From assembly GCF_003711225.1 (NCBI RefSeq), contig NZ_CP031030.1, positions 6,685,501 to 6,749,500 of the forward strand: DNA of 64,000 nt. Reading direction: 5' to 3'. The notes under the pieces are model-generated. The model was not told the DNA's origin, made no database searches, and was given only the letters and a program-made list of their open reading frames with translations. Below, one piece after another: positions 1-64,000 of this stretch (positions are counted from its first letter, which is position 1; every line of letters begins with the position of its first letter). Source of the DNA: Runella sp. SP2. Its GTDB lineage: Bacteria > Bacteroidota > Bacteroidia > Cytophagales > Spirosomataceae. Made by a program: the position numbers and the translations under genes.

Positions 1-491
1 TCGGCAAACGTGTGTATGCTACTTTCAGGAACAAAAATAGGGTCGTAGCCAAAGCCATCGGTGCCGCGCGGGGTGTCGATGATGGTGCCTTCTACAATTC
101 CCTCAAACGAATGGCTTTTTCCTTCCAAGGTAAGTGTAATGACGGTTTTGAAACGTGCTTTACGGTTAGACTCACCAGCCAATTCACGTAAAACGCGTTC
201 AATGTTGCGGGCGTGGTTGCGCTCGCCGCTGTAATAGGCCGAATGAACGCCAGGAGCGCCGTTGAGCGCTTCTATTTCAAGACCAGAGTCATCGGCAAAG
301 CAGTTGACTCTGTAGTGTTCCCACACGTATTCGGCTTTTTGGGCAGAGTTACCCTCAATGGTATCGGTGGTTTCGGGAAGTTCTTCGTTGCACCCGATTT
401 CTTGGAGGGTTTTTAATTCAAAATTATCGCCCAAGAGTGCTTTGATTTCCTTGAGTTTATGGGCGTTGTTGGTAGCAAAACAAAGTTGCAT
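1..491 (-). CDS. rdgB: RdgB/HAM1 non-canonical purine NTP pyrophosphatase (partial, C-terminus outside window)
   Basis: Hydrolyses dITP, XTP and related deaminated purine nucleotides to monophosphates, keeping them out of nucleic acids; cytosolic. Reading the minus strand from the ATG at 491 gives MQLCFATNNAHKLKEI, the family's substrate-binding start ((F/L)ATxNxxK). It continues with FADDSGLEI, which carries the metal-binding and catalytic acidic residues, and GAPGVHSAYYSG. GTDGFGYDPIFVPE near the window edge matches the conserved GxGYDPxF signature. About 163 codons are present; family members are usually 190-200 residues, so only the C-terminal tail is missing. A strong hairpin lies just upstream and separates it from the FKBP genes, so it probably has its own promoter. 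The family assignment is secure from these motifs. Confidence 0.93.
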   Translation of the reverse strand, partial: MQLCFATNNAHKLKEIKALLGDNFELKTLQEIGCNEELPETTDTIEGNSAQKAEYVWEHYRVNCFADDSGLEIEALNGAPGVHSAYYSGERNHARNIERVLRELAGESNRKARFKTVITLTLEGKSHSFEGIVEGTIIDTPRGTDGFGYDPIFVPESSIHTFA

Positions 492-509
492 GAGTTAATA
501 GATAAAAGA

Positions 510-539
510 ACAAAAAGCGGCCGAATGGCCGCTTTTTGT
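510..539 (-). terminator. Bidirectional-looking intrinsic terminator downstream of the FKBP pair
   Basis: A perfect 13-bp stem (510-522 with 527-539) has a GC core GCGGCC, a 4-nt loop GAAT/ATTC and A-tract/T-tract flanks on both sides. It sits 16 bp beyond the stop of the FKBP gene at 555, on the strand of that gene, so it most likely ends that transcript before rdgB. Confidence 0.8.
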
Positions 540-554
540 GGTATAAAAATAAAA

Positions 555-1502
555 TTACTTGCGTTTCGCTTCGACCTCAAAGAGCAGCGGAGAGTAAGCG
601 GGGATTGGTCTTGCACTAGTCGCGCCACTGCCCGTAGCTCCGTATCCGAGGGTAGAAGGGAAGATGATGATGGCTTTTTCGCCGTAACGCATCTTGGCGA
701 TACCGTCGTTAAAGCCTTTCACTACCCCACCTGATGCGGTACCTTTAGGGTCAACCACGTTTACATCGACGGTGCCACTGTCAAACTGTTTGCCGTTTCG
801 GATGAGCTTACCAGTATATACAACGCTTACTGTTGTTCCAATTTCAATTTCGGCAGAATCAGGACGAGCCAAGGTCTTTACAAACCGAAGCCCGTTTTCA
901 TTGTTTCTTTCTAACCCCAAAATCTTATTGGCTGCTACGTAGTCGTTGATTTGTTCTTCCTGCGTACGTACTTTTAGGATATTAATATCGTAGCGAATGG
1001 GAATGTACAATGGGGCTAACAACGAAACATCGCCAGAACCACGCAACGACCACGGTACAAAAAGCGTTACTTTGTCGGTCTCTCTTATTTTTTCATAAGG
1101 AGCATTCATCAGTACCTCAAACGACGGCACAGGGTTGAAACGGTAGGCCATTTCATAACCAGTAGTGGTGATGTCGTTGGTATTAAACGAACGGATAAAC
1201 ACATCTCCAAATCCTACTTGACTACTGTCAATGATGGTTCCATCAAGCCGCCTAGCGATGTAGCTAAACGTTACTTCATCTCCAATTTGAGGCTTCTGGA
1301 GGCTTGTGTCGGCATTGTTAACGATGTAAAATAAGCCCGTAGTAAGGCTATCAGCCACGAGTTTGTTCGCGCTCAGATAGTTTTTGATTTCGGTCTTATT
1401 TTCGAGTGTTTTACGATCTTGGTACACATCCTCCGTCTGTTTGCAAGCAAACATGGTTGCCACTATACTTGCCGCTGTACCTAAAATTAACTTTCCCCTC
1501 AT
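555..1502 (-). CDS. FKBP-type peptidyl-prolyl cis-trans isomerase, lipoprotein, tandem domain
   Basis: Probable exported prolyl isomerase that helps fold periplasmic or outer-membrane proteins. From the chosen ATG the protein begins MRGKLILGTAASIVATMFAC, a lipoprotein signal with the lipidated Cys at residue 20; a longer start at 1574 would place 24 hydrophilic residues ahead of it and overlap the upstream gene. The C-terminal half is a recognisable FKBP fold: VSVVYTGKLIRNGKQFDSG, VVKGFNDGIAKMRYGEKAIIIFPSTLGYG and SPLLFEVE. The N-terminal half (VTFSYIARRLDGTIIDSS) looks like a second, degenerate FKBP unit without the flap and active-site residues. It is 315 residues long. The upstream neighbour is a paralogue 58 bp away on the same strand, so the two are probably co-transcribed. 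Related lipoproteins include the gliding protein GldI of flavobacteria, but nothing here shows that role. Confidence 0.85.
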   Translation of the reverse strand: MRGKLILGTAASIVATMFACKQTEDVYQDRKTLENKTEIKNYLSANKLVADSLTTGLFYIVNNADTSLQKPQIGDEVTFSYIARRLDGTIIDSSQVGFGDVFIRSFNTNDITTTGYEMAYRFNPVPSFEVLMNAPYEKIRETDKVTLFVPWSLRGSGDVSLLAPLYIPIRYDINILKVRTQEEQINDYVAANKILGLERNNENGLRFVKTLARPDSAEIEIGTTVSVVYTGKLIRNGKQFDSGTVDVNVVDPKGTASGGVVKGFNDGIAKMRYGEKAIIIFPSTLGYGATGSGATSARPIPAYSPLLFEVEAKRK

Positions 1503-1560
1503 TCTTGTTCGATTGAGTGTGTTTGATTGAGTTTGTTTGCGATTTGCAATGGTTGGCTGC

Positions 1561-2472
1561 TTACTGTTGCCCACCTACTGCGCCAGGCCCTGCGGGAGCT
1601 GCTGGTGCTTTTTTCACGTCCACCAATTCAACGTCAAATACCAATACAGAGTTTGGTGGAATCACGCCTGGAGAACCTGCCGTTCCATAAGCTAACGACG
1701 ATGGAATGATAAACGTACATTTTCCGCCTTTTTTCATGGTCATAATTCCTTCTTCCCAGCCTGGAATCACCATTCCTTGGCCGATAGGGAAGTCGATGGG
1801 CTTACCACCACTTTGTGGATTTTTCACTGAGCTATCAAAAACCTTTCCGTCGAGGAGTTTGCCAGTGTAGTGTACGGTTACTACGTTTCCAGCAACGGGC
1901 TTCACGCCTGTTCCTTCCTGAGTTACTACATAGTTCAAGCCCGACGCCGTTTCGGTTGCGTTAAGTTTGTTTTTAGCTACGTAGTCGTCGATGATTTTAG
2001 CATCCGTTTTCACTTGCTTTTCGCGCGCCGAGGCTTGTGATTTCTGGAATTCTTGCTCATTCTGAACGTCCACAAGTTTTACCGTAAACTGAATGTCCGA
2101 ACCTTTAGGAATACCTGGAGGGAGCGGTTGCATCATGCGTGTGAAGAGTGAATCGGCACTTACAAAAAACGACGCACTGTCTTGTTTTGAAATCATGGCA
2201 AGACCTTCTTCAAAGCTACCTTTGAAAGGAGGTACTTGAAGCATCATTTGCATTGGTTGGCCTTCTTTATAGGTATCACGCAAGACAGAGTCTTTGCTGT
2301 TTTTTAATACCAAATGAAACGTAAGAATATCGCCAACTTTTGGTTTGCGGCTATCAGAATGTTCATCGTGAATTTGATATTTAAGACCGGTTTCGCTGAC
2401 ACTAACACGGTTGTTGCAAGCAGCCATGAGGGCAGCTACCGAGAAAAAAGCAATGGTTGATTTAAATTTCAT
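1561..2472 (-). CDS. FKBP-type peptidyl-prolyl cis-trans isomerase, lipoprotein
   Basis: Second exported FKBP-type prolyl isomerase of the pair. From MKFKST the signal FFSVAALMAAC is a clear lipobox with Cys near residue 19; six upstream codons (start at 2490) are possible but unneeded. The C-terminal FKBP domain is canonical: VTVHYTGKLLDGKVFDSS, FPIGQGMVIPGWEEGIMTMKKGG, FIIPSSLAYG and VIPPNSVLVFDVELVDV, including the W and Y positions that line the substrate pocket. The N-terminal half (ILTFHLVLKNSKDSVLRD...) looks like a diverged FKBP copy, the same layout as the downstream paralogue. The tail is a Pro/Ala/Gly-rich stretch ending GGQQ. It is 303 residues long. Probably the first gene of a two-gene transcript ending at the hairpin at 510-539. 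Confidence 0.87.
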   Translation of the reverse strand: MKFKSTIAFFSVAALMAACNNRVSVSETGLKYQIHDEHSDSRKPKVGDILTFHLVLKNSKDSVLRDTYKEGQPMQMMLQVPPFKGSFEEGLAMISKQDSASFFVSADSLFTRMMQPLPPGIPKGSDIQFTVKLVDVQNEQEFQKSQASAREKQVKTDAKIIDDYVAKNKLNATETASGLNYVVTQEGTGVKPVAGNVVTVHYTGKLLDGKVFDSSVKNPQSGGKPIDFPIGQGMVIPGWEEGIMTMKKGGKCTFIIPSSLAYGTAGSPGVIPPNSVLVFDVELVDVKKAPAAPAGPGAVGGQQ

Positions 2473-2527
2473 GAAATGAGTGCAAAGCACAGTTTAATTG
2501 TATTTGAATTGGGATGCGATTACAAGA

Positions 2528-3556
2528 TTATTTTTTAACGTTTAAAAGCTCATTTTGGTATTCGGGTAATACCGATAATAAAAGCTCAGCGGTTTCTTTT
2601 AATGAGGTATTGGTACGCCCACCAGAGGCGTTTTTATGACCTCCTCCCGCAAAGTATTGATGGGCCAAGTCGCGCACCGAAAAATCAGACACTGAACGGA
2701 AGGATAGCTTGATTTCGTCGCGGCGTTCGATGATGAGTACCGACATGACGATGTTTTCGAGCGAAAGTCCATAATTAACAATGCCTTCGGTGTCGCCCAT
2801 CTCCGATTGAAAACGTTTTAATTCTTCGAGCGATAAGGTCATATATACCGTACGGTATTCGGGTAAAACGGTAAGTTTTTCCGACAAAACATATCCTAAA
2901 AGCCGTGTACGACTGATGGTATTATTGTCAAAAATAGCCCGATGGACGTCGTTTACTTGCAAACCCGTTTTCATGAGTTCAGCCACGGCAAGGTGTACTT
3001 CGGGCGTGGTGCTTCCGTGTCGGAAAGAACCCGTATCGGTCATAATTCCCGCATACAAGCACTGGGCCATGGGCAAGTCCACCAGCGAGGCATCACCTAG
3101 TTGCTGAATGAGTTCAAAGACATACTGAGCGGTTGCAGCTTTGGATGTATCCGAAAACACAAAATCGGCAAAGGATTCTGGCTCTAAATGATGGTCAATG
3201 AGCACTTTGGTGGCCGTTGAAGCCAGTGCCAGTTCACCCAAGCCTTTGATACGATGCAGGGCATTAAAGTCTAAGCAGCAAATCACCTCGGCATCTTGTA
3301 TTACTTGCTTGGAGCGTGCTTGAGACTGAACATTTTGGTCGTAAGTAATGACTTCATTAAAGTCAGGCATCCAGCGCAAATTGGCCGAACATTCGTTAGG
3401 AATGATGACCGTTGCACTGTGCCCTTTTTTTTGAAGGTATAATTTCCATCCCAAAGAAGAACCTATCGCGTCAGCGTCAGGATTTTGGTGGGTCAAGATG
3501 ACAACACGTTTTTGGGGCGAATTGATGAGTTCGTAAAATGCGTTCCACTGTTGCAT
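2528..3556 (-). CDS. nrnA: DHH/DHHA1 phosphoesterase, NrnA-like oligoribonuclease / pAp phosphatase
   Basis: Cytosolic Mn-dependent phosphoesterase that in NrnA relatives degrades 2-5-mer RNA and dephosphorylates 3',5'-pAp. DHH motifs appear in order: [14 protein letters not shown] (motif I, metal ligands), CLDFNAL (motif II Asp), LIDHHLEP (the DHH signature) and DTGSFRH (motif IV). The DHHA1 substrate-binding [11 protein letters not shown] lies near the C-terminus. It is 342 residues from MQQWNAF, a typical family length; an in-frame ATG six codons earlier (3574) cannot be excluded. It is divergent from ndk across a roughly 120-bp intergenic region that carries a palindrome. Activity on c-di-AMP breakdown products (GdpP/DhhP-like) is an alternative within the family. 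Sequence alone does not separate these substrates. Confidence 0.88.
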
Positions 3557-3587
3557 AGCTTGCAAAATTAGCAATTTTCTTAAAAAA

Positions 3588-3612
3588 GACCTGCTAGGTT
3601 TTCAAAACCTGT
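3588..3612. repeat. Palindromic intergenic element, partly decayed
   Basis: AGGTTTTCAAAACCT at 3596-3610 is a perfect inverted repeat. It is preceded by AGACCTGCT, whose partner on the right side is decayed. The layout resembles the larger palindrome at 50676-50722 (AGACCTTCCAAGTTT arms), suggesting one dispersed intergenic family. It lies between the divergent nrnA and ndk genes. Confidence 0.45.
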
Positions 3613-3622
3613 GTAGTCTGCG

Positions 3623-3630
3623 TAGTTTTG
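3623..3630 (+). promoter_or_regulatory. Candidate -7 element for ndk
   Basis: TAGTTTTG fits the Bacteroidota -7 consensus TAnnTTTG and lies 48 bp before the ndk start codon. The -33 region holds TTTT rather than TTTG, so the assignment rests mainly on the -7 match. Confidence 0.35.
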
Positions 3631-3677
3631 CCCCACTTTTTTATCGAAAATTGTTCATTTTAAATCACAACATACTA

Positions 3678-4097
3678 ATGGCAACCAACAGAACATTCAC
3701 CATGGTGAAACCCGACGCTGTAGAAGCAGGGAATGCAGGCGCAATTTTGAAGATGATAGAAGAAGCAGGATTCCGCATTGTGGCGTTGAAAAAAACATTG
3801 TTGACCCAAGAGCGCGCAGGACAATTTTATGCTGTACACGCCGAACGTCCGTTTTATGCCAGCTTGTGTGCTTACATGTCATCGGGCCCGATTTATGCGG
3901 CGATTTTAGAAAAGGAAAATGCCGTAGCAGATTTTCGTACGTTGATTGGGGCGACCAATCCAGCCCAAGCGGCCGAAGGAACCATCCGTAAATTGTTCGC
4001 CAAGTCGCTAGAAGCAAATGCCGTTCACGGTTCTGACTCGGACGAAAATGCAGCGATTGAAGGAGGATTCTTTTTCTCATTGACGGAGCAATTTTAG
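3678..4097 (+). CDS. ndk: Nucleoside diphosphate kinase
   Basis: Transfers the gamma-phosphate of ATP to nucleoside diphosphates through a phospho-histidine, balancing NTP and dNTP pools; cytosolic oligomer. The start [15 protein letters not shown] holds the conserved Lys11. NAVHGSDS contains the catalytic His117 in its canonical context. It is 139 residues, the normal length for bacterial Ndk. A nine-codon extension back to 3651 is in frame, but MATNRTF aligns with the usual family start. It is a single-gene unit: divergent from nrnA and followed 26 bp after the stop by an intrinsic terminator. A 228-codon open frame on the opposite strand is only a shadow of this gene. Confidence 0.97.
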
Positions 4098-4123
4098 TGA
4101 AAAAATAGCCCAAAAAAACTTTA

Positions 4124-4154
4124 GGCTTCGAGGTATATCGAAGCCTTTTTTTTT
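4124..4154 (+). terminator. Intrinsic terminator after ndk
   Basis: GGCTTCG (4124-4130) pairs with CGAAGCC (4139-4145) around an 8-nt loop and is followed by nine T residues. Confidence 0.85.
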
Positions 4155-4160
4155 GCCATT

Positions 4161-4216
4161 TTTCGTGAAACATCAATTTTGTGTAGATTTCACGGGCAAA
4201 AAAGTAGGTTTCACGG
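4161..4216. repeat. Degenerate 21-bp tandem repeat array (left copy)
   Basis: About two and a half units of a 21-bp repeat built on TTTCACGGGCAAAAA(T/A)GTAG, with the first unit diverged. The same unit recurs in the same orientation as a cleaner array at 7695-7765. Together the two arrays bracket the regulator/peptide/acyltransferase block. Confidence 0.7.
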
Positions 4217-4294
4217 AAATGTCTTGCGTATGGGGTACAGCAACGCGTATCTTCAATACAGTTATAACCTGTAAAATCCCCCATAAGTAGAGAA

Positions 4295-4975
4295 ATGAAA
4301 AATCCCGAAATGAGATTGCGGAAGATGGATTCGTCCGTATTAGTTGCCAAAGAAGAACCGTTTTCGTGTGAAGTATTGAGCAAGCTTTTAGAGAGCGAAG
4401 GCTTCGACGTTGTAGGAAGAGCTAACGAGTTGGATGATCTTATTCAGAAGATTCACACCAAGAAACCAAAGTGCGTGATTGTCGAGGCCAACTTGATAGG
4501 AAAAGAGACAAGTCACTTACTAAAGCAAATTGCAGAGGCATCGAGCCGACCTAAGATGGTTTTGTTTTTTAATGCCTCTAATTCGAGGGAACTCTCCAAA
4601 GCGCTGGACGCCAATTTTAACGGCTACCTGTACTCAGAAGATAAATTGGAGGAGTTGTACAAATGTTTGTTGTATATCCAGACGCAAACAAAATACTACA
4701 GCGATGGCTTCAAGGACCTCATGAAGAAGATGGGAGTCAATGAGGTGGATAGTGAAACGCACCGAAAGTTGAAGTCCCTTACGAAGCGAGAGCGGCAGAT
4801 TCTGTACCTAGTAACCGAGGGGCTGACGGGCTATGAAATAGCCGACTCGTTGTCGATTAGTTATCGAACACTGGCAAATCATAAACAAAATTTAATTCAA
4901 AAACTAGGTATTGAGAGCAACCGACATTTACTCAAATTTGGGCTACAGATAAAATCGTACCTCAATACGCTATAG
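4295..4975 (+). CDS. LuxR/NarL-type response regulator with a degenerate receiver
   Basis: DNA-binding regulator with an N-terminal receiver-like domain (about residues 12-130) and a C-terminal GerE/LuxR helix-turn-helix (about 158-220: LTKRERQILYLVTEGLTGYEIADSLSIS, then the recognition region TLANHKQNLIQKLGI). The receiver looks non-canonical. The usual acidic pair reads AKEE, the phospho-acceptor Asp position reads Glu in VIVEANLIG, and the conserved Lys region (normally GYLLKD) reads GYLYSED. The Ser/Thr switch position (NAS) is kept. This suggests phosphorylation-independent or constitutively activated behaviour, since Glu can mimic phospho-Asp. Its stop overlaps the stop of the convergent LytTR gene by 6 bp. 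Starts at Met6 or Met11 are equally possible. The targets are unknown; the adjacent peptide/acyltransferase pair is an obvious candidate. Confidence 0.85.
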   Translation: MKNPEMRLRKMDSSVLVAKEEPFSCEVLSKLLESEGFDVVGRANELDDLIQKIHTKKPKCVIVEANLIGKETSHLLKQIAEASSRPKMVLFFNASNSRELSKALDANFNGYLYSEDKLEELYKCLLYIQTQTKYYSDGFKDLMKKMGVNEVDSETHRKLKSLTKRERQILYLVTEGLTGYEIADSLSISYRTLANHKQNLIQKLGIESNRHLLKFGLQIKSYLNTL

Positions 4976-6070
4976 TTGTTTGCTAGGAAGGCTACGGTTT
5001 TCACTAAGCGATTTTTTGAAGGCATCCAGCCGAGTACGGGGCATCACGAGCTCTCGTGCTTGGTTGGTACCTTTGACATACACAAGGTATTTTCCTTTTT
5101 CCCAGTACGTATAGCTGTTAAGGTGATTCATGTTAATGATGCAACTTCGGTGAATTCGGAAAAAGTGAGTTGGATCAAGCTCTAGTTCTAACACAGATAG
5201 GGGTTTGGAGACTTGGAAGCGACCTTTGGGGTGTTCTACAAAGTATTTCTCCTCCACTGTTTCAAAAAAGTAGCAATCGTCAATTCTCAAAAATGCTTCA
5301 CCCGTTGTGGCTTTCCCGTCAATGAATTTGATGTATTTGTCAGGAGACGCGGGACTATTGACGGTTATGGGGGTATTTATTGAAAATGTAGTAAATGATT
5401 TAGGTTCAGTAGCAGGGGCGGCTTCGACAACACTTTGTGGCGGAGCAGGAGGGGCTACTGTTTCTTTAACAACAGTGGCTGCTGGCGAAGAGTGCCGACG
5501 AAGTGCAATCGCTTTTTTCTGTGAATGTGTTGGAGTGAACGCATTTATTTCTAAAAAATCGCGAACAAGCGACACATTCAATAAAATATAGCCTAGAATT
5601 ATGATGAACGGTAGGTACAAAAGATAGGTTTCGATGGTGAAACCATGCAAAATGTATAAATCGAGGTAGCGATTAAACGAGTAGTGGGGGAATTCGCGGA
5701 GCAAAAAGCGAACATGTAACGTAACAGGGAAAAAAAGAAAAAATGCTACAAAAAACAGCGGGAGGAATTTTAATTCATACCAAAGAATAGATAGGGTATT
5801 AAAGCTGATTTTGCGGATTCCCCAAAAACGGTGGTATATGTCAATTAGGAAGGATAGTATATATAAGGTACAGAACTCTGGTACTAAAATCCCGATTAAG
5901 ATATTTTTGACATAACTAAAAAATGTCTGATATGAGACATAGATATCTAAGCGAGTTTTGGGGGATACAGCCCACCCGAGAATCTCGCAAAAGATTACTA
6001 TAACCAACAAGAAAATAACCCCAGTCTTTGGGTTTTTATAGAAAGACCGATTAAGCGTCATCGACTTCAT
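4970..6070 (-). CDS. Membrane-anchored LytTR-family transcriptional regulator
   Basis: Four predicted membrane segments occupy about residues 17-190: VIFLLVIVIFCEILGWAV, ILIGILVPEFCTLYIL, LPLFFVAFFLFFPVTL and YLLYLPFIIILGYILL. A Pro/Ala-rich linker follows (about 205-240), and then a C-terminal LytTR DNA-binding domain (about 255-355) with the hallmark FFRIHRSCIINMNHL and a basic end MPRTRLDAFKKSL. LytTR domains bind DNA through beta-strands and usually control surface or secreted functions. Here the DNA-binding part would stay tethered to the inner face of the membrane. The start at 6070 is preceded by AGAGAAG, a plausible ribosome site. It is convergent with the LuxR-type gene, and its start faces the peptide gene across 238 bp, so the two transcripts share a divergent control region. 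The signal it senses is unknown. Confidence 0.87.
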   Translation of the reverse strand: MKSMTLNRSFYKNPKTGVIFLLVIVIFCEILGWAVSPKTRLDIYVSYQTFFSYVKNILIGILVPEFCTLYILSFLIDIYHRFWGIRKISFNTLSILWYELKFLPLFFVAFFLFFPVTLHVRFLLREFPHYSFNRYLDLYILHGFTIETYLLYLPFIIILGYILLNVSLVRDFLEINAFTPTHSQKKAIALRRHSSPAATVVKETVAPPAPPQSVVEAAPATEPKSFTTFSINTPITVNSPASPDKYIKFIDGKATTGEAFLRIDDCYFFETVEEKYFVEHPKGRFQVSKPLSVLELELDPTHFFRIHRSCIINMNHLNSYTYWEKGKYLVYVKGTNQARELVMPRTRLDAFKKSLSENRSLPSKQL

Positions 6071-6206
6071 GGCTTCTCTTTAAGTATCAACTGCCTCTGG
6101 CAGTGTAGGGTATTGTGACTCACAAAGATACAAAATAGTCAATAGTTACTATAACATTTCATAAATATAGGCATTACTGCGGATTTCCCAGCACGTCTCT
6201 CTCCTC

Positions 6207-6214
6207 TACCTTTG
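6207..6214 (+). promoter_or_regulatory. Candidate -7 element for the peptide/acyltransferase pair
   Basis: TACCTTTG matches TAnnTTTG exactly and continues as TATCA. A similar TTTGTATCA string lies upstream of the secreted repeat protein at 44.9 kb. The -33 box is not clear. Use of this site implies an approximately 90-nt leader before 6309. Confidence 0.5.
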
Positions 6215-6308
6215 TATCATCCAAAGCGGAAAACTACAGTGGGTTAAAAATAACAAATAATGCACTGGATATCAATAATTTAAAATCAAAAATTTAACTA
6301 CTACAACA

Positions 6309-6488
6309 ATGAAAAAGTCATTCGAAATCAAAGCAAAAAAAGAATTGAACTCTTTTATCCGGGCTGGCAAATTTTATGCCAAAAATGAAACGGCAAAGGT
6401 ACTCAACCTTGGTGAATCAGATCCATTTGCGTCTTGCTACAAAATTGTGGTGAACAATGACGTTGAAAATAAGCTAGTTCTTCAATAA
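6309..6488 (+). CDS. Small 59-residue peptide, candidate substrate of the downstream acyltransferase
   Basis: ATG at 6309, stop at 6486-6488. The product starts MKKSFEIKAKKELNSFIRAG, continues with a short Gly/Ser-Asp-rich middle (LNLGESDPFAS) and ends NDVENKLVLQ. It is highly charged, Lys-rich in the first half, with a single Cys near residue 43 and no signal peptide or membrane segment. It is not a family I recognise. It has an exact promoter -7 match upstream and lies 15 bp before an LpxL-like acyltransferase gene, so the two are almost certainly co-transcribed. A small charged peptide followed by a single modifying-type enzyme is the layout of ribosomally made, post-translationally modified peptides. 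A carrier or chaperone-like role for the enzyme is an alternative. No Gly-Gly cleavage motif is evident. Confidence 0.6.
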   Translation: MKKSFEIKAKKELNSFIRAGKFYAKNETAKVLNLGESDPFASCYKIVVNNDVENKLVLQ

Positions 6489-6503
6489 ATCTCTCTGTCA
6501 GCA

Positions 6504-7613
6504 ATGAGCTTTTCAGGTTTTATAAACTATCAGCGTGCGCTTCTCGACTGTGAAAGTGCATTCAATAAAGTGAATTTACACGATGAAGAAGGGTATATGG
6601 TAAGGTTTGCGATATTTTCAGCGAATCTTACCAACTTCCTGCCTGAAATCCCTGTTTCGGAACATGCTGAGATGTTTAGAAAACTACTGACGAGCTTGGC
6701 ATTTGAGACATTTGATCGTAATGTATTGCACATCAGTGAGGTATGTTCGCTCAATGGCGACCTGAAGGCGTTAGAAACCCCAGGTGCTCCGAGTATATTT
6801 TGTACGTTTCATTTAGGTTCGTACCGAATCATAGCCAATTTGTTGATTAAAAATGGGCATCATTTTACAACCATTGTAAAAAAAGATGTCTATAAACAGC
6901 AGATTGATTCGATGATGGACTATACAAATAGGATGAAAAAAACGTACAAAACGGATAGTGAAGTCCATGTAGTGAGTGCAGAAGACCCTAATATTGTACT
7001 AAAACTGCTTAGAGAGTTAAAAGCAGGGAGGTCTTTGCTGGTATATTTGGATGGAAACGTAGGTACAAGTGATGAAAAGCTTGAGAAAATCACGTTTTTA
7101 AGCCGAACAATCACTGCCCGAAAAGGAATGGCCTACCTTAGTTATGTAGCTGGGGTGCCGCTAGTGCCAGTGATTTCGTATCGAAAATCGGATATGAGTA
7201 ATGTCCTTTATATGGGTGAAGGGATATTCCCTAATAAGTCTGTACCCAAAGAGGCATATTCACAGCGAGTTTTACAACAACTTTTTGATTTTTTTGCCAA
7301 GTACGTTGCCAATTTTCCCGAACAATGGGAGGGTTGGAATTATATACACCATTCTTTACAGACAGATGAAACGTCGTTATCGCCACCACCCCCTTCGGCC
7401 TATCGAAGGTTGAGTTATCAATTCAACGAGCATCGCTACAGTATTTTTGACCTGAAAGAGTCGCCCGTTTTGTTTGATAAACGCTATTATTCTACGTACG
7501 AAATATCGGATAGTTTGCGAGATTACCTGCTTGAATCTCCTTTTAGTAATCCTAAAAGGGTGTTGGGAAAACCAATTTTTCAAGAGTTAGTTCGCCAAGA
7601 AATTATAATTTGA
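6504..7613 (+). CDS. LpxL/HtrB-like lysophospholipid acyltransferase family protein
   Basis: A 369-residue protein whose central part resembles the lipid A late acyltransferase (LpxL/HtrB) fold. CTFHLGSYRIIANLLIKNG (about residue 95-113) matches the motif-I histidine region. SLLVYLDGNVGTS (about 178-190) matches the conserved substrate-pocket motif. RTITARKGMAYLSYVAGVPLVPVIS matches the downstream block of that fold. The usual N-terminal membrane helix of LpxL is absent, so it looks soluble. The C-terminal 100 residues are an unfamiliar extension ending ELVRQEIII. In motif I the acidic partner usually four residues after His (HxxxxD/E) is not obvious (HLGSYR). It follows the 59-residue peptide gene by 15 bp and ends at a terminator. 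The likely reaction is transfer of an acyl group from ACP or CoA, but the acceptor (peptide or lipid) is not shown by sequence. Confidence 0.7.
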   Translation: MSFSGFINYQRALLDCESAFNKVNLHDEEGYMVRFAIFSANLTNFLPEIPVSEHAEMFRKLLTSLAFETFDRNVLHISEVCSLNGDLKALETPGAPSIFCTFHLGSYRIIANLLIKNGHHFTTIVKKDVYKQQIDSMMDYTNRMKKTYKTDSEVHVVSAEDPNIVLKLLRELKAGRSLLVYLDGNVGTSDEKLEKITFLSRTITARKGMAYLSYVAGVPLVPVISYRKSDMSNVLYMGEGIFPNKSVPKEAYSQRVLQQLFDFFAKYVANFPEQWEGWNYIHHSLQTDETSLSPPPPSAYRRLSYQFNEHRYSIFDLKESPVLFDKRYYSTYEISDSLRDYLLESPFSNPKRVLGKPIFQELVRQEIII

Positions 7614-7619
7614 GTGCAG

Positions 7620-7646
7620 AAAGTCTCCAAATCTGGAGACTTTTTG
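7620..7646 (+). terminator. Intrinsic terminator after the acyltransferase
   Basis: AAAGTCTCCA pairs with TGGAGACTTT around a 4-nt loop (AATC), followed by a T-rich tract, immediately after the stop codon at 7613. Confidence 0.85.
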
Positions 7647-7694
7647 TTTTTACCCCCATCCCAAACAGCCATTTTTGGTCAATTTTTGAAAATG

Positions 7695-7765
7695 CTTCAC
7701 GGGCAAAAATGTAGATTTCACGGGCAAAAATGTAGATTTCACGGGCAAAAATGTAGGTTTCACGG
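7695..7765. repeat. 21-bp tandem repeat array (right copy)
   Basis: Three full units of 21 bp (7695-7715, 7716-7736, 7737-7757) built on TTTCACGGGCAAAAATGTAG, plus an 8-bp partial unit. The units are nearly identical and have no spacers, so this is not a CRISPR. On the minus strand the array reads as an open frame repeating IFAREIY, which is a by-product of the 21-bp period. The same unit is at 4161-4216. Confidence 0.9.
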
Positions 7766-8379
7766 TTTTGGACTTGAAACGGCGTCATCTGTGTTTGTTT
7801 TCGTAGTAATTTCGTCACAGAGAATTTAAGCTCAAAAGCAAAAATCGTCTAGCTGTACAGAGACAGCTTGCTCAACGTTATGTAAGGTAATAGGACAACG
7901 TTATGAGGTGTCTCCAATTAACGATGACATAATTTTTCAAAGTAGGGTAAAGTGTGCAACATTGGCCTCATCTCTCTGGGATGGGGCCATGTCTTTTTAG
8001 AGCATTCATTGTTTCTTCTTAAAGTGCTTTCAATGAGATTTGGTTTTATGATTCAGCCATTTCGTGTGAGGCAAAGGAAATTCTATACCATATTTTTTAT
8101 GGACTTAAATTAAGGGTTTTGGCATAGTATTTGACAGTGGAAGGTATATCCCTTGCATTGGTAAAGTATTGTATATCTTATATAGCATACTGGCTTTGCA
8201 AGCAGGGGTTCAAAAATTAGACAGTATTACCAACACAACTGTTTTAAATGTATATGTGTCCAAACAAACGCAGAGGTCGGGTCGATTTCTCCGAAGGAGG
8301 GAGCTATCGGTCAAAAAGTACTCTTAGGGCGGGGAAATACCCCCAAAAGTTATTGAATTTTACTGAGGGGGCTTCGCAA
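7766..8379. other. Long non-coding interval before the giant-protein array
   Basis: No supportable gene was seen in about 600 bp. It holds a direct repeat CAACGTTATG (7873 and 7896) and a terminator-like hairpin (TGGCCTCATC at 7963-7972 with GATGGGGCCA at 7980-7989, then TCTTTTT) with no gene upstream to serve. A TTGGCATAGTATTTG box lies at 8119-8133. An in-frame ATG at 8248 would extend the first giant protein by 44 hydrophilic residues. Confidence 0.5.
8119..8133 (+). promoter_or_regulatory. Conserved upstream box, array gene 1
   Basis: TTGGCATAGTATTTG, one of a set of TTGG(T/C)AT...TTTG boxes upstream of the array genes. Copies also occur at 15592, 18563, 24956, 31388 and 37597. Confidence 0.3.
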
Positions 8380-11300
8380 ATGGGGGTGGCTTTGTACAAA
8401 AGTCACATTTGCAGAACTGTTACAAAGGTGTATTCTGTGAAGTTGAGTATGCTCTTTGTTATTTTTTTGACAATTAGTACAGCCCAAGCGCAAGTATCTG
8501 GGATTGTATTTAGAGATTTTAACTCAAACGGCCAGCGGGATGCTACTACCCAGCTCAGTGAACCATTGGTCGAAGGGGTGGATGTGCAAGCAACTGATGC
8601 GACGGGGGCTATACAAACCAAAACAACCAACGCAAGTGGAGCGTATAGCTTTACAGGGCTTACCCTGCCAGTACGCATACAATTTAGTAATATCCCTTCA
8701 GGAAATTTTTCTGGGACACACGGCACTGGTTCGTTTTCGAGTGTGCAGTTTTTTAGTGCCAATACTACCACCGCGAATTTAGGGATTTCAAATCCTAACC
8801 TCTACAGCCAAACTGCGCCACCGCTGGTAACAAACTGTTACGTTGTGGGGTCTGCGGTAGGTAATACCCAAGACGCTATGATTGGGTTTTCGTATTCGGC
8901 AGGTTGTATTGATGCCGACCTCAATGGGGTTTGCGACACAGGTTCTGCCAATACTTTCACAACGCCCGCCCCTTCGCACATTGCAACAGCTACCCAAGTT
9001 GGATCAACTTGGGGACTAGCTTATCACCGACCCTCAAAGTCGGTATTTGCAGCCTCTTTTATGAAACGGCACGTTGGCTTCAAACAAAAAGGTAAAACAG
9101 GGGTAATATTTAGAATTGAAAACCCAGAAGCTGCGACACCAACCATTACTGAATATGTTGATTTAGACGCTTTAGGTTTTGCCACAAAGCCCCCTTCAGG
9201 TGATCCTCACCCCAATGATAATGCCACGGTGGCTGCATGGGACAGAGATGCTAACTCATGGGATTGGGTAGGTAAAATGAGCTTGGGAGACCTAGATATT
9301 GATGAAACAGAGCAAAATATTTATGTAGTAAACCTATACGATCGAAAGCTTTATAAAATTCCAATCAAGTCAACTCCTGTGGTTGCAGGAGATATTACGA
9401 GCGTTGATATTCCCAAACCCGCCACAAATGATGTGGACAATCGCCCGTTTGCGTTGGGAATCAATAATGGAAAAGTTTATGTGGGAGTTACCAATACGCA
9501 GGAATCAACAGTGACGGGTTGGACAGGTGGCGTAACTACGACTGTAAAAGGAACTCGGACAGGATTGGCCATGTATGTTTATGAGTATGATCCTAACACA
9601 GGATTCAATACAACTGCGGTGCTAAATGCCCCACTAACTTACACCCGTAAAAATGCGATTAACTCTAGTTTTAAACCTACAAGTGGAACGTGGAACCCTT
9701 GGGTGAACGTTTTTACCGCTTTTGACCGTGAAAATAATGGCACTCAGTGTATCGGGGATAGGGCTTATCCTCAGCCATGGCTTACTGATATTGAGTTTGA
9801 TAATGGACAAATGATACTTGGGGTCAGGGATAGATTTGGAGACCAAACAGGATATAATGCCCTTGAACCAGTGACCAATACTGTCAATCAAAGTACCCCT
9901 TGCCAGAACCAGGGGGAAACGGGGCAGTTTAATGGAGTTGCTGTAGGTGATTTATTACGAGCTTCGCGTACTGGAAGTGCAACCACATGGACGCTTGAGT
10001 CGAACGGAAGTAGTGGGGGTGTTACTACCTCAGGAGCAGGTAATGCAAATGGGCCAGGAGGAGGTGAATTTTATTATCAACACAGCTACGACAACTTTCA
10101 CTTTGACATTGGAAACGGAGGTCTTGTGCAAGTGCCTGGGCATAGTAGTGTTGTAGAAACAGCCTATGATGTTATTAACTTAACAGCCGAAGCATATAAC
10201 GGAGGGATTTTGTGGCATAACAATACCACAGGGAGAAGAATGCAACAGTTTAAAGTGTTTGATACCTCTGGCGGGTCTCCCTTTGCACCAGATAACAACA
10301 CGCTTGCTAAAGCAAATGGATTGGGAGACCTAGTGGCACTCTCATCGTTACCGACCATTGAAATCGGAAATAGAATATGGAAAGATGCTAATAAAAACGG
10401 AATCCAAGACCCTGCCGAGGTGGGAGTCGATGGGGTTGTCATAGAGCTTTTTGAAGGTACAACGACTACAGGATCCCCTACTCAGACGGTTACTTCTGCA
10501 ACACTCAATGGCCAAAAAGGAACGTGGTATTTTACAAATTTAAAAGCCAACACCGATTATAGAATCAAAGTCAAAACTGCCTTTGGTACGGGGGCATTGG
10601 CTACGTGTGCGGCATTTTCGCCCACGGGCCAAGGTACAGTGTTAACAGATAACGACACTGACACAGGCACAATTGCGCTAAAAACAGGGAATCTCGGTGA
10701 GAATAACCACTCATTTGATATCGGGGTAATTGAGCCTGTTGGTTCAATAGGAAACTATATTTGGAAAGATGCCAACGATAACGGCAAACAAGATAGTGGG
10801 GAAGCAGGTCAAGCAGGCGTTATCGTTCAATTATTACAGGGTGCAACTGTATTGGCAACTGATACAACGGATGCCAATGGTTTGTACGGGTTCTCTAATT
10901 TGGATGCTGGAAGCTACCAAGTCAAAATTTTAGTGACTTCTCTACCAGCAGGCTGTGTTATTTCTTCAAAATCCAACGCAGCAGGAGTAGCCGATAGCCT
11001 TGATTCTGATTTTGACGCAGCAACTGGCTTGAGCCAATCAGTCACAATTACGCCTACGGGAACGGGTATTGCCAAAGATAACCCAACAATCGACGGGGCA
11101 CTTTATTCACCCCTAGGCTCTATCGGAAACTACGTTTGGAAAGATACCAATAACAACGGCAGACAAGACAGCGGAGAAACAGGACAAGCGGGTATCATTT
11201 TGCAGCTTTTGCAAGGTTCAAGTGTGGTTGATGAAGATACGACCGATGTGAATGGTTTCTACAGTTTCAACAACCTAACCTCGGATACCTATCAAGTTAA

Positions 11301-14300
11301 GTTGCTTTTGACATCTCTACCAGCGGGTTGCGTTATTTCTTCAAAACCTAATGCCGCAGGAGTAGCCGATACGCTAGATTCTGATTTTAATGCGGCAGGT
11401 TTGAGTCATTTGATTACAATTGATACTTCAAAACCAGCGGCTGATACCTTGCGCAACAACCCTCACATCGACGCGGCGCTTTTCTCACCCAAAGGCTCAA
11501 TTGGAGATTATGTGTGGAAAGACCTGAACGATAACGGTATCCAAGACGATGGCCCAACGGGTGTAAAAGACGTGATTGTGGAGCTATACAAAGGAAGTAC
11601 AACAGGTAGCCCCATCGCGAAAGATACAACCGATGCCAGTGGTGCCTATGGTTTTACCAACTTAGATGCGGGCGATTATTACGTCAAAGTCGTTGTTACA
11701 AGTCTGCCAGTAGGTTGTGTGATTAGTACTAAACAAGATTTGGGCGGCGACGATACCAAAGATTCGGACGTGAATCCAGTCACTGGTTTTAGTGCAAAAA
11801 TCACGTTAGACCCAACCTTGACGGGACTTTCTAAAGACAACCCAACGATAGATGCGGCCTTGTATTCGCCTAAAGGGTCGATTGGGAATTACGTTTGGAA
11901 AGACCAAAACGACAATGGTATTCAAGATGCAAGCGAATTAGGAGTTGCAGGGGTAATTGTTCAATTGTTAAACTCGACAACCAGCGCGGTGCTGGCAACG
12001 GATACAACAGATGCCAACGGTTTGTATTTGTTCCCCAACTTGTCGAGTGGCAGTTACCAAGTGAAAATCGTGACAACGAGCCTACCCGCAGACTGTGCAC
12101 TTAGCAGCCAACAAGACTTGGGTGGCGATGATGAGAAAGATAGCGACTTTAACTCAACCACAGGTTTAAGTCAAGCTGTAACCATCGATGCTTTAGGCAC
12201 GGGTACAGCAAAAGATAATTTAACGGTGGATGCGGCCTTGTATTCACTCAGAGGCTCAATCGGAGACTTTGTTTGGAAAGACCAAAACGACAATGGTATC
12301 CAAGACCCGAACGAATCACCAGTGGCAGACGTAATTGTGCAGTTGTTGCAAGGAGGGAATGTGATAGCGACGGACACGACAAACTTCAACGGTTTGTATT
12401 TGTTCCCTAACTTACCAAACGGTACTTACCAAGTAAGAATCGTAACAACCAGTCTGCCTGATAGCTGTGTGATTAGCAGTAAGAAAGATTTGGGTGGTGA
12501 CGATACAAAAGACAGTGATTTTGACCCAACAACGGCCTTGAGTCCACCTATTACCATCAACGTTTCGGGAACGGGTATCGCCAAAGACAATCCAACGATA
12601 GATGCGGCATTGTCAACACCGAAAGGCTCTATCGGAGACTACGTATGGAAAGACCAAAACAACAATGGTGTTCAGGATTCAGGTGAACCAGCAGTGGCGG
12701 GTGTAATTGTTCAGTTGTTGAATTCAACAACCAGTGCTGTTTTGGCAACTGATACGACTGATGCGAGTGGATTGTACTTATTTACGAACTTGAAGTCAGG
12801 CACTTATCAAGTGAAAATCGTAACGACGAGTTTACCAGCGGGTTGTGTGATTAGTAGTCAACAAAACCTGGGCGGCGATGATACGAAAGACAGTGATTTT
12901 GACCCAACCACAGGTTTGAGCCAAGTGGTAACGATTGATGCCAAAGGCACGGGCATAGCCAAAGACAACCCAACGGTGGACGGCGCATTGTTCTCGCCTA
13001 AAGGTTCGATTGGCGACTACGTTTGGAAAGATTTGAATAACAATGGTATCCAAGATTCGGGAGAGCCAGGGGTATCGGGAGTAATCATTCAATTGTTGCA
13101 AGGGTCAACGGTTGTTGCGACGGACACGACGAACGCCCAAGGATTGTACTTGTTCTCAGATTTATCAAGTGGCACGTACCAAGTGAAAATTGTGACAACC
13201 AGTCTGCCTGATAGCTGTGTGATTAGCAGCAAGCAAGATTTAGGCGGTGACGACACCAAAGACAGTGATTTTAACCCAACGACAGGTTTGAGCCAAACGG
13301 TGACAATCAATGCAACGGGTACAGGCTTGGCGAAAGATAACCCAACCATTGATGCGGGCTTGTTTACGCCAAAAGGTTCCATCGGAGATTACGTTTGGAA
13401 AGACCAGAATGACAATGGTATCCAAGATTCGGGCGAACCAGGAGTGGCGGGCGTAATTATTCAGTTGTTGAAAGGGGCGACGGTTGTAGCAACCGATACA
13501 ACGGACGCGAATGGTTTGTATTTGTTCCCGAACTTGTTGAGTGGTACTTACAAAGTGAAAATTGTAACGACGAGTTTACCAGCGGGTTGTGTGATTAGTA
13601 CCAAAAAAGACTTGGGCGGCGATGATACGAAAGACAGCGATTTTGACCCAACCACAGGTTTGAGCCAAGTGGTAACGATTGATGCCAAAGGCACGGGCAT
13701 AGCCAAAGACAACCCAACGGTGGACGGTGCGTTGTTCTCGCCCAAAGGTTCGATTGGCGACTACGTTTGGAAAGATTTGAATGACAATGGTATCCAAGAT
13801 TCGGGAGAGTCAGGGGTATCGGGAGTGATCATTCAATTGTTGCAAGGGTCAACGGTTGTTGCGACGGACACGACGAACGCGCAAGGGTTGTATTTATTCT
13901 CCAACCTGTCGAGTGGTAGTTACCAAGTGAAAATTGTAACAACCAGCCTGCCACCGAATTGTGTGATTAGTACTAAGCAAAATCAAGGAAGTGACGTTAC
14001 GAAAGACAGTGACTTTAACCCAACGACAGGTTTGAGCCAAACGGTGACAATCAATGCAACGGGTACAGGCTTGGCGAAGGACAACCCAACGATTGATGCG
14101 GGCTTGGTGGTACCGTGTGTTAAATCGAGCGTTACTTTATCGAATGCGCCAGTTTGTTCGGCAGATGTACAAACGTATAGTATTACCTTCACGGTGACCA
14201 ATAAATTGGGCATTGTGAAAGCGAACAAAGGTACGTTGAGCGGTAACAATCCTTACACCGTCACAGGTATCCCGTCGGGAGCAAGTGTAATCATTACCGA

Positions 14301-15303
14301 TAGCTTGAGTGCTGTCTGTAAATCAGATACGACGATTGTTGGGCCTAACTGTAACTGTAACCCACCAGTACCAGTGTTATTGACGCCAAGTATGGCTGCT
14401 TGTATTGGTGATACCTTCCCGACCTTAAAAGCGACGGTGGTAGGTCTGGCAACGGTAGAATGGTTTAGCCAACAAACAGGCGGCACAGTGTTATCAACGG
14501 GCTTGAGTTTCAAACCAAGTGGCACAGTGACGGGTACAACGACCTACTACGCCCAAGCGCGCAGTACTGACCAAACCTGTCCAACGGCAGTGAGTACCAG
14601 CCGCGTCCCTGCGACGGTTAATGCCCAAACTTGTATTGACACGGTTGACTTAGCATTGAAGAAATCGATTAATACGAAAATAGCACAGGTAGGTGATGTA
14701 CTTACTTATACGCTAAAAGTTTGGAATGAATCGAACAAAAATGCGACGGGGGTAGAAGTAGCCGATAGTATCGCGACAACGGTACAGTTCATTGCGGGCA
14801 GTTTTGTGGCCAGCCGTGGCAGCGCTACAATCAGTGGTAATGCCATCAAGTGGACGATTGGTAACATTGCTGCTAATGGTGACACGGTGACGTTGCGCTA
14901 CCAAGTGCGAGCAACCCAAGAAGGACTGCACTTTAACACGGCTGAAATTTCGAAAGTTGATCAAAAAGATGTGGATTCGACGCCAGGTAACGGCAACCCA
15001 GCTGAAGACGATATCGACCGTCAGTGTTTTAGCGTGCCGTTCAAGGTGTGCCCAACCAACCAAGTGGAAGCATCGGTACCTGCACTTTACACAAATGTTC
15101 AATGGTTTAAAGACGGAGGAACAACGCCAGTAGCAACGGGCAATGTGGTTCTGTTTAGTGAAGTGGGTATCTACACTTTCACCGCAACGAATCAGACTTG
15201 CCCAGCAGGAGGATGTTGCCCAATCATCATTGAGCCAGGCGTAAACTGTTGCCCAGAGGATTTGTGCGTGCCATTTACAATTCAAAAAAGAAAGAAAAAG
15301 TAA
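8380..15303 (+). CDS. Giant secreted SdrD_B/DUF11 repeat protein 1
   Basis: About 2,307 residues from the ATG at 8380, chosen because it puts the signal peptide (VKLSMLFVIFLTISTAQA, cleavage after about residue 37) near the N-terminus; a start at 8248 is also open. One SdrD_B-type unit (GIVFRDFNSNGQRD) comes first. A beta-propeller-like region follows (about 145-655) with WGLAYHRPSKSVFAASFMKRH and LDIDETEQNIYVVNLYDRKLYKI. Ten tandem SdrD_B units follow (about 661-1908), each with GSIG(D/N)YVWKDxNxNGxQD, a likely Ca-binding loop. The last approximately 400 residues are the module shared by all six array proteins: two Ig-like blocks, a DUF11 domain (DLALKKSINTKIAQVGD) and a Cys-rich end CCPEDLCVPFTIQKRKKK. 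Presumably an extended surface or matrix adhesin. The ligand and anchoring mode are not shown. A strong terminator follows. Confidence 0.88.
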   Translation: MGVALYKSHICRTVTKVYSVKLSMLFVIFLTISTAQAQVSGIVFRDFNSNGQRDATTQLSEPLVEGVDVQATDATGAIQTKTTNASGAYSFTGLTLPVRIQFSNIPSGNFSGTHGTGSFSSVQFFSANTTTANLGISNPNLYSQTAPPLVTNCYVVGSAVGNTQDAMIGFSYSAGCIDADLNGVCDTGSANTFTTPAPSHIATATQVGSTWGLAYHRPSKSVFAASFMKRHVGFKQKGKTGVIFRIENPEAATPTITEYVDLDALGFATKPPSGDPHPNDNATVAAWDRDANSWDWVGKMSLGDLDIDETEQNIYVVNLYDRKLYKIPIKSTPVVAGDITSVDIPKPATNDVDNRPFALGINNGKVYVGVTNTQESTVTGWTGGVTTTVKGTRTGLAMYVYEYDPNTGFNTTAVLNAPLTYTRKNAINSSFKPTSGTWNPWVNVFTAFDRENNGTQCIGDRAYPQPWLTDIEFDNGQMILGVRDRFGDQTGYNALEPVTNTVNQSTPCQNQGETGQFNGVAVGDLLRASRTGSATTWTLESNGSSGGVTTSGAGNANGPGGGEFYYQHSYDNFHFDIGNGGLVQVPGHSSVVETAYDVINLTAEAYNGGILWHNNTTGRRMQQFKVFDTSGGSPFAPDNNTLAKANGLGDLVALSSLPTIEIGNRIWKDANKNGIQDPAEVGVDGVVIELFEGTTTTGSPTQTVTSATLNGQKGTWYFTNLKANTDYRIKVKTAFGTGALATCAAFSPTGQGTVLTDNDTDTGTIALKTGNLGENNHSFDIGVIEPVGSIGNYIWKDANDNGKQDSGEAGQAGVIVQLLQGATVLATDTTDANGLYGFSNLDAGSYQVKILVTSLPAGCVISSKSNAAGVADSLDSDFDAATGLSQSVTITPTGTGIAKDNPTIDGALYSPLGSIGNYVWKDTNNNGRQDSGETGQAGIILQLLQGSSVVDEDTTDVNGFYSFNNLTSDTYQVKLLLTSLPAGCVISSKPNAAGVADTLDSDFNAAGLSHLITIDTSKPAADTLRNNPHIDAALFSPKGSIGDYVWKDLNDNGIQDDGPTGVKDVIVELYKGSTTGSPIAKDTTDASGAYGFTNLDAGDYYVKVVVTSLPVGCVISTKQDLGGDDTKDSDVNPVTGFSAKITLDPTLTGLSKDNPTIDAALYSPKGSIGNYVWKDQNDNGIQDASELGVAGVIVQLLNSTTSAVLATDTTDANGLYLFPNLSSGSYQVKIVTTSLPADCALSSQQDLGGDDEKDSDFNSTTGLSQAVTIDALGTGTAKDNLTVDAALYSLRGSIGDFVWKDQNDNGIQDPNESPVADVIVQLLQGGNVIATDTTNFNGLYLFPNLPNGTYQVRIVTTSLPDSCVISSKKDLGGDDTKDSDFDPTTALSPPITINVSGTGIAKDNPTIDAALSTPKGSIGDYVWKDQNNNGVQDSGEPAVAGVIVQLLNSTTSAVLATDTTDASGLYLFTNLKSGTYQVKIVTTSLPAGCVISSQQNLGGDDTKDSDFDPTTGLSQVVTIDAKGTGIAKDNPTVDGALFSPKGSIGDYVWKDLNNNGIQDSGEPGVSGVIIQLLQGSTVVATDTTNAQGLYLFSDLSSGTYQVKIVTTSLPDSCVISSKQDLGGDDTKDSDFNPTTGLSQTVTINATGTGLAKDNPTIDAGLFTPKGSIGDYVWKDQNDNGIQDSGEPGVAGVIIQLLKGATVVATDTTDANGLYLFPNLLSGTYKVKIVTTSLPAGCVISTKKDLGGDDTKDSDFDPTTGLSQVVTIDAKGTGIAKDNPTVDGALFSPKGSIGDYVWKDLNDNGIQDSGESGVSGVIIQLLQGSTVVATDTTNAQGLYLFSNLSSGSYQVKIVTTSLPPNCVISTKQNQGSDVTKDSDFNPTTGLSQTVTINATGTGLAKDNPTIDAGLVVPCVKSSVTLSNAPVCSADVQTYSITFTVTNKLGIVKANKGTLSGNNPYTVTGIPSGASVIITDSLSAVCKSDTTIVGPNCNCNPPVPVLLTPSMAACIGDTFPTLKATVVGLATVEWFSQQTGGTVLSTGLSFKPSGTVTGTTTYYAQARSTDQTCPTAVSTSRVPATVNAQTCIDTVDLALKKSINTKIAQVGDVLTYTLKVWNESNKNATGVEVADSIATTVQFIAGSFVASRGSATISGNAIKWTIGNIAANGDTVTLRYQVRATQEGLHFNTAEISKVDQKDVDSTPGNGNPAEDDIDRQCFSVPFKVCPTNQVEASVPALYTNVQWFKDGGTTPVATGNVVLFSEVGIYTFTATNQTCPAGGCCPIIIEPGVNCCPEDLCVPFTIQKRKKK
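10350..14106 (+). repeat. Tandem SdrD_B coding repeats in array gene 1
   Basis: Ten units of about 372-384 bp encode the GSIGDYVWKDxNDNGIQD domain. Units 7-8 and 9-10 form a higher-order duplication: the stretch around 12915 recurs around 13659, a 744-bp shift, with few base changes. Earlier units are more diverged, so the 3' units are the most recently homogenised. Confidence 0.85.
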
Positions 15304-15324
15304 AATAAGGCTTTAGCCAATCGC

Positions 15325-15359
15325 GCCCCCCTTTTTCATCGGAAAAAGGGGGGCTTTTT
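15325..15359 (+). terminator. Intrinsic terminator after array gene 1
   Basis: GCCCCCCTTTTT (15325-15336) pairs with AAAAAGGGGGGC (15343-15354), then five T residues. It lies 21 bp past the stop codon. Confidence 0.85.
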
Positions 15360-15629
15360 GTTGGTATTCATTTTAAAAAATAAAATTTAACCAAAATTAG
15401 TATTGCACTTAAATTTGGTACATTTATTGCTAGTATATTTAATAGTTGATTTTGGATAATATTTTTACGACAGTTGCTTTCAAAGGCATCCTAAACTGTG
15501 GTTTAGGGATGCTTATATCTGCTTTTTAGCCATTTCGGCACTATTTTTGCACTTGTTCTTACTGTACGTTTACAAATGCGATAACTAGCATTTGGTATAT
15601 TCTTTTCCTACTCTATTATACATACATTT
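15360..15629. other. Intergenic region between array genes 1 and 2
   Basis: An AT-rich stretch with no gene seen. The upstream box TTGGTATATTCTTTT (15592-15606) lies 23 bp before the gene 2 start. Confidence 0.4.
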
Positions 15630-18407
15630 ATGATTATCCTCCCAAAGGTGTGTTTGCGCGTTTGCGTAGGCATAGTAGTATCATTAGCAGCATTGCTAAT
15701 GGTTGGAAAAGCATTTGCACATTCTGTCAAAAATACAGAACGTACTTCTTTGCGGGTTTTCACCTGCGTTTCCCCAAAATTCAATTCTGTAACTGTTACG
15801 TCGGCCACTTGTAAAGCGGGTGGAGGAGGCAATAATGATGCTAAGATTGCTTTTACGGCGACGGGGGCAGACAAATACGGTATTTCCCAAGGCACAACCT
15901 ATGCGGGTCCTGCGTATTCCGCCGCCAAAAACCTTTCATCGGGGGCGGCTGATAGCCTCAACATCGCGAATGTTTCGTCTTTGTGGACAATCCGAGTATT
16001 CAATGGAGATAATACCTGCTTTAAGGATACGACAGTAGTGCTGAACTGTAATCGGTGTGTAGTGCCGTGCACAAACATGACGATTTTGGTGGGAGAAATT
16101 ACCAATGCGGGCGAAAAAGTAATCATTCAGCCTTTAGATCCCAATAGCGGCACCATTCCCTGCTCAATTCCTAACACGGGGGGCGATGGCATTGCGATTG
16201 ACCAAGTGAATAAAATCGCCTACATCGGTAGCCCTTTTAGTAGCCCCATCAAGGTGTATAGCTTTGCCCAAGCTACCTTTTTGCCGAATGTACAACCGTC
16301 GTCGGGGACTAATTCATTTGACATTACGCTTTCGGAAGATAAAAAGTACTTACTACGGGGTGGCACCAACGGTCGGGTAGAAAAAATTCGGATTCAGAAT
16401 GGGCAAGTTGTGGTTTCGCGAGCAACGTCTTTTTTTTCGGATGGCCAAAATAAAATCTGGGGTGTGGCAGCCTACGGTGGCAAGGTGTATGTAACCACGG
16501 GCTACAACGACCTAAATACCGCAGGCAGAAGCACCGTACAGGTAATGGATAGCACCTTGTCGAACCCTGTACGCTTACGAACCCGTAATGATGGGAAAAT
16601 TTATGTGGGTATTACGGTGGATAAAGACGGTACGCTTTGGACAACGGTGGACGGCTACGGAAACGGGGATGCCGTAGAGCACCTAACGGCGGAAGGAACA
16701 TTGATAAAAAGTTACCCCATTACGTCATCCAACCAACAATCACGTCGCCGCCCATTCGATATTGACTTTGGCCCCGATGGCAACCTTTACGTGGCTACTT
16801 TCTACGGCGATTGTGTTTCTAAACTCACCCTCGATTCGCCCGCTAATCCTGATTTTGGGAAATTTAGTACTTACCTCGGTTTTGAGTCGGGAGTGCTCAG
16901 TAAAAACTTGGCGTTTGTATGTGGCGATGTGATTTGCCCCTGCGACCAACCAACGGTGGCCGTGAAAGTGACAGACCCGACTTGTGAAAGTGAGGGAAAG
17001 CTTGAATTGACGGCTGTTACGAAAGGGAACAAATTTGGAATTAGCAAAGGCGTTACCTATTCAGGGCCATCGTATGCCAATGCAACCACTTTACCCAATA
17101 CCTTTCCATTAACGCTTGTCTCAAATATTAATACAACGGCTGATTCTACTTGGACAGTGCGGGTGTTTAACCAAGAAAGCGGTTGTTACAAGGATACCAC
17201 CGTTACTATAAAAGGCGTTCGTGCCAAATCCCTCATTTCGATGCTAGGCACACCGACTTGCGCTGACGATGCTCTCACGTACAGTTTTACCTTTAGCGTA
17301 ACCAACAAACTAGGTACGGTTAAAGTAAACAAAGGAACCTTAACGGGCAACAATCCTTACACCGTCACGGGGATTCCTTCGGGCGAAGATGTGATTATTA
17401 CGGATAGTTTAAGTACAATTTGCAAATCAGATACGACCTTGACAGGGCTAAACTGTAACTGTAACCCATCGTTACCCAAAGTGATAACGTCGAGCTTTAC
17501 GATTTGCATTGGCGATTCTTTGCCAACACTTCAGGCCGCGATTGTGGGTTTGGCTACGGTTGAGTGGTTCAGTCAGCCTGTAGGAGGCGACATTTTGGCA
17601 ACGGGCTTGACCTACAAACCAACGGGTATTGTAACAAGTACTACGACCTATTATGCCCAAGCTCGGAGTACAGATCCTGCCTGTCCAGTCGCGATTAGTA
17701 CGAGTCGCACACCTGCCACTATCAACGCAGACACCTGTACCATTGATTTAGCCCTAAAGAAATTTATTGACAAAAAAATAGCCCAAATTGGCGACACCTT
17801 GACTTATACTATAAAGGTATGGAACGAGTCAAGTAAAGGGGCTACGGGGGTGGCAGTCATAGACTCTATGGCAACGACGGTCGCTTTTGTGCCAGGTAGT
17901 TTTTCTATGAGCCGAGGCAATGCGATTATCAGTGGAAATGTAATTCAATGGACGATTGGTGAGATTGCTGCCAACGGCGATACGGTTACTTTGACCTACA
18001 AAATCAAGGCCATTCAAGAAGGTATTCATTTTAATACCGCCCAAATTTGTACTGCCAATGAGCAAGATGTGGATTCTACTCCTTGTAATAACACGGAAGG
18101 GGAAGACGACATCGACCGCAAATGTTTTACTGTGCCTTTTAAACTTTGCCCTACCGAGAAAATCGAGGCGACCGTGCCGCCCAAATATACCAGCGTACAA
18201 TGGTATAAAGATGGCGGCACAACGCCCATCGCCACTGGGAATAGTATCCTTTTGAGTGATGTAGGGGTATATACTTTTACTGCGACTAATCAAACTTGCC
18301 CTGCTGAGGGATGCTGTCCAATTATCATTGAAGAGGGGCTTAATTGTTGCCCTGTCGAATTGTGCATACCTTTTACCATAAAACAGTCCAAAAAAGCAAG
18401 AAAATAA
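15630..18407 (+). CDS. Secreted beta-propeller/DUF11 protein 2 (shortest array member)
   Basis: A 925-residue protein. Signal peptide VCVGIVVSLAALLMVGKAFA, cleavage after about residue 30. Two related short modules ending in TxRVFNxxxxCxKDTTV flank (about 50-145 and 440-530) a propeller-like domain (about 150-435) with NHL/SMP-30-type strands: DGIAIDQVNKIAYIG, YGGKVYVTTGYND, VDKDGTLWTTVDGYG and DFGPDGNLYVATFYG. From about residue 534 to the end it carries the common array module: Ig-like block with NNPYTVTGIPSG, second Ig-like block, DUF11 (DLALKKFIDKKIAQIGD) and the end CCPVELCIPFTIKQSKKARK. It has no SdrD_B repeats. Its module is the most diverged in DNA from genes 4-6. No terminator is obvious downstream, so readthrough into gene 3 is possible. 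Confidence 0.87.
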   Translation: MIILPKVCLRVCVGIVVSLAALLMVGKAFAHSVKNTERTSLRVFTCVSPKFNSVTVTSATCKAGGGGNNDAKIAFTATGADKYGISQGTTYAGPAYSAAKNLSSGAADSLNIANVSSLWTIRVFNGDNTCFKDTTVVLNCNRCVVPCTNMTILVGEITNAGEKVIIQPLDPNSGTIPCSIPNTGGDGIAIDQVNKIAYIGSPFSSPIKVYSFAQATFLPNVQPSSGTNSFDITLSEDKKYLLRGGTNGRVEKIRIQNGQVVVSRATSFFSDGQNKIWGVAAYGGKVYVTTGYNDLNTAGRSTVQVMDSTLSNPVRLRTRNDGKIYVGITVDKDGTLWTTVDGYGNGDAVEHLTAEGTLIKSYPITSSNQQSRRRPFDIDFGPDGNLYVATFYGDCVSKLTLDSPANPDFGKFSTYLGFESGVLSKNLAFVCGDVICPCDQPTVAVKVTDPTCESEGKLELTAVTKGNKFGISKGVTYSGPSYANATTLPNTFPLTLVSNINTTADSTWTVRVFNQESGCYKDTTVTIKGVRAKSLISMLGTPTCADDALTYSFTFSVTNKLGTVKVNKGTLTGNNPYTVTGIPSGEDVIITDSLSTICKSDTTLTGLNCNCNPSLPKVITSSFTICIGDSLPTLQAAIVGLATVEWFSQPVGGDILATGLTYKPTGIVTSTTTYYAQARSTDPACPVAISTSRTPATINADTCTIDLALKKFIDKKIAQIGDTLTYTIKVWNESSKGATGVAVIDSMATTVAFVPGSFSMSRGNAIISGNVIQWTIGEIAANGDTVTLTYKIKAIQEGIHFNTAQICTANEQDVDSTPCNNTEGEDDIDRKCFTVPFKLCPTEKIEATVPPKYTSVQWYKDGGTTPIATGNSILLSDVGVYTFTATNQTCPAEGCCPIIIEEGLNCCPVELCIPFTIKQSKKARK

Positions 18408-18562
18408 ATATCCTAAAATTGAAAATTATCAGTTTGGCGTAATTGTTGGTAGGGATAATACTACGTTTTTGGGTTAATATTTTGAGAAATAGAATATAAT
18501 TAATTAGTGAATGTATTCTATTATTCAAAGTAAATTACCTTTTTTGGTAAAAAAAAGTGCTT

Positions 18563-18577
18563 TTGGTATGTGTTTTG
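18563..18577 (+). promoter_or_regulatory. Conserved upstream box, array gene 3
   Basis: TTGGTATGTGTTTTG, identical to the box at 24956-24970 and the same 58-59 bp from the start codon. A shared TTACCCTATT follows downstream of the box in both genes. A small inverted repeat GGATAC...GTATCC (18586-18609) lies between box and start. Confidence 0.45.
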
Positions 18578-18635
18578 TTAAGAATGGATACGTAATCATA
18601 AATGTATCCTTTTACCCTATTCTTGGCAAAGCTTC

Positions 18636-21600
18636 ATGGCAATTTTACACCGTATCCATCAGCGGGAGTATGCAACGTGGTTTGTGCAATATAGCATAAA
18701 AACCTTCGCTCTTCTTGGCATCCTCCTGGGGTCTTTCCAGTTCGTCCAAGCGCAACAATGCTCAATTACCATTAATAAAGTAACCGTTTCGGGCTGTTAT
18801 TTGTTAAGTGGCCAAAGTAAGGCTACTGTGAGCATTGAAGTCGGCTGGTCGGGCGCACCTGCAAATGATAGTATTGAAGTGACACTTGGTACCGACAAAC
18901 GGTACATTCGTCCAGGGACGTTTGCCGTAAAATACCCAGCCACAACCGTGATGGGAAACCAGACCATTGTGACGCCTCAAGTGATTGCTTTTGAGGTAAA
19001 TGCAACTGGAAATAGTTTGCCAATTACGGCCACATTTACCACCCAAGCTTCGTGTAGTGCAACCTCAACGGCTCAATTGCCTGCGGCTTGTCCACCCTTG
19101 GTTTGTAGTGGAAATCAGGCAGGAGGGACGGTCTTTAACGACTATGATGCGGATGGAGTAAAAGATGCGGGAGAAAGCAATGGCGTAGCAGGAGTGACTG
19201 TCATCGCTTATGATTGTACAGGGGGAATTGCTGCCCAAACGACCACTGATGCTTCAGGGAAATATGTGTTAAATGTCTCTGTTTCAGACTATCCGATTCG
19301 GGTAGAGTTTGTAAATCTACCGAGTTATGCGGGGAAAGGGACAATGCAAGGGGCAGACAGCCGCACAACTGTGCAGTTTGTAACAGCCCCCGATTGTACA
19401 ATTGATTTGGGAATACTTGATAACAATGATTATTGCCAAACGACTCCCCAAGTGGTGGTTCCTTGTTATGTGTATGGAAAGCCAGATGTGGGTAGTTTGA
19501 GTGGGCAAATGGATGCTTTGGTGGCATTCGATTATGGCACTACTGGCCCCAAGGACATGTCAAAAATAGCGCTTTTGGCCAAGGCAGAAGAAGTGGGTAC
19601 ATTGTGGGGGGTAGCTTATGATAGATATAAACATAAGGTATATACCTCGGCCACATTGAAACGTCACGCGGGCTTAGGGCCACTCGGTTTGGGAGGAATT
19701 TATGTGACAGATATGGCAGCAAACACAGCATCTCAGTATGTTGATGTGTCACAACCACCGCTTAATATCAATGTTGGTGCTACCAATGCGGGTGATCCTT
19801 GGTTTGGGGTGACCAATGCCTCACGTGGCCTTAATCCAGACCCTGCTCAACCAAGTGCCGATTCGCTGGCTTTTGAGCTGATAGGCAAAGTCGGAATGGG
19901 TGATTTAGAAATTTCCGAAGATGGTAAGTCGCTGTATTTCATTAATTTATTTGACAAAAAATTATACCAAATCGATATTAGCGGGGCTGCCCCAAGTTTG
20001 CTAGGCTCTTGGGCAATTCCTGACCCAGGATGTACGGGTGGTACACTACGCCCTTTTGCTACCAAAGTGTATAAAGGGAAAGTGTATATAGGTTCAGTTT
20101 GTGATGCTTCTACTTCAACAAAATCAAACCTACGGGGTTTTGTCAATGCTTTTGACGGAACCAATTTCACCCAAGTATTTGATTTTCCATTGACCTACCC
20201 CAAAGGAGCGGTTTTGATAAACAATACACCTGCGGTGGTTGATAGAGTAGGTTGGTATCCTTGGACGGACAGCTTTAATACCGTCAATAGCAATACGACC
20301 AATGGTACTTTTATACGGGTATTATATCCTCAGCCAATGCTTACCGACATCGAATTCGACATTGACGGGTCGATGGTGTTGGCCTTGGGTGATCGTACTG
20401 GTTTGCAGTCGGGATACAATAACTACCGTCCTTCAGGAACGGGTGTATATACTGGTTTAGCAGGAGGTGATGTACTAAGAGCTGCATTTACGAATGGTAC
20501 GTTTATTCTTGAAAATAATGGAAAAGTGCCAGGACTTTCAGGCTCGGGTGTGAATAATAACCAAGGCCCTGGTTTTGGAGAATTTTATAATGACGATTTC
20601 TTAGGAGGAAATGGAGGATTGACGCACGCAGAAATTGCATTCGGAGCGTTGGCGTTAAAACCAGGGTCAGGCCAAGTAATTACGACGGCAATGGATCCAA
20701 TCGACCAGAACCAAACAGGTACTAACTTTTCGGGCGGGATTCGTTATTGGAGTAATACCACAGGACTTGCGCCAAGCGGTGCTGCCATGGGATTTGTGTT
20801 GTACAATACAAACAATGAAGTAGGTACTTTCGGCAAATCAACGGGATTGGGAGATATGGAGATTTTGTGCGAGCTTCCCATGTACCTCGAATTAGGTAAC
20901 TACGTGTGGAATGACGCCAACAAAAACGGGGTACAAGACCCCTGCGAAAAAGCGCTGAAAGACATCAACGTGACGCTCTACAAAGGCACTACCAAAATAG
21001 CGACGACCAAAACAGGCACGAACGGGGAGTATTATTTTTCAACAAAATCTAACCTGACTACGGGAACTTGGGAAGGCACAGGTGCTGATACCACACTTCT
21101 ACCAAACACAGCTTATAAGTTGGTTTTTGGTGAAGGCCAATTAGTAGGTGGAAAATTAACAGTGGCAGGTTTGGGTCAATTTGACGTAACGCTCAAAGAT
21201 GCCACGGCCAACAGCGGCAACGACCAAAACGACAGCGATGCGGAAGTAATCAGCGGTGCTTTTTGTATAAATCTTACCACTGGAAATGCAGGAAGTGTCA
21301 ATCATACTTTTGATGCAGGATTTTATTGTACAAACCCTTCGATTGGCGCTAGTTCAATCGCTGTTACAGCTCCTAAATGTGCTGTTACAGTTCCCCAAAA
21401 CGATGGAAAAATCAGTTTGAGCAGTGCGATAGCTCCTTATGATAAATATAGGACAAAAATGGGAACGGGTGCATGGAGTGGCGATACGACTTACGCCACA
21501 GCCACGGCGATTGGTAGTACTTTCCCCAAAGACTTGGTGACAGGCATTAGCAACGCGGGTGCAACATACACGATTCGTTTTTATAACGGCGAATGTTGTT

Positions 21601-24600
21601 ACAAAGACACGACGATAACTATTGCGCCAGTGGCTTGTTGCGTTTTGCCCGTAGCCTCAGCCACTCCTCAAAAACAAACGATTTGCGTAGGTGGTATTGT
21701 TTCAGCCTTCACGGCTACGCCAAGTACGGGCGTAGAATACAAATGGTACGGACCATTAGCAGACACAACGAGCAGCTTAGGCACAGCCGTGAGTGGTGCG
21801 ACAAGTGCGACCTTCACACCGAGCGGCGCAGCATTGACGACGGTAGGTACAAAATATTACGCAGTGGTAGTAAATACGACGGGTGATGCGAATTGTGCGG
21901 ATACGGTATTTGTACAATTGGTAGTGAACGCCAAGCCAGTAATTGCTGATGGAAGTGCCACGATATGCGCAGGTGATTCGGTGGATTTGACGTCGAAGAT
22001 TACGAATTACGATACATATTTGAGTCCAGTATGGACAGTGGGCACGGCGAATGGCACAGTAGTGACGACGCCAGCCTCAGTAAAACCAACGGGAACAACG
22101 ACATACGTATTGGTTGCTCAAAATGCGGCTGGTTGTAAAGACACGGCGAATGTGGTCGTGACGGTGAATATCAAACCAAATGCAGGCAAAGACACGACCT
22201 TGGCTTGTGTGAATGCTGCGACAAATACCTTGTCAACAAGTTATACTTTAGTGCCAAACCCATCGGGTGGAAGTTGGTCACAACTAGGTACAACGCCAAC
22301 GACAGCGACGATTTCTGGTAACGACGTGACGGGTATGAGTGTGGCAGGCACATATCAGTTCATTTATACTTCGGTAGCAGGTTGCAAAGACACGATTGCG
22401 GTGACGGTAGCACCGTGCCCAGTTTGCGTGAAGCCCGATGCAGGTGCTGACGCAGCTTCGGTATGTCAACCGACAAGTACGTCGAAATTGACAGCAGTAA
22501 CGACAGGTGGCACATGGGCACCAATTGCTAGCCCCGCTAACCCAAGTGCGGCGACGATAGATGCTAATGGCAATATCAGTGGCTTAAATGCAGCAGGCAC
22601 TTATAAATTTGTGTTTTCAATCACCTCAGGTGGTCAAACGTGTACGGACACCGCGCAAGTGATTGTACTAGCTAAGCCAGTAATTGCTGATGGAAGTGCG
22701 ACGATTTGCGCAGGTGAGTCAGTTGATTTGACCTCAAAGATTACGAATTATGATACTTATTTGAGTCCAGTGTGGACAATAGAAACAGCAAATGGCACGG
22801 CCGTAGCAACGCCAAATTCAGTAAAACCGACTGGCACAACGACTTACGTATTGGTGGCACAAAACGCCGCAGGTTGCAAGGACACGGCGAATGTTGTAGT
22901 GACGGTGAATGCCAAACCAAATGCAGGAAATGATACAACATTGGTATGTGCCAATGGTAGTGTGCCATCAAGCGTACAATTATCAGCGGCACCAACGGGG
23001 GGCACATGGTCAGCTTTGACGGGCAATCCAACGGGAGCGACCATAAGCAGTTCAGGATTGGTAAGTATCACCAATGCTACAGCACAAGGCAAATCGTTTG
23101 ATTTTATCTATACGTTGAATGATTGTCAGGATACAGTGAAAGTGATTGTGCCAGTATGTGTACAACCCAAAGGTTCGATTGGCGACTACGTTTGGAAAGA
23201 CCAAAACGACAACGGCGTTCAAGATTCAGGTGAGCCAGCAGTAGCGGGTGTGATTGTTCAATTATTGAACCCAACAACCAGCGCAGTTTTAGCAACCGAT
23301 ACGACGGATGCGCAAGGTTTGTACTTGTTCCCGAATTTGAACTCTGGCACATATCAAGTGAAGATTGTGACGACGAGTTTACCAGCAGGTTGTGTGATTA
23401 GCAGCAAGCAAGATTTGGGTGGCGATGATACGAAAGACTCTGACTTTGACCCAACGACAGGTTTGAGTCAAACGGTGACAATTAATGCAACGGGTACAGG
23501 CATTACGAAAGATAACCCAACAGTTGATGCAGGGTTAGTTGTTCCTTGTGTCGCATCCAGCGTAACTTTGACGGACGCTCCCGTTTGTTCGGCAGATGTA
23601 CAAACGTACAGCATTACGTTTAATGTGTCTAACAAATTGGGCATTGTAAAAGTGAACAAAGGCACATTGAGCGGTAACAATCCTTACACGGTGACAGGTA
23701 TCCCGTCGGGAGCGAGTGTGATCATTACGGACAGTTTGAGTGCGATTTGTAAGTCAGATACGACGATTGTTGGGCCTAACTGTAACTGTAATCCACCAGT
23801 TCCAGTGTTGTTAGCTCCAAGTATGGCCGCATGTATTGGTGATACTTTCCCAACTTTGAAAGCGACGGTGGTAGGATTAGTTACTGTAGAGTGGTTTAGC
23901 CAGCAAACGGGCGGAACAGTATTATCAACGGGCTTAAATTACAAACCAAGTGGCACAGTGACGGCGAATACGGTTTTCTACGCCCAAGCGCGCAGTACTG
24001 ACCCGACCTGTCCAACGGCAGTGAGCACAAGCCGTGTACCAGCGACAATCAACGCCCAAACTTGCATTGACACAATTGATTTGGCCTTGAAGAAGTCAAT
24101 TAATACAAAAATCGCGCGGGTGGGTGATGTGCTGACTTACACGATTAAAGTTTGGAATGAATGGAACAAGAACGCGACGGGTGTAGAAGTGACCGATAGC
24201 ATCGCAACGACGGTTCAATTTGTGAGCGGTAGTTTTGTAACAAGTCGTGGCAGTGCGACAATCAGTGGCAATGTGATTAAGTGGAACATTGGCAATGTTG
24301 CCGCTAACGGTGACACGGTGACGTTGCGCTACCAAGTGAAGGCGACGCAGGTGGGCGTTCACTTAAACACGGCTGAAATCAGCAAGACCAACGAGAAAGA
24401 CAAAGACAGCACACCAGGCAACGGTAAAGGTGGTGAAGATGACATTGATCAACAATGCTTCACAGTGCCTTTTGACTTGTGCCCCAACCAAAAGTTGGAA
24501 GTGAGTGTTCCTGCGACATTGACGAATGTACAATGGTTCAAAAACGGTGGTACAACGGCAGTTGCGACGGGAAATGTGGTGCTGTTCTCGGAGGTAGGAA

Positions 24601-24731
24601 CCTACACTTTCACGGCTACGAACCAGACGTGTCCAGCCAACGGTTGCTGTCCAGTCATTATTGAAGCGGGGACGAATTGTTGCCCTGTGGATATTTGTGT
24701 TCCGTTTACGATCAAGAAGAAAAGAAAATAA
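18636..24731 (+). CDS. Giant secreted SdrD_B/Ig-like/DUF11 protein 3
   Basis: A 2,031-residue protein. Signal peptide IKTFALLGILLGSFQFVQA, cleavage after about residue 39. A first Cys-containing domain (CSITINKVTVSGCYLL) is followed by an SdrD_B unit (GTVFNDYDADGVKDAGE, about 160), a propeller-like region (about 265-750) with the motif KRHAGLGPLGLGGIYV, and a second SdrD_B unit (about 752, NYVWNDANKNGVQD). Ig-like repeats occupy about 1000-1500, including a 247-residue block begun twice (KPVIADGSATICAG). A third SdrD_B unit sits at about 1511, and the shared C-terminal module runs from about 1638, ending CCPVDICVPFTIKKKRK. N-terminus and propeller closely parallel array protein 4. A surface-adhesin role is inferred from architecture only. 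The terminator at 24778-24807 follows. Confidence 0.88.
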   Translation: MAILHRIHQREYATWFVQYSIKTFALLGILLGSFQFVQAQQCSITINKVTVSGCYLLSGQSKATVSIEVGWSGAPANDSIEVTLGTDKRYIRPGTFAVKYPATTVMGNQTIVTPQVIAFEVNATGNSLPITATFTTQASCSATSTAQLPAACPPLVCSGNQAGGTVFNDYDADGVKDAGESNGVAGVTVIAYDCTGGIAAQTTTDASGKYVLNVSVSDYPIRVEFVNLPSYAGKGTMQGADSRTTVQFVTAPDCTIDLGILDNNDYCQTTPQVVVPCYVYGKPDVGSLSGQMDALVAFDYGTTGPKDMSKIALLAKAEEVGTLWGVAYDRYKHKVYTSATLKRHAGLGPLGLGGIYVTDMAANTASQYVDVSQPPLNINVGATNAGDPWFGVTNASRGLNPDPAQPSADSLAFELIGKVGMGDLEISEDGKSLYFINLFDKKLYQIDISGAAPSLLGSWAIPDPGCTGGTLRPFATKVYKGKVYIGSVCDASTSTKSNLRGFVNAFDGTNFTQVFDFPLTYPKGAVLINNTPAVVDRVGWYPWTDSFNTVNSNTTNGTFIRVLYPQPMLTDIEFDIDGSMVLALGDRTGLQSGYNNYRPSGTGVYTGLAGGDVLRAAFTNGTFILENNGKVPGLSGSGVNNNQGPGFGEFYNDDFLGGNGGLTHAEIAFGALALKPGSGQVITTAMDPIDQNQTGTNFSGGIRYWSNTTGLAPSGAAMGFVLYNTNNEVGTFGKSTGLGDMEILCELPMYLELGNYVWNDANKNGVQDPCEKALKDINVTLYKGTTKIATTKTGTNGEYYFSTKSNLTTGTWEGTGADTTLLPNTAYKLVFGEGQLVGGKLTVAGLGQFDVTLKDATANSGNDQNDSDAEVISGAFCINLTTGNAGSVNHTFDAGFYCTNPSIGASSIAVTAPKCAVTVPQNDGKISLSSAIAPYDKYRTKMGTGAWSGDTTYATATAIGSTFPKDLVTGISNAGATYTIRFYNGECCYKDTTITIAPVACCVLPVASATPQKQTICVGGIVSAFTATPSTGVEYKWYGPLADTTSSLGTAVSGATSATFTPSGAALTTVGTKYYAVVVNTTGDANCADTVFVQLVVNAKPVIADGSATICAGDSVDLTSKITNYDTYLSPVWTVGTANGTVVTTPASVKPTGTTTYVLVAQNAAGCKDTANVVVTVNIKPNAGKDTTLACVNAATNTLSTSYTLVPNPSGGSWSQLGTTPTTATISGNDVTGMSVAGTYQFIYTSVAGCKDTIAVTVAPCPVCVKPDAGADAASVCQPTSTSKLTAVTTGGTWAPIASPANPSAATIDANGNISGLNAAGTYKFVFSITSGGQTCTDTAQVIVLAKPVIADGSATICAGESVDLTSKITNYDTYLSPVWTIETANGTAVATPNSVKPTGTTTYVLVAQNAAGCKDTANVVVTVNAKPNAGNDTTLVCANGSVPSSVQLSAAPTGGTWSALTGNPTGATISSSGLVSITNATAQGKSFDFIYTLNDCQDTVKVIVPVCVQPKGSIGDYVWKDQNDNGVQDSGEPAVAGVIVQLLNPTTSAVLATDTTDAQGLYLFPNLNSGTYQVKIVTTSLPAGCVISSKQDLGGDDTKDSDFDPTTGLSQTVTINATGTGITKDNPTVDAGLVVPCVASSVTLTDAPVCSADVQTYSITFNVSNKLGIVKVNKGTLSGNNPYTVTGIPSGASVIITDSLSAICKSDTTIVGPNCNCNPPVPVLLAPSMAACIGDTFPTLKATVVGLVTVEWFSQQTGGTVLSTGLNYKPSGTVTANTVFYAQARSTDPTCPTAVSTSRVPATINAQTCIDTIDLALKKSINTKIARVGDVLTYTIKVWNEWNKNATGVEVTDSIATTVQFVSGSFVTSRGSATISGNVIKWNIGNVAANGDTVTLRYQVKATQVGVHLNTAEISKTNEKDKDSTPGNGKGGEDDIDQQCFTVPFDLCPNQKLEVSVPATLTNVQWFKNGGTTAVATGNVVLFSEVGTYTFTATNQTCPANGCCPVIIEAGTNCCPVDICVPFTIKKKRK
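21933..23160 (+). repeat. 741-bp coding repeat in array gene 3
   Basis: The segment starting AAGCCAGTAATTGCTGATGG at 21933 begins again at 22674, exactly 741 bp (247 codons) later, and continues for a partial second copy. The same 741-bp module with the same period occurs in array gene 6. Confidence 0.85.
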
Positions 24732-24777
24732 ATGGGATATTAAATTGCTTTTGGTATCCTTGAAGTGATAATAAGAG

Positions 24778-24807
24778 GGGATAAAGCTTAGTCTTTATCC
24801 CTTTTTT
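24778..24807 (+). terminator. Intrinsic terminator after array gene 3
   Basis: GGGATAAAG (24778-24786) pairs with CTTTATCCC (24793-24801), followed by six T residues. Confidence 0.85.
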
Positions 24808-24955
24808 AATGTCCTTTTTGTAAATGTTGGCGTGATTGTTGTGGAATACGTTTCGTTGTTTATAGATATAATATTTTAAAGAATGGATATTAATATTTTT
24901 TTAATGTAAATAATTAATGCATCAGTATATACTGAATTTTTAATAAAAATGGATA

Positions 24956-24970
24956 TTGGTATGTGTTTTG
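24956..24970 (+). promoter_or_regulatory. Conserved upstream box, array gene 4
   Basis: TTGGTATGTGTTTTG, identical in sequence to the gene 3 box and equally spaced from the start codon (58 bp between). The surrounding intergenic DNA is otherwise AT-rich and mostly different, which makes the conservation notable. Confidence 0.45.
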
Positions 24971-25028
24971 CGAGAAATGAATAGATAATGGAATGATTTT
25001 TCACTTACCCTATTTGTCGTAAAACTAT

Positions 25029-28000
25029 ATGAAATCTTTACTCCGAATTCATCGAGGGGAGTATGCTAATCGGCTGTTTAGTTTTTGGCTACAGTTGATG
25101 GCTATCATAGGTATATTCCTGTGGAGTTCCCACGAAACCCAAGCCCAGTGTTCTGTCACTATCAGAAAAGTAACGGTATCGGGTTGTTACTTGGTAGGCA
25201 ATCAAAGCAAAGCCACCGTCAGTGTGGAAGTTGGCTGGACCAATGCTCCTTCAGGTGGCGTGATTACCGTCACAACAGGTTCTCAGACGAGGACGATTAC
25301 TCCAGGGAATATCACAGTAAGTTACCCACAAGCAAACAACAGTGCGCCGCTGTCAGGTACACAAACAATTGTGAGTCCTCAGGTAGTGGCTTTTGAGGTA
25401 GATGCCAATGGTAGTACAAACAACACCATCACGGCTAGATTTAGTGCAACTTGTACAACATCAACGACATTTAACGCTCCAGCGGCCTGTCCTACGGCCG
25501 CTTGTAGTGGAAATAATGTTGGAGGGATGATTTTCAAAGACTTTAATGACAACGGAATCAAGGAAGCGGGAGAAACCGCTGGCGTGCCAGGAGTAGGGGT
25601 GAAAGCCATTGCTTGCGACGGTACGGTCTATAACACTACTACTGATGGATACGGCTTTTACTCATTGCCCGTTCCTGCCAATAAGTATCCAGTTCGGGTT
25701 GAATTTAGCAATGTTCCCTCTATTTATAAATTAGGGGTAAACGGAACCAACTCACGCACATCCGTGCAGTTTGTTAATGCGCCATCGTGTAATGTCCACT
25801 TAGGGCTTGTTAATCCTATTGAATTTTGCTCAGATAACAACCTTCGGGTTTTTGTACCTTGTTTTACGTATGGAGACCCGCTCCAAACAACAGGAGCTTC
25901 GGCGGCTAACTTGTCTGCCAATGCCGACGCTTTGGTAAGTGTTCCGTACGGCGTTTCTTCTTCTACTTTTCAGGGCGAACAAATGATTACCAAGGCGAGT
26001 AACATTGGAACAGTTTGGGGATTGGCTTATAATAAATACAATAAAAAACTGTTTTTGAGTGCGGTTCTAAAACGCCACGCAGGACTGGGGCCTTTAGGTT
26101 TGGGAGGTTTGTACGTGGTGAATTACACAAATTCAGCTTCGCCAACCGTAAGTAACTTCATTAATGTATCGACCATTGGCATTCCTGTTGGTTCAATCGC
26201 CAATAACGCTACTCGTGGTTTACAAGCAGACAAAACCCAGCCTAGCCGCGACACCCAAGCGTTTGCTGCCATCGGCAAAGTAGGGATTGGAGACATGGAT
26301 ATATCAGACGATGGTAATAAATTGTGGTTGACCAACTTGAATGATAAAAAACTGTATTCGATTGATATTACTCAGTATAATCAAGATGGTACAACCCTGC
26401 CGACCGCTTCTAATGTGACTCCATTTACGGTGCCTGTTACCTGTACGGGAGGAGAGTATCGCCCTTGGGCAGTAAAAGCGTATAATGGAAAAGTATATGT
26501 GGGTGGTGTTTGTGATGCCTCTACCTCTACAAAAACAAACCTTAGGGCTTCAGTTTATGAATTGGATGGAACCACGTTTACCCAAATCTTCGATTTTCCA
26601 TTAACATACCCTAAAGGTTATCCAGCAGCAGCCAATACAAGTATTACAGGTTGGTTTCCTTGGACAGATACCTTTAGTGATTTGCTTGAGGGGACGATTC
26701 TGCGCCACCCAGTGCCAATGTTTACTGATATTGAGTTTGACGTGGACGGATCAATGGTATTGGCTTTTGGAGACCGTACGGGGCTTCAAGGAGGTGATGC
26801 CAACTATCGCCCAGACAATACTAGCACGACTTTGTACGAAACTAACTCACAAGCAGGAGACATTTTAAGGGCTTTTTATGCGAATGGTACATTTGTATTA
26901 GAAAACAATGCCAAGGCTGGCCCCAATGTTGGGTACGGAGCGAATAACTCACAAGGCCCAGGTTTCGGAGAGTTTTATAATGATAACTGGATTCAAGATG
27001 GTAATCCAAACCGAATTTGGCACGCCGAGCAAATCATGGGAGCGTTGGCACTCAAGCCTGGTTCTGGTGAGGTGGTTGTAACGACCATTGATCCCGTAGA
27101 TCAGCAACCCTACGCAGGGGGAGTTCGTTATATGAACAATACCACGGGGTTAGTGACAGGCTCTTATGCGGTCTATGTGACACGTCTCCCTGGGAACTTC
27201 CAAGTACCTGGTACGTTTGCCAAAGCAACAGGTTTGGGAGATATTGAGCTCAGTTGCGATAACCTTGACATCATTGAAATAGGTAACCGTGTTTGGTTAG
27301 ATACCAATAAAGACGGTATTCAAGATGCCTGTGAAAAAGGCTTGAAAGATGTAAACGTGACCCTCTACAAAGGCACGACAAAAATTGCCACTACCAAAAC
27401 CGATGCCAACGGCGAGTATTATTTTAGCCGTAAATCAAAACTCACAACAGGTACTTGGTCGGCAACGGGAGCAGACACGATTGTATTGCCTAACACGGCC
27501 TATCGTTTAGTCTTTGGTACATCGGGACAAATCACGAGTAGCAATGACACCTTGAAAGTAGCAGGCCTTGGCAAGTTTTTACTTACTGCCAAAGACGTAA
27601 CAACGGGCACTGGCAATGATCATAACGACAGCGATGCTGCTAAAGCCAACGTCGCTGGAGAAGGAGGAAGTTTTCCTGTAATTACCCTTACTACAGGAGT
27701 GGCAGCTACGACTGATCACACATTTGATGCAGGTTTTTATTGCGTAGAGCCTTATAACTACAAGGCGGCAGTCACCCAAGCAACGTGTACGGGAATCACG
27801 GCCAATAGCGATGCAAAAATTGAGTTGACTGACGTAAAATGTGCCGACAAATATGCGTTCTCGAAAAACTCGGGGGGTAAATTTACGGGAGCTGCCTATG
27901 CATCAGCAACGGCTTTGACGGGTACAACCATTACGTTGAACAACTTAGCTAATCCTGCAACTGCCGCAGGTGATACATTCTACGTTCGTTTGTATAATGG

Positions 28001-31000
28001 CTTGTGCTGTTTCAAAGACACAACGATTATCTTGCCTTTTAAAGATTGTAGCTGTGTACCACCAGTAGTAACAGCAACCCCCAAAAACCAAGTGATTTGT
28101 CAAGGAAATACCATCACTGCTTATACCGCGGTCACACTTCCAAGTGCAGGAATAACTTACCGTTGGTATGGCCCATTGACAGATACGACAGGTACGTTAG
28201 GAACAGCGATTAGTGGACAAACCAATGCTTCGTTTACGCCAGCAGGAGGTTTTACAGGAAGAAGATACTATGCTGTGATAGCAACGGGAGTTGCCCCGAT
28301 ATGTTCGGATACGGCGTTTGTGTCGTTGACAATTAACGTTCGTCCTGTAGCCAATGCAACGGCCAAACAGCAAACGATTTGCGTGGGTGATTTACCTGCG
28401 GCCTTCACCGCAACGCCAAGCACAGGCGTAAGTTACCGCTGGTACGGCGCTTTGAGTGATACGACGGGTAGCTTAGGAACGGCTATTTCGGGCGCGACCA
28501 ATGCGAGCTATACCCCATCTGGAAGTGCAATTACAACCGTAGGAACAAAGTACTATGCAGTAATTGTGACCAATACCCAAACGTCATGTGTCGATACCGC
28601 TTTTGTTCGCTTAGTAGTGAACAAGAAACCAACCGCAGGGGCGGACAGCACAGGAACGAATGCAATATGTAATACAGTAGGCACCATTAATCTTCCCGAT
28701 GCAGCCTCTGGCGAGACTTGGACCCAATTGGGAAATACCCCAAGTGTAGCGACGATTGACGCACAAACAGGCGTTGTAACAGGTTTGACTAGCCTTGGTA
28801 CTTATCAGTTTATTCTCAGAAATCCACAAACAAACTGTGCCGATACGGTAGCAGTTGAGGTGAAAAACTGCCAGAAAGGTTCGATTGGGGACTATGTTTG
28901 GAAAGATTTGAACGACAATGGTATCCAAGATTCGGGTGAGCCAGGCGTGAAAGGAGTCATTGTACAATTACTGAACGCGACGACAAGCGCGGTACTAACG
29001 ACTGATACAACGGATGCGAGTGGATTGTACGGTTTCAATGGATTAGAGACAGGTAGCTACAAAGTAAAAATTGTGATTACTAGCCTCCCTGATAGCTGTA
29101 CGATTAGTAGTAAACAAAACCAAGGTGGTGATGATACCAAAGACAGCGATTTTAGTCCGACAACAGGTGAAAGCCCAGCCGTAGAAATCAATACGTTGGG
29201 CACGGGCTTACAAAAAGACAACCCGACGATTGACGCAGGCTTATTTACGCCTAAGGGTTCGATTGGTGATTATGTTTGGAAAGACCAAAATGACAACGGT
29301 GTCCAAGATTCAGGCGAGCCAGCAGTGGCGGGTGTAATCGTTCAGTTGTTGAAAGGGACAACCGTTGTAGCAACTGACACGACGGATGCGAATGGCTTGT
29401 ATTTGTTCCCCAACTTGCTCAGTGGTACTTACCAAGTGAAAATTGTGGTAAGTAGTTTGCCAGCAGGCTGTGTAATTAGTAGCAAAAAAGACCTAGGCGG
29501 GGATGATACCAAAGATAGTGATTTTGACCCAACTACAGGTTTGAGCCAAGAGGTGATAATCGATGCTTTTGGAACGGGTATTGCCAAAGACAACCCAACG
29601 GTGGACGGTGCTTTGTTCTCGCCTAAAGGTTCAATCGGAGATTATGTTTGGAAGGACTTGAACGACAATGGTGTCCAAGATGCTGGTGAACCACCAGTAG
29701 CAGGTGTTATTGTTCAGCTATTGAACGCAACCACGAGCGCAGTTTTGGCGACAGACACAACAAATGCGCAGGGCTTGTACTTGTTCTCTGATTTGTCGAG
29801 CGGTAGCTACCAAGTAAAAATTGTGGTAACGAGCTTGCCAGACAGTTGCATCATTAGCAGTAAACAAAACCAAGGCGATGATACTAAAGACAGCGATTTT
29901 AGTCCCACTACGGGATTGAGCCAAGTGGTAGAAATTGTGGCGACAGGTACGGGTTTACAAAAAGATAACCCAACGATTGATGCAGGTTTGGTCGTACCAT
30001 GTATCACAACGAGCTTTACCTTGACGGGAGCGCCTGTGTGTTCGGCGGATGTTCAGACGTATAGTTTAACCTTTAGTGTGACGGGTAAAAATGGTACAAT
30101 TAAAGTTGATAAAGGCGTATTGAGTGGAAATAATCCATATACTGTAACAGGCATTCCGTCGGGAGCGAGCGTGCGGATTGTGGATACCTTGAGTGCCATT
30201 TGCGTCCAAGATACGATTATCACAGGGCCTAACTGTAACTGTAATCCACCTGTGCCAATCTTGTTGGCACCAAGCTTGACGGTGTGTAAAGGTGATACAT
30301 TCCCTACCTTGAAAGCAACCGTCGTAGGTTTGGCAACGGTAGAGTGGTTTAGTCAACAAACAGGCGGAACAGTGTTAGCAACGGGCTTAAACTACAAGCC
30401 AAGTGGCGTAGTGACGGCAAATACCGTATTCTATGCTCAGGCTCGTAGTACCGACCCAACTTGTCCGACGGCGGTGAGTACAAGCCGCGTACCAGCAACA
30501 ATCAATGCCCAAGATTGTGAAATTGACTTGGCGTTGAAGAAGTTGATTAACAAAAAAGTGGTACAAATCGGCGATACGCTTACTTATACCATCAAAGTAT
30601 GGAACGAGTCCGCTAACAACGCCTCAGGTGTATCGGTGACTGATTCAATAGCAACTTCAGTTCAGTTTATTGCAGGAAGTTTTGTATCGAGTCGTGGCAC
30701 GGCAAGCATTACTGGAAGCGTGATTACGTGGAATATTGGAAACATTGCCGCCAACGGAGACACAGTTACATTGACGTATCGCATCAAGGCAATTCAAGAA
30801 GGTATTCACTACAATACCGCTCAAATTTGCGCTGCCAATGAAGGTGACGTCGATTCAACGCCTTGTAACAACAACGAAGAGGAAGATGACATCGACCGTC
30901 AATGTTTTACAGTACCGATTAAGCTCTGTCCAACCGAGCAAATCGAAGTAAGTGTTCCAGCCAAATACACCAACGTACAGTGGTTTAAAGATGGAGGTAC

Positions 31001-31193
31001 AACGCCAGTAGCCACGGGCAATGCAGTATTGTTAAAAGATGTAGGTAGCTATACCTTCACTGCCACCAACAATACATGTCCAGCCGAAGGTTGTTGCCCA
31101 ATCATCATCGTACCAGGTGAAAACTGCTGTCCAGTTGATTTGTGTATTCCGTTCACAATCAAGCAGACCAAGAAGGCGGGTAAGAAGCTGTAA
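25029..31193 (+). CDS. Giant secreted SdrD_B/Ig-like/DUF11 protein 4
   Basis: A 2,054-residue protein. Signal peptide LQLMAIIGIFLWSSHETQA, cleavage after about residue 39. The signal region (RIHRGEYA) and first domain (CSVTIRKVTVSGCYLV) align with protein 3. An SdrD_B unit lies at about 164 (GMIFKDFNDNGIKEAGE), then a propeller-like region (about 270-740, KRHAGLGPLGLGGLYV), a second SdrD_B unit at about 750 (NRVWLDTNKDGIQDACE) and Ig-like domains at about 1010-1280 with RWYGxLxDTTGxLGTAISG. Three tandem SdrD_B units occupy about 1284-1655. The shared C-terminal module ends CCPVDLCIPFTIKQTKKAG. The SdrD_B units share long near-identical DNA with those of genes 1 and 3. The 3' untranslated region and terminator are almost identical to those of gene 5. 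A surface or matrix role is inferred. Confidence 0.88.
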   Translation: MKSLLRIHRGEYANRLFSFWLQLMAIIGIFLWSSHETQAQCSVTIRKVTVSGCYLVGNQSKATVSVEVGWTNAPSGGVITVTTGSQTRTITPGNITVSYPQANNSAPLSGTQTIVSPQVVAFEVDANGSTNNTITARFSATCTTSTTFNAPAACPTAACSGNNVGGMIFKDFNDNGIKEAGETAGVPGVGVKAIACDGTVYNTTTDGYGFYSLPVPANKYPVRVEFSNVPSIYKLGVNGTNSRTSVQFVNAPSCNVHLGLVNPIEFCSDNNLRVFVPCFTYGDPLQTTGASAANLSANADALVSVPYGVSSSTFQGEQMITKASNIGTVWGLAYNKYNKKLFLSAVLKRHAGLGPLGLGGLYVVNYTNSASPTVSNFINVSTIGIPVGSIANNATRGLQADKTQPSRDTQAFAAIGKVGIGDMDISDDGNKLWLTNLNDKKLYSIDITQYNQDGTTLPTASNVTPFTVPVTCTGGEYRPWAVKAYNGKVYVGGVCDASTSTKTNLRASVYELDGTTFTQIFDFPLTYPKGYPAAANTSITGWFPWTDTFSDLLEGTILRHPVPMFTDIEFDVDGSMVLAFGDRTGLQGGDANYRPDNTSTTLYETNSQAGDILRAFYANGTFVLENNAKAGPNVGYGANNSQGPGFGEFYNDNWIQDGNPNRIWHAEQIMGALALKPGSGEVVVTTIDPVDQQPYAGGVRYMNNTTGLVTGSYAVYVTRLPGNFQVPGTFAKATGLGDIELSCDNLDIIEIGNRVWLDTNKDGIQDACEKGLKDVNVTLYKGTTKIATTKTDANGEYYFSRKSKLTTGTWSATGADTIVLPNTAYRLVFGTSGQITSSNDTLKVAGLGKFLLTAKDVTTGTGNDHNDSDAAKANVAGEGGSFPVITLTTGVAATTDHTFDAGFYCVEPYNYKAAVTQATCTGITANSDAKIELTDVKCADKYAFSKNSGGKFTGAAYASATALTGTTITLNNLANPATAAGDTFYVRLYNGLCCFKDTTIILPFKDCSCVPPVVTATPKNQVICQGNTITAYTAVTLPSAGITYRWYGPLTDTTGTLGTAISGQTNASFTPAGGFTGRRYYAVIATGVAPICSDTAFVSLTINVRPVANATAKQQTICVGDLPAAFTATPSTGVSYRWYGALSDTTGSLGTAISGATNASYTPSGSAITTVGTKYYAVIVTNTQTSCVDTAFVRLVVNKKPTAGADSTGTNAICNTVGTINLPDAASGETWTQLGNTPSVATIDAQTGVVTGLTSLGTYQFILRNPQTNCADTVAVEVKNCQKGSIGDYVWKDLNDNGIQDSGEPGVKGVIVQLLNATTSAVLTTDTTDASGLYGFNGLETGSYKVKIVITSLPDSCTISSKQNQGGDDTKDSDFSPTTGESPAVEINTLGTGLQKDNPTIDAGLFTPKGSIGDYVWKDQNDNGVQDSGEPAVAGVIVQLLKGTTVVATDTTDANGLYLFPNLLSGTYQVKIVVSSLPAGCVISSKKDLGGDDTKDSDFDPTTGLSQEVIIDAFGTGIAKDNPTVDGALFSPKGSIGDYVWKDLNDNGVQDAGEPPVAGVIVQLLNATTSAVLATDTTNAQGLYLFSDLSSGSYQVKIVVTSLPDSCIISSKQNQGDDTKDSDFSPTTGLSQVVEIVATGTGLQKDNPTIDAGLVVPCITTSFTLTGAPVCSADVQTYSLTFSVTGKNGTIKVDKGVLSGNNPYTVTGIPSGASVRIVDTLSAICVQDTIITGPNCNCNPPVPILLAPSLTVCKGDTFPTLKATVVGLATVEWFSQQTGGTVLATGLNYKPSGVVTANTVFYAQARSTDPTCPTAVSTSRVPATINAQDCEIDLALKKLINKKVVQIGDTLTYTIKVWNESANNASGVSVTDSIATSVQFIAGSFVSSRGTASITGSVITWNIGNIAANGDTVTLTYRIKAIQEGIHYNTAQICAANEGDVDSTPCNNNEEEDDIDRQCFTVPIKLCPTEQIEVSVPAKYTNVQWFKDGGTTPVATGNAVLLKDVGSYTFTATNNTCPAEGCCPIIIVPGENCCPVDLCIPFTIKQTKKAGKKL

Positions 31194-31214
31194 TATTTGT
31201 AGTTAAGAATACCA

Positions 31215-31257
31215 AGAGAAGGGGTGGTGCTACGGCATCATCCCTTCTCTTTTTTTA
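31215..31257 (+). terminator. Intrinsic terminator after array gene 4 (UACG-type loop)
   Basis: AGAGAAGGGGTGGTGC pairs with GCATCATCCCTTCTCT through a TACG loop (two G-T pairs), followed by a T tract. An almost identical copy lies at 37432-37474. Confidence 0.88.
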
Positions 31258-31387
31258 TCTGGTGCGATTTTTGTGGGGACAAATGCTTTTTTATTTTTGG
31301 CTATATATGCCTTTTAGAACTTGTAGTATGTGACAAAATAGAAGATATTTTGGGCTTAAATGGCAATATATATACTTATCGAATAGA

Positions 31388-31402
31388 TTGGTATGCTATT
31401 TG
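31388..31402 (+). promoter_or_regulatory. Conserved upstream box, array gene 5
   Basis: TTGGTATGCTATTTG, 56 bp before the start codon at 31459; position and sequence match the boxes of genes 3 and 4. Confidence 0.4.
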
Positions 31403-31458
31403 ATAAGGCGTTTATATGCTGTTTAGTGAACTTTACCGTGCTTTAAATTGAAAAAAGT

Positions 31459-34400
31459 ATGAACCATTTATCCTTCTTACTCCAAACCAAGAATCAGCCC
31501 GACCGAAAAACGAAGCTGACAAATTTTTACCTGAATATGCTAGGCTTGCTGTTGCTGGTGGGCTTCCTTACTGCAACAACTACCTATGCTCAGTGTACCC
31601 TTACTGCTGAGGTAACCAACATTACCTGTAACAACATGACAACGACAACGACTGCCGACGACAAGTTTAGCTTTACGTTGACAGTCAACTCTACCTCCTC
31701 AACTGCCGAAACTGGAGGGTATGTGACGGTTTCTATCAATGGGACAAACGTAGGTGGTCAAAACATTGGGGAAGCCAAAGACTTTACTAACCAATACAAC
31801 ATTTCTGGAGGGGTATTAAACGTAACCATTACCGCAGGAAGTGGGAATTGTTCTACGACTACAACCATTACTCCTCCTCAGGCTTGTTCACCAGGGGCAG
31901 GGTGTACTTGGGATCCCCTCAATTTGAATCCTTCGTATGTAACTGTAACTGTCCAACGAGATTGTAAAGGAACTGCTGATGAAAGCGATGATGAGGTTTC
32001 TGGAACATTTTCGGTGACAGGAATACCTGCTGGCTACGCTGCCGAATTAGATAGAAAATTAGATGCGAATGGAAACGGGAAAGAGCATATTGAAGGAGGG
32101 ATTTCTAACGGGCAAGTAGTTAACTGGGGGCCTTATAACGTAAATACGGTAAAATATCCAGGTCAAAATGGATTTGTGCTTTGGTTCATGTTGGAAGGTA
32201 TCACCGATTGTTTAGGTGATTATTTTGTAATGATACCTGATTGCCCTGCTTGTACTGCCCCAACGCCAACGGGAACAGATGCCAATATTTGTAGTGGAGA
32301 AACGGCGATTTTGATGGCTTCAGGTTGTACCAGTGGATATACAGCAACTTGGTTTAGTAATTCAACTTTGACCAGTCAGCTTGGAACGGGCGACAGTTAT
32401 GAAACGCCTGCCTTGACAACAACTACCAATTATTACGTATCCTGTGTAAAAGACGGCGATGCTACTTGTAAAAGCACAGGCGTTTTGGTGAAGGCCACCG
32501 TGAAGCCTTTGCCAACGTTGACAGCAGGCACGCCAACCTGTGCTCAAAATGGATTGACGTATAGCGTAACAGTAACCAGCAACGGAACGATAAGTGCGGA
32601 TGCAGGAACGGTGAGTGGCACCACAGTGAGTAACATTCCAGCGGGAACGGACGTGACAATTACGGCAACCTTAAATGGTTGTACAAAAGAGGTGACAGTA
32701 AGTTCTCCGACATGTCAAATACCATGTACCGCCCCAACGCCAACGGGAATAGGCGCTTCGGTTTGTCCAGACAATACCGCCACCTTAACGGCCAGTGGTT
32801 GTACCACAGGTTACACGGCTACTTGGTTTAGCGATTCGGGCTTGAATACTCAAGAAGGAACAGGTAACAGTTTTACAACACCCGTCTTGACTGCTACGAC
32901 AGACTATTACGTATCCTGCGTGAAAGACGCAGATGCTTCATGTATGAGCACAGGCGTCTTGGTGAAGGCCACCGTGAAGCCTTTACCAACACTGACAGCA
33001 GGTACGCCAACCTGTGCTCAAAATGGATTGACGTATAGCGTAACAGTAACCAGCAACGGAAGCATAACGGCTGATGCAGGAACGGTGAGTGGCACAACGG
33101 TAAGTAATATTCCAGCGGGAACGGACGTGACAATTACGGCAACCTTAAATGGTTGTACAAAAGAGGTGACAGTAAGTTCTCCGACATGTCAAATACCATG
33201 TACTGCCCCAACGCCAACGGGAACAGGCGCTTCGGTTTGTCCAGACAATACCGCCACATTGACGGCTAGCGGTTGTACTACGGGTTACACGGCTACTTGG
33301 TTTAGCGATTCAGGATTGAATACTCAAGAAGGAACAGGTAACAGTTTTACAACACCCGTCTTGACTGCTACGACAGATTATTACGTATCCTGTGTGAAAG
33401 ACGCAGATGCTACTTGTATGAGCACAGGTGTTTTGGTGAAGGCCACCGTGAAGCCTTTGCCAACATTGACAGCAGGTACGCCAACCTGTGCTCAAAATGG
33501 ATTGACTTACAGTGTAACGGTTACAACCAACGGAAGCATAACGGCTGATGCAGGAACGGTGAATGGCACAACGGTAAGCAATATTCCAGCGGGAACTGAT
33601 GTGACAATTACGGCAACCTTAAATGGTTGTACAAAAGAGGTGACAGTAAGTTCTCCAACATGTCAAATTCCGTGTACCGCCCCAACGCCAACGGGAACGG
33701 GCGCTTCTGTTTGTCCAGACAATACCGCCACTTTAACGGCCAGTGGTTGTACTACGGGTTACACGGCTACTTGGTTTAGCGATTCGGGCTTGAATACTCA
33801 AGAAGGAACGGGTAACAGTTTTACAACACCCGTCTTGACTGCTACGACAGACTATTACGTATCCTGCGTGAAAGACGCAGATGCTACTTGTAAAAGCACA
33901 GGCGTTTTGGTGAAGGCCACCGTGAAGCCTTTGCCAACGTTGACAGCAGGTACGCCAAGCTGTGCTCAAAATGGATTGACTTACAGTGTAACGGTTACAA
34001 CCAACGGAAGCATAACGGCTGATGCAGGAACGGTGAATGGCACCACAGTGAGTAACATTCCAGCGGGAACGGACGTGACAATTACGGCAACCTTAAATGG
34101 TTGTACAAAAGAGGTGACAGTAAGTTCTCCAACATGTCAAATTCCGTGTACCGCCCCAACGCCAACGGGAACGGGCGCTTCTGTTTGTCCAGACAATACC
34201 GCCACTTTAACGGCCAGTGGTTGTACTACGGGTTACACGGCTACTTGGTTTAGCGATTCGGGCTTGAATACTCAAGAAGGAACGGGTAACAGTTTTACAA
34301 CACCTGTCTTGACTGCTACCAAAAACTATTATTTGTCTTGTGTAAAAACTGGGGACGCAACTTGTAAAAGTAGCGGTGTAACTGTGACTGCAACGGTCAA

Positions 34401-37400
34401 AACAAAACCAGCACTTTCGATAACGAGCACTACATGTAATGGCACAACGGTAACTGCAACATTCACGGCAACGGCGGGTGCAACGGTAACCGCAAGCGTA
34501 GGAACGATATCGGGAAATCAAGTAACGGGTATCCCAAGTGGACAGACATTTAGCATTACTGCTTCTCTAAATGGATGTGACTCGACCGTGTCAGATTCTA
34601 AAACCTGCGTACCCAATTGCGATTTGAATGCAACTTTAGGAACTATCAAATGTATCGCAGGTCAAAATACGCCTGAGGTAACAGATGATTCATTTACGTT
34701 TGGTTTAACAGTAACCGGGACAGGAGGTGCAAGCAATTTGTGGGAAGCTGTTTATAACGGAACAGTCATTCAAACAGGTGCATATGGTCAAACCAAAACC
34801 GTAACAGTAGGATATGCTACTTGGAACGGGGCATCAAGCATGGCCGTTGTTGTTCGTGACAAAGACAATACAAGTTGTACCGATAACATAACTGTCCAAG
34901 TACCAAGTTGTTCACCTGCGCCCTGTACAGGCTTTAAGTTTACCAATATCGTAGCAAGTTGTGAAGGTGGTCTTCATAAAATTTGTTTAGATGTATCAGG
35001 AACTGGCGGCCGTAAATGGGCGATTAGTTTAAAGCATAGTAATGATTTTAACGTACCAGGTATTGCATTTGCAAACGGTACGGGCGACCAAACTGGGGTT
35101 TGTGGAACAATCAGCAGTACTGATTTTGCAATATTACAAGCGTTTGACGCAGATGATTTTATTGTATGGGGAATGCTTGAGTTAGCAGATGGTACGCCAA
35201 TTTTTGGCACGGGCTGCGAAATCGATTCGGTTGTTCGTTATTCTCCGTGCATCACCTGTCAAGCCCCAACGCCAGTGGGTGTAGGTGCGTCGGTATGTTC
35301 AGGTAGTAGTGCTACGTTGACGGCGAGTGGTTGTACCACAGGTTACACAACGATATGGTTCAGCGATGCAGGATTGGGAACACAAGTAGGAACGGGTGCA
35401 AGTTACATGACGCCTGTGTTGACGACAAATACCAATTATTATGTGTCATGTGTAAAAGACGGCGACGCCACGTGTAAGAGTAGCGGAGTGACAGTTACTG
35501 CAACCGTAAAACCCAAGCCAACGATTAGTGTGACATCAACGACCTGCAATCAAGCGGGTACGTTGTACGATGTAGCTTTTACGGCTACGTCGGGAGCAAC
35601 AGTTACGGCAGATAAAGGAACAGTGACGGGCAGCACGGTTGTGGGAGTTCCATCGGGCCAAACGGTGAAATTGGTTGTTACGTTGAATGGTTGCAAAGAT
35701 TCGACCACAGCGACTAAAAATTGTTCTCCAACCTGCCAAGCCCCAACGCCAGTGGGTGTAGGTGCGTCGGTATGTTCAGGTAGTAGTGCTACGTTGACCG
35801 CGAGTGGTTGTACCACCGGTTACACAACGATTTGGTTCAGCGATGCAGGATTGGGAACACAAGTAGGAACGGGTGCAAGCTACACGACGCCTGTATTGAC
35901 AGCAAATACCAATTATTATGTGTCATGTGTAAAAGACGGCGACGCCACGTGTAAGAGTAGCGGAGTAATGGTAACTGCGACGGTTAAACCCAAGCCAACG
36001 ATTAGTGTGACATCAACGACCTGTAACCAAGCAGGGACGCAATACGATGTCGCTTTTACGGCTACGTCGGGAGCAACAGTTACGGCAGATAAAGGAACGG
36101 TGACGGGCAATACAGTCGTGGGAGTTCCATCGGGTCAAACGGTGAAATTGGTTGTTATGTTGAATGGTTGCAAAGATTCGACCACAGCGACCAAAAACTG
36201 TTCGGTGCCTTGTGTTGAGTCAACGTTTAGCTTGGTTGGGACGCCAGCTTGTTCTGCCGATTACTCAACCTATTCATTGACGATTCAGGTCAATAATAAA
36301 ATGGGCATTGTTAAAACTAACAAAGGAATACTTTCGGGTAATAATCCATACACTATTACTGGTATTCCAGCAGGGGAACCAGTGACAATTACCGATAGTC
36401 TAAGTGTAATTTGCAAGGCCGACACTATGATTGTTGCTCCTAATTGTAACTGTAACCCAGCCTTGCCTCAGTTGTTGACGCCAAGTTTGACGGCTTGTAT
36501 CGGGGATACTTTCCCAACTTTAAAGGCAACGGTGGTAGGACTGGCAACGGTAGAATGGTTTAGCCAACAAACGGGCGGAACAGTATTAGCGACGGGCTTG
36601 AGTTACAAGCCAAGTGGTACGGTGACGTCTAATACGGTGTTCTACGCGCAAGCACGCAGTACTGATCCGACCTGTCCAACGGCGGTGAGTACAAGCCGCG
36701 TCCCAGCGACAATCAATGCGCAAGACTGTACAAAAGAAGTGGACTTAGCATTGTCTAAGTCTATTAGCAAGAAAATAGCTCAGATTGGCGATGTGTTGAC
36801 CTATACTTTAAAAGTATGGAACGAATCCGTGACAAATGCCACGGGAGTCTCGGTGACAGACAGCATCGCGACTACAGTGCAGTTTGTGAGTGGAAGTTTT
36901 GTAGCGAGTCGTGGTAGTGCGACGATAAGTGGCAATGTAATAAAGTGGAACATTGGTAGTATATCGGCCAATGGCGACACAGTGACATTGACTTACCAAA
37001 TCAAAGTAACGCAAGAAGGAGTTCATTTCAATACGGCGGAGATTTGTACGACCAACGAGAAGGATGTAGATTCGACGCCGTGTAACCACGATGATACCGA
37101 AGATGATATCGACCGCGAATGTTTTACGGTGCCAGTGAAGCTATGCCCAGGGGAAGTCGTGGAAGTAAATATTCCTGCGAAATATACCAACGTGCAATGG
37201 TTTAAAAATGGCGGTACAACGCCAGTAGCGAGTGGTAACTCGGTGTTGTTCTCCGATTTGGGAAGTTACACTTTCACAGCCACGAACCAGACGTGTCCAG
37301 CGGAAGGCTGTTGTCCAGTTATCATCGAAGCTGGTACGAACTGTTGCCCAGTTGATTTGTGTATTCCGTTTACGATTAAACAAACCAAGAAGGCGGGTAA

Positions 37401-37410
37401 GAAGCTGTAA
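31459..37410 (+). CDS. Giant secreted Cys-rich Ig-like repeat/DUF11 protein 5
   Basis: A 1,983-residue protein. Signal peptide MLGLLLLVGFLTATTTYA, cleavage after about residue 44. It has no SdrD_B or propeller region. After two N-terminal domains with paired Cys, residues about 265-1055 are built from 158-residue units (CTAPTPTGTGASVCP..., SGCTTGYTATWFSDSGLNTQ, YYVSCVKDADATC, LTYSVTVT) whose DNA repeats with an exact 474-bp period. A unique section (about 1055-1265) contains NCDLNATLGTIKC. Two units of a related 159-residue type follow (about 1267-1585). Then comes the shared module ending CCPVDLCIPFTIKQTKKAG. The Cys pattern suggests disulfide-stabilised Ig-like domains outside the cell. Its last about 325 residues differ from protein 6 at only about six positions, while its 3' flank matches gene 4. 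Confidence 0.88.
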   Translation: MNHLSFLLQTKNQPDRKTKLTNFYLNMLGLLLLVGFLTATTTYAQCTLTAEVTNITCNNMTTTTTADDKFSFTLTVNSTSSTAETGGYVTVSINGTNVGGQNIGEAKDFTNQYNISGGVLNVTITAGSGNCSTTTTITPPQACSPGAGCTWDPLNLNPSYVTVTVQRDCKGTADESDDEVSGTFSVTGIPAGYAAELDRKLDANGNGKEHIEGGISNGQVVNWGPYNVNTVKYPGQNGFVLWFMLEGITDCLGDYFVMIPDCPACTAPTPTGTDANICSGETAILMASGCTSGYTATWFSNSTLTSQLGTGDSYETPALTTTTNYYVSCVKDGDATCKSTGVLVKATVKPLPTLTAGTPTCAQNGLTYSVTVTSNGTISADAGTVSGTTVSNIPAGTDVTITATLNGCTKEVTVSSPTCQIPCTAPTPTGIGASVCPDNTATLTASGCTTGYTATWFSDSGLNTQEGTGNSFTTPVLTATTDYYVSCVKDADASCMSTGVLVKATVKPLPTLTAGTPTCAQNGLTYSVTVTSNGSITADAGTVSGTTVSNIPAGTDVTITATLNGCTKEVTVSSPTCQIPCTAPTPTGTGASVCPDNTATLTASGCTTGYTATWFSDSGLNTQEGTGNSFTTPVLTATTDYYVSCVKDADATCMSTGVLVKATVKPLPTLTAGTPTCAQNGLTYSVTVTTNGSITADAGTVNGTTVSNIPAGTDVTITATLNGCTKEVTVSSPTCQIPCTAPTPTGTGASVCPDNTATLTASGCTTGYTATWFSDSGLNTQEGTGNSFTTPVLTATTDYYVSCVKDADATCKSTGVLVKATVKPLPTLTAGTPSCAQNGLTYSVTVTTNGSITADAGTVNGTTVSNIPAGTDVTITATLNGCTKEVTVSSPTCQIPCTAPTPTGTGASVCPDNTATLTASGCTTGYTATWFSDSGLNTQEGTGNSFTTPVLTATKNYYLSCVKTGDATCKSSGVTVTATVKTKPALSITSTTCNGTTVTATFTATAGATVTASVGTISGNQVTGIPSGQTFSITASLNGCDSTVSDSKTCVPNCDLNATLGTIKCIAGQNTPEVTDDSFTFGLTVTGTGGASNLWEAVYNGTVIQTGAYGQTKTVTVGYATWNGASSMAVVVRDKDNTSCTDNITVQVPSCSPAPCTGFKFTNIVASCEGGLHKICLDVSGTGGRKWAISLKHSNDFNVPGIAFANGTGDQTGVCGTISSTDFAILQAFDADDFIVWGMLELADGTPIFGTGCEIDSVVRYSPCITCQAPTPVGVGASVCSGSSATLTASGCTTGYTTIWFSDAGLGTQVGTGASYMTPVLTTNTNYYVSCVKDGDATCKSSGVTVTATVKPKPTISVTSTTCNQAGTLYDVAFTATSGATVTADKGTVTGSTVVGVPSGQTVKLVVTLNGCKDSTTATKNCSPTCQAPTPVGVGASVCSGSSATLTASGCTTGYTTIWFSDAGLGTQVGTGASYTTPVLTANTNYYVSCVKDGDATCKSSGVMVTATVKPKPTISVTSTTCNQAGTQYDVAFTATSGATVTADKGTVTGNTVVGVPSGQTVKLVVMLNGCKDSTTATKNCSVPCVESTFSLVGTPACSADYSTYSLTIQVNNKMGIVKTNKGILSGNNPYTITGIPAGEPVTITDSLSVICKADTMIVAPNCNCNPALPQLLTPSLTACIGDTFPTLKATVVGLATVEWFSQQTGGTVLATGLSYKPSGTVTSNTVFYAQARSTDPTCPTAVSTSRVPATINAQDCTKEVDLALSKSISKKIAQIGDVLTYTLKVWNESVTNATGVSVTDSIATTVQFVSGSFVASRGSATISGNVIKWNIGSISANGDTVTLTYQIKVTQEGVHFNTAEICTTNEKDVDSTPCNHDDTEDDIDRECFTVPVKLCPGEVVEVNIPAKYTNVQWFKNGGTTPVASGNSVLFSDLGSYTFTATNQTCPAEGCCPVIIEAGTNCCPVDLCIPFTIKQTKKAGKKL
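32251..34350 (+). repeat. 474-bp exact-period coding repeat in array gene 5
   Basis: Units begin at 32251, 32725, 33199, 33673 and 34147 (TGTAC(T/C)GCCCCAACGCCAAC), every 474 bp = 158 codons. Units 2-4 are nearly identical. The first is more diverged and the fifth keeps only its first part. The spacing never drifts, so the units arose by in-frame unequal exchange. Confidence 0.93.
35257..36210 (+). repeat. 477-bp coding repeat (two units) in array gene 5
   Basis: Two near-identical units begin at 35257 and 35734 (Cys-Gln-Ala-Pro-Thr-Pro-Val-Gly...), 477 bp apart. They are related to, but distinct from, the 474-bp units upstream. Confidence 0.85.
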
Positions 37411-37866
37411 TATTTGTAGTTAAGAATACCAAGAGAAGGGGTGGTGCTACGGCATCATCCCTTCTCTTTTTTTTATCTGGTGCGATTTTTGTGAGTAAAG
37501 ATGCCTTTTTGGGAGGGAGGGATAGGGCTTCTATTTTTTAGCTCAAATCTGTGATTAAGTATAAAAAAAACGTATATAGGCTATTTTATTTTCTACTTGG
37601 CATGTTTTTTGGAGTATTTTTTAGAAGGTAAAAAGGGTATTTTTTGGCGAAAAATTAGATTATTTATACCAGAGTATGGCTATAAAAAATAATTTGTTTT
37701 GATAGGAGAGGATATGGATTTTTGATTACAGAATATTTTTTAAACAGTTTTATTTCGTGGGTTATAATGATTTTATACCATGAATATACCAGGGCAAACA
37801 GACCGTTAGAAGCCTGCAAATAATATTTGTCCTTTATTTCACTACGTTTTTGATAAGAAATAATTT
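37411..37866. other. Intergenic region between array genes 5 and 6
   Basis: 456 bp, AT-rich, with no gene seen. The first about 90 bp, including the terminator at 37432-37474, is almost identical to the DNA after gene 4. A TTGGCATGTTTTTTG box at 37597-37611 resembles those of the other array genes but is much further (255 bp) from the start codon. Confidence 0.6.
37432..37474 (+). terminator. Intrinsic terminator after array gene 5
   Basis: Same hairpin as at 31215-31257: AGAGAAGGG...CCCTTCTCT arms with a TACG loop, then eight T residues. Confidence 0.88.
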
Positions 37867-40800
37867 ATGAAAAAGTTAACTACCTTACTTATTGCCTCGT
37901 TGCTTTTTAGCAGGTTACTTAATGCACAAACGTGCAAACTCACAGATTATCTTTATTTGAACGATCCTCAGGATTATCAAACACAAGGTTTTGTTCATAA
38001 ACTTAAAATTGGTACTGGTGGTACACTGACAGAAGTTCCAAACGGCTTAGGGAATATTCCTTGGTTTCCGCAAGGTGGTGGTTTAGGCTCTCCGCACGGA
38101 TTAGGACAAGATTTGAATGGCAATCTTTATATCGGTGCAAATTCAGATACTGGACCAATTGCTAAAATTACCTGCGAGGGTACTTTAGTCAACCTAAATT
38201 TTATCAATGATGCTGGTTATAATATCGTCTCCAAAGATGGGTATTTATTTGTAAACTCTTCGAGTAACAACCGCATCAGTCGTTATGCGCTTTGCGATGG
38301 TTCTGCTCAAGGATACGTAACCCTCAATGGAAGTACTCAGCTTGATTGGGGGCTTTTTATTAGCTCAAATGGCACTTTTTATGCAACGACAGGCCTTGAT
38401 CCCGCATTTGCCAGTGCTACTGGTACGAAAGCTATTTATAGATTTACCCCTACTGATGCTGATTTTGTTAATCATACAAATTACTCTCCATTGGTTTCTG
38501 CCAACAACGTGCCGCCAGGTGCAGCAGCAGCGAATCTACCTATTCAGTCTGCATGGCTTTGGGGTATTACTGCCGATGATGCGGGTAATATGTATGTAAT
38601 AGCTGAAGACCCTTGGTTTAATTATCAAGGTACCACTTGGACGGGCTTTACTTGGATATTAAAATATGATCCTAATGGTAATTTAGTAGCGTGGACAAAA
38701 GATGAACAAACAACCACGCCTACAGTTGGATTTAAAGGTGGTCGTGGTATTCTTTATTATCCTGCCGCAGATGTGTTGTATATTGCTGCTGGTCCTCATG
38801 GAGATTGTGTTTCAATGATTAAGCCGTCTGATTTATCCTATATGGGTGCGGCAGCAGGGAATGTTCCAAATCAAAACCCTAAAACCCTCCGAATTGCTTC
38901 TGAGGCTTGCCCAGTGAATGCTTCAACTAAAGTTGATACAACACTTTGTAACGTTAAAGTGGGAGATAAAATCTTCCTTTCTCAGATCGTTGGAGCTTGT
39001 AACGCCCCAATTTGCGGGGGAACCTGGACGGCTGCGCCAACAAACGTAGGTATGTCATTTAATGAATGTGACCTTAGTTTTACTGTTACTGGATTAAACG
39101 GATGCGGAAAGTACACGCTTACTAATGTTGGAGGTACATGTGGTGATTTTACTATTGAGGTAAACGTTGATTTTGCCAACATAACTGCATCGGTGATAAC
39201 TGGTAATCAAACAGTGTGTGCAGGTACGGATCCTGTTGCTTTTTCGGAAAGTACCCCAGCTGCGGGTAGTGGGACGGTTAGCTACCAATGGCAAAAAAGT
39301 ACCACTTCGTGCACTACAGGTTTTACTGATATTGCAGGGGCTACCAATAGTACCTATGATTCTCCAGTTGTTTCGCAGACTACGTACTATCGGGTAGTGA
39401 CTTCGGTCGTAGGAGGATGTAACTTCCCACAAAAAAAATGTAGTGATACAAGTAATTGTGTGACCGTTACGGTAATTCCTGCTCCTGCATTTGGGAACCT
39501 GACCGTTTCAAATCCAACTTGTACTGGACCCACTGCCAACAACAACGGTGTAATCACCCTTGTGTCGGCTACGAATACTGATAAATGTGGAATTAGCACC
39601 TTAGGGGCAGCAACATACGATGGCCCCGCGTATGCTTCGGCCACAGCTTACTCCACCAATAAAAACGTAAAAACGGGTATTCCAAATACGGGTGGGACAT
39701 ATATATTACGGTTGTTTAATGGCTCAAACGATTGCTATAAAGACACGACGATAACTATTGCGCCAGTGGTATGTTGTACGCTTCCCGTAGCCTCAGCCAC
39801 TCCTCAAAAACAAACGATTTGCGTTGGTGGAACAGCCTCAGCCTTCACGGCAACGCCAAGCACGGGTGTAGAATATAAATGGTATGGCCCACTGACGAAT
39901 ACCTCAGGCAGTTTGGGTACGGCCATCAGCGGCGCAACGACTGCGACTTTTACGCCAAGTGGCGCAGCTTTAAGTACTGCGGGGTCAAAATACTATGCAG
40001 TAGTAGTGAATACCACGGGCGATGTGACGTGTGCGGATACGGCCTTTGTCCAGTTGGATGTGAGCAAAATTACAGCTCCCGCAGTGACGGCTCTTTGCCA
40101 CGCCAACGGTACGCCTGAAGATGGTACAGATGATTACATGACGTTTAGCATTCATGTGTCCACTGAGCCCATGAGCACCAATAAATTTACGGTAACGGCC
40201 ACGCAAGGCGGGAATCCACTAGCAGTAACGTTATCAAACGGCAGCGCGGCAACTTCGGTAAATTGTGGCTTGAACACCCCATTACGTACGCCAGTAGGAA
40301 GCGCGGGCAAAGGCAACGTGACCTTAACAATTACGGACAATGTAACAGGCTGCTCGACGACTGTAGTTGTGACCGACCCAGGAACTTGTGCCGTAACTTG
40401 CGTGCAAGGAACGCCTAGTACAGTGACGTATGAGTATGGTACCCAAGTGGACATCACAGAGCTAAACTCATTGCCGATTATTATACCAAAGTTTGACGAA
40501 CAAGGCGGCACTCGGGTGCTAACATCGGTGAAATTAGAATATTTAGTGGGTGGCAAAACGGCCTTTGTGTTTGAAAACAGCGCAGCCCAATCGCAGTCTT
40601 TCAGTGCGACTGCCAGTTCGGAGGCAACGATTAATTTGAATGGGACAGACATCGCGACGAATATGTTAGAGATGGCGATTCCTCAAACGACGTTGCCAGG
40701 AGGTATTTTGGTACCAGCGACGGGTAATTGGGCGGGAGATAGTATTCCATCGCCAGTACCCACGCCAACAACCTTGGGTCGCATGGAGTCGTGGGTAAGT

Positions 40801-43800
40801 GATTATTTGTCTGTTTTCAAAGACCCTCGGGTGGATGCGCGTTGGGTGACGAATGCGACGGGCGATGCGACGGATGACGATGACATGTATATCAACCCGA
40901 TGATAGCGGATTCGGCGAGTGGAACGTTTACGTATAATACAGCATTGGCGCTGGCTCCCTTTATTGGGACGGGCAATGTGCCTTTAGAAGTGAGTACGTT
41001 ATCTGGCCTTAGTTTGACAGGCGGTGGAGGCAACTTGCGTGCTTTACAACGGACGCGGGCGTATGCGAGTGCGAAGGTGACATATACATTTGAATGTATT
41101 CTGTGCACCAAACCAGTGGCATTAGCGACGCCGAAAGTACAGACAATTTGCGTAGGCAGTACAGCAACGGCCTACACAGCCACGCCAAGTACAGGCGTCG
41201 ACTACAAGTGGTATGGCCCATTGGCAGACACAACGAGCAGCTTAGGCACAGCCGTGAGTGGGGCAACAAGTACGACGTTTACACCAAGTGGCGCAGCATT
41301 AACCACGGCAGGAACGAAGTATTACGCAGTGGTGGTAAACACGACGGGAGATGTGAATTGTGCGGACACAGCTTATGTACAATTGGTAGTGAACGCCAAG
41401 CCAGTAATTACCGACGGCAGTGCGACGATTTGCGCAGGCGAGTCAGTTGATTTGACTACGAAAATCACGAATTACGATACCTACTTGAGTCCAGTGTGGA
41501 CAGTAGGTACGGCGGGTGGTACGGCCGTAACAATGCCAAGTTCAGTGAAGCCAACGGGCACAACGACGTATGTATTGGTAGCACAAAATGCAGCTGGTTG
41601 TAAAGACACGGCGAATGTGGTAGTGACGGTGAATGTCAAACCAAATGCAGGCAAAGATACGACCTTGGCTTGTGTGAATGCCGCGACAAATACTTTGGCG
41701 ACAAGTTATACCTTAGTCCCAAGTCCCGCAGGAGGAAGTTGGACACAATTAGGGACAACTCCAGCGACGGCGACTATTTCTGGCAACAACGTAACGGGTA
41801 TGAGTGTGGCAGGAACTTACCAGTTTATTTACACAACAACGGCAGGTTGCAAAGACACGGTAGCAGTAACAGTAGCACCGTGCGCAGGTTGTGTGAAACC
41901 AAATGCAGGTGCTGATGCAGCGAATGTATGCCAACCAACGAGTACGGCGAAGCTGACGGCAGTGACGACAGGAGGCACGTGGGCACCGATTGGTAGTCCC
42001 GCCAATCCAAGCGCAGCAACGATAGACGCCAATGGCAATATCAGCGGTTTGAATGCAGCGGGCACGTATAAGTTTGTCTATTCGGTAACGAGCGGTGGTC
42101 AAACGTGTACGGACACGGCGCAAGTGACTGTACTTGCCAAGCCAGTAATTGCCGACGGTTCTGCGACGATTTGCGCAGGCGAGTCAGTGGATTTGACGTC
42201 TAAGATTACCAATTACAATACGTATTTGAGTCCAGTGTGGACAATAGGAACAGCAAATGGCACGGCCGTAGCAACGCCAAATTCAGTAAAACCAACTGGC
42301 ACAACGACTTACGTATTGGTGGCACAAAATGCAGCAGGTTGCAAAGACACGGCGAATGTGGTAGTAACGGTGAATGTCAAACCAAGCGCGGGTAAAGACA
42401 CGACCTTGGCGTGTGTGAATGCGGCGACAAATACTTTGGCAACAAGTTATACTTTAGTGCCAAGCCCCGCAGGAGGAAGCTGGTCACAATTAGGGACAAC
42501 ACCAACGACGGCAGCGATTACGGGTAACAACGTGACAGGCATGACTATCGCAGGAACGTACCAGTTTATTTACACAACAACGGCAGGTTGCAAAGACACG
42601 GTCGCAGTAACGGTCGCGCCATGTGCAGGTTGTGTAAAACCAAATGCGGGAGCTGATGCAGCGAATGTATGCCAACCAATCAAAACAGCGAAGTTGACGG
42701 CAGTGACGACAGGTGGCATGTGGGCACCAATTGGCAGTCCAGCCAACCCGTCAGCAGCAACGATAGATGCCAGTGGCAACATCAGTGGCTTGAATGCAGT
42801 GGGAACATACCGTTTTGTTTACTCAGTAATGAGCGGCGGTCAAACGTGTACGGACACGGCGCAAGTGATTGTACTTGCCAAGCCAGTGATAGCCGACGGC
42901 AGCGCGACGATTTGCGCAGGAGAGTCAGTGGATTTAACTTCTAAGATTACCAATTACAATACGTACTTGAGTCCAGTGTGGACGGTAGGTACGGCGAATG
43001 GCACGGTAGTGACGACGCCAGCGTCTGTGAAACCAACTGGTACAACGACGTATGTGTTGGTGGCACAAAATGCGGCTGGTTGTAAAGACACAGCGAATGT
43101 GGTAGTGACGGTGAATGCCAAACCAAGCGCGGGTAAAGATACGACCTTGGTTTGTTCAAACGGCAATGTGCAATCAAGCGTACAATTATCAGGGACGCCG
43201 ACGGGAGGCACATGGTCAGCATTGACGGGCAATCCGACGGGCACGACGGTAAACAGTGCTGGCTTGGTGAGTATCACCAACGCCACTGCCCAAGGCAAGT
43301 CGTTTAATTTTGTTTATTCGGTAAATGGTTGTCAAGATACGGTGAAGGTGATTGTCCCAGTTTGTCAACAACCTTGTATTAAATCGTCGATTAGTTCAGC
43401 GGCTCCTGTTTGTTCAAACGATGCTCAGACGTATAGTTTTACCTTCACAGTGACCAACAAATTGGGCATTGTGAAAGTGAGTAAAGGTACATTGAGCGGA
43501 AGTAATCCATACACAGTAACAGGTATTCCATCGGGTCAGAACGTAATTATTACCGATAGTTTGAGCGCAATTTGTAAGACTGATACGACGATAGCGGGCG
43601 TTAATTGTAACTGTAATCCAGCCTTGCCCCAATTGTTGACGCCAAGTTTGACGGCTTGTATCGGTGATACTTTCCCAACGTTGAAAGCGACGGTGGTGGG
43701 TCTTGCGACGGTAGAATGGTTTAGCCAACAAACGGGCGGAACAGTATTAGCGACGGGCTTGAGTTTCAAGCCAAGTGGTACGGTGACGTCTAATACGGTG

Positions 43801-44571
43801 TTCTACGCGCAAGCACGCAGTACTGATCCGACCTGTCCAACGGCGGTGAGTACAAGCCGCGTCCCAGCGACAATCAATGCGCAAGATTGTACAAAAGAAG
43901 TGGACTTAGCATTGTCGAAGTCTATTAGCAAGAAAATAGCTCAGATTGGCGATGTGTTGACCTATACTTTAAAAGTATGGAACGAATCAGCGACAAATGC
44001 CACGGGCGTCTCGGTGACAGACAGCATCGCGACTACAGTGCAGTTTGTGAGTGGAAGTTTTGTAGCGAGTCGTGGTAGTGCGACGATAAGTGGCAATGTA
44101 ATAAAGTGGAACATTGGTAGTATATCGGCCAATGGCGACACAGTGACGTTGACTTACCAAATCAAAGTAACGCAAGAAGGCATACATTTCAATACGGCGG
44201 AGATTTGTACGACCAACGAGAAGGATGTAGATTCGACGCCGTGTAATGACGATGATACCGAAGATGACATCGACCGCGAATGTTTTACGGTGCCAGTGAA
44301 ACTATGCCCAGGGGAAGTAGTGGAAGTAAATATTCCTGCGAAATATACCAATGTACAATGGTTCAAAAATGGCGGTACAACGCCAGTAGCGAGTGGTAAC
44401 TCGTTGTTGTTGTCTGATTTGGGAAGTTACACTTTCACAGCCACGAACCAGACGTGTCCAGCGGAAGGCTGTTGTCCAGTTATCATCGAAGCTGGTACGA
44501 ACTGCTGCCCAGTTGATTTGTGTATTCCTTTTACAATCAAACAAACCAAGAAGGCGGGTAAGAAGCTGTAA
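37867..44571 (+). CDS. Giant secreted propeller/Ig-like/DUF11 protein 6
   Basis: A 2,234-residue protein. Signal peptide MKKLTTLLIASLLFSRLLNA, cleavage after about residue 20. A propeller-like N-terminal domain (about 21-350) has SPHGLGQDLNGNLYIG, WGITADDAGNMYVIAEDP and YYPAADVLYIAAGPHGDC. Ig-like domains follow. A section at about 840-1070 (IIIPKFDEQGGTRVLTSVKLEYLVGG ... NLRALQRTRAYASAKVTYTFE) resembles the choice-of-anchor E type. A 247-residue repeat (KPVIADGSATICAGESVDLT..., then AGKDTTLACVNAATNTL..., then GADAANVCQP...) runs for two full copies and part of a third. The shared module ends CCPVDLCIPFTIKQTKKAG. It is the last gene of the array, followed at once by a terminator. A beta-rich extracellular protein is certain in outline; its function is not shown. 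Confidence 0.88.
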   Translation: MKKLTTLLIASLLFSRLLNAQTCKLTDYLYLNDPQDYQTQGFVHKLKIGTGGTLTEVPNGLGNIPWFPQGGGLGSPHGLGQDLNGNLYIGANSDTGPIAKITCEGTLVNLNFINDAGYNIVSKDGYLFVNSSSNNRISRYALCDGSAQGYVTLNGSTQLDWGLFISSNGTFYATTGLDPAFASATGTKAIYRFTPTDADFVNHTNYSPLVSANNVPPGAAAANLPIQSAWLWGITADDAGNMYVIAEDPWFNYQGTTWTGFTWILKYDPNGNLVAWTKDEQTTTPTVGFKGGRGILYYPAADVLYIAAGPHGDCVSMIKPSDLSYMGAAAGNVPNQNPKTLRIASEACPVNASTKVDTTLCNVKVGDKIFLSQIVGACNAPICGGTWTAAPTNVGMSFNECDLSFTVTGLNGCGKYTLTNVGGTCGDFTIEVNVDFANITASVITGNQTVCAGTDPVAFSESTPAAGSGTVSYQWQKSTTSCTTGFTDIAGATNSTYDSPVVSQTTYYRVVTSVVGGCNFPQKKCSDTSNCVTVTVIPAPAFGNLTVSNPTCTGPTANNNGVITLVSATNTDKCGISTLGAATYDGPAYASATAYSTNKNVKTGIPNTGGTYILRLFNGSNDCYKDTTITIAPVVCCTLPVASATPQKQTICVGGTASAFTATPSTGVEYKWYGPLTNTSGSLGTAISGATTATFTPSGAALSTAGSKYYAVVVNTTGDVTCADTAFVQLDVSKITAPAVTALCHANGTPEDGTDDYMTFSIHVSTEPMSTNKFTVTATQGGNPLAVTLSNGSAATSVNCGLNTPLRTPVGSAGKGNVTLTITDNVTGCSTTVVVTDPGTCAVTCVQGTPSTVTYEYGTQVDITELNSLPIIIPKFDEQGGTRVLTSVKLEYLVGGKTAFVFENSAAQSQSFSATASSEATINLNGTDIATNMLEMAIPQTTLPGGILVPATGNWAGDSIPSPVPTPTTLGRMESWVSDYLSVFKDPRVDARWVTNATGDATDDDDMYINPMIADSASGTFTYNTALALAPFIGTGNVPLEVSTLSGLSLTGGGGNLRALQRTRAYASAKVTYTFECILCTKPVALATPKVQTICVGSTATAYTATPSTGVDYKWYGPLADTTSSLGTAVSGATSTTFTPSGAALTTAGTKYYAVVVNTTGDVNCADTAYVQLVVNAKPVITDGSATICAGESVDLTTKITNYDTYLSPVWTVGTAGGTAVTMPSSVKPTGTTTYVLVAQNAAGCKDTANVVVTVNVKPNAGKDTTLACVNAATNTLATSYTLVPSPAGGSWTQLGTTPATATISGNNVTGMSVAGTYQFIYTTTAGCKDTVAVTVAPCAGCVKPNAGADAANVCQPTSTAKLTAVTTGGTWAPIGSPANPSAATIDANGNISGLNAAGTYKFVYSVTSGGQTCTDTAQVTVLAKPVIADGSATICAGESVDLTSKITNYNTYLSPVWTIGTANGTAVATPNSVKPTGTTTYVLVAQNAAGCKDTANVVVTVNVKPSAGKDTTLACVNAATNTLATSYTLVPSPAGGSWSQLGTTPTTAAITGNNVTGMTIAGTYQFIYTTTAGCKDTVAVTVAPCAGCVKPNAGADAANVCQPIKTAKLTAVTTGGMWAPIGSPANPSAATIDASGNISGLNAVGTYRFVYSVMSGGQTCTDTAQVIVLAKPVIADGSATICAGESVDLTSKITNYNTYLSPVWTVGTANGTVVTTPASVKPTGTTTYVLVAQNAAGCKDTANVVVTVNAKPSAGKDTTLVCSNGNVQSSVQLSGTPTGGTWSALTGNPTGTTVNSAGLVSITNATAQGKSFNFVYSVNGCQDTVKVIVPVCQQPCIKSSISSAAPVCSNDAQTYSFTFTVTNKLGIVKVSKGTLSGSNPYTVTGIPSGQNVIITDSLSAICKTDTTIAGVNCNCNPALPQLLTPSLTACIGDTFPTLKATVVGLATVEWFSQQTGGTVLATGLSFKPSGTVTSNTVFYAQARSTDPTCPTAVSTSRVPATINAQDCTKEVDLALSKSISKKIAQIGDVLTYTLKVWNESATNATGVSVTDSIATTVQFVSGSFVASRGSATISGNVIKWNIGSISANGDTVTLTYQIKVTQEGIHFNTAEICTTNEKDVDSTPCNDDDTEDDIDRECFTVPVKLCPGEVVEVNIPAKYTNVQWFKNGGTTPVASGNSLLLSDLGSYTFTATNQTCPAEGCCPVIIEAGTNCCPVDLCIPFTIKQTKKAGKKL
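41398..43370 (+). repeat. 741-bp exact-period coding repeat in array gene 6
   Basis: Copies start at 41398, 42139 and 42880 (AAGCCAGT(A/G)AT...), exactly 741 bp apart; the third is partial. The same module and period occur in gene 3 (21933, 22674). Confidence 0.9.
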
Positions 44572-44589
44572 AAAAAGTGAGCTATAAGT

Positions 44590-44620
44590 AAAAAGCCGTT
44601 TCACTCGAAACGGCTTTTTT
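44590..44620 (+). terminator. Intrinsic terminator after array gene 6
   Basis: GCCGTTTC (44595-44602) pairs with GAAACGGC (44607-44614), flanked by an A tract and six T residues. Confidence 0.88.
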
Positions 44621-44907
44621 TATTGGGTAGGATTTTGGAATTGTACTATTTTAATATGTTATTGTAAAATAAAATTTGGTTTTAATCTCGTTTTTAGGCC
44701 AATTTAACCCTGTTTTAACCCTTTTATGGGCGTTTTTAGAATTTTCAACAGAATATAATTCCGTTTGTATTTATTTTAGGTCGTTCGTCATTGAAAAATA
44801 CCCTTCGTCATTAACTGCTTTCGGGAATGGCAAAAACAGGCAATCTTTGTATCAACAAAAAAGCAAAACACAAACAGAATTACAGCCACATACAAATAAA
44901 TAAAACC
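44621..44907. other. Leader region of the LLAxLP repeat protein
   Basis: AT-rich and non-coding. CAATCTTTG at 44841-44849, extended by TATCA, resembles the Bacteroidota -7 element and the one at 6207. This would give a leader of about 50 nt. Confidence 0.35.
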
Positions 44908-45336
44908 ATGAAATCGCTTATCACAACCATCGCATTAAGTCTTGTAGGTTTAACCACCGTAGCAGAAGCTCAACCTACTAGAAAATTCACTCAAGCCGAA
45001 TCTCAGTTATTGGCTACTTTGCCAACTGAAGATGCAAATGCTGCTACTTTCGTATCAGTTTCAACAATGACACCACAAATGCTAATAGCTTCATTGCCAG
45101 TAACTGATGAAAATATCGAAACTCCTGCTCCGCGTATCAGTGGTGCAAAATTGTTGGCCTCTTTACCAACTGTTGACGAAAATCCAGGTTTACCAACGGT
45201 AAAAATGAACTTTACAAAATTGTTAGCAGCGTTGCCTATCGCAGATGAGTTTACGCAAACAACGGTGTTGATTGACAGTCCATTGAATGTTGATACAAAA
45301 AGCCAAGCAACGGCAGTTCGTTTGTCGGAAGAATAA
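44908..45336 (+). CDS. Small secreted protein with four LLAxLP repeats
   Basis: A 142-residue protein, not from a family I recognise. The ATG at 44908 gives a clean signal peptide (MKSLITTIALSLVGLTTVAEA); an in-frame ATG at 44827 would only prepend hydrophilic residues. The mature part consists of four imperfect repeats of roughly 25-35 residues centred on QLLATLPTEDAN, MLIASLPVTDEN, KLLASLPTVDEN and KLLAALPIADEF, separated by Thr/Pro-rich linkers. The LLAxLPxxDE core looks like a short amphipathic helix with an acidic cap. It lies between the giant-protein array (same strand) and a convergent DUF4833 gene. It has its own candidate promoter and a terminator, so it is an independent unit. A role as a partner of the array proteins is only a positional guess. 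Confidence 0.8.
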   Translation: MKSLITTIALSLVGLTTVAEAQPTRKFTQAESQLLATLPTEDANAATFVSVSTMTPQMLIASLPVTDENIETPAPRISGAKLLASLPTVDENPGLPTVKMNFTKLLAALPIADEFTQTTVLIDSPLNVDTKSQATAVRLSEE

Positions 45337-45372
45337 ACTAGGTCGCTACACGATTCCAAAAATCAAGATCAT

Positions 45373-45411
45373 AAAAAAGCCCTCCTCTGAGCGATTCAGG
45401 GAGGGTTTTTT
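45373..45411. terminator. Intrinsic terminator between convergent genes
   Basis: GCCCTCC (45379-45385) and GGAGGG (45400-45405) form the core stem, with A and T tracts outside. It can serve both the LLAxLP gene (+) and the DUF4833 gene (-). Confidence 0.75.
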
Positions 45412-45430
45412 CTTTGGTGGAAACGTCGAA

Positions 45431-46000
45431 TTAGGAAGGTTTTATACGTTGAACCATGGTTTTTCCTGAGACGACGTCAGTGCCTTTGAGCTCGATAAAA
45501 AGCACGTTGGGTGACCAAAAAGAGCCTCCATCAATGCGAATAAAGACGCGACTCAGAATACATTCTTTTTTGTTGATGTCGGTATAAACGTGGTACTTGT
45601 TGTAATTATCTTTTCGTAAATGAAGTGGTAATTTTGAGTAAGCCACCGACCGCAAATCGTAACTTCCGTTGCTGTTGGCCTTGACGTTGATGCCGTAGGC
45701 AAACTTACGTTGAATAAAATTGAGGTCTTTCCTCATTCCTCCTTCAGGATACCGAATCCAGAAAACGTGTACGGGATCTTCGGCTTCTAAGTTGCCATTT
45801 TTGTCCACATTTAGCTCATAGCAAATTGTGTTGGTATTGGGGTCGCGTTGGATATAAAATAGCAGTTCTGGAATCCCGCGGGGCACAGGAAAGGTGTCGG
45901 GGTCGGGCAGTGGGGTATTGACCGACGAACCTTCGGGTGAAACGGCAGAGAATAAAAAAGGGATGGCTGTAAATAAAAAGACAAAAAGACTTTTCTTCAT
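45431..46000 (-). CDS. DUF4833 secreted protein
   Basis: A 189-residue exported protein. From MKKSLFVFLFTAIPFLFSAVS (signal peptide) the mature part carries the DUF4833 pattern: LLFYIQRDPNTNTICYELN, DPVHVFWIRYPEGGMRKDLNFIQRKFAYGI and, at the end, VLFIELKGTDVVSGKTMVQRI. A longer open start at 46069 overlaps the upstream kinase gene and lacks a leading signal. Its start is 10 bp from the stop of the PfkB gene, so it is probably the last gene of the lipid cluster transcript. The biochemical function of DUF4833 is not known to me. Confidence 0.85.
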   Translation of the reverse strand: MKKSLFVFLFTAIPFLFSAVSPEGSSVNTPLPDPDTFPVPRGIPELLFYIQRDPNTNTICYELNVDKNGNLEAEDPVHVFWIRYPEGGMRKDLNFIQRKFAYGINVKANSNGSYDLRSVAYSKLPLHLRKDNYNKYHVYTDINKKECILSRVFIRIDGGSFWSPNVLFIELKGTDVVSGKTMVQRIKPS

Positions 46001-46010
46001 AATAACAAGG

Positions 46011-46931
46011 CTATTGAAGCAGGGCTTCCGACCACGAAAAGACCTTTCGGTATCCGTTGTGAGCGCCAAACTTTAGTACGTTTTCTACTTTTTCAAAATC
46101 ACTAGAAAAAGGCCCCGATGCTTCGATTTTGATGGTGGCCATGGCGGCACCAAACTCGCCTGCTTCTTGGACAGATGCTCCTTTGATGCGCTGGTATAAA
46201 TACCCCGCCATGTAGGTGTCGCCGCAACCCGTAGCATCGGCTACTTGGGATGGGGTAAATGCAGGGATTTTGTGAAATACACCATCGGTATAGATAACCG
46301 AGCCGTGGCTTCCCAAAGTGATGATTACTTCTTTAACGCCCAAATCTGCCAAATATTCTGCCCCATCTTTCACACGGTGGTGGCCCGTCAATACCTCCAT
46401 TTCAAATTCGTTGGCTTTTAAAACACCAATATAAGGAAGCAATGCTTTTTTGTCGGCCCAATCGCGATAACGTACTTTTTGATTATCAACGTAACGCAAA
46501 AAGCCCTGAATGTCCAACGAAACCATGCCGCGACGCGCCAATTCTTTCACCAACTCCGCCGAAATATCGTCGGAAAGAAGCGGGCCTAAATGGAAAATCC
46601 GCGCTTGGAGGTCGGGGAGAGCGGGAACGTCAAAGGGCGTAGCTTTTTGCAAAACGTTTTGCTCGCGGTGGTTTTGGTCAAAGCTGTAAATGTTTTCAAA
46701 ATACACCGTGTGCTCGCTAGGTAAGGCAAATACTTCGGTGCCTGATTTACGCAATTCGGCGACTACTTTTAACTCTTCTGTCGCTACAGCTGTGATAAGA
46801 GCGTAGCTTATTTCGGCATTTTGCAATGCTTTTGAAAAGTAAAAAGAGGTGCCGCCAGGCATGTAGTTGGTTGATTGCGGGGTCACTACCTTATCAAGAG
46901 TAATGTGCCCGATGGTGCAAATGTCATACAT
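46011..46931 (-). CDS. PfkB-family carbohydrate/nucleoside kinase
   Basis: A 306-residue ATP-dependent kinase of the ribokinase superfamily. The start MYDICTIGHITLDKVV is the usual first strand. GGTSFYFSKAL corresponds to the substrate-binding glycine motif. The C-terminal signature VADATGCGDTYMAGYL contains the catalytic Asp in the anion-hole loop. VIITLGSHGSVIY is the ATP-side strand. The upstream 41-codon open extension (to 47054) overlaps the HAD gene and is unlikely. The phosphorylated substrate is not determined by sequence. In this cluster it could prepare a sugar or polyol phosphate for the neighbouring nucleotidyltransferase. It follows a HAD phosphatase after a 73-bp spacer with twin hairpins. 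Confidence 0.87.
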   Translation of the reverse strand: MYDICTIGHITLDKVVTPQSTNYMPGGTSFYFSKALQNAEISYALITAVATEELKVVAELRKSGTEVFALPSEHTVYFENIYSFDQNHREQNVLQKATPFDVPALPDLQARIFHLGPLLSDDISAELVKELARRGMVSLDIQGFLRYVDNQKVRYRDWADKKALLPYIGVLKANEFEMEVLTGHHRVKDGAEYLADLGVKEVIITLGSHGSVIYTDGVFHKIPAFTPSQVADATGCGDTYMAGYLYQRIKGASVQEAGEFGAAMATIKIEASGPFSSDFEKVENVLKFGAHNGYRKVFSWSEALLQ

Positions 46932-46968
46932 GGTTGTTAAATATATTGGTGTCTGTGTTTTGTACATT

Positions 46969-47015
46969 GGGTTGCTCACAACCCGCTCAAGTGTCAAGGG
47001 TTGCTCACAACCCGC
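46969..47015. repeat. Twin hairpin direct repeat
   Basis: GGGTTGCTCACAACCCGC occurs at 46969-46986 and 46998-47015 (29-bp period). Each copy is itself a stem-loop (GGGTTG/CAACCC). The second overlaps the stop of the HAD gene at 47005. Confidence 0.85.
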
Positions 47016-47703
47016 CGATAACCTCAAGAATCCGAGCAAAGTCATCAATTTCAACGTCAGCTTCCGAACTTACCTCGGTAGTTTCCCAGCCTTTTACGTT
47101 GAGCCAAATGGTTTGACAACCAACGGTTTTGGCAGGTACAATATCTTTGCTGTGTGAATCGCCAATGACGACACATTCGTGAGCAGCAAATCCCAGCTCT
47201 TTTACGCCCAAAGCATAAATGGCCGCATCGGGTTTACGAACCCCCACAACCGCCGATTCAACAATCGCTTGAAAATACCCCGCAATTCCGAAGTCTTGCA
47301 AAACGGTGGACAGATTTCCGTAAAAATTAGAAACCATCACCAAAGGATAGCGTTCGGCCAATTCAGCCAAAACGGGCGCTGCTTGCTGAACGGTACTTTT
47401 GGCAAACTGGTAACAGTCCTGGGCAATGGCTTCGCCAAGTGAGGCGGGTAGGTCAATGCCTTCGTTGCGCAAAAACAAAAACTGTTGTTCTACTTTCAGT
47501 TGTAACGTATCTAAAAAAGTGTGCCGAGGCTCAATAATTGGGTGAATGGCCAAGGCCCTTTCTCCGTAGGAATAGGCTTTCAGAAAAACTGCTTCTGGTA
47601 CACCTGCTTGGTGTTTTTCGTAGCTGTCCCAAAGTACCCTTCCCCAATGGAGGCCGTTGGTATCAATAGTGCCTCCGTAATCAAATAGCAATCCTTTTAT
47701 CAT
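47005..47703 (-). CDS. HAD-superfamily hydrolase
   Basis: A 232-residue cytosolic phosphatase-type HAD protein. Motif I is FDYGGTIDT: the nucleophile Asp is present, but the usual general acid two residues on (DxD) is Gly, as in the FDxGGT subset. Motif II Ser is in VMVSNFYGN, motif III Lys in GVRKPDAAIY, and motif IV in VVIGDSHSKDIVPAKTVG. The cap is an insertion after motif I, typical of the beta-phosphoglucomutase-like class. In a lipid head-group cluster it could dephosphorylate a phospho-intermediate, but the altered motif I leaves the activity uncertain. It lies 50 bp downstream of the membrane flippase-like gene, with a GTTA-rich spacer between. Confidence 0.85.
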   Translation of the reverse strand: MIKGLLFDYGGTIDTNGLHWGRVLWDSYEKHQAGVPEAVFLKAYSYGERALAIHPIIEPRHTFLDTLQLKVEQQFLFLRNEGIDLPASLGEAIAQDCYQFAKSTVQQAAPVLAELAERYPLVMVSNFYGNLSTVLQDFGIAGYFQAIVESAVVGVRKPDAAIYALGVKELGFAAHECVVIGDSHSKDIVPAKTVGCQTIWLNVKGWETTEVSSEADVEIDDFARILEVIGGL

Positions 47704-47753
47704 AAGTGACAGTCTGTTAACAGTTATTGGTTAACTGTTAATGGTGTTAAATA
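47704..47753. repeat. GTTA-rich inverted repeat spacer
   Basis: The spacer reads CTGTTAACAGTTATTGG then TTAACTGTTAA, giving overlapping inverted repeats of GTTAAC/AACAGTTA. Similar strings fill the spacers at 49720-49772 and 51430-51524. Confidence 0.55.
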
Positions 47754-48785
47754 TCAGTAAGTGAGCTCTTCTTCTTCTTCCTTGACAACAGGTTGCGCTT
47801 TTTTTGTTCTCATCATCAATAGTCCGATTCCAATCCAAACCACTTCACGGATGCGCGTTACCAACCCGATGAATACCCCCGCCGTGGCAGGCATACCCAC
47901 GGCCGTCAGGGCCAGCGCCAAGCCACCTTCGCGGGTGCCGAGCTGCATGGGTAAAAAGAAAATAAGGTTGGCAAACAACGACGACCCAGAGCTGATAATC
48001 AGCGAATCGACGATGGACATATTGAGCCCAATGGCTTGGCCTGTAAAGTAAATTTCGGCACAACCCACCACGCGCGCTGCAAATTCGAGCCAAAGTGAAG
48101 CGTGAAAGCGAGGACGTCGTTCGGCGTAGAGAATCCGAATTTGGTCGTCGATTTCGTGCAACGTATCGGCTTTGTTGGCCAGCATGGCTTGTACTTTATT
48201 CCCGACCCAAGGCAGGCGCGTCAGCAAGCGAAACGTACTGACGGTAAAGCCGCGCTTGTAGGCTCGCATAAACCAAAATCCCAGTATCAGCCCCACCACC
48301 AGCATAATCAAACAACCCGTGAGCATCAAAGGAGCCAGCGGCACAAAAGCAAAAATGAGCAAGATAGACGCCAGCCAGAAAATCACGTGCGAAAACATGT
48401 GCATCAGGCTGTAGAGCAGCACCGACGAACTTGCTTTCTGGAGTCCCAGCGTGGGCTTTAATTCCATAATGCGGTAAGGCTCACCGCCCAACGCCACAAA
48501 AGGCGTGATGTAATTAATCACATAGCCCGTAATGGTGAGTCGCAAAACTGACCCAAATGACAGATTGCTTTGGGGCAAATTAGGTTCCTCAATAATGGCT
48601 TTGAACGCCAACGCATTCAGGATATAAATCACCAACCAACTGCCAATGACGGGCACAAACCACCAACCTGTTTTTTGGATATTTTCCCAAATAACCTCAA
48701 TACCCAAGCCATGCACCATGTACACCAGCGTACCGATGCCAATGGCCATAAACAGGATTTTGTAGGTAACGGCGTTGATTTTCAC
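47754..48785 (-). CDS. Lysylphosphatidylglycerol synthase TM-region / flippase-like membrane protein
   Basis: A 343-residue integral membrane protein with about eight hydrophobic segments. It matches the LPG_synthase_TM (UPF0104/AglD-like) layout: ITPFVALGGEPYRIMELKP is the family's conserved PxxxGGEP-type motif in the first half, and LFANLIFFLPMQLGTREGGLALAL is its partner in the second half. The family includes the flippase half of MprF and probable lipid transporters. No aminoacyl-transfer domain is attached. Its start is separated from the stop of the CDP-alcohol phosphotransferase gene by a single base, so the two are translated together. Transport of the lipid made by that enzyme is a reasonable inference. 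The tail is acidic (EEEEELTY). Confidence 0.85.
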   Translation of the reverse strand: MKINAVTYKILFMAIGIGTLVYMVHGLGIEVIWENIQKTGWWFVPVIGSWLVIYILNALAFKAIIEEPNLPQSNLSFGSVLRLTITGYVINYITPFVALGGEPYRIMELKPTLGLQKASSSVLLYSLMHMFSHVIFWLASILLIFAFVPLAPLMLTGCLIMLVVGLILGFWFMRAYKRGFTVSTFRLLTRLPWVGNKVQAMLANKADTLHEIDDQIRILYAERRPRFHASLWLEFAARVVGCAEIYFTGQAIGLNMSIVDSLIISSGSSLFANLIFFLPMQLGTREGGLALALTAVGMPATAGVFIGLVTRIREVVWIGIGLLMMRTKKAQPVVKEEEEELTY

Positions 48786-48786
48786 G

Positions 48787-49719
48787 TTAGGCAGTTAGTT
48801 TTTGGTAAAAATGACGGCTTACTTTTTCCTGACTTACGCACATGTAAATCAAAATGGGGTTAAGCACAAAAATGTCGAAGAGAAAGTAAATCCACGCTTG
48901 GTCGATAAAGAGCCACAAAAACAAGAACAGTACGCGGGTGTTGAACTGAACGATGTTGGTATATTTCATCAACGGCTTGTTCATGGCCCGAAAATCGGTG
49001 ATAAGCCATTCGGGTAAGCCGTTTTGGAAGCGTTCGCGCACTACGCCCAAAAGTTTTTGAAGATTAGGCGAGAAACTTTCTTGTAATTTGGTGTAATTGA
49101 GGTAATTACGGGCAACGAGTTTCGGGAAGAAATGATTACTCCACGAAAGGGCATCGTATTCTTTTTGCAAATCGCGGCTGTTGTCTAACTCACTCCCAGA
49201 AGTTCCTTTGATAAAAAACAAGTGAACATTTCGGTAGTAGTCAGCCATGGCTGATTGAACGATGTGAGATAATCCTGCAATTACGCCAGGCACCCAAATC
49301 AGGGCGCTCCAGCCTTCGTTTTGACTGCGCAAGCAGATAGCGACGTGAATGGCAATGAACCAAAAATCGCCCGCCAGTCCGTCTAAAATACGTCCCAAAC
49401 GGCTTTTGTTGTTGGTCAAACGAGCCAACTGACCGTCGGCGCTGTCGAGGGAGTTGGCAAACACCAACGATAACATCCCGATGACGTTGATCCACAATTC
49501 TTGGTAATAAAAGAGAATCCCCGCCGCTACGCCAAAGAAAATACTGATGATGGTGACGGCGTTGGGCGTAATGCCGATTTTGGCACAAAAAAGTGCAATT
49601 TGGTAGCCAATGGGGCGGTAAAACCAAATGTCAATTCGCTCTTCGGTATCGCTGGACTTGAGCGAACTTTGAAATGCACTTGGCTGAGGCGTTTGGGTAT
49701 CTTTTGTCAATGTCTCCAT
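48787..49719 (-). CDS. CDP-alcohol phosphatidyltransferase-family membrane enzyme
   Basis: A 310-residue membrane enzyme that swaps CMP of a CDP-linked substrate for an alcohol. The CDP-alcohol motif is at about residues 92-120: DSADGQLARLTNNKSRLG, then RILDGLAGDFW. The DxxDGxxAR...G...D core is intact. The fourth acidic residue appears one position later than usual (DGLAGD instead of DxxxD). Several hydrophobic helices follow. A hydrophilic stretch (about 180-250, LDNSRDLQKEYDALSW...) is inserted between helices, longer than in minimal members. With the nucleotidyltransferase two genes upstream, it could use a CDP-activated head group and put phospho-head group on ceramide or diacylglycerol. 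The donor and acceptor are not shown. Its neighbour is a flippase-like protein one base away. Confidence 0.88.
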   Translation of the reverse strand: METLTKDTQTPQPSAFQSSLKSSDTEERIDIWFYRPIGYQIALFCAKIGITPNAVTIISIFFGVAAGILFYYQELWINVIGMLSLVFANSLDSADGQLARLTNNKSRLGRILDGLAGDFWFIAIHVAICLRSQNEGWSALIWVPGVIAGLSHIVQSAMADYYRNVHLFFIKGTSGSELDNSRDLQKEYDALSWSNHFFPKLVARNYLNYTKLQESFSPNLQKLLGVVRERFQNGLPEWLITDFRAMNKPLMKYTNIVQFNTRVLFLFLWLFIDQAWIYFLFDIFVLNPILIYMCVSQEKVSRHFYQKLTA

Positions 49720-49772
49720 TCGTTATCGTTAGTATAGGTAATGGTTAAGTATCAACGAGTAACTGATAACAG
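49720..49772. repeat. GTTA-rich spacer
   Basis: Contains CGTTATCGTTAG, ATGGTTAAG and AACTGATAACAGTTAACT, related to the spacers at 47704-47753 and 51430-51524. Confidence 0.4.
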
Positions 49773-50651
49773 TTAACTATTTACGGGCTGTAGTTCAAAT
49801 TGTTCGGCAATGGCTTGAGCGATATAAACGGATGCTTCTTGGCGGCAAGGCGCAAAACTTGGCCAGTCGTTGACGTCGATGAGGTGAAAATTACCGTGTT
49901 TGTCGATGATGGCATCGCCTCCGTAGATGTGAATGTTGAGTACTTCTGCCGAGGCGTTGGCGGCTTGTTGTAAGGCTTTTTCGTCAAACGGATAATAAAC
50001 TGATTGGCCGTTGATGTGTTCGTATTCGGCGTACTTGTGGTGATTGTTGGCGTACGGATAAAACCAGAAGAAAAAGTCGGTGTTGCGTACAGCATAAAAC
50101 TTTACCAAATCGCCGCGAAGGTGTTCCGAAATAACAGCATCGGGAATTTCGCGCAGGGCGTATTCTTGCAGCATTTCTTTGGCTTCTTCGGCAGTGGCGG
50201 CAAACGATACGTCTTCTTTGTGGATGGCATGGAAGTCACCTCTTTTTATCCAAAAACCCTTGCCTGGAAGGTTTTCAAAAACCTCGTCACCGTCATAGTC
50301 GGTCGGAACAATGAAGCTTTTGGGGTATGGAATCCCGTTTTCCAACAAGCTCTTGGTCATATTGGTACGGAAGCAGTTTTCAATCCCAAAGCCCGAATTG
50401 ACGATGATTTTTCCTTCGTTTTCTAACTGTTGTAATTTCTTTACCACCCGTTTTTGACGGGCCATGGTGAAAATGTACTGTTGAGGTATCTCAGTGGCTG
50501 CCAAGAAGGTATCTTCGTCCCAAAGCTGGACAGAGTAACCCATTTTTTCGAGCTCTTGGGTAACCAACAAAAAAATCGCACCGTCGTTGCCGACGTGATT
50601 TGGTGAAAATTTCTTGTTTCTAGTTACTCCGAGTAATGTTTTGGTTTTCAT
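49773..50651 (-). CDS. ATP-grasp (RimK-like) ligase
   Basis: A 292-residue probable ATP-grasp enzyme. Features: KPFWIKRGD-type first ATP-binding strand (GKGFWIKRGDFHAIH, about residue 140), a basic/acidic clamp region (AVISEHLRGDLVKFYAVRN), and the C-terminal metal-binding strand YGGDAIIDKHGNFHLIDVNDWPSF with the Asp and Asn ligands. ATP-grasp ligases join a carboxylate to an amine or similar nucleophile through an acyl phosphate. The substrate is not recognisable. The start MKTKTLLGVTRN (50651) is preferred over an ATG seven codons earlier. It sits between the nucleotidyltransferase (separated by a palindromic element) and the CDP-alcohol phosphotransferase, so modification of a lipid head group or precursor is plausible but unproven. 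Confidence 0.8.
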   Translation of the reverse strand: MKTKTLLGVTRNKKFSPNHVGNDGAIFLLVTQELEKMGYSVQLWDEDTFLAATEIPQQYIFTMARQKRVVKKLQQLENEGKIIVNSGFGIENCFRTNMTKSLLENGIPYPKSFIVPTDYDGDEVFENLPGKGFWIKRGDFHAIHKEDVSFAATAEEAKEMLQEYALREIPDAVISEHLRGDLVKFYAVRNTDFFFWFYPYANNHHKYAEYEHINGQSVYYPFDEKALQQAANASAEVLNIHIYGGDAIIDKHGNFHLIDVNDWPSFAPCRQEASVYIAQAIAEQFELQPVNS

Positions 50652-50675
50652 CGTAAGAATAGTTGATGTCAAATG

Positions 50676-50722
50676 AGACCTTCCAAGTTTTGAACTCGCT
50701 TGTAACCAAACTTGGAAGGTCT
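50676..50722. repeat. Large palindromic intergenic element
   Basis: Perfect 15-bp arms AGACCTTCCAAGTTT (50676-50690) and AAACTTGGAAGGTCT (50708-50722) around a 17-bp loop, in the gap between the nucleotidyltransferase stop and the ATP-grasp start. Related in layout to the element at 3588-3612. Confidence 0.85.
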
Positions 50723-50724
50723 TG

Positions 50725-51429
50725 CTAAGTTTCGCTTAAAAACAATTCGGCGGTTGCGATGTCCCTTACGTGGTCGATATCGACGATTTTTTGGAAGGGA
50801 AACGCCTTTAATTGCAATCCTTCGGCGACTAAACGTCGCTGAAAGTTGCGCATTCGATTGGTGCCACTTTCGACCGCCCGCGTTACCTGTGCCAGGGCTT
50901 TGCTGCGTAAACAGTAAATTCCGCCTGACACATAGCGAATTGACGAGTCGTTGGTATCACAAAAATCAGTAATGCCAAGTTGTTCGTCGGTACGAACAAA
51001 CAAGGGGCTTTCATCGTCCACAAACGACGTAACCGCCATCAGCCCGTCGAGCGTAGTTTCAGCTTCAAAAGCTTGTATATACGCCTCGAACTCTTCTTCC
51101 TTAAATACGGTGTCGGTGGTAGTTAAGCAAAAAGCGTTGGGTGCTTCGGTACTTTTTAGTAACTCGTAAAAGCTATGAAGCGAGCTAGGCGTTGTTTTTT
51201 TTACAATGTGAACAGATACGGGATACTTGGCCTGCAACAAATGCGCTTCGAGTACGGCTGAGTTTTCGTTGATAATAATATGAACGGATTCGGCACGGTT
51301 GCGGGCAAAGACCGCAATCAGGCGGTCAATCAGCATTTCGCCGTGCAACTGCACCATGGGTTTTGGAAGGGTAAATCCTTCCTTCGCCAATCGCGAACCT
51401 TCTCCCGCTGCTATGATTCCGTAATTCAT
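50725..51429 (-). CDS. Nucleotidyltransferase (MobA-like/sugar-1-phosphate type)
   Basis: A 234-residue NTP-transferase fold protein. The N-terminus MNYGIIAAGEGSRLAKEGFTLPKPMVQL is the GxGxR...KP signature that binds the nucleotide and the sugar/polyol phosphate. CLTTTDTVF supplies a metal-binding Asp strand, and IVDIDHVRDIATAE a second one near the end. It makes an NDP-activated compound from NTP and a phosphorylated sugar or alcohol. In a cluster with a CDP-alcohol phosphotransferase, a CTP-using enzyme producing a CDP-polyol (for example CDP-inositol-like) is the attractive reading; this is inference. It follows the DUF5686 gene across a repeat-filled spacer of about 95 bp. Confidence 0.85.
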   Translation of the reverse strand: MNYGIIAAGEGSRLAKEGFTLPKPMVQLHGEMLIDRLIAVFARNRAESVHIIINENSAVLEAHLLQAKYPVSVHIVKKTTPSSLHSFYELLKSTEAPNAFCLTTTDTVFKEEEFEAYIQAFEAETTLDGLMAVTSFVDDESPLFVRTDEQLGITDFCDTNDSSIRYVSGGIYCLRSKALAQVTRAVESGTNRMRNFQRRLVAEGLQLKAFPFQKIVDIDHVRDIATAELFLSET

Positions 51430-51524
51430 GTTGGTGTTTGTTATCTGTGTATCTGTTAACCGTTATCTGTGTATCTGTTAACCGTTATTGAACGGATAAC
51501 TAGTAACCAATAACAGATAACTAA
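51430..51524. repeat. 22-bp direct repeat and GTTA-rich spacer
   Basis: A 22-bp unit beginning GTTATCTGTGTATCTGTTAA is present twice in tandem (51440-51461, 51462-51483). It is followed by GTTATTG and inverted copies (AATAACAGATAACTAATTAA). Confidence 0.85.
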
Positions 51525-54080
51525 TTAAAAATCAAGTCTAAAGCGTGTTCTTACTCCCCACTGAACCGTGTTGGGGTTGTTGAGGTAACTAAAACGGCGT
51601 ACCAAATCGACCCGAACTAATTTGAAAATATTGGCCACGCCAACGCTTCCTTCAATGTACGGTTGGCTGCCTAGGTTGTAGCTGATGCTACGTCCTTCCG
51701 AATCGACGGGGAAACGAAAAACAGAGGCCCCTTTATTAGGATTATTTTCATCGCGAAGGCCACCTACCAAGGCTTTTACGCTCACCACTTCGCGCAATTT
51801 GAGGCGCTTTAACAATGGTATCTTGTTGAATAAGAAACCGTTGAAGTAATATTGTACGTCGATGCTCGCGTAGCGGTCACTGACAAACTCAAGGAAATTC
51901 ATCAAGTTGTAAGAGTTCAATTGGTACGCGTAGGTCTGGTTGGCGCGGTGAATCATCAACAGTGGAAATGGAATGTTTTTGCCAAAAATGTAACCACCCT
52001 CGACCGTAACGTCGGCAAAACCGTATTGTGACAGATAAACGCGCTTGGCTACATTTCCCGTAACCGTATGGTAATCAGTTTCTCCCGATAATAGTCCTTT
52101 TATCCCAGCGTTGTAGCGCAACGTGAAAATGGGGTAACGGTTGATAAGTGGAGTACGGTAGAGTTTTCCTTGATAAAATTGCTCATTGGGCGCGTAGCGC
52201 AACTCTAAGCTCAATTCAGTATTATTGAGTTGGGCTACATTTTGAGCAGCACCGTCGGTGGTTCGTTCGTATTTGAGAATGCCTGCGGGCGTCTGTGCCC
52301 ACTGCGTAAACCCTAGTCGATACGAAAAGTGGTTGGTAAATTCGCGGATGTATTCCAACTTCAACACATCGTTGTACAGCCAACGGTTATTGTCGCCGCG
52401 TTTGAACGACAGCAGGAAGTTGTCTTCTTGGACAAACTGCAATTCTTGCCCAGGAATTTTGGTGTCGCGCTGATAACTCGCCCGAATGTAGTGCAGCGGA
52501 AAATGATAGACCGATTTATTGTTCAGCGAAAAGGTACTGCTCGCAAAATATTTCCATTTCTGGTCTTTGAAACCGTATGCCCCATACCCTTCAAAATAGA
52601 GTCGATTGCTGAGTTCGGTGGTGGTGCGCCCGCCAAATCGGAGTCGAAAACCTTCCACGGGGTTGAAACTATAAAACGTGTTGGCAGGCCCAATTTCTAC
52701 TTTTCCAAAAGATTTGTATCCCGCAAAAAACAAGGTAGTGATGTCCATGATTCGACGGAATGACGGAATCGTTTGCAGGGTATCTACGTTGCGGTAGATG
52801 TTGCTCTCCATGCGGTCGAGGGGCAGGTGGCGCAAGTTTTGCCAATAGGCTTCATTATTGGTATTTAGTTTGGCAAACGTCGGTGCATTTTCTTGGGCAG
52901 GGCCTTTGTAAAGACTATCAGGGCGGGGTTGGTTGGTCAAGAAATTTTTGAAATTTACGATGCGCTGACCATACAATCCTGCGGCTTTTTCACCCAACGA
53001 AAACTCCATCCCCAACGACGTTTTGCTGGGGCGATATCGTCCATCTTCCTCTTTTACAAATTCAATCTTGGCCTCAAGGTCACGCATGAAGTTGAGGTTA
53101 ATGTCTTTGTTTACAGTCAAATACGCATTTTGAACGCTGTAGTTTCCATCGAGGGTGATAAACAGTTTACCCTCAAAAAGCATGTCGGCTTTATTGCGAG
53201 GCACAAACCCAAGCTCAATCAACCAAGGCGTTTGGGTTTTGACGGTATCACGAATGAAAAACTTATAAAACGTAGGTGCGGTGTTGGCAATGGGGCTCAA
53301 AAGCAGGTTGGTCGCAATCGAGATGTCATTTTTATAAATATCAATGTCTTCGTACAAGCGTCGAAAATAAGCATTTAGGCCGTCGTTGTCGATAAATTTT
53401 TGGTCAAATTCTGCCTTGCGGTCGGCCTGTACCCATTGTTTTTTGGTATAGGGGTTTTTACGAAAATATACTTGCGATAGTTTCTCCTGCATGTAAGCAG
53501 GTAGCATATTTTTACCGCCCATCCCTGTCGAATCTTGGGTTACAAACAAAAATTGATAATTACGAAAGATACGCTTGTCCTTAAATTCATCCGACAGATT
53601 GCTCAGGGCGAGCGATATTTTTTCGTACTGCTCGTACTCCACGTAGTCGTTTTGGGTCATGCGATTTTGCTCTTTGTGGTCAATCACCTGACGAATGAGC
53701 TGAACCGCAGGGTTATCCTTGTTGCGGTAGCGTGTGGTTTTTCCCTTAATGACAACCTCCTTGAGCAAAAGCGCATCCACCGCCATTTTGACGTTGATGG
53801 TTTGCGTACTGCCTGGCGTAATCGCTTTTTCGATGTTTTGGTAACCGATGTACGTAAACTTAATTTTAGGCTGTTTATTGGGTACGTTGAGTGTGTATTT
53901 TCCATCCGCATCGGAGGTAGTTCCGATGGTTGTGCCTACTACCTGTACGTTGACAAAAGGTAGCGTTTCGCCCGTTTTAGCGTCCGAAATGACTCCTTTT
54001 ACAACCGTTGTGCTTTGGCCGTAGAGAAGGGTAATCGGCAAGAGCAGGACTAATACGATGAGTGTGGTTATCCTTTTCAT
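51525..54080 (-). CDS. DUF5686 outer-membrane protein with carboxypeptidase-regulatory-like domain
   Basis: An 851-residue protein. Signal peptide MKRITTLIVLVLLLPITLLYG. A carboxypeptidase-D regulatory-like (CarboxypepD_reg) domain at about 25-110 (VVKGVISDAKTGETLPFVNVQVVGTT, DADGKYTLNVP) is followed by a long DUF5686-type region (about 115 onward: YRNKDNPAVQLIRQVIDHKEQN) and a C-terminal beta-barrel-like half ending NPNTVQWGVRTRFRLDF with a terminal Phe. The N-terminal domain is like that of SusC proteins, but the TonB-dependent plug is absent. It lies between the ceramide genes (68 bp after the reductase) and the head-group genes. A role in moving or inserting the lipid at the outer membrane is a guess from position; DUF5686 has no established activity that I know of. 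Confidence 0.87.
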   Translation of the reverse strand: MKRITTLIVLVLLLPITLLYGQSTTVVKGVISDAKTGETLPFVNVQVVGTTIGTTSDADGKYTLNVPNKQPKIKFTYIGYQNIEKAITPGSTQTINVKMAVDALLLKEVVIKGKTTRYRNKDNPAVQLIRQVIDHKEQNRMTQNDYVEYEQYEKISLALSNLSDEFKDKRIFRNYQFLFVTQDSTGMGGKNMLPAYMQEKLSQVYFRKNPYTKKQWVQADRKAEFDQKFIDNDGLNAYFRRLYEDIDIYKNDISIATNLLLSPIANTAPTFYKFFIRDTVKTQTPWLIELGFVPRNKADMLFEGKLFITLDGNYSVQNAYLTVNKDINLNFMRDLEAKIEFVKEEDGRYRPSKTSLGMEFSLGEKAAGLYGQRIVNFKNFLTNQPRPDSLYKGPAQENAPTFAKLNTNNEAYWQNLRHLPLDRMESNIYRNVDTLQTIPSFRRIMDITTLFFAGYKSFGKVEIGPANTFYSFNPVEGFRLRFGGRTTTELSNRLYFEGYGAYGFKDQKWKYFASSTFSLNNKSVYHFPLHYIRASYQRDTKIPGQELQFVQEDNFLLSFKRGDNNRWLYNDVLKLEYIREFTNHFSYRLGFTQWAQTPAGILKYERTTDGAAQNVAQLNNTELSLELRYAPNEQFYQGKLYRTPLINRYPIFTLRYNAGIKGLLSGETDYHTVTGNVAKRVYLSQYGFADVTVEGGYIFGKNIPFPLLMIHRANQTYAYQLNSYNLMNFLEFVSDRYASIDVQYYFNGFLFNKIPLLKRLKLREVVSVKALVGGLRDENNPNKGASVFRFPVDSEGRSISYNLGSQPYIEGSVGVANIFKLVRVDLVRRFSYLNNPNTVQWGVRTRFRLDF

Positions 54081-54148
54081 TTTCTTAATTCAAGAAGACT
54101 TTGTTGTTCACGTCTGTTGCTGTAATGGTTATTGTAATCAATTGGCTG

Positions 54149-55140
54149 TCAAAGCCATTGGTTTTCTCGGTACCAGGTTAGGGTTTCAATAACCCCTTTT
54201 CTTAAGTCGTATTTTGGTTGGTAGCCGAGTTGCGATTGGGCGGCGTCGATGCTACAAAACCAGTTTTGGGCCGTCAGTTCTTTGAGTTTTTCGCGGTTAA
54301 CGACGGGCGTATTTTTTGAAAATGTATAGCCTACTTCTAAAGCCGTTGCGACGATTTTCATCAATCCCAAGGGGATATGAATCCGAACGGGCTTTTTGCC
54401 ACTCCATGCGTTGAAAATCTCAGCGAGTTCATAACGGTCATAAGCTCCTCCGTCCGATACGTTGAAGGCATGGTTAGCGGTGCTTTGGTGGAGCAGGGCT
54501 TTTACCGTTGCATCTGCTAAGTCTTTTACGTAAACAAAGCTGAAACGTTGCGAACCACGACCAATGTACGCGTCAATGCCGCTATTAAGGGTTTTGAAAA
54601 GGATGAATAAATCTTTCTCACGGGGTCCATAAACGGCCGTCGGGCGGATGATGGAGGTTCGCAATCCTTTTATTTCAGCTAAATATTGTTCGGCCAGCCA
54701 CTTGCTTTTCCCGTAATCGGTGACAGGCACTGGTGACGTATTTTCGGTAATCGGTTGTTTTTCAGCGTACGATAATGGCCCAAGGGCGGCCAAACTGCTC
54801 ACAAATACAAATCGCTTCAGCGGCTGATTGGTTTGGCAGGCGGCTTCGGCCAACCGACGGGTATATTCGGCATTGATAAGGTTGTACGTGGCACTGTCTT
54901 TGGCGCGCGTTGCACCCGCTGAGTGGATAATGTACTGGTATTGACCCTTTTCCAAAAACGACCGAAGCGCGTCGGTAGAACGATAATCGGGATACACAAA
55001 AACGGGAGCCAATGGCGCAAGGTGCGATACATCACTCGACGGGCGCACTGCGGCATGGACTTCCAATCCCGCTTTTTGGGCTGCCTCAATCAAGTGGTAC
55101 CCAATAAACCCGCTTGCCCCTGTTATCAAAACCCGACCGC

Positions 55141-55144
<4 letters not shown>
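54149..55144 (-). CDS. NAD-dependent epimerase/dehydratase-family reductase, probable 3-oxo-(dihydro)ceramide reductase (CerR-like)
   Basis: A 331-residue extended short-chain dehydrogenase/reductase. RVLITGASGFIGYHL (residues 4-18) is the GxxGFIG Rossmann motif. IHSAGATRAKD and FVSSLAALGP precede the catalytic YGKSK (Tyr-x-x-x-Lys, about residue 153). IIRPTAVYGPREKDLF and the C-terminal part follow the epimerase pattern. Its ATG overlaps the stop of the preceding acyltransferase gene by 4 bp, so it is translationally coupled to it and to serine palmitoyltransferase. In alphaproteobacterial ceramide synthesis a protein of this same family (CerR) reduces the 3-oxo group. The context makes that the best assignment here. 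A sugar-nucleotide epimerase is the alternative. Confidence 0.78.
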
Positions 55145-57479
<2,335 letters not shown>

Positions 57480-57488
57480 TCAGACTTT

Positions 57489-57518
57489 GATGATACAACC
57501 GAACCGATGATCCATCGG
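57489..57518 (-). promoter_or_regulatory. Possible spt promoter region with short palindrome
   Basis: On the minus strand GGTTGTATCATC resembles the TTTGTATCA extension of candidate -7 elements elsewhere in the window. CCGATGATCCATCGG (57504-57518) is a perfect 6-bp-arm inverted repeat directly beside it. Both lie 25-55 bp upstream of the spt start. Confidence 0.3.
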
Positions 57519-57568
57519 CACTTTGATTTTTAGTGTAATGATGGTTAGGTAATGTCCTATCCTTAGAA

Positions 57569-57602
57569 ATACAAACAACTCTTTTTTCAGAATTGTTTGT
57601 AT
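57569..57602. promoter_or_regulatory. Palindrome between TetR gene and spt (candidate operator)
   Basis: Perfect 10-bp arms ATACAAACAA (57569-57578) and TTGTTTGTAT (57593-57602), 14 bp apart. There is no T-run in the right place for a terminator of the TetR gene, so an operator controlling spt is preferred. It shares the TGTTT core with the palindrome at 58316-58333. Confidence 0.5.
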
Positions 57603-57615
57603 AGTAACAGAAAAA

Positions 57616-58257
57616 CTAAGAAGCCGTTTCCGGAACAAACAGGTACTCAGTAATCATGCTGATAATAAGGTCTTTATGGCACTCGGCGAAGCAGTTGAAT
57701 TCTTCTTCGCTGGTGTTGTGAAGCTTCATGTGCATGTTTTTGCCCACAAAAACGAATTGAAGGCTTCCCATAATGAGCGGTACTAAGTGGTCGGCGCTAA
57801 TGTCGCGCATCCGACCATTTTTTACTTCTTCCTTGATTTGACTGGTCAATGTGCCGTGTATTAACTCCTTAAACTTCGATAACTCGGGGAGAAGTTGTTC
57901 GGGGTCGCGCTGAATTTCTTTCATCAGAAACAGCACCAAGTTGGGTTCTGCCTTCATGACTCTGAAATCCTCTTCAATTAATTCGATTAATTTCTCGCGA
58001 ATACCGACGGGTTTTTCAAAAATCCTCAGGGTGTTTTGGCAATAGTAGTTGAACAAATCCCTGAAAATCTCAATAAACAATTTCTCCTTGCTTCGAAAAT
58101 AATAATTCGTCAAAGCAATGTTCATGTTGGCCGCTTCAGCTATATCTCTTGCCGTTGTTCCTGCGTACCCCTTTTTCAAAAAAATAGCCCTTGCCGCTTC
58201 TTTGATTCTCTCTTCACTAGACTGAGTAATACATGTCACGATAACCTCCATTTTCAA
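57616..58257 (-). CDS. TetR-family transcriptional regulator
   Basis: A 213-residue repressor-type regulator. The N-terminal helix-turn-helix runs from about residue 15 to 62: RIKEAARAIFLKKGYAGTTARDIAEAANMN followed by LTNYYFRSKEKLF. The C-terminal ligand-binding part is alpha-helical (about 70-213), with no recognised subfamily. A start two codons later (Met3) is possible. It is on the same strand as spt and 151 bp upstream of it. Perfect palindromes lie upstream of its own start (58316-58333) and between it and spt (57569-57602). Both contain TGTTT/AAACA, the pattern expected for an autoregulated TetR protein that also controls the sphingolipid genes. A fatty-acyl or sphingoid ligand would fit but is a guess. 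Confidence 0.9.
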   Translation of the reverse strand: MKMEVIVTCITQSSEERIKEAARAIFLKKGYAGTTARDIAEAANMNIALTNYYFRSKEKLFIEIFRDLFNYYCQNTLRIFEKPVGIREKLIELIEEDFRVMKAEPNLVLFLMKEIQRDPEQLLPELSKFKELIHGTLTSQIKEEVKNGRMRDISADHLVPLIMGSLQFVFVGKNMHMKLHNTSEEEFNCFAECHKDLIISMITEYLFVPETAS

Positions 58258-58315
58258 ATTTCCGCAACAAAAGTGAAAACAAATTTTTGATTGAACAACT
58301 ATTTTAAATACTATT

Positions 58316-58333
58316 TTTAAACAAATGTTTAAA
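58316..58333. promoter_or_regulatory. Palindrome upstream of the TetR gene (candidate operator)
   Basis: TTTAAACAAATGTTTAAA is a perfect inverted repeat with 8-bp arms, 59 bp upstream of the TetR start codon, where an autoregulatory operator is expected. Confidence 0.6.
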
Positions 58334-58416
58334 CCATTTGATTAGTACAAGAAAAACTTTTTTTTGACCAATTTTACGAGGCCAAAATAGGTAATATTGA
58401 ATAGCTACTGATTACC

Positions 58417-59325
58417 TCAATTGAAGGAGTGCCTGAATTCGAGCGGGCTTTGGTTGGTCTTGGCTTTGAATAGTTTATTGAAAGATTGAGAATGCTCAAA
58501 TCCCAATTCGTAGGCAATTTCGCTCACAGTCAGCTCGGTAGTGGACAGTTTTTCTTTGGCCTTTTCAATCAGTTTTTCGTGGATAAGCTGCTGAGTAGTG
58601 AGTCCGATAAGCTGTTTTAACATACTACTCAGGTATTTGGTCGAGAGGTTAAGCGAATCGGCAACTTGCTGAACTGTCGGTAGCCCTTTTAAGACCAAAT
58701 CTTCACTGTTGAAATAGGTACTCAATATCTCTTCTAAGCGGGTGAGAATCTGATTGTTGGTGATTTTTCGGGTAATAAACTGCCGTTCGTAAAACCGTTG
58801 GGCGTAGGTAAATAGCACGTCCAGCTGGGCAATGATTACGTCTTGGCTGAATTTGTCAATGTTGGCGTGGTATTCTTCACGGATGTTATTGACAATACCG
58901 TTGATGGTCGTTTCCTCTTTGTCGGACAAAAATAAAGCTTCGTTGGTCGAGTACCCAAAGAACTCGTACTGTTTAATTTTTTTGGCAAGTGGGGTGTTCC
59001 ACAAAAAATCAGGGTGAACAAAGAGCATCCAACCTTCTAAGTTTTGAGGGACGACGTTGGCCTCTCCGCGCAAAATTTGACCTGGCGCAATGAAAGCCAA
59101 CAAGCCTTCGTCGAAGTCGTATTTTTGCTGTCCATAAAATAATTTGTCGCAGCCTCTTTTGAGCGAAACCACATAAAAATCGGAAAGCACAGCCTGAATG
59201 TTGGGGGCAGATTTCAGTATTTTGAGGTCAATCATGCCAATAAGCGGGTGCTGAGGCTTCGGCAGGTTCATCAACCGATGAATTTCGGCGATGGACTTGA
59301 TTCGGTATGGTTTTTCTTGGGGCAT
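58417..59325 (-). CDS. AraC-family transcriptional regulator
   Basis: A 302-residue regulator. The N-terminal half is a cupin-like sensing domain (about 25-130: FYVVSLKRGCDKLFYG, GLLAFIAPGQILRG). The C-terminal half carries two helix-turn-helix units (about 215-300): PTVQQVADSLNLSTKYLSSMLKQLIG and LTVSEIAYELGFEHSQSFNKLFKAKTNQSPLEFR, the AraC signature. The start at 59325 (MPQEKPYRIKSI) is 4 bp after the stop of a DoxX-like gene, so the two form an operon. It probably controls that small membrane protein and itself. This AraC type often responds to small organic molecules in Bacteroidota; the ligand is not known. Confidence 0.9.
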   Translation of the reverse strand: MPQEKPYRIKSIAEIHRLMNLPKPQHPLIGMIDLKILKSAPNIQAVLSDFYVVSLKRGCDKLFYGQQKYDFDEGLLAFIAPGQILRGEANVVPQNLEGWMLFVHPDFLWNTPLAKKIKQYEFFGYSTNEALFLSDKEETTINGIVNNIREEYHANIDKFSQDVIIAQLDVLFTYAQRFYERQFITRKITNNQILTRLEEILSTYFNSEDLVLKGLPTVQQVADSLNLSTKYLSSMLKQLIGLTTQQLIHEKLIEKAKEKLSTTELTVSEIAYELGFEHSQSFNKLFKAKTNQSPLEFRHSFN

Positions 59326-59329
59326 AATG

Positions 59330-59674
59330 TTAAAATTTAAAAGGGTATTTTAACCAAATCAATAATAGCGGCAAAGCTAGAAATGGAATTTCGATGAAGG
59401 CCATTTTGACGTTTCCTGCCCGCAACGAAAACGCCATAATCAAGAGAATAACAATCGCATTGAGCAAGTTACCCACAAAAAAAGTTTGAGGAAAGAGGAG
59501 CATCAAGCCGATAATAATGGAGAGTGCGCCCACAAAAGGCATGAAGGATTTGGCAATACCCAAGTCGGCCATCATTTTGGCTTGCTCGGCAGTGGCGGGT
59601 TGGAAGGCATCCCAGCCGTGTTTGAGGCTCAAAAACGATGAAATGAGCAGGAGTGCGATGGTGACGAATTTCAT
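59330..59674 (-). CDS. DoxX-like small membrane protein
   Basis: A 114-residue protein with four hydrophobic segments: VTIALLLISSFLSL, FMPFVGALSIIIGLMLLFP, LLNAIVILLIMAF and IPFLALPLLLIWL. The layout and the KHGWDAFQPATAEQAKMMADLGIAK first loop match DoxX-like proteins, thought to act near thiol or quinone redox systems in the inner membrane. It is the first gene of an operon with the AraC regulator 4 bp downstream. The assignment is by overall pattern; no catalytic motif is known for the family. Confidence 0.7.
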   Translation of the reverse strand: MKFVTIALLLISSFLSLKHGWDAFQPATAEQAKMMADLGIAKSFMPFVGALSIIIGLMLLFPQTFFVGNLLNAIVILLIMAFSLRAGNVKMAFIEIPFLALPLLLIWLKYPFKF

Positions 59675-59888
59675 TGTTGCTTTTGTTTTTTTTAGTTACC
59701 CCAATTTTTGGAGCTATTTGATAGTGCAAAGTTCTGCAACAATTAGACAAAGGATGTAGCCAAAAGTCGCAATGTTGTAGCTAAAAATACAAAGAGAAAC
59801 ACAACAATTGGAAAACAGACTAGGGGCTACAACAAAAAGTGGTGCCGAATTGCTTCAGTACCACTTGAGGAGGGCAGAATAAAAATAA

Positions 59889-60812
59889 TCAGAGTGTTAC
59901 GGCGTAGCTCAGCGTAATTACTTGGATATAAACAGGCTTAAAAGGTTTCTCTTCCAATGCTCCTCGTAGCGTAGCGCGGTGGGTCAGGTAGATGTTTTTG
60001 ATGAGTTTGATTTTGGTGATAAAAAGGCCATCAAGGGCGCCATTGTCCAATAATTTTTCAGCATAACTCGACTTGATGGCTAAGCGGTATTGCATTTGAA
60101 GCCACTTCTTAAATTTGCGATCGTACCAAATGTTCAATTCTGCTCCTTGTTTTTCGATGATTTGTTTGACGTAATCACTCCCGTTGGGTTGATAGCCTTC
60201 GGTATATAGCCCAGTGTTTGCAATGGCCTGACTTATAAGTCCATAAATTCGGAAGGTGTAGGGCGAAAGCGAGACTCGAAAAGCTTTGGTAGGTTGCCAC
60301 TTGATTCCAGGTGAAAGTATCAGTTCGTAGGGGTTCAGAAAACTTTGGACTCTACTACCACCTGTGGTATCTCGAAACATGCCGTCTTCGTAGGTGCTGA
60401 ACACGCCCGTTTTGGTTTTAGCGATGATATTGATGTTCCATTCACGGTCGGTGGATAACCCTGTGGATAAGTCGTGTAAACTGAGTAGTTCGTCGGCCGT
60501 TTTTTGGGTAATGCTTTTTAGACCCGCTTTGTAAAGGGAAAACTGCCAGTGAAATTCGTTGGTCGAAATGATACGGTTTTTGGTATAATTGATATTGAGG
60601 TCGATGCCGTTGGTGGTCGAAAAACCTAACCTGCCTGTGTTTGGGACGCCATTAACCTGCATGGTATGCGAGAGATTGAGGCCCAAATTGATGGCAATTT
60701 CCCAGGCTTTGGCCGTAGTGTCTTCCTCAATTGCAGTGGAATCGGCCTGGGCTAGTACATTTTTCCCAAAAAAAATAACCCAAACCAATAATAGTTTTGA
60801 AAAAGTAGCCAT
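59889..60812 (-). CDS. DUF3078-like exported beta-rich protein
   Basis: A 307-residue protein. The short signal peptide (FSKLLLVWVIFFGKNVLA, cleavage about residue 21) is followed by an acidic linker (DSTAIEEDTT). Amphipathic strands follow: WEIAINLGLNLSHTMQVNG, NGIDLNINYTKNRIISTNEFHWQFS and LNIWYDRKFKKWLQMQYRLAIKSSY, ending YIQVITLSYAVTL. The layout is that of a DUF3078-type outer-membrane or periplasmic beta protein. It has no close operon partner: 38 bp upstream is a small lipoprotein gene, and 214 bp downstream is the DoxX operon. Function unknown. Confidence 0.7.
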   Translation of the reverse strand: MATFSKLLLVWVIFFGKNVLAQADSTAIEEDTTAKAWEIAINLGLNLSHTMQVNGVPNTGRLGFSTTNGIDLNINYTKNRIISTNEFHWQFSLYKAGLKSITQKTADELLSLHDLSTGLSTDREWNINIIAKTKTGVFSTYEDGMFRDTTGGSRVQSFLNPYELILSPGIKWQPTKAFRVSLSPYTFRIYGLISQAIANTGLYTEGYQPNGSDYVKQIIEKQGAELNIWYDRKFKKWLQMQYRLAIKSSYAEKLLDNGALDGLFITKIKLIKNIYLTHRATLRGALEEKPFKPVYIQVITLSYAVTL

Positions 60813-60850
60813 AAAAGTAAAGATGGATGATAGCGTATTTAGGTAAAAGC

Positions 60851-61300
60851 TCAGTTCTTTTTCCCGTAAAACACCACTGTTTTTGAGGGTGTTGGGTCGG
60901 GAGCAATAACCCCTAGTTCACCATTGATAAAGGTGACGAGCTTGGTAGAGCCTTGGTATCCTTCTATTTCGCCAGTGGTTGTTTTTTTAAGAATGAGGCC
61001 ATCGTAGGTTTGAAATGAATCTGCGGCTTTGCCAGCTTTATCGGTAAGGGTAAAGGTGACTTTAAAATTGGCTGATTCGTCACCGACTTTTGTTACTGAT
61101 ATTTTACTGGTGGCTACTACCCCTGCGGCGTTGGTAGCAGGTAGGCTGATGCGCGTAGTTCCTACAGTGTAGTAAGTACCTGTGTATTCGCCTGCCACTT
61201 GGTCGGCAAGCGAGGGCTCAACTTCTTTTTGGCAGGAAAAAAATAGGAGTGTGAAAGCTACAAAGAAAAGAGCGTTACGAATGCTGCTAGAAGATTTCAT
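60851..61300 (-). CDS. Small lipoprotein of unknown function
   Basis: A 149-residue protein. A lipoprotein signal ends at LFFSC (Cys about residue 23). The mature part is Thr/Val-rich, probably a small beta-sandwich: GEYTGTYYTVGTTRISLPATN, KVTFTLTDKAGKAADSFQ and a C-terminal TVVFYGKKN. It is 38 bp upstream of the DUF3078-like gene on the same strand, so probably co-transcribed. Not recognised as a named family. Confidence 0.75.
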   Translation of the reverse strand: MKSSSSIRNALFFVAFTLLFFSCQKEVEPSLADQVAGEYTGTYYTVGTTRISLPATNAAGVVATSKISVTKVGDESANFKVTFTLTDKAGKAADSFQTYDGLILKKTTTGEIEGYQGSTKLVTFINGELGVIAPDPTPSKTVVFYGKKN

Positions 61301-61357
61301 AATGGGTAGGGGAAAAAAGGAAGAAGCAGTTAAATAACCACTTCTTCCGAGTGGGGT

Positions 61358-61813
61358 TTAAAACTCAATCGTTAACATTTTGCCATTTTCGGTGACCTCA
61401 TACGTGCCTTTACGAATAAGATAAGAGCTAATTAGTGTATTCTCTAACTCTATTTTGTAAGGCTCTTCGACCACAAATTGATTATTGGCAAAGTGTTTTG
61501 AGATAGTCTCACTGGACATCGAGCTTTTGAGGAGATTCACAACGAGTTTTCCATTAGACATACTGGCAGTTCCTATACCTGTGTTGGGCTCTACCGCACT
61601 AATGTCAATATCAATCGGGCCTTCCGACTGAAAGCTGCAAACACCTGTTCGGGTACATCCCGAGCTTTTTTTGCCAAACTTGAGTTTTACTTTGATGATG
61701 GCGTGAGGACTCGACGACAATTTTGTCGAAGAAGAACCCACAGAAAGAATGTTGTTGTCGTTTGAGAAGATTGTGCTAGATACAATCACGGCGAGTGCAA
61801 TTAGAAGTTTCAT
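61358..61813 (-). CDS. Small exported protein of unknown function
   Basis: A 151-residue protein with a weak N-terminal signal (MKLLIALAVIVSSTIFS). The mature part has two Cys (SSGCTRTGVCSF), perhaps a disulfide, and mixed polar strands ending GTYEVTENGKMLTIEF. It starts a minus-strand group with the lipoprotein 57 bp downstream. No family is recognised. The 189 bp between it and the divergent histidine-kinase start should hold both promoters. Confidence 0.7.
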   Translation of the reverse strand: MKLLIALAVIVSSTIFSNDNNILSVGSSSTKLSSSPHAIIKVKLKFGKKSSGCTRTGVCSFQSEGPIDIDISAVEPNTGIGTASMSNGKLVVNLLKSSMSSETISKHFANNQFVVEEPYKIELENTLISSYLIRKGTYEVTENGKMLTIEF

Positions 61814-61894
61814 TTTTGTGAGCGTTGATAGTGAAAGAAAAGAACTTTTTGCTCTACAAAACTACACTTGCCCCCCTCCCAAAATCAATCGGTT

Positions 61895-61924
61895 AAAAGG
61901 CGGGTTTTTGAAAAATCCGCCTTT
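61895..61924. repeat. Long perfect hairpin upstream of the histidine kinase
   Basis: AAAAGGCGGGTTTTT and AAAAATCCGCCTTTT are inverted about a single central G with one G-T pair. It lies 80-110 bp upstream of the kinase start in the divergent promoter region. With no gene to terminate on the plus strand, it may be a leader hairpin or an operator. Confidence 0.55.
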
Positions 61925-62002
61925 TGGAGGATTTTATTAAATGGTTTTGTTCCAGAACTTTACCGTCGTAAATTAGAAGGGAAAACCCTGTCCTTTACCT
62001 CA

Positions 62003-63976
62003 ATGAAACCATTACTCACGCTTGTATTTTTGATGGTAGTACCGTGTTTGGTATGGAGCCAACAAGAACTCATTGATAGCTATCGACAAGAGCTAAAAAA
62101 AGAGAAGATTGATACCTCACGCATTCACATTATTGGAGATTTGTCGCGGATGCTCATCATGGACTCCGATACTGCTGAGGCACTTGCTTTGCTGAAAGAA
62201 GGCTTGGCATTGTGTAAAAAACACAACTACGAATACGGCTATGGCCTTCTTTACAACTCTTACGGTGTTTATTATTTAGAAACGTCCCGTTACGATGAAG
62301 CTGAGGCGTATTTTCAAAAAAGCTGCGAGCATTACCAAAGAAGTAAAAAAGATACGGCGCCGTTGGGTGTAGCTACTGCCTTGGGAAACTTGAGCCTCAT
62401 TGCTGAGACCAAACGAGACATCGAAAAAGCTGTTCTACTACAGCTACAAGCGCTGGACGTGTGGCAGGCGTCTGCCTTTCCTGAGCGGTTTGTGGCGGTG
62501 GGAAATATGTATCTCAATATTAGTAATTTATATACCAAAGTAGGCCAGCACGATAAAGCCATTATTTATACCAAAAAAGCAGTAAAAACGCGCCTTAATG
62601 CGGATCTGAAGGATGCTGATTTGGCGACATCGTACATCTATTTGTTGAATAGCTTCATCAAAAACAATCAATTGGATAGTGCCCAAAAATACTTGCTTAC
62701 CACTCAAACTTTGGTCAACGACCTTAAAAACCCCGTCGTTTATATGCGCTATTACGCCGTGCTGGGAGAAATTGGGATGGCTGAAAAGAACTATGAAAAT
62801 GCCCTCGGGCAATACCAATTGGCGTTGCAGTATGCTCAACAAACCCAAAAAATGACTTTTCAGATAAGCAGCTCAATGGGCATTGCACGCTGTTATCAAG
62901 AATTGAAACGGCCTGCCGAAGCGATTCCATTTTTGACGCAAGCGCTTCAATTAGCCGAAAAAGGGAACCGCCTAGAAGCCAAAACAAGGGCGTTGAAAGG
63001 CTTGGCGGAGGCATATCATCAACTCAACAACGACCAACAGGCTTTTGCTTATTTTACCCAGTACAATGCCCTGAAAGACAGCATTCAAGCCGAAGAAACC
63101 AAGCTAAAGCTCAACGAGATAGATACCAAATACCAGACAGTGCAGAAGGAGAATCAGATTCTTCAGTTAGAAAAAGACAAAAGCCGCCAAAATACGCTCA
63201 TTTATGGGTTGGTGGTGGGACTAATTCTCATAGCAAGCATTGGAATATTGATGTATCGTAACGCGGCTAACCAACGAAAAATAGCCCAACAGCAAACCCT
63301 TCTGAAAGAAAAAGAAATTCAACAATTACAGCAAGAACGACAACTCGTCGCCACCAATTCTATTTTAAAAGGCCAAGAAGAAGAGCGAACGCGCGTAGCC
63401 CGCGATTTGCACGACGGCTTGGGCGGAATTTTAACAAGCGTAAAACTAACCTTAGGGAAAGTGAGAGGAAACTTTATTTTGCCCGAAGCAAGTACGGTCG
63501 TATTTGCTCGGGCGTTGGAACAACTAGATCTCGCCATTAATGAAATGCGCCGCGTCGCTCACAGTATGATGCCCGAAGCGCTCGTACGCTATGGCCTGCC
63601 TGACTCGCTGAAAGATTTTTGCGAAGATCTCAACGAAACGGGGCAAATCAAGATCCATCTGCAAGTACTTGGGATGGAAAATCGACTTGATTCGTCGGTC
63701 GAAGTGGTGCTCTACCGCATCGTGCAAGAATTGCTGAACAATATCCTCAAACATGCCCAAGCCACTGATGCCTATGTGCAGTTGGTTCGGCGAGAAGAAA
63801 TAATTCATCTGACGGTAGAGGACAATGGTAAAGGTTTTGATGTAAAACAAGCTGAAAACCAGAAAGGCGCAGGAATGCGAAACATCGAAAATCGGGTGGC
63901 CTATTTAGGCGGTACGCTGGATATTCAAAGCACAGTAGGAGAGGGTACTTCGGTAGAAATTGAAATAAAATTGTAG
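62003..63976 (+). CDS. TPR-containing sensor histidine kinase (HisKA_3/HATPase)
   Basis: A 657-residue kinase. Signal-like start MKPLLTLVFLMVVPCLVWS; an open extension to 61868 is hydrophilic and rejected. Residues about 30-370 are tetratricopeptide repeats (AEAYFQKSCEHYQRSK, HDKAIIYTKKAVKTR, YENALGQYQLALQYAQ). A coiled stretch precedes the membrane helix at about 398-418 (TLIYGLVVGLILIASIGILMY). The HisKA_3 dimerisation helix holds the phospho-acceptor His470 in RVARDLHDGLGG. The HATPase follows with VLYRIVQELLNNILKHA (N box) and DNGKGFDV, GAGMRNIENRV (G boxes). The TPR part is predicted periplasmic. This class pairs with LuxR-type response regulators. The partner is likely the next gene, beyond the window, as only 24 bp remain. 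Confidence 0.93.
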   Translation: MKPLLTLVFLMVVPCLVWSQQELIDSYRQELKKEKIDTSRIHIIGDLSRMLIMDSDTAEALALLKEGLALCKKHNYEYGYGLLYNSYGVYYLETSRYDEAEAYFQKSCEHYQRSKKDTAPLGVATALGNLSLIAETKRDIEKAVLLQLQALDVWQASAFPERFVAVGNMYLNISNLYTKVGQHDKAIIYTKKAVKTRLNADLKDADLATSYIYLLNSFIKNNQLDSAQKYLLTTQTLVNDLKNPVVYMRYYAVLGEIGMAEKNYENALGQYQLALQYAQQTQKMTFQISSSMGIARCYQELKRPAEAIPFLTQALQLAEKGNRLEAKTRALKGLAEAYHQLNNDQQAFAYFTQYNALKDSIQAEETKLKLNEIDTKYQTVQKENQILQLEKDKSRQNTLIYGLVVGLILIASIGILMYRNAANQRKIAQQQTLLKEKEIQQLQQERQLVATNSILKGQEEERTRVARDLHDGLGGILTSVKLTLGKVRGNFILPEASTVVFARALEQLDLAINEMRRVAHSMMPEALVRYGLPDSLKDFCEDLNETGQIKIHLQVLGMENRLDSSVEVVLYRIVQELLNNILKHAQATDAYVQLVRREEIIHLTVEDNGKGFDVKQAENQKGAGMRNIENRVAYLGGTLDIQSTVGEGTSVEIEIKL

Positions 63977-64000
63977 CCCAAAACACGATTCGAGATGATA

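Follow-up and report, generated by a model that had tools for sequence, protein, structure and literature searches.

A short CVP-CTERM tail on Spirosomataceae proteins as a putative portable sorting signal in place of T9SS type A or type B domains

Six tandem genes, all on the + strand of a 64,000-nucleotide stretch of DNA from Runella sp. SP2 (the whole of which we refer to as the window), encode secreted proteins of 925–2351 residues with a common C-terminal end. We propose, with a probability of roughly 0.58, that the last ~17–20 residues of this end act in the Spirosomataceae as a C-terminal sorting signal that is portable between proteins, stands in for a type A or type B domain of the T9SS and, we infer, depends on the T9SS. 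Comparison across loci and genomes shows that the tail is portable, that its canonical form is C-terminal, that it and the type A and type B domains replace one another on related proteins, and that it occurs in T9SS-bearing genomes; it is probably an alternative surface address label, used instead of the known type IX signals. The genes and the parts of their common end are as follows, the Pfam scan of the window proteins having covered proteins 1–4:

8248–15303, + strand: protein 1, 2351 residues, with a signal peptide, SdrD_B repeats and the common end.
15630–18407, + strand: protein 2, 925 residues, with a different front containing a Vgb_lyase match below the cut-off, and the common end.
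18636–24731, + strand: protein 3, 2031 residues, with SdrD_B and Ig_7, an N-terminal region in common with proteins 1 and 4, and the common end.
25029–31193, + strand: protein 4, 2054 residues, with an N-terminal region related to that of protein 3 and the common end.
31459–37410, + strand: protein 5, 1983 residues, with a repeat front of its own and the common end.
37867–44571, + strand: protein 6, 2234 residues, with an N-terminal front of its own and the common end.
14362–14622 (protein 1), 17466–17726, 23793–24050 and 30246–30503 (proteins 2–4), + strand: Ig_7 CHU_C-associated Ig-like domain (PF19081, the VEWFSQ block), from Pfam.
14647–14991 (protein 1), 17745–18098 (protein 2), 24078–24413 (protein 3) and 30525–30878 (protein 4), + strand: DUF11 (PF01345), from Pfam.
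15007–15300 (protein 1), 18105–18404, 24438–24728, 30885–31190, 37102–37407 and 44263–44568 (proteins 2–6), + strand: last Ig-like block (DDID..WFK..GCCP) plus the tail, from alignment and fold prediction.
15244–15294, + strand: CVP_CTERM (NF058574) match of protein 1, 2 residues short of the protein end.
18342–18392, + strand: CVP_CTERM match of protein 2.
24675–24725, + strand: CVP_CTERM match of protein 3.
31122–31172, + strand: CVP_CTERM match of protein 4.
37339–37389, + strand: CVP_CTERM match of protein 5.
44500–44550, + strand: CVP_CTERM match of protein 6.

The open-reading frame of protein 1 begins at 8248, and the start of 8380 given in the first-pass annotation is its Met45. As that annotation had described, the last ~390 residues of the six proteins align end to end in one order of blocks (NPYTVTG, VEWFSQ, DUF11, WFK-GGTT, GCCP and NCCPxxxCxPFTIK, then a Lys-rich tail). 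The N-terminal parts, held to differ completely, do not all do so: residues 41–760 of protein 3 share 54% identity with protein 4, and residues 160–760 share 39% with protein 1. Nor is the end undescribed, as had been thought, Ig_7 and DUF11 being known Pfam domains, whilst the last 17 residues exceed the curated cut-off (19 bits) of a 17-position NCBIfam family, NF058574 (CVP_CTERM, "CVP-CTERM putative sorting domain"), in which the tail was already catalogued. A literature search under the exact name CVP-CTERM found no paper, and no publication was found on a type D or novel CTD of the T9SS.

The tail consists of ~17 residues with the core motif C-x(3-5)-C-[VI]-P-[FVY]-x-[IV]-x-[KR]. NF058574 scores above its cut-off at 19 places in this genome, including six in the window, and no match lies more than 10 residues from a protein C-end. 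Of 904 non-redundant ORFs of the gathered loci, many of which were chosen because they carry the motif, 144 had the core motif at the C-terminus and none had it internally; shuffled controls gave 0.0 matches per shuffle at the C-end and 0.8 elsewhere, and the observed C-terminal count is far beyond chance. The last domain before the tail in these 144 ORFs was a WFK-type Ig block in ~118, SprB-like in 23 and something else in three (script sorting, corrected by eye). A search with the Ig block, rather than the tail, found 65 loci, of which 58 end in the tail (Runella, Arundinibacter, Persicitalea, Rhabdobacter, Telluribacter and Cytophagales-named MAGs).

The upstream blocks behaved differently. 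In 20 of 40 related loci, all 20 from Runella, the last ~400 residues begin with an NPYT-type block, and the literal WFSQ is present in 10 of the 40, all R. defluvii or R. limosa. A single ~390-residue module, as first supposed, thus gives way to a block make-up that varies among relatives and a tail that also stands behind other last domains. The expectation that the end would always be C-terminal held for the canonical tail in every case examined, but not for the Ig block, relatives of which also occur mid-protein and ahead of type A-like ends; in a Mesonia and a Flavobacterium, for example, a related Ig block (31% identity) leads straight into a type A-like end, judged by eye. We rejected the Ig block as the signal on these grounds, and read the Ig-like and DUF11 blocks as a spacer stalk. 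AlphaFold gave no confident structure for the tail (pLDDT about 50), and the block before it was predicted to be Ig-like, its best PDB matches being eukaryotic Ig-type chains at a weak E of 0.014. The earlier suggestion, that variable fronts joined to one constant end form the pattern of a sorting signal, stands as to the pattern, but the candidate signal shrinks to ~17–20 residues, not 390 or 90.

CVP matches were present in 89 of 222 Spirosomataceae genomes; in wider samples, 3 of 296 genomes of the phylum and 38 of 390 of the order matched, every one of them Spirosomataceae, and among the genomes sampled the tail is found only in this family. Most tailed proteins begin with a signal-peptide-like sequence, as had been anticipated: 81 of the 88 CVP ORFs with their 5' end inside the locus did so by a simple hydrophobicity rule rather than a trained predictor, and the seven misses comprise two masked sequences, one that is signal-peptide-like by eye and four that look cut or mis-started. 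The absence of a standard sorting domain was also borne out, none of 20 own-genome proteins matching TIGR04183 or TIGR04131 at E ≤ 0.01.

Homologues of tailed proteins end in T9SS domains. In the first N-domain family (74 ORFs), 27 members end in CVP, 26 in type A, 13 in a third 'EQLP' end and two in other ends, whilst four are cut and two masked; all 26 type A paralog ends matched TIGR04183 as a control, and in 13 loci the gene immediately upstream of a type A member is its CVP paralog. The second family (54 ORFs) holds 17 CVP ends, sorted by eye into 10 canonical and 7 variant, and 21 type B ends, all 21 of which matched TIGR04131 as a control. Three genomes of one genus have the gene order type B, CVP, PorP/SprF-like, the last identified by profile in two genomes and by eye in the third. 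The CVP motif of this third genome reads CAP.

We suggest the following route. The functional unit would be a turn, Cys-x(3-5)-Cys-Val/Ile-Pro, and after it a short end that is rich in Lys/Arg and forms a strand. Judging from its sequence, the protein would be exported by Sec via its signal peptide, the two cysteines would probably close a small loop in the periplasm, and the T9SS would recognise the exposed basic tail via a PorV or PorP/SprF shuttle, so that the protein crosses the outer membrane and either remains on the surface or is released. There is a precedent for so short a signal, in that PMC10202324 reports that GFP is secreted when it carries no more than the last 22 residues of the HBP35 domain, and that the terminal lysines matter. 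That precedent aside, a ~17-residue tail with no confident fold counts against the T9SS reading, as known T9SS signals, in the account given in PMC12618676, are C-terminal and of ~100 residues or more.

The predicted co-occurrence with the T9SS was found, all 89 CVP genomes encoding the T9SS sortase PorU, yet PorU is present in 221 of 222 Spirosomataceae genomes, and PorV and PorP in 53 of 53 panel genomes; the T9SS being near universal in the family, this co-occurrence does not discriminate. The 133 of the 222 genomes in which CVP had no match, 132 of which encode PorU, count against the T9SS reading, as does a PorV copy number that is flat with CVP presence (mean 2.24 in 25 CVP-positive genomes, 2.04 in 28 CVP-negative; P = 0.53). 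A dedicated PorV paralog found no support: copy number does not track CVP, and this genome has one PorV-family match. PorP copies averaged 4.88 in the 25 CVP genomes and 4.25 in the 28 without (P = 0.012, kinship ignored), a slightly higher count that is a hint only. The low PorP counts come mostly from one CVP-free genus.

An alternative, which we consider unlikely, is that C-x(3-5)-C-V-P is a docking tag rather than an export signal, binding a surface or outer-membrane receptor from either end of the mature protein, with export by another route or none. It draws on a variant motif, C-x(3-4)-C-[VIA]-P-[VIL]-[TS]-x-[RK]-I-[IV]-[KRN], whose own-genome cases fall below the NF058574 cut-off and sit on the same second N-domain. 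In two GDSL-like hydrolases and a PF00144 hydrolase the variant immediately follows the signal peptide and precedes a Pro-rich linker, and no C-terminal sorting domain is visible in any of the three. Such cases are not accounted for by an export signal that is purely C-terminal and favour a docking tag, the more so as PMC12618676 places known T9SS signals at the C-terminus; a subtilase (L013) with the variant at its C-end and no Ig stalk points the same way. However, the N-terminal cases number three, all variant and none canonical, against 171 C-terminal ORFs, and the exchange with export domains of types A and B fits an export role better than a docking tag. Distinctly unlikely, in our estimate, is a reading that joins the two, in which a ~17-residue tag made of C-x(3-5)-C-[VIA]-P and a basic strand would act from either end of the mature protein, usually from the C-terminus but at times from a position right after the signal peptide, and would be recognised by the T9SS or its shuttles as a substitute for ~100-residue folded domains. 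If true, it would be the smallest such signal and the first independent of the C-terminus.

Haft-type CTERM signals pair with dedicated sorting enzymes, and the tail might likewise be recognised by a sortase or exporter outside the T9SS, which we regard as quite improbable. The NCBIfam label ("CTERM putative sorting domain") and the patchy distribution in one family (89 of 222) are as expected of a signal and partner pair, but the dedicated exporter first envisaged yielded no candidate among linked neighbour genes or PorV copy numbers: none appeared in the 25 largest clusters of 460 neighbour ORFs from 54 stretches (the window, 13 from its own genome and 40 from other genomes, some overlapping), nor among 10 flanking window proteins. 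The recurrent neighbours, in 8–9 stretches each by eye, were Suf-type ABC genes, short-chain dehydrogenases, LytTR-type regulators and TPR kinases. The six window proteins also have no membrane-like 15-residue stretch in their last 40 residues (mean hydropathy ≤1.32), although 26 of 144 CVP ORFs exceed a mean of 1.6. Most improbable is a tail that plays no part in sorting and merely caps C-terminal domains with a disulfide staple, having spread as genes were duplicated and converted. In its favour, cysteines are numerous around the tail, and the final 1116 bp of the protein 6 gene is 92.4% identical in DNA to the protein 5 end with the remainder unalignable, implying that the ends were copied between genes. 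Against it, the same tail occurs on unrelated last domains, with the variant on a subtilase, and it keeps to the C-terminus, where it alternates with sorting domains of the T9SS.

Should the CVP tail be a signal, as we favour, 19 proteins here, several of them giant, would join a surface export route that TIGR04183 and TIGR04131 searches miss, and the CVP and type A or B ends on homologous neighbouring proteins are natural swaps for testing where in a T9SS domain the signal lies.

Among known systems, NF058574 matches the own-genome tails at 19 C-ends, whilst its cut-off misses the own-genome variant cases and the N-terminal ones. PEP-CTERM/exosortase-type tails are likewise short and C-terminal with a basic end, and differ from the window proteins, which carry no membrane-like stretch there. 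T9SS type C (NF033708, ChiA) is, like CVP, a minority C-terminal class; its profile matched none of 20 own CVP or CVP-like proteins at E ≤ 0.01 and was absent from the 24 families matched. Type B (TIGR04131/PF13585 CHU_C) resembles CVP in its swap on the second N-domain family and in adjoining a CVP gene in three genomes, but CVP has no match to its profile and type B signals span 150–235 residues according to PMC12618676. Type A (TIGR04183/PF18962) differs in profile and in length (~75–100 residues against ~17), and the CVP tail has no Ig fold and instead conserved Cys and Cys-x-Pro, yet both are C-terminal on signal-peptide proteins, end in basic residues and occupy the same place on homologues.

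Six consecutive plus-strand genes in the window encode secreted giant proteins (proteins 1 to 6) whose last ~390 residues align throughout, in the order of blocks that the first-pass annotation had correctly listed. The array and its immediate surroundings are:

8248-44571, plus strand: six consecutive open-reading frames of 925 to 2351 residues, with intergenic gaps of 228-456 bp
6504-7613, plus strand: lipid A acyltransferase-like protein directly upstream of the array (PF03279, 27.6 bits, cut-off 22.3)
44827-45336, plus strand: 169-residue protein immediately behind the six genes, containing a stretch that resembles a signal peptide and roughly four repeats like LLASLPTVDEN; no match in the Pfam scan
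4970-6070, minus strand, and 61868-63976, plus strand: LytTR regulator and TPR histidine kinase flanking the array

Regulators and kinases of similar kind (named by eye) recur in 9 and 8, respectively, of 54 stretches with loci of this type.

The common end had been considered undescribed, but its Ig_7 and DUF11 blocks are already known (Pfam scan of proteins 1-4), and its final 17 residues belong to a family already catalogued in NCBIfam as NF058574 (CVP_CTERM, 'CVP-CTERM putative sorting domain'; here the CVP tail), although a literature search under the name 'CVP-CTERM' returned no paper. The four window proteins scanned first scored 28-33 bits, where the cut-off is 19, and a search of the whole Runella sp. 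SP2 genome placed all six above it. Nor are the N-termini wholly different, as had been proposed: residues 41-760 of protein 3 share 54% identity with protein 4, and residues 160-760 share 39% with protein 1. Genes 5 and 6 share 92.4% DNA identity over their final 1116 bp (36295-37410 and 43456-44571) while the remainder is unalignable, a sign that the end was recently copied or converted.

The tail itself is a real, portable, sorting-type unit. In the Runella sp. SP2 genome 19 places exceeded the NF058574 cut-off, six in the window and 13 elsewhere, all C-terminal with 1 to 10 residues remaining after the match, and one further protein below cut-off, a subtilase, ends in a motif of the same kind. 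Across these 20 proteins the invariant columns are C-x4-C-x-P, and none matched the type IX secretion system (T9SS) sorting domains of types A, B or C in a profile search. The core motif was internal in none of 904 non-redundant open-reading frames (439,547 residues), and net charge after Cys-x-Pro had a median of +4 (from 251 motif matches, with overlapping matches entering the count twice). The tail follows a WFK-type Ig block, an SprB-like repeat in other genera (by eye), an NPYTVTG-like block (an SP2 frame at 4.047 Mb), an unrelated domain (locus L074) or the subtilase domain. Among 144 distinct frames about 118 carried the WFK-type Ig block last, 23 an SprB-like repeat and 3 another domain (the script's 103/21/20 corrected by eye), proportions that are biased because many loci were chosen for containing the tail.

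Seeding a search solely with the Ig block (patterns DDID..CF and YT.VQW.K) yielded 65 loci, 58 of them in Runella, Arundinibacter, Persicitalea, Rhabdobacter, Telluribacter and Cytophagales-named MAGs, all 58 CVP-ended by pattern. In the remaining seven, at 31-40% identity, the block directly precedes a type A-looking end in one Mesonia locus and one Flavobacterium locus (L240, L241), stands earlier in frames with type A-looking ends in two Flavobacterium loci (L242, L245; all four ends judged by eye, no profile), and is mid-protein in three Spirosoma loci whose frame ends are masked or cut. The Ig block was therefore rejected as the signal, since it occurs before type A-looking ends and mid-protein.

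The CVP tail exchanges with established sorting domains on the same N-terminal parts. N-domain 1 (from locus L010) was searched in 222 genomes of the family Spirosomataceae, and stretches were fetched around most of the better matches; of the 74 frames that include over 90 residues of this domain, 27 have a CVP end (26 by NF058574 at E <= 0.01), 26 a type A end (all by TIGR04183) and 13 an 'EQLP' end, the rest having other ends (2), running off the stretch (4) or being masked (2). At 13 loci a type A paralog lies directly downstream of the CVP gene on the same strand, and in genus g160, whose genomes gave no CVP match, all eight fetched distant homologues were type A-ended. The EQLP class is a third recurring C-terminus, in which two repeats that look dockerin-like by eye, D-x-N-x-DG / QGTxND, are followed by EQLP or EQIP; NCBIfam matched none of the 13 and Pfam did not match the one scanned, and some loci, such as L083, have the gene order EQLP, CVP, type A. 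The 13 ends comprise:

L083, 9106-9435, minus strand: EQLP-class end
L143, 3989-4318, plus strand: EQLP-class end
L085, 10025-10354, minus strand: EQLP-class end
and 10 more

N-domain 2 (from locus L090) occurs in 54 frames, of which 21 end in type B (TIGR04131 confirming all 21) and 17 in CVP by pattern, split by eye into 10 canonical and 7 variant tails; three more are CVP-like with Ala for Val, one is dockerin-like, four run off the stretch (three being cut copies of genes counted via a second locus) and eight are short g160 copies with neither end. In three genomes of one genus (G334, G336, G339) the gene order is type B, CVP, PorP/SprF-like (PorP genes by profile in G334 and G339, by eye in G336, where the CVP motif reads CAP); the usual shuttle arrangement, according to PMC12618676, has a porP/sprF-like gene directly 3' of the type B gene. 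The eight short g160 copies lie in L258, L259, L261, L262, L266, L289 and L290, a full type B paralog adjoins in six of these seven loci, and they are possibly remnants of lost CVP partners.

Variant and canonical tails have N-domain 2 and position in common and may serve the same function. A profile from ten variant tails gave 28 matches (E <= 0.01) in 20 of the 222 family genomes, and in 22 loci examined the motif was mostly C-terminal, a few weak ones lying in frames of 28-42 residues. In L321, L322 and L323 (near bases 1501-1551 of each) it stands instead at the mature N-terminus, immediately following the signal peptide, with a Pro-rich linker after it. The proteins concerned are two GDSL-like hydrolases (L321 and L322; L322, the one of the two scanned, just below the PF13472 cut-off) and a PF00144 hydrolase (L323); these three count against a simple reading of the tail. 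A looser motif in 1120 frames was C-terminal 171 times, at the mature N-end three times and elsewhere three times, against an average per shuffle of 0.0 at the C-terminus and 0.85 in other positions.

CVP-positive genomes (E <= 0.001) numbered 3 of 296 in the phylum sample, 38 of 390 in the order and 89 of 222 in the family, and all belong to Spirosomataceae. The T9SS component PorU is present in 221 of the 222 family genomes (89/89 with CVP, 132/133 without), a distribution compatible with export by the T9SS but no proof of it. Gene numbers were compared in a panel chosen by hand, 25 genomes with CVP and 28 lacking it: PorV did not differ (2.24 and 2.04), whilst PorP was slightly more numerous with CVP (4.88 vs. 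4.25, P = 0.012, relatedness uncorrected).

AlphaFold predicted, from 51 aligned tails, an Ig-like sandwich at residues ~12-77 and a tail with pLDDT of about 50; the best PDB matches to the sandwich were Ig-type chains (E 0.014, weak), and no T9SS-titled entry was among the best 50. The prediction depicts a stalk domain whose end peptide hangs loose, though low tail pLDDT can also mean too shallow an alignment. The CVP tail is most likely a short C-terminal sorting signal, putatively read by the T9SS, in which the two cysteines would close a loop. A precedent is the HBP35 domain, in which, according to PMC10202324, the last 22 residues are enough for GFP secretion and the end lysines matter.
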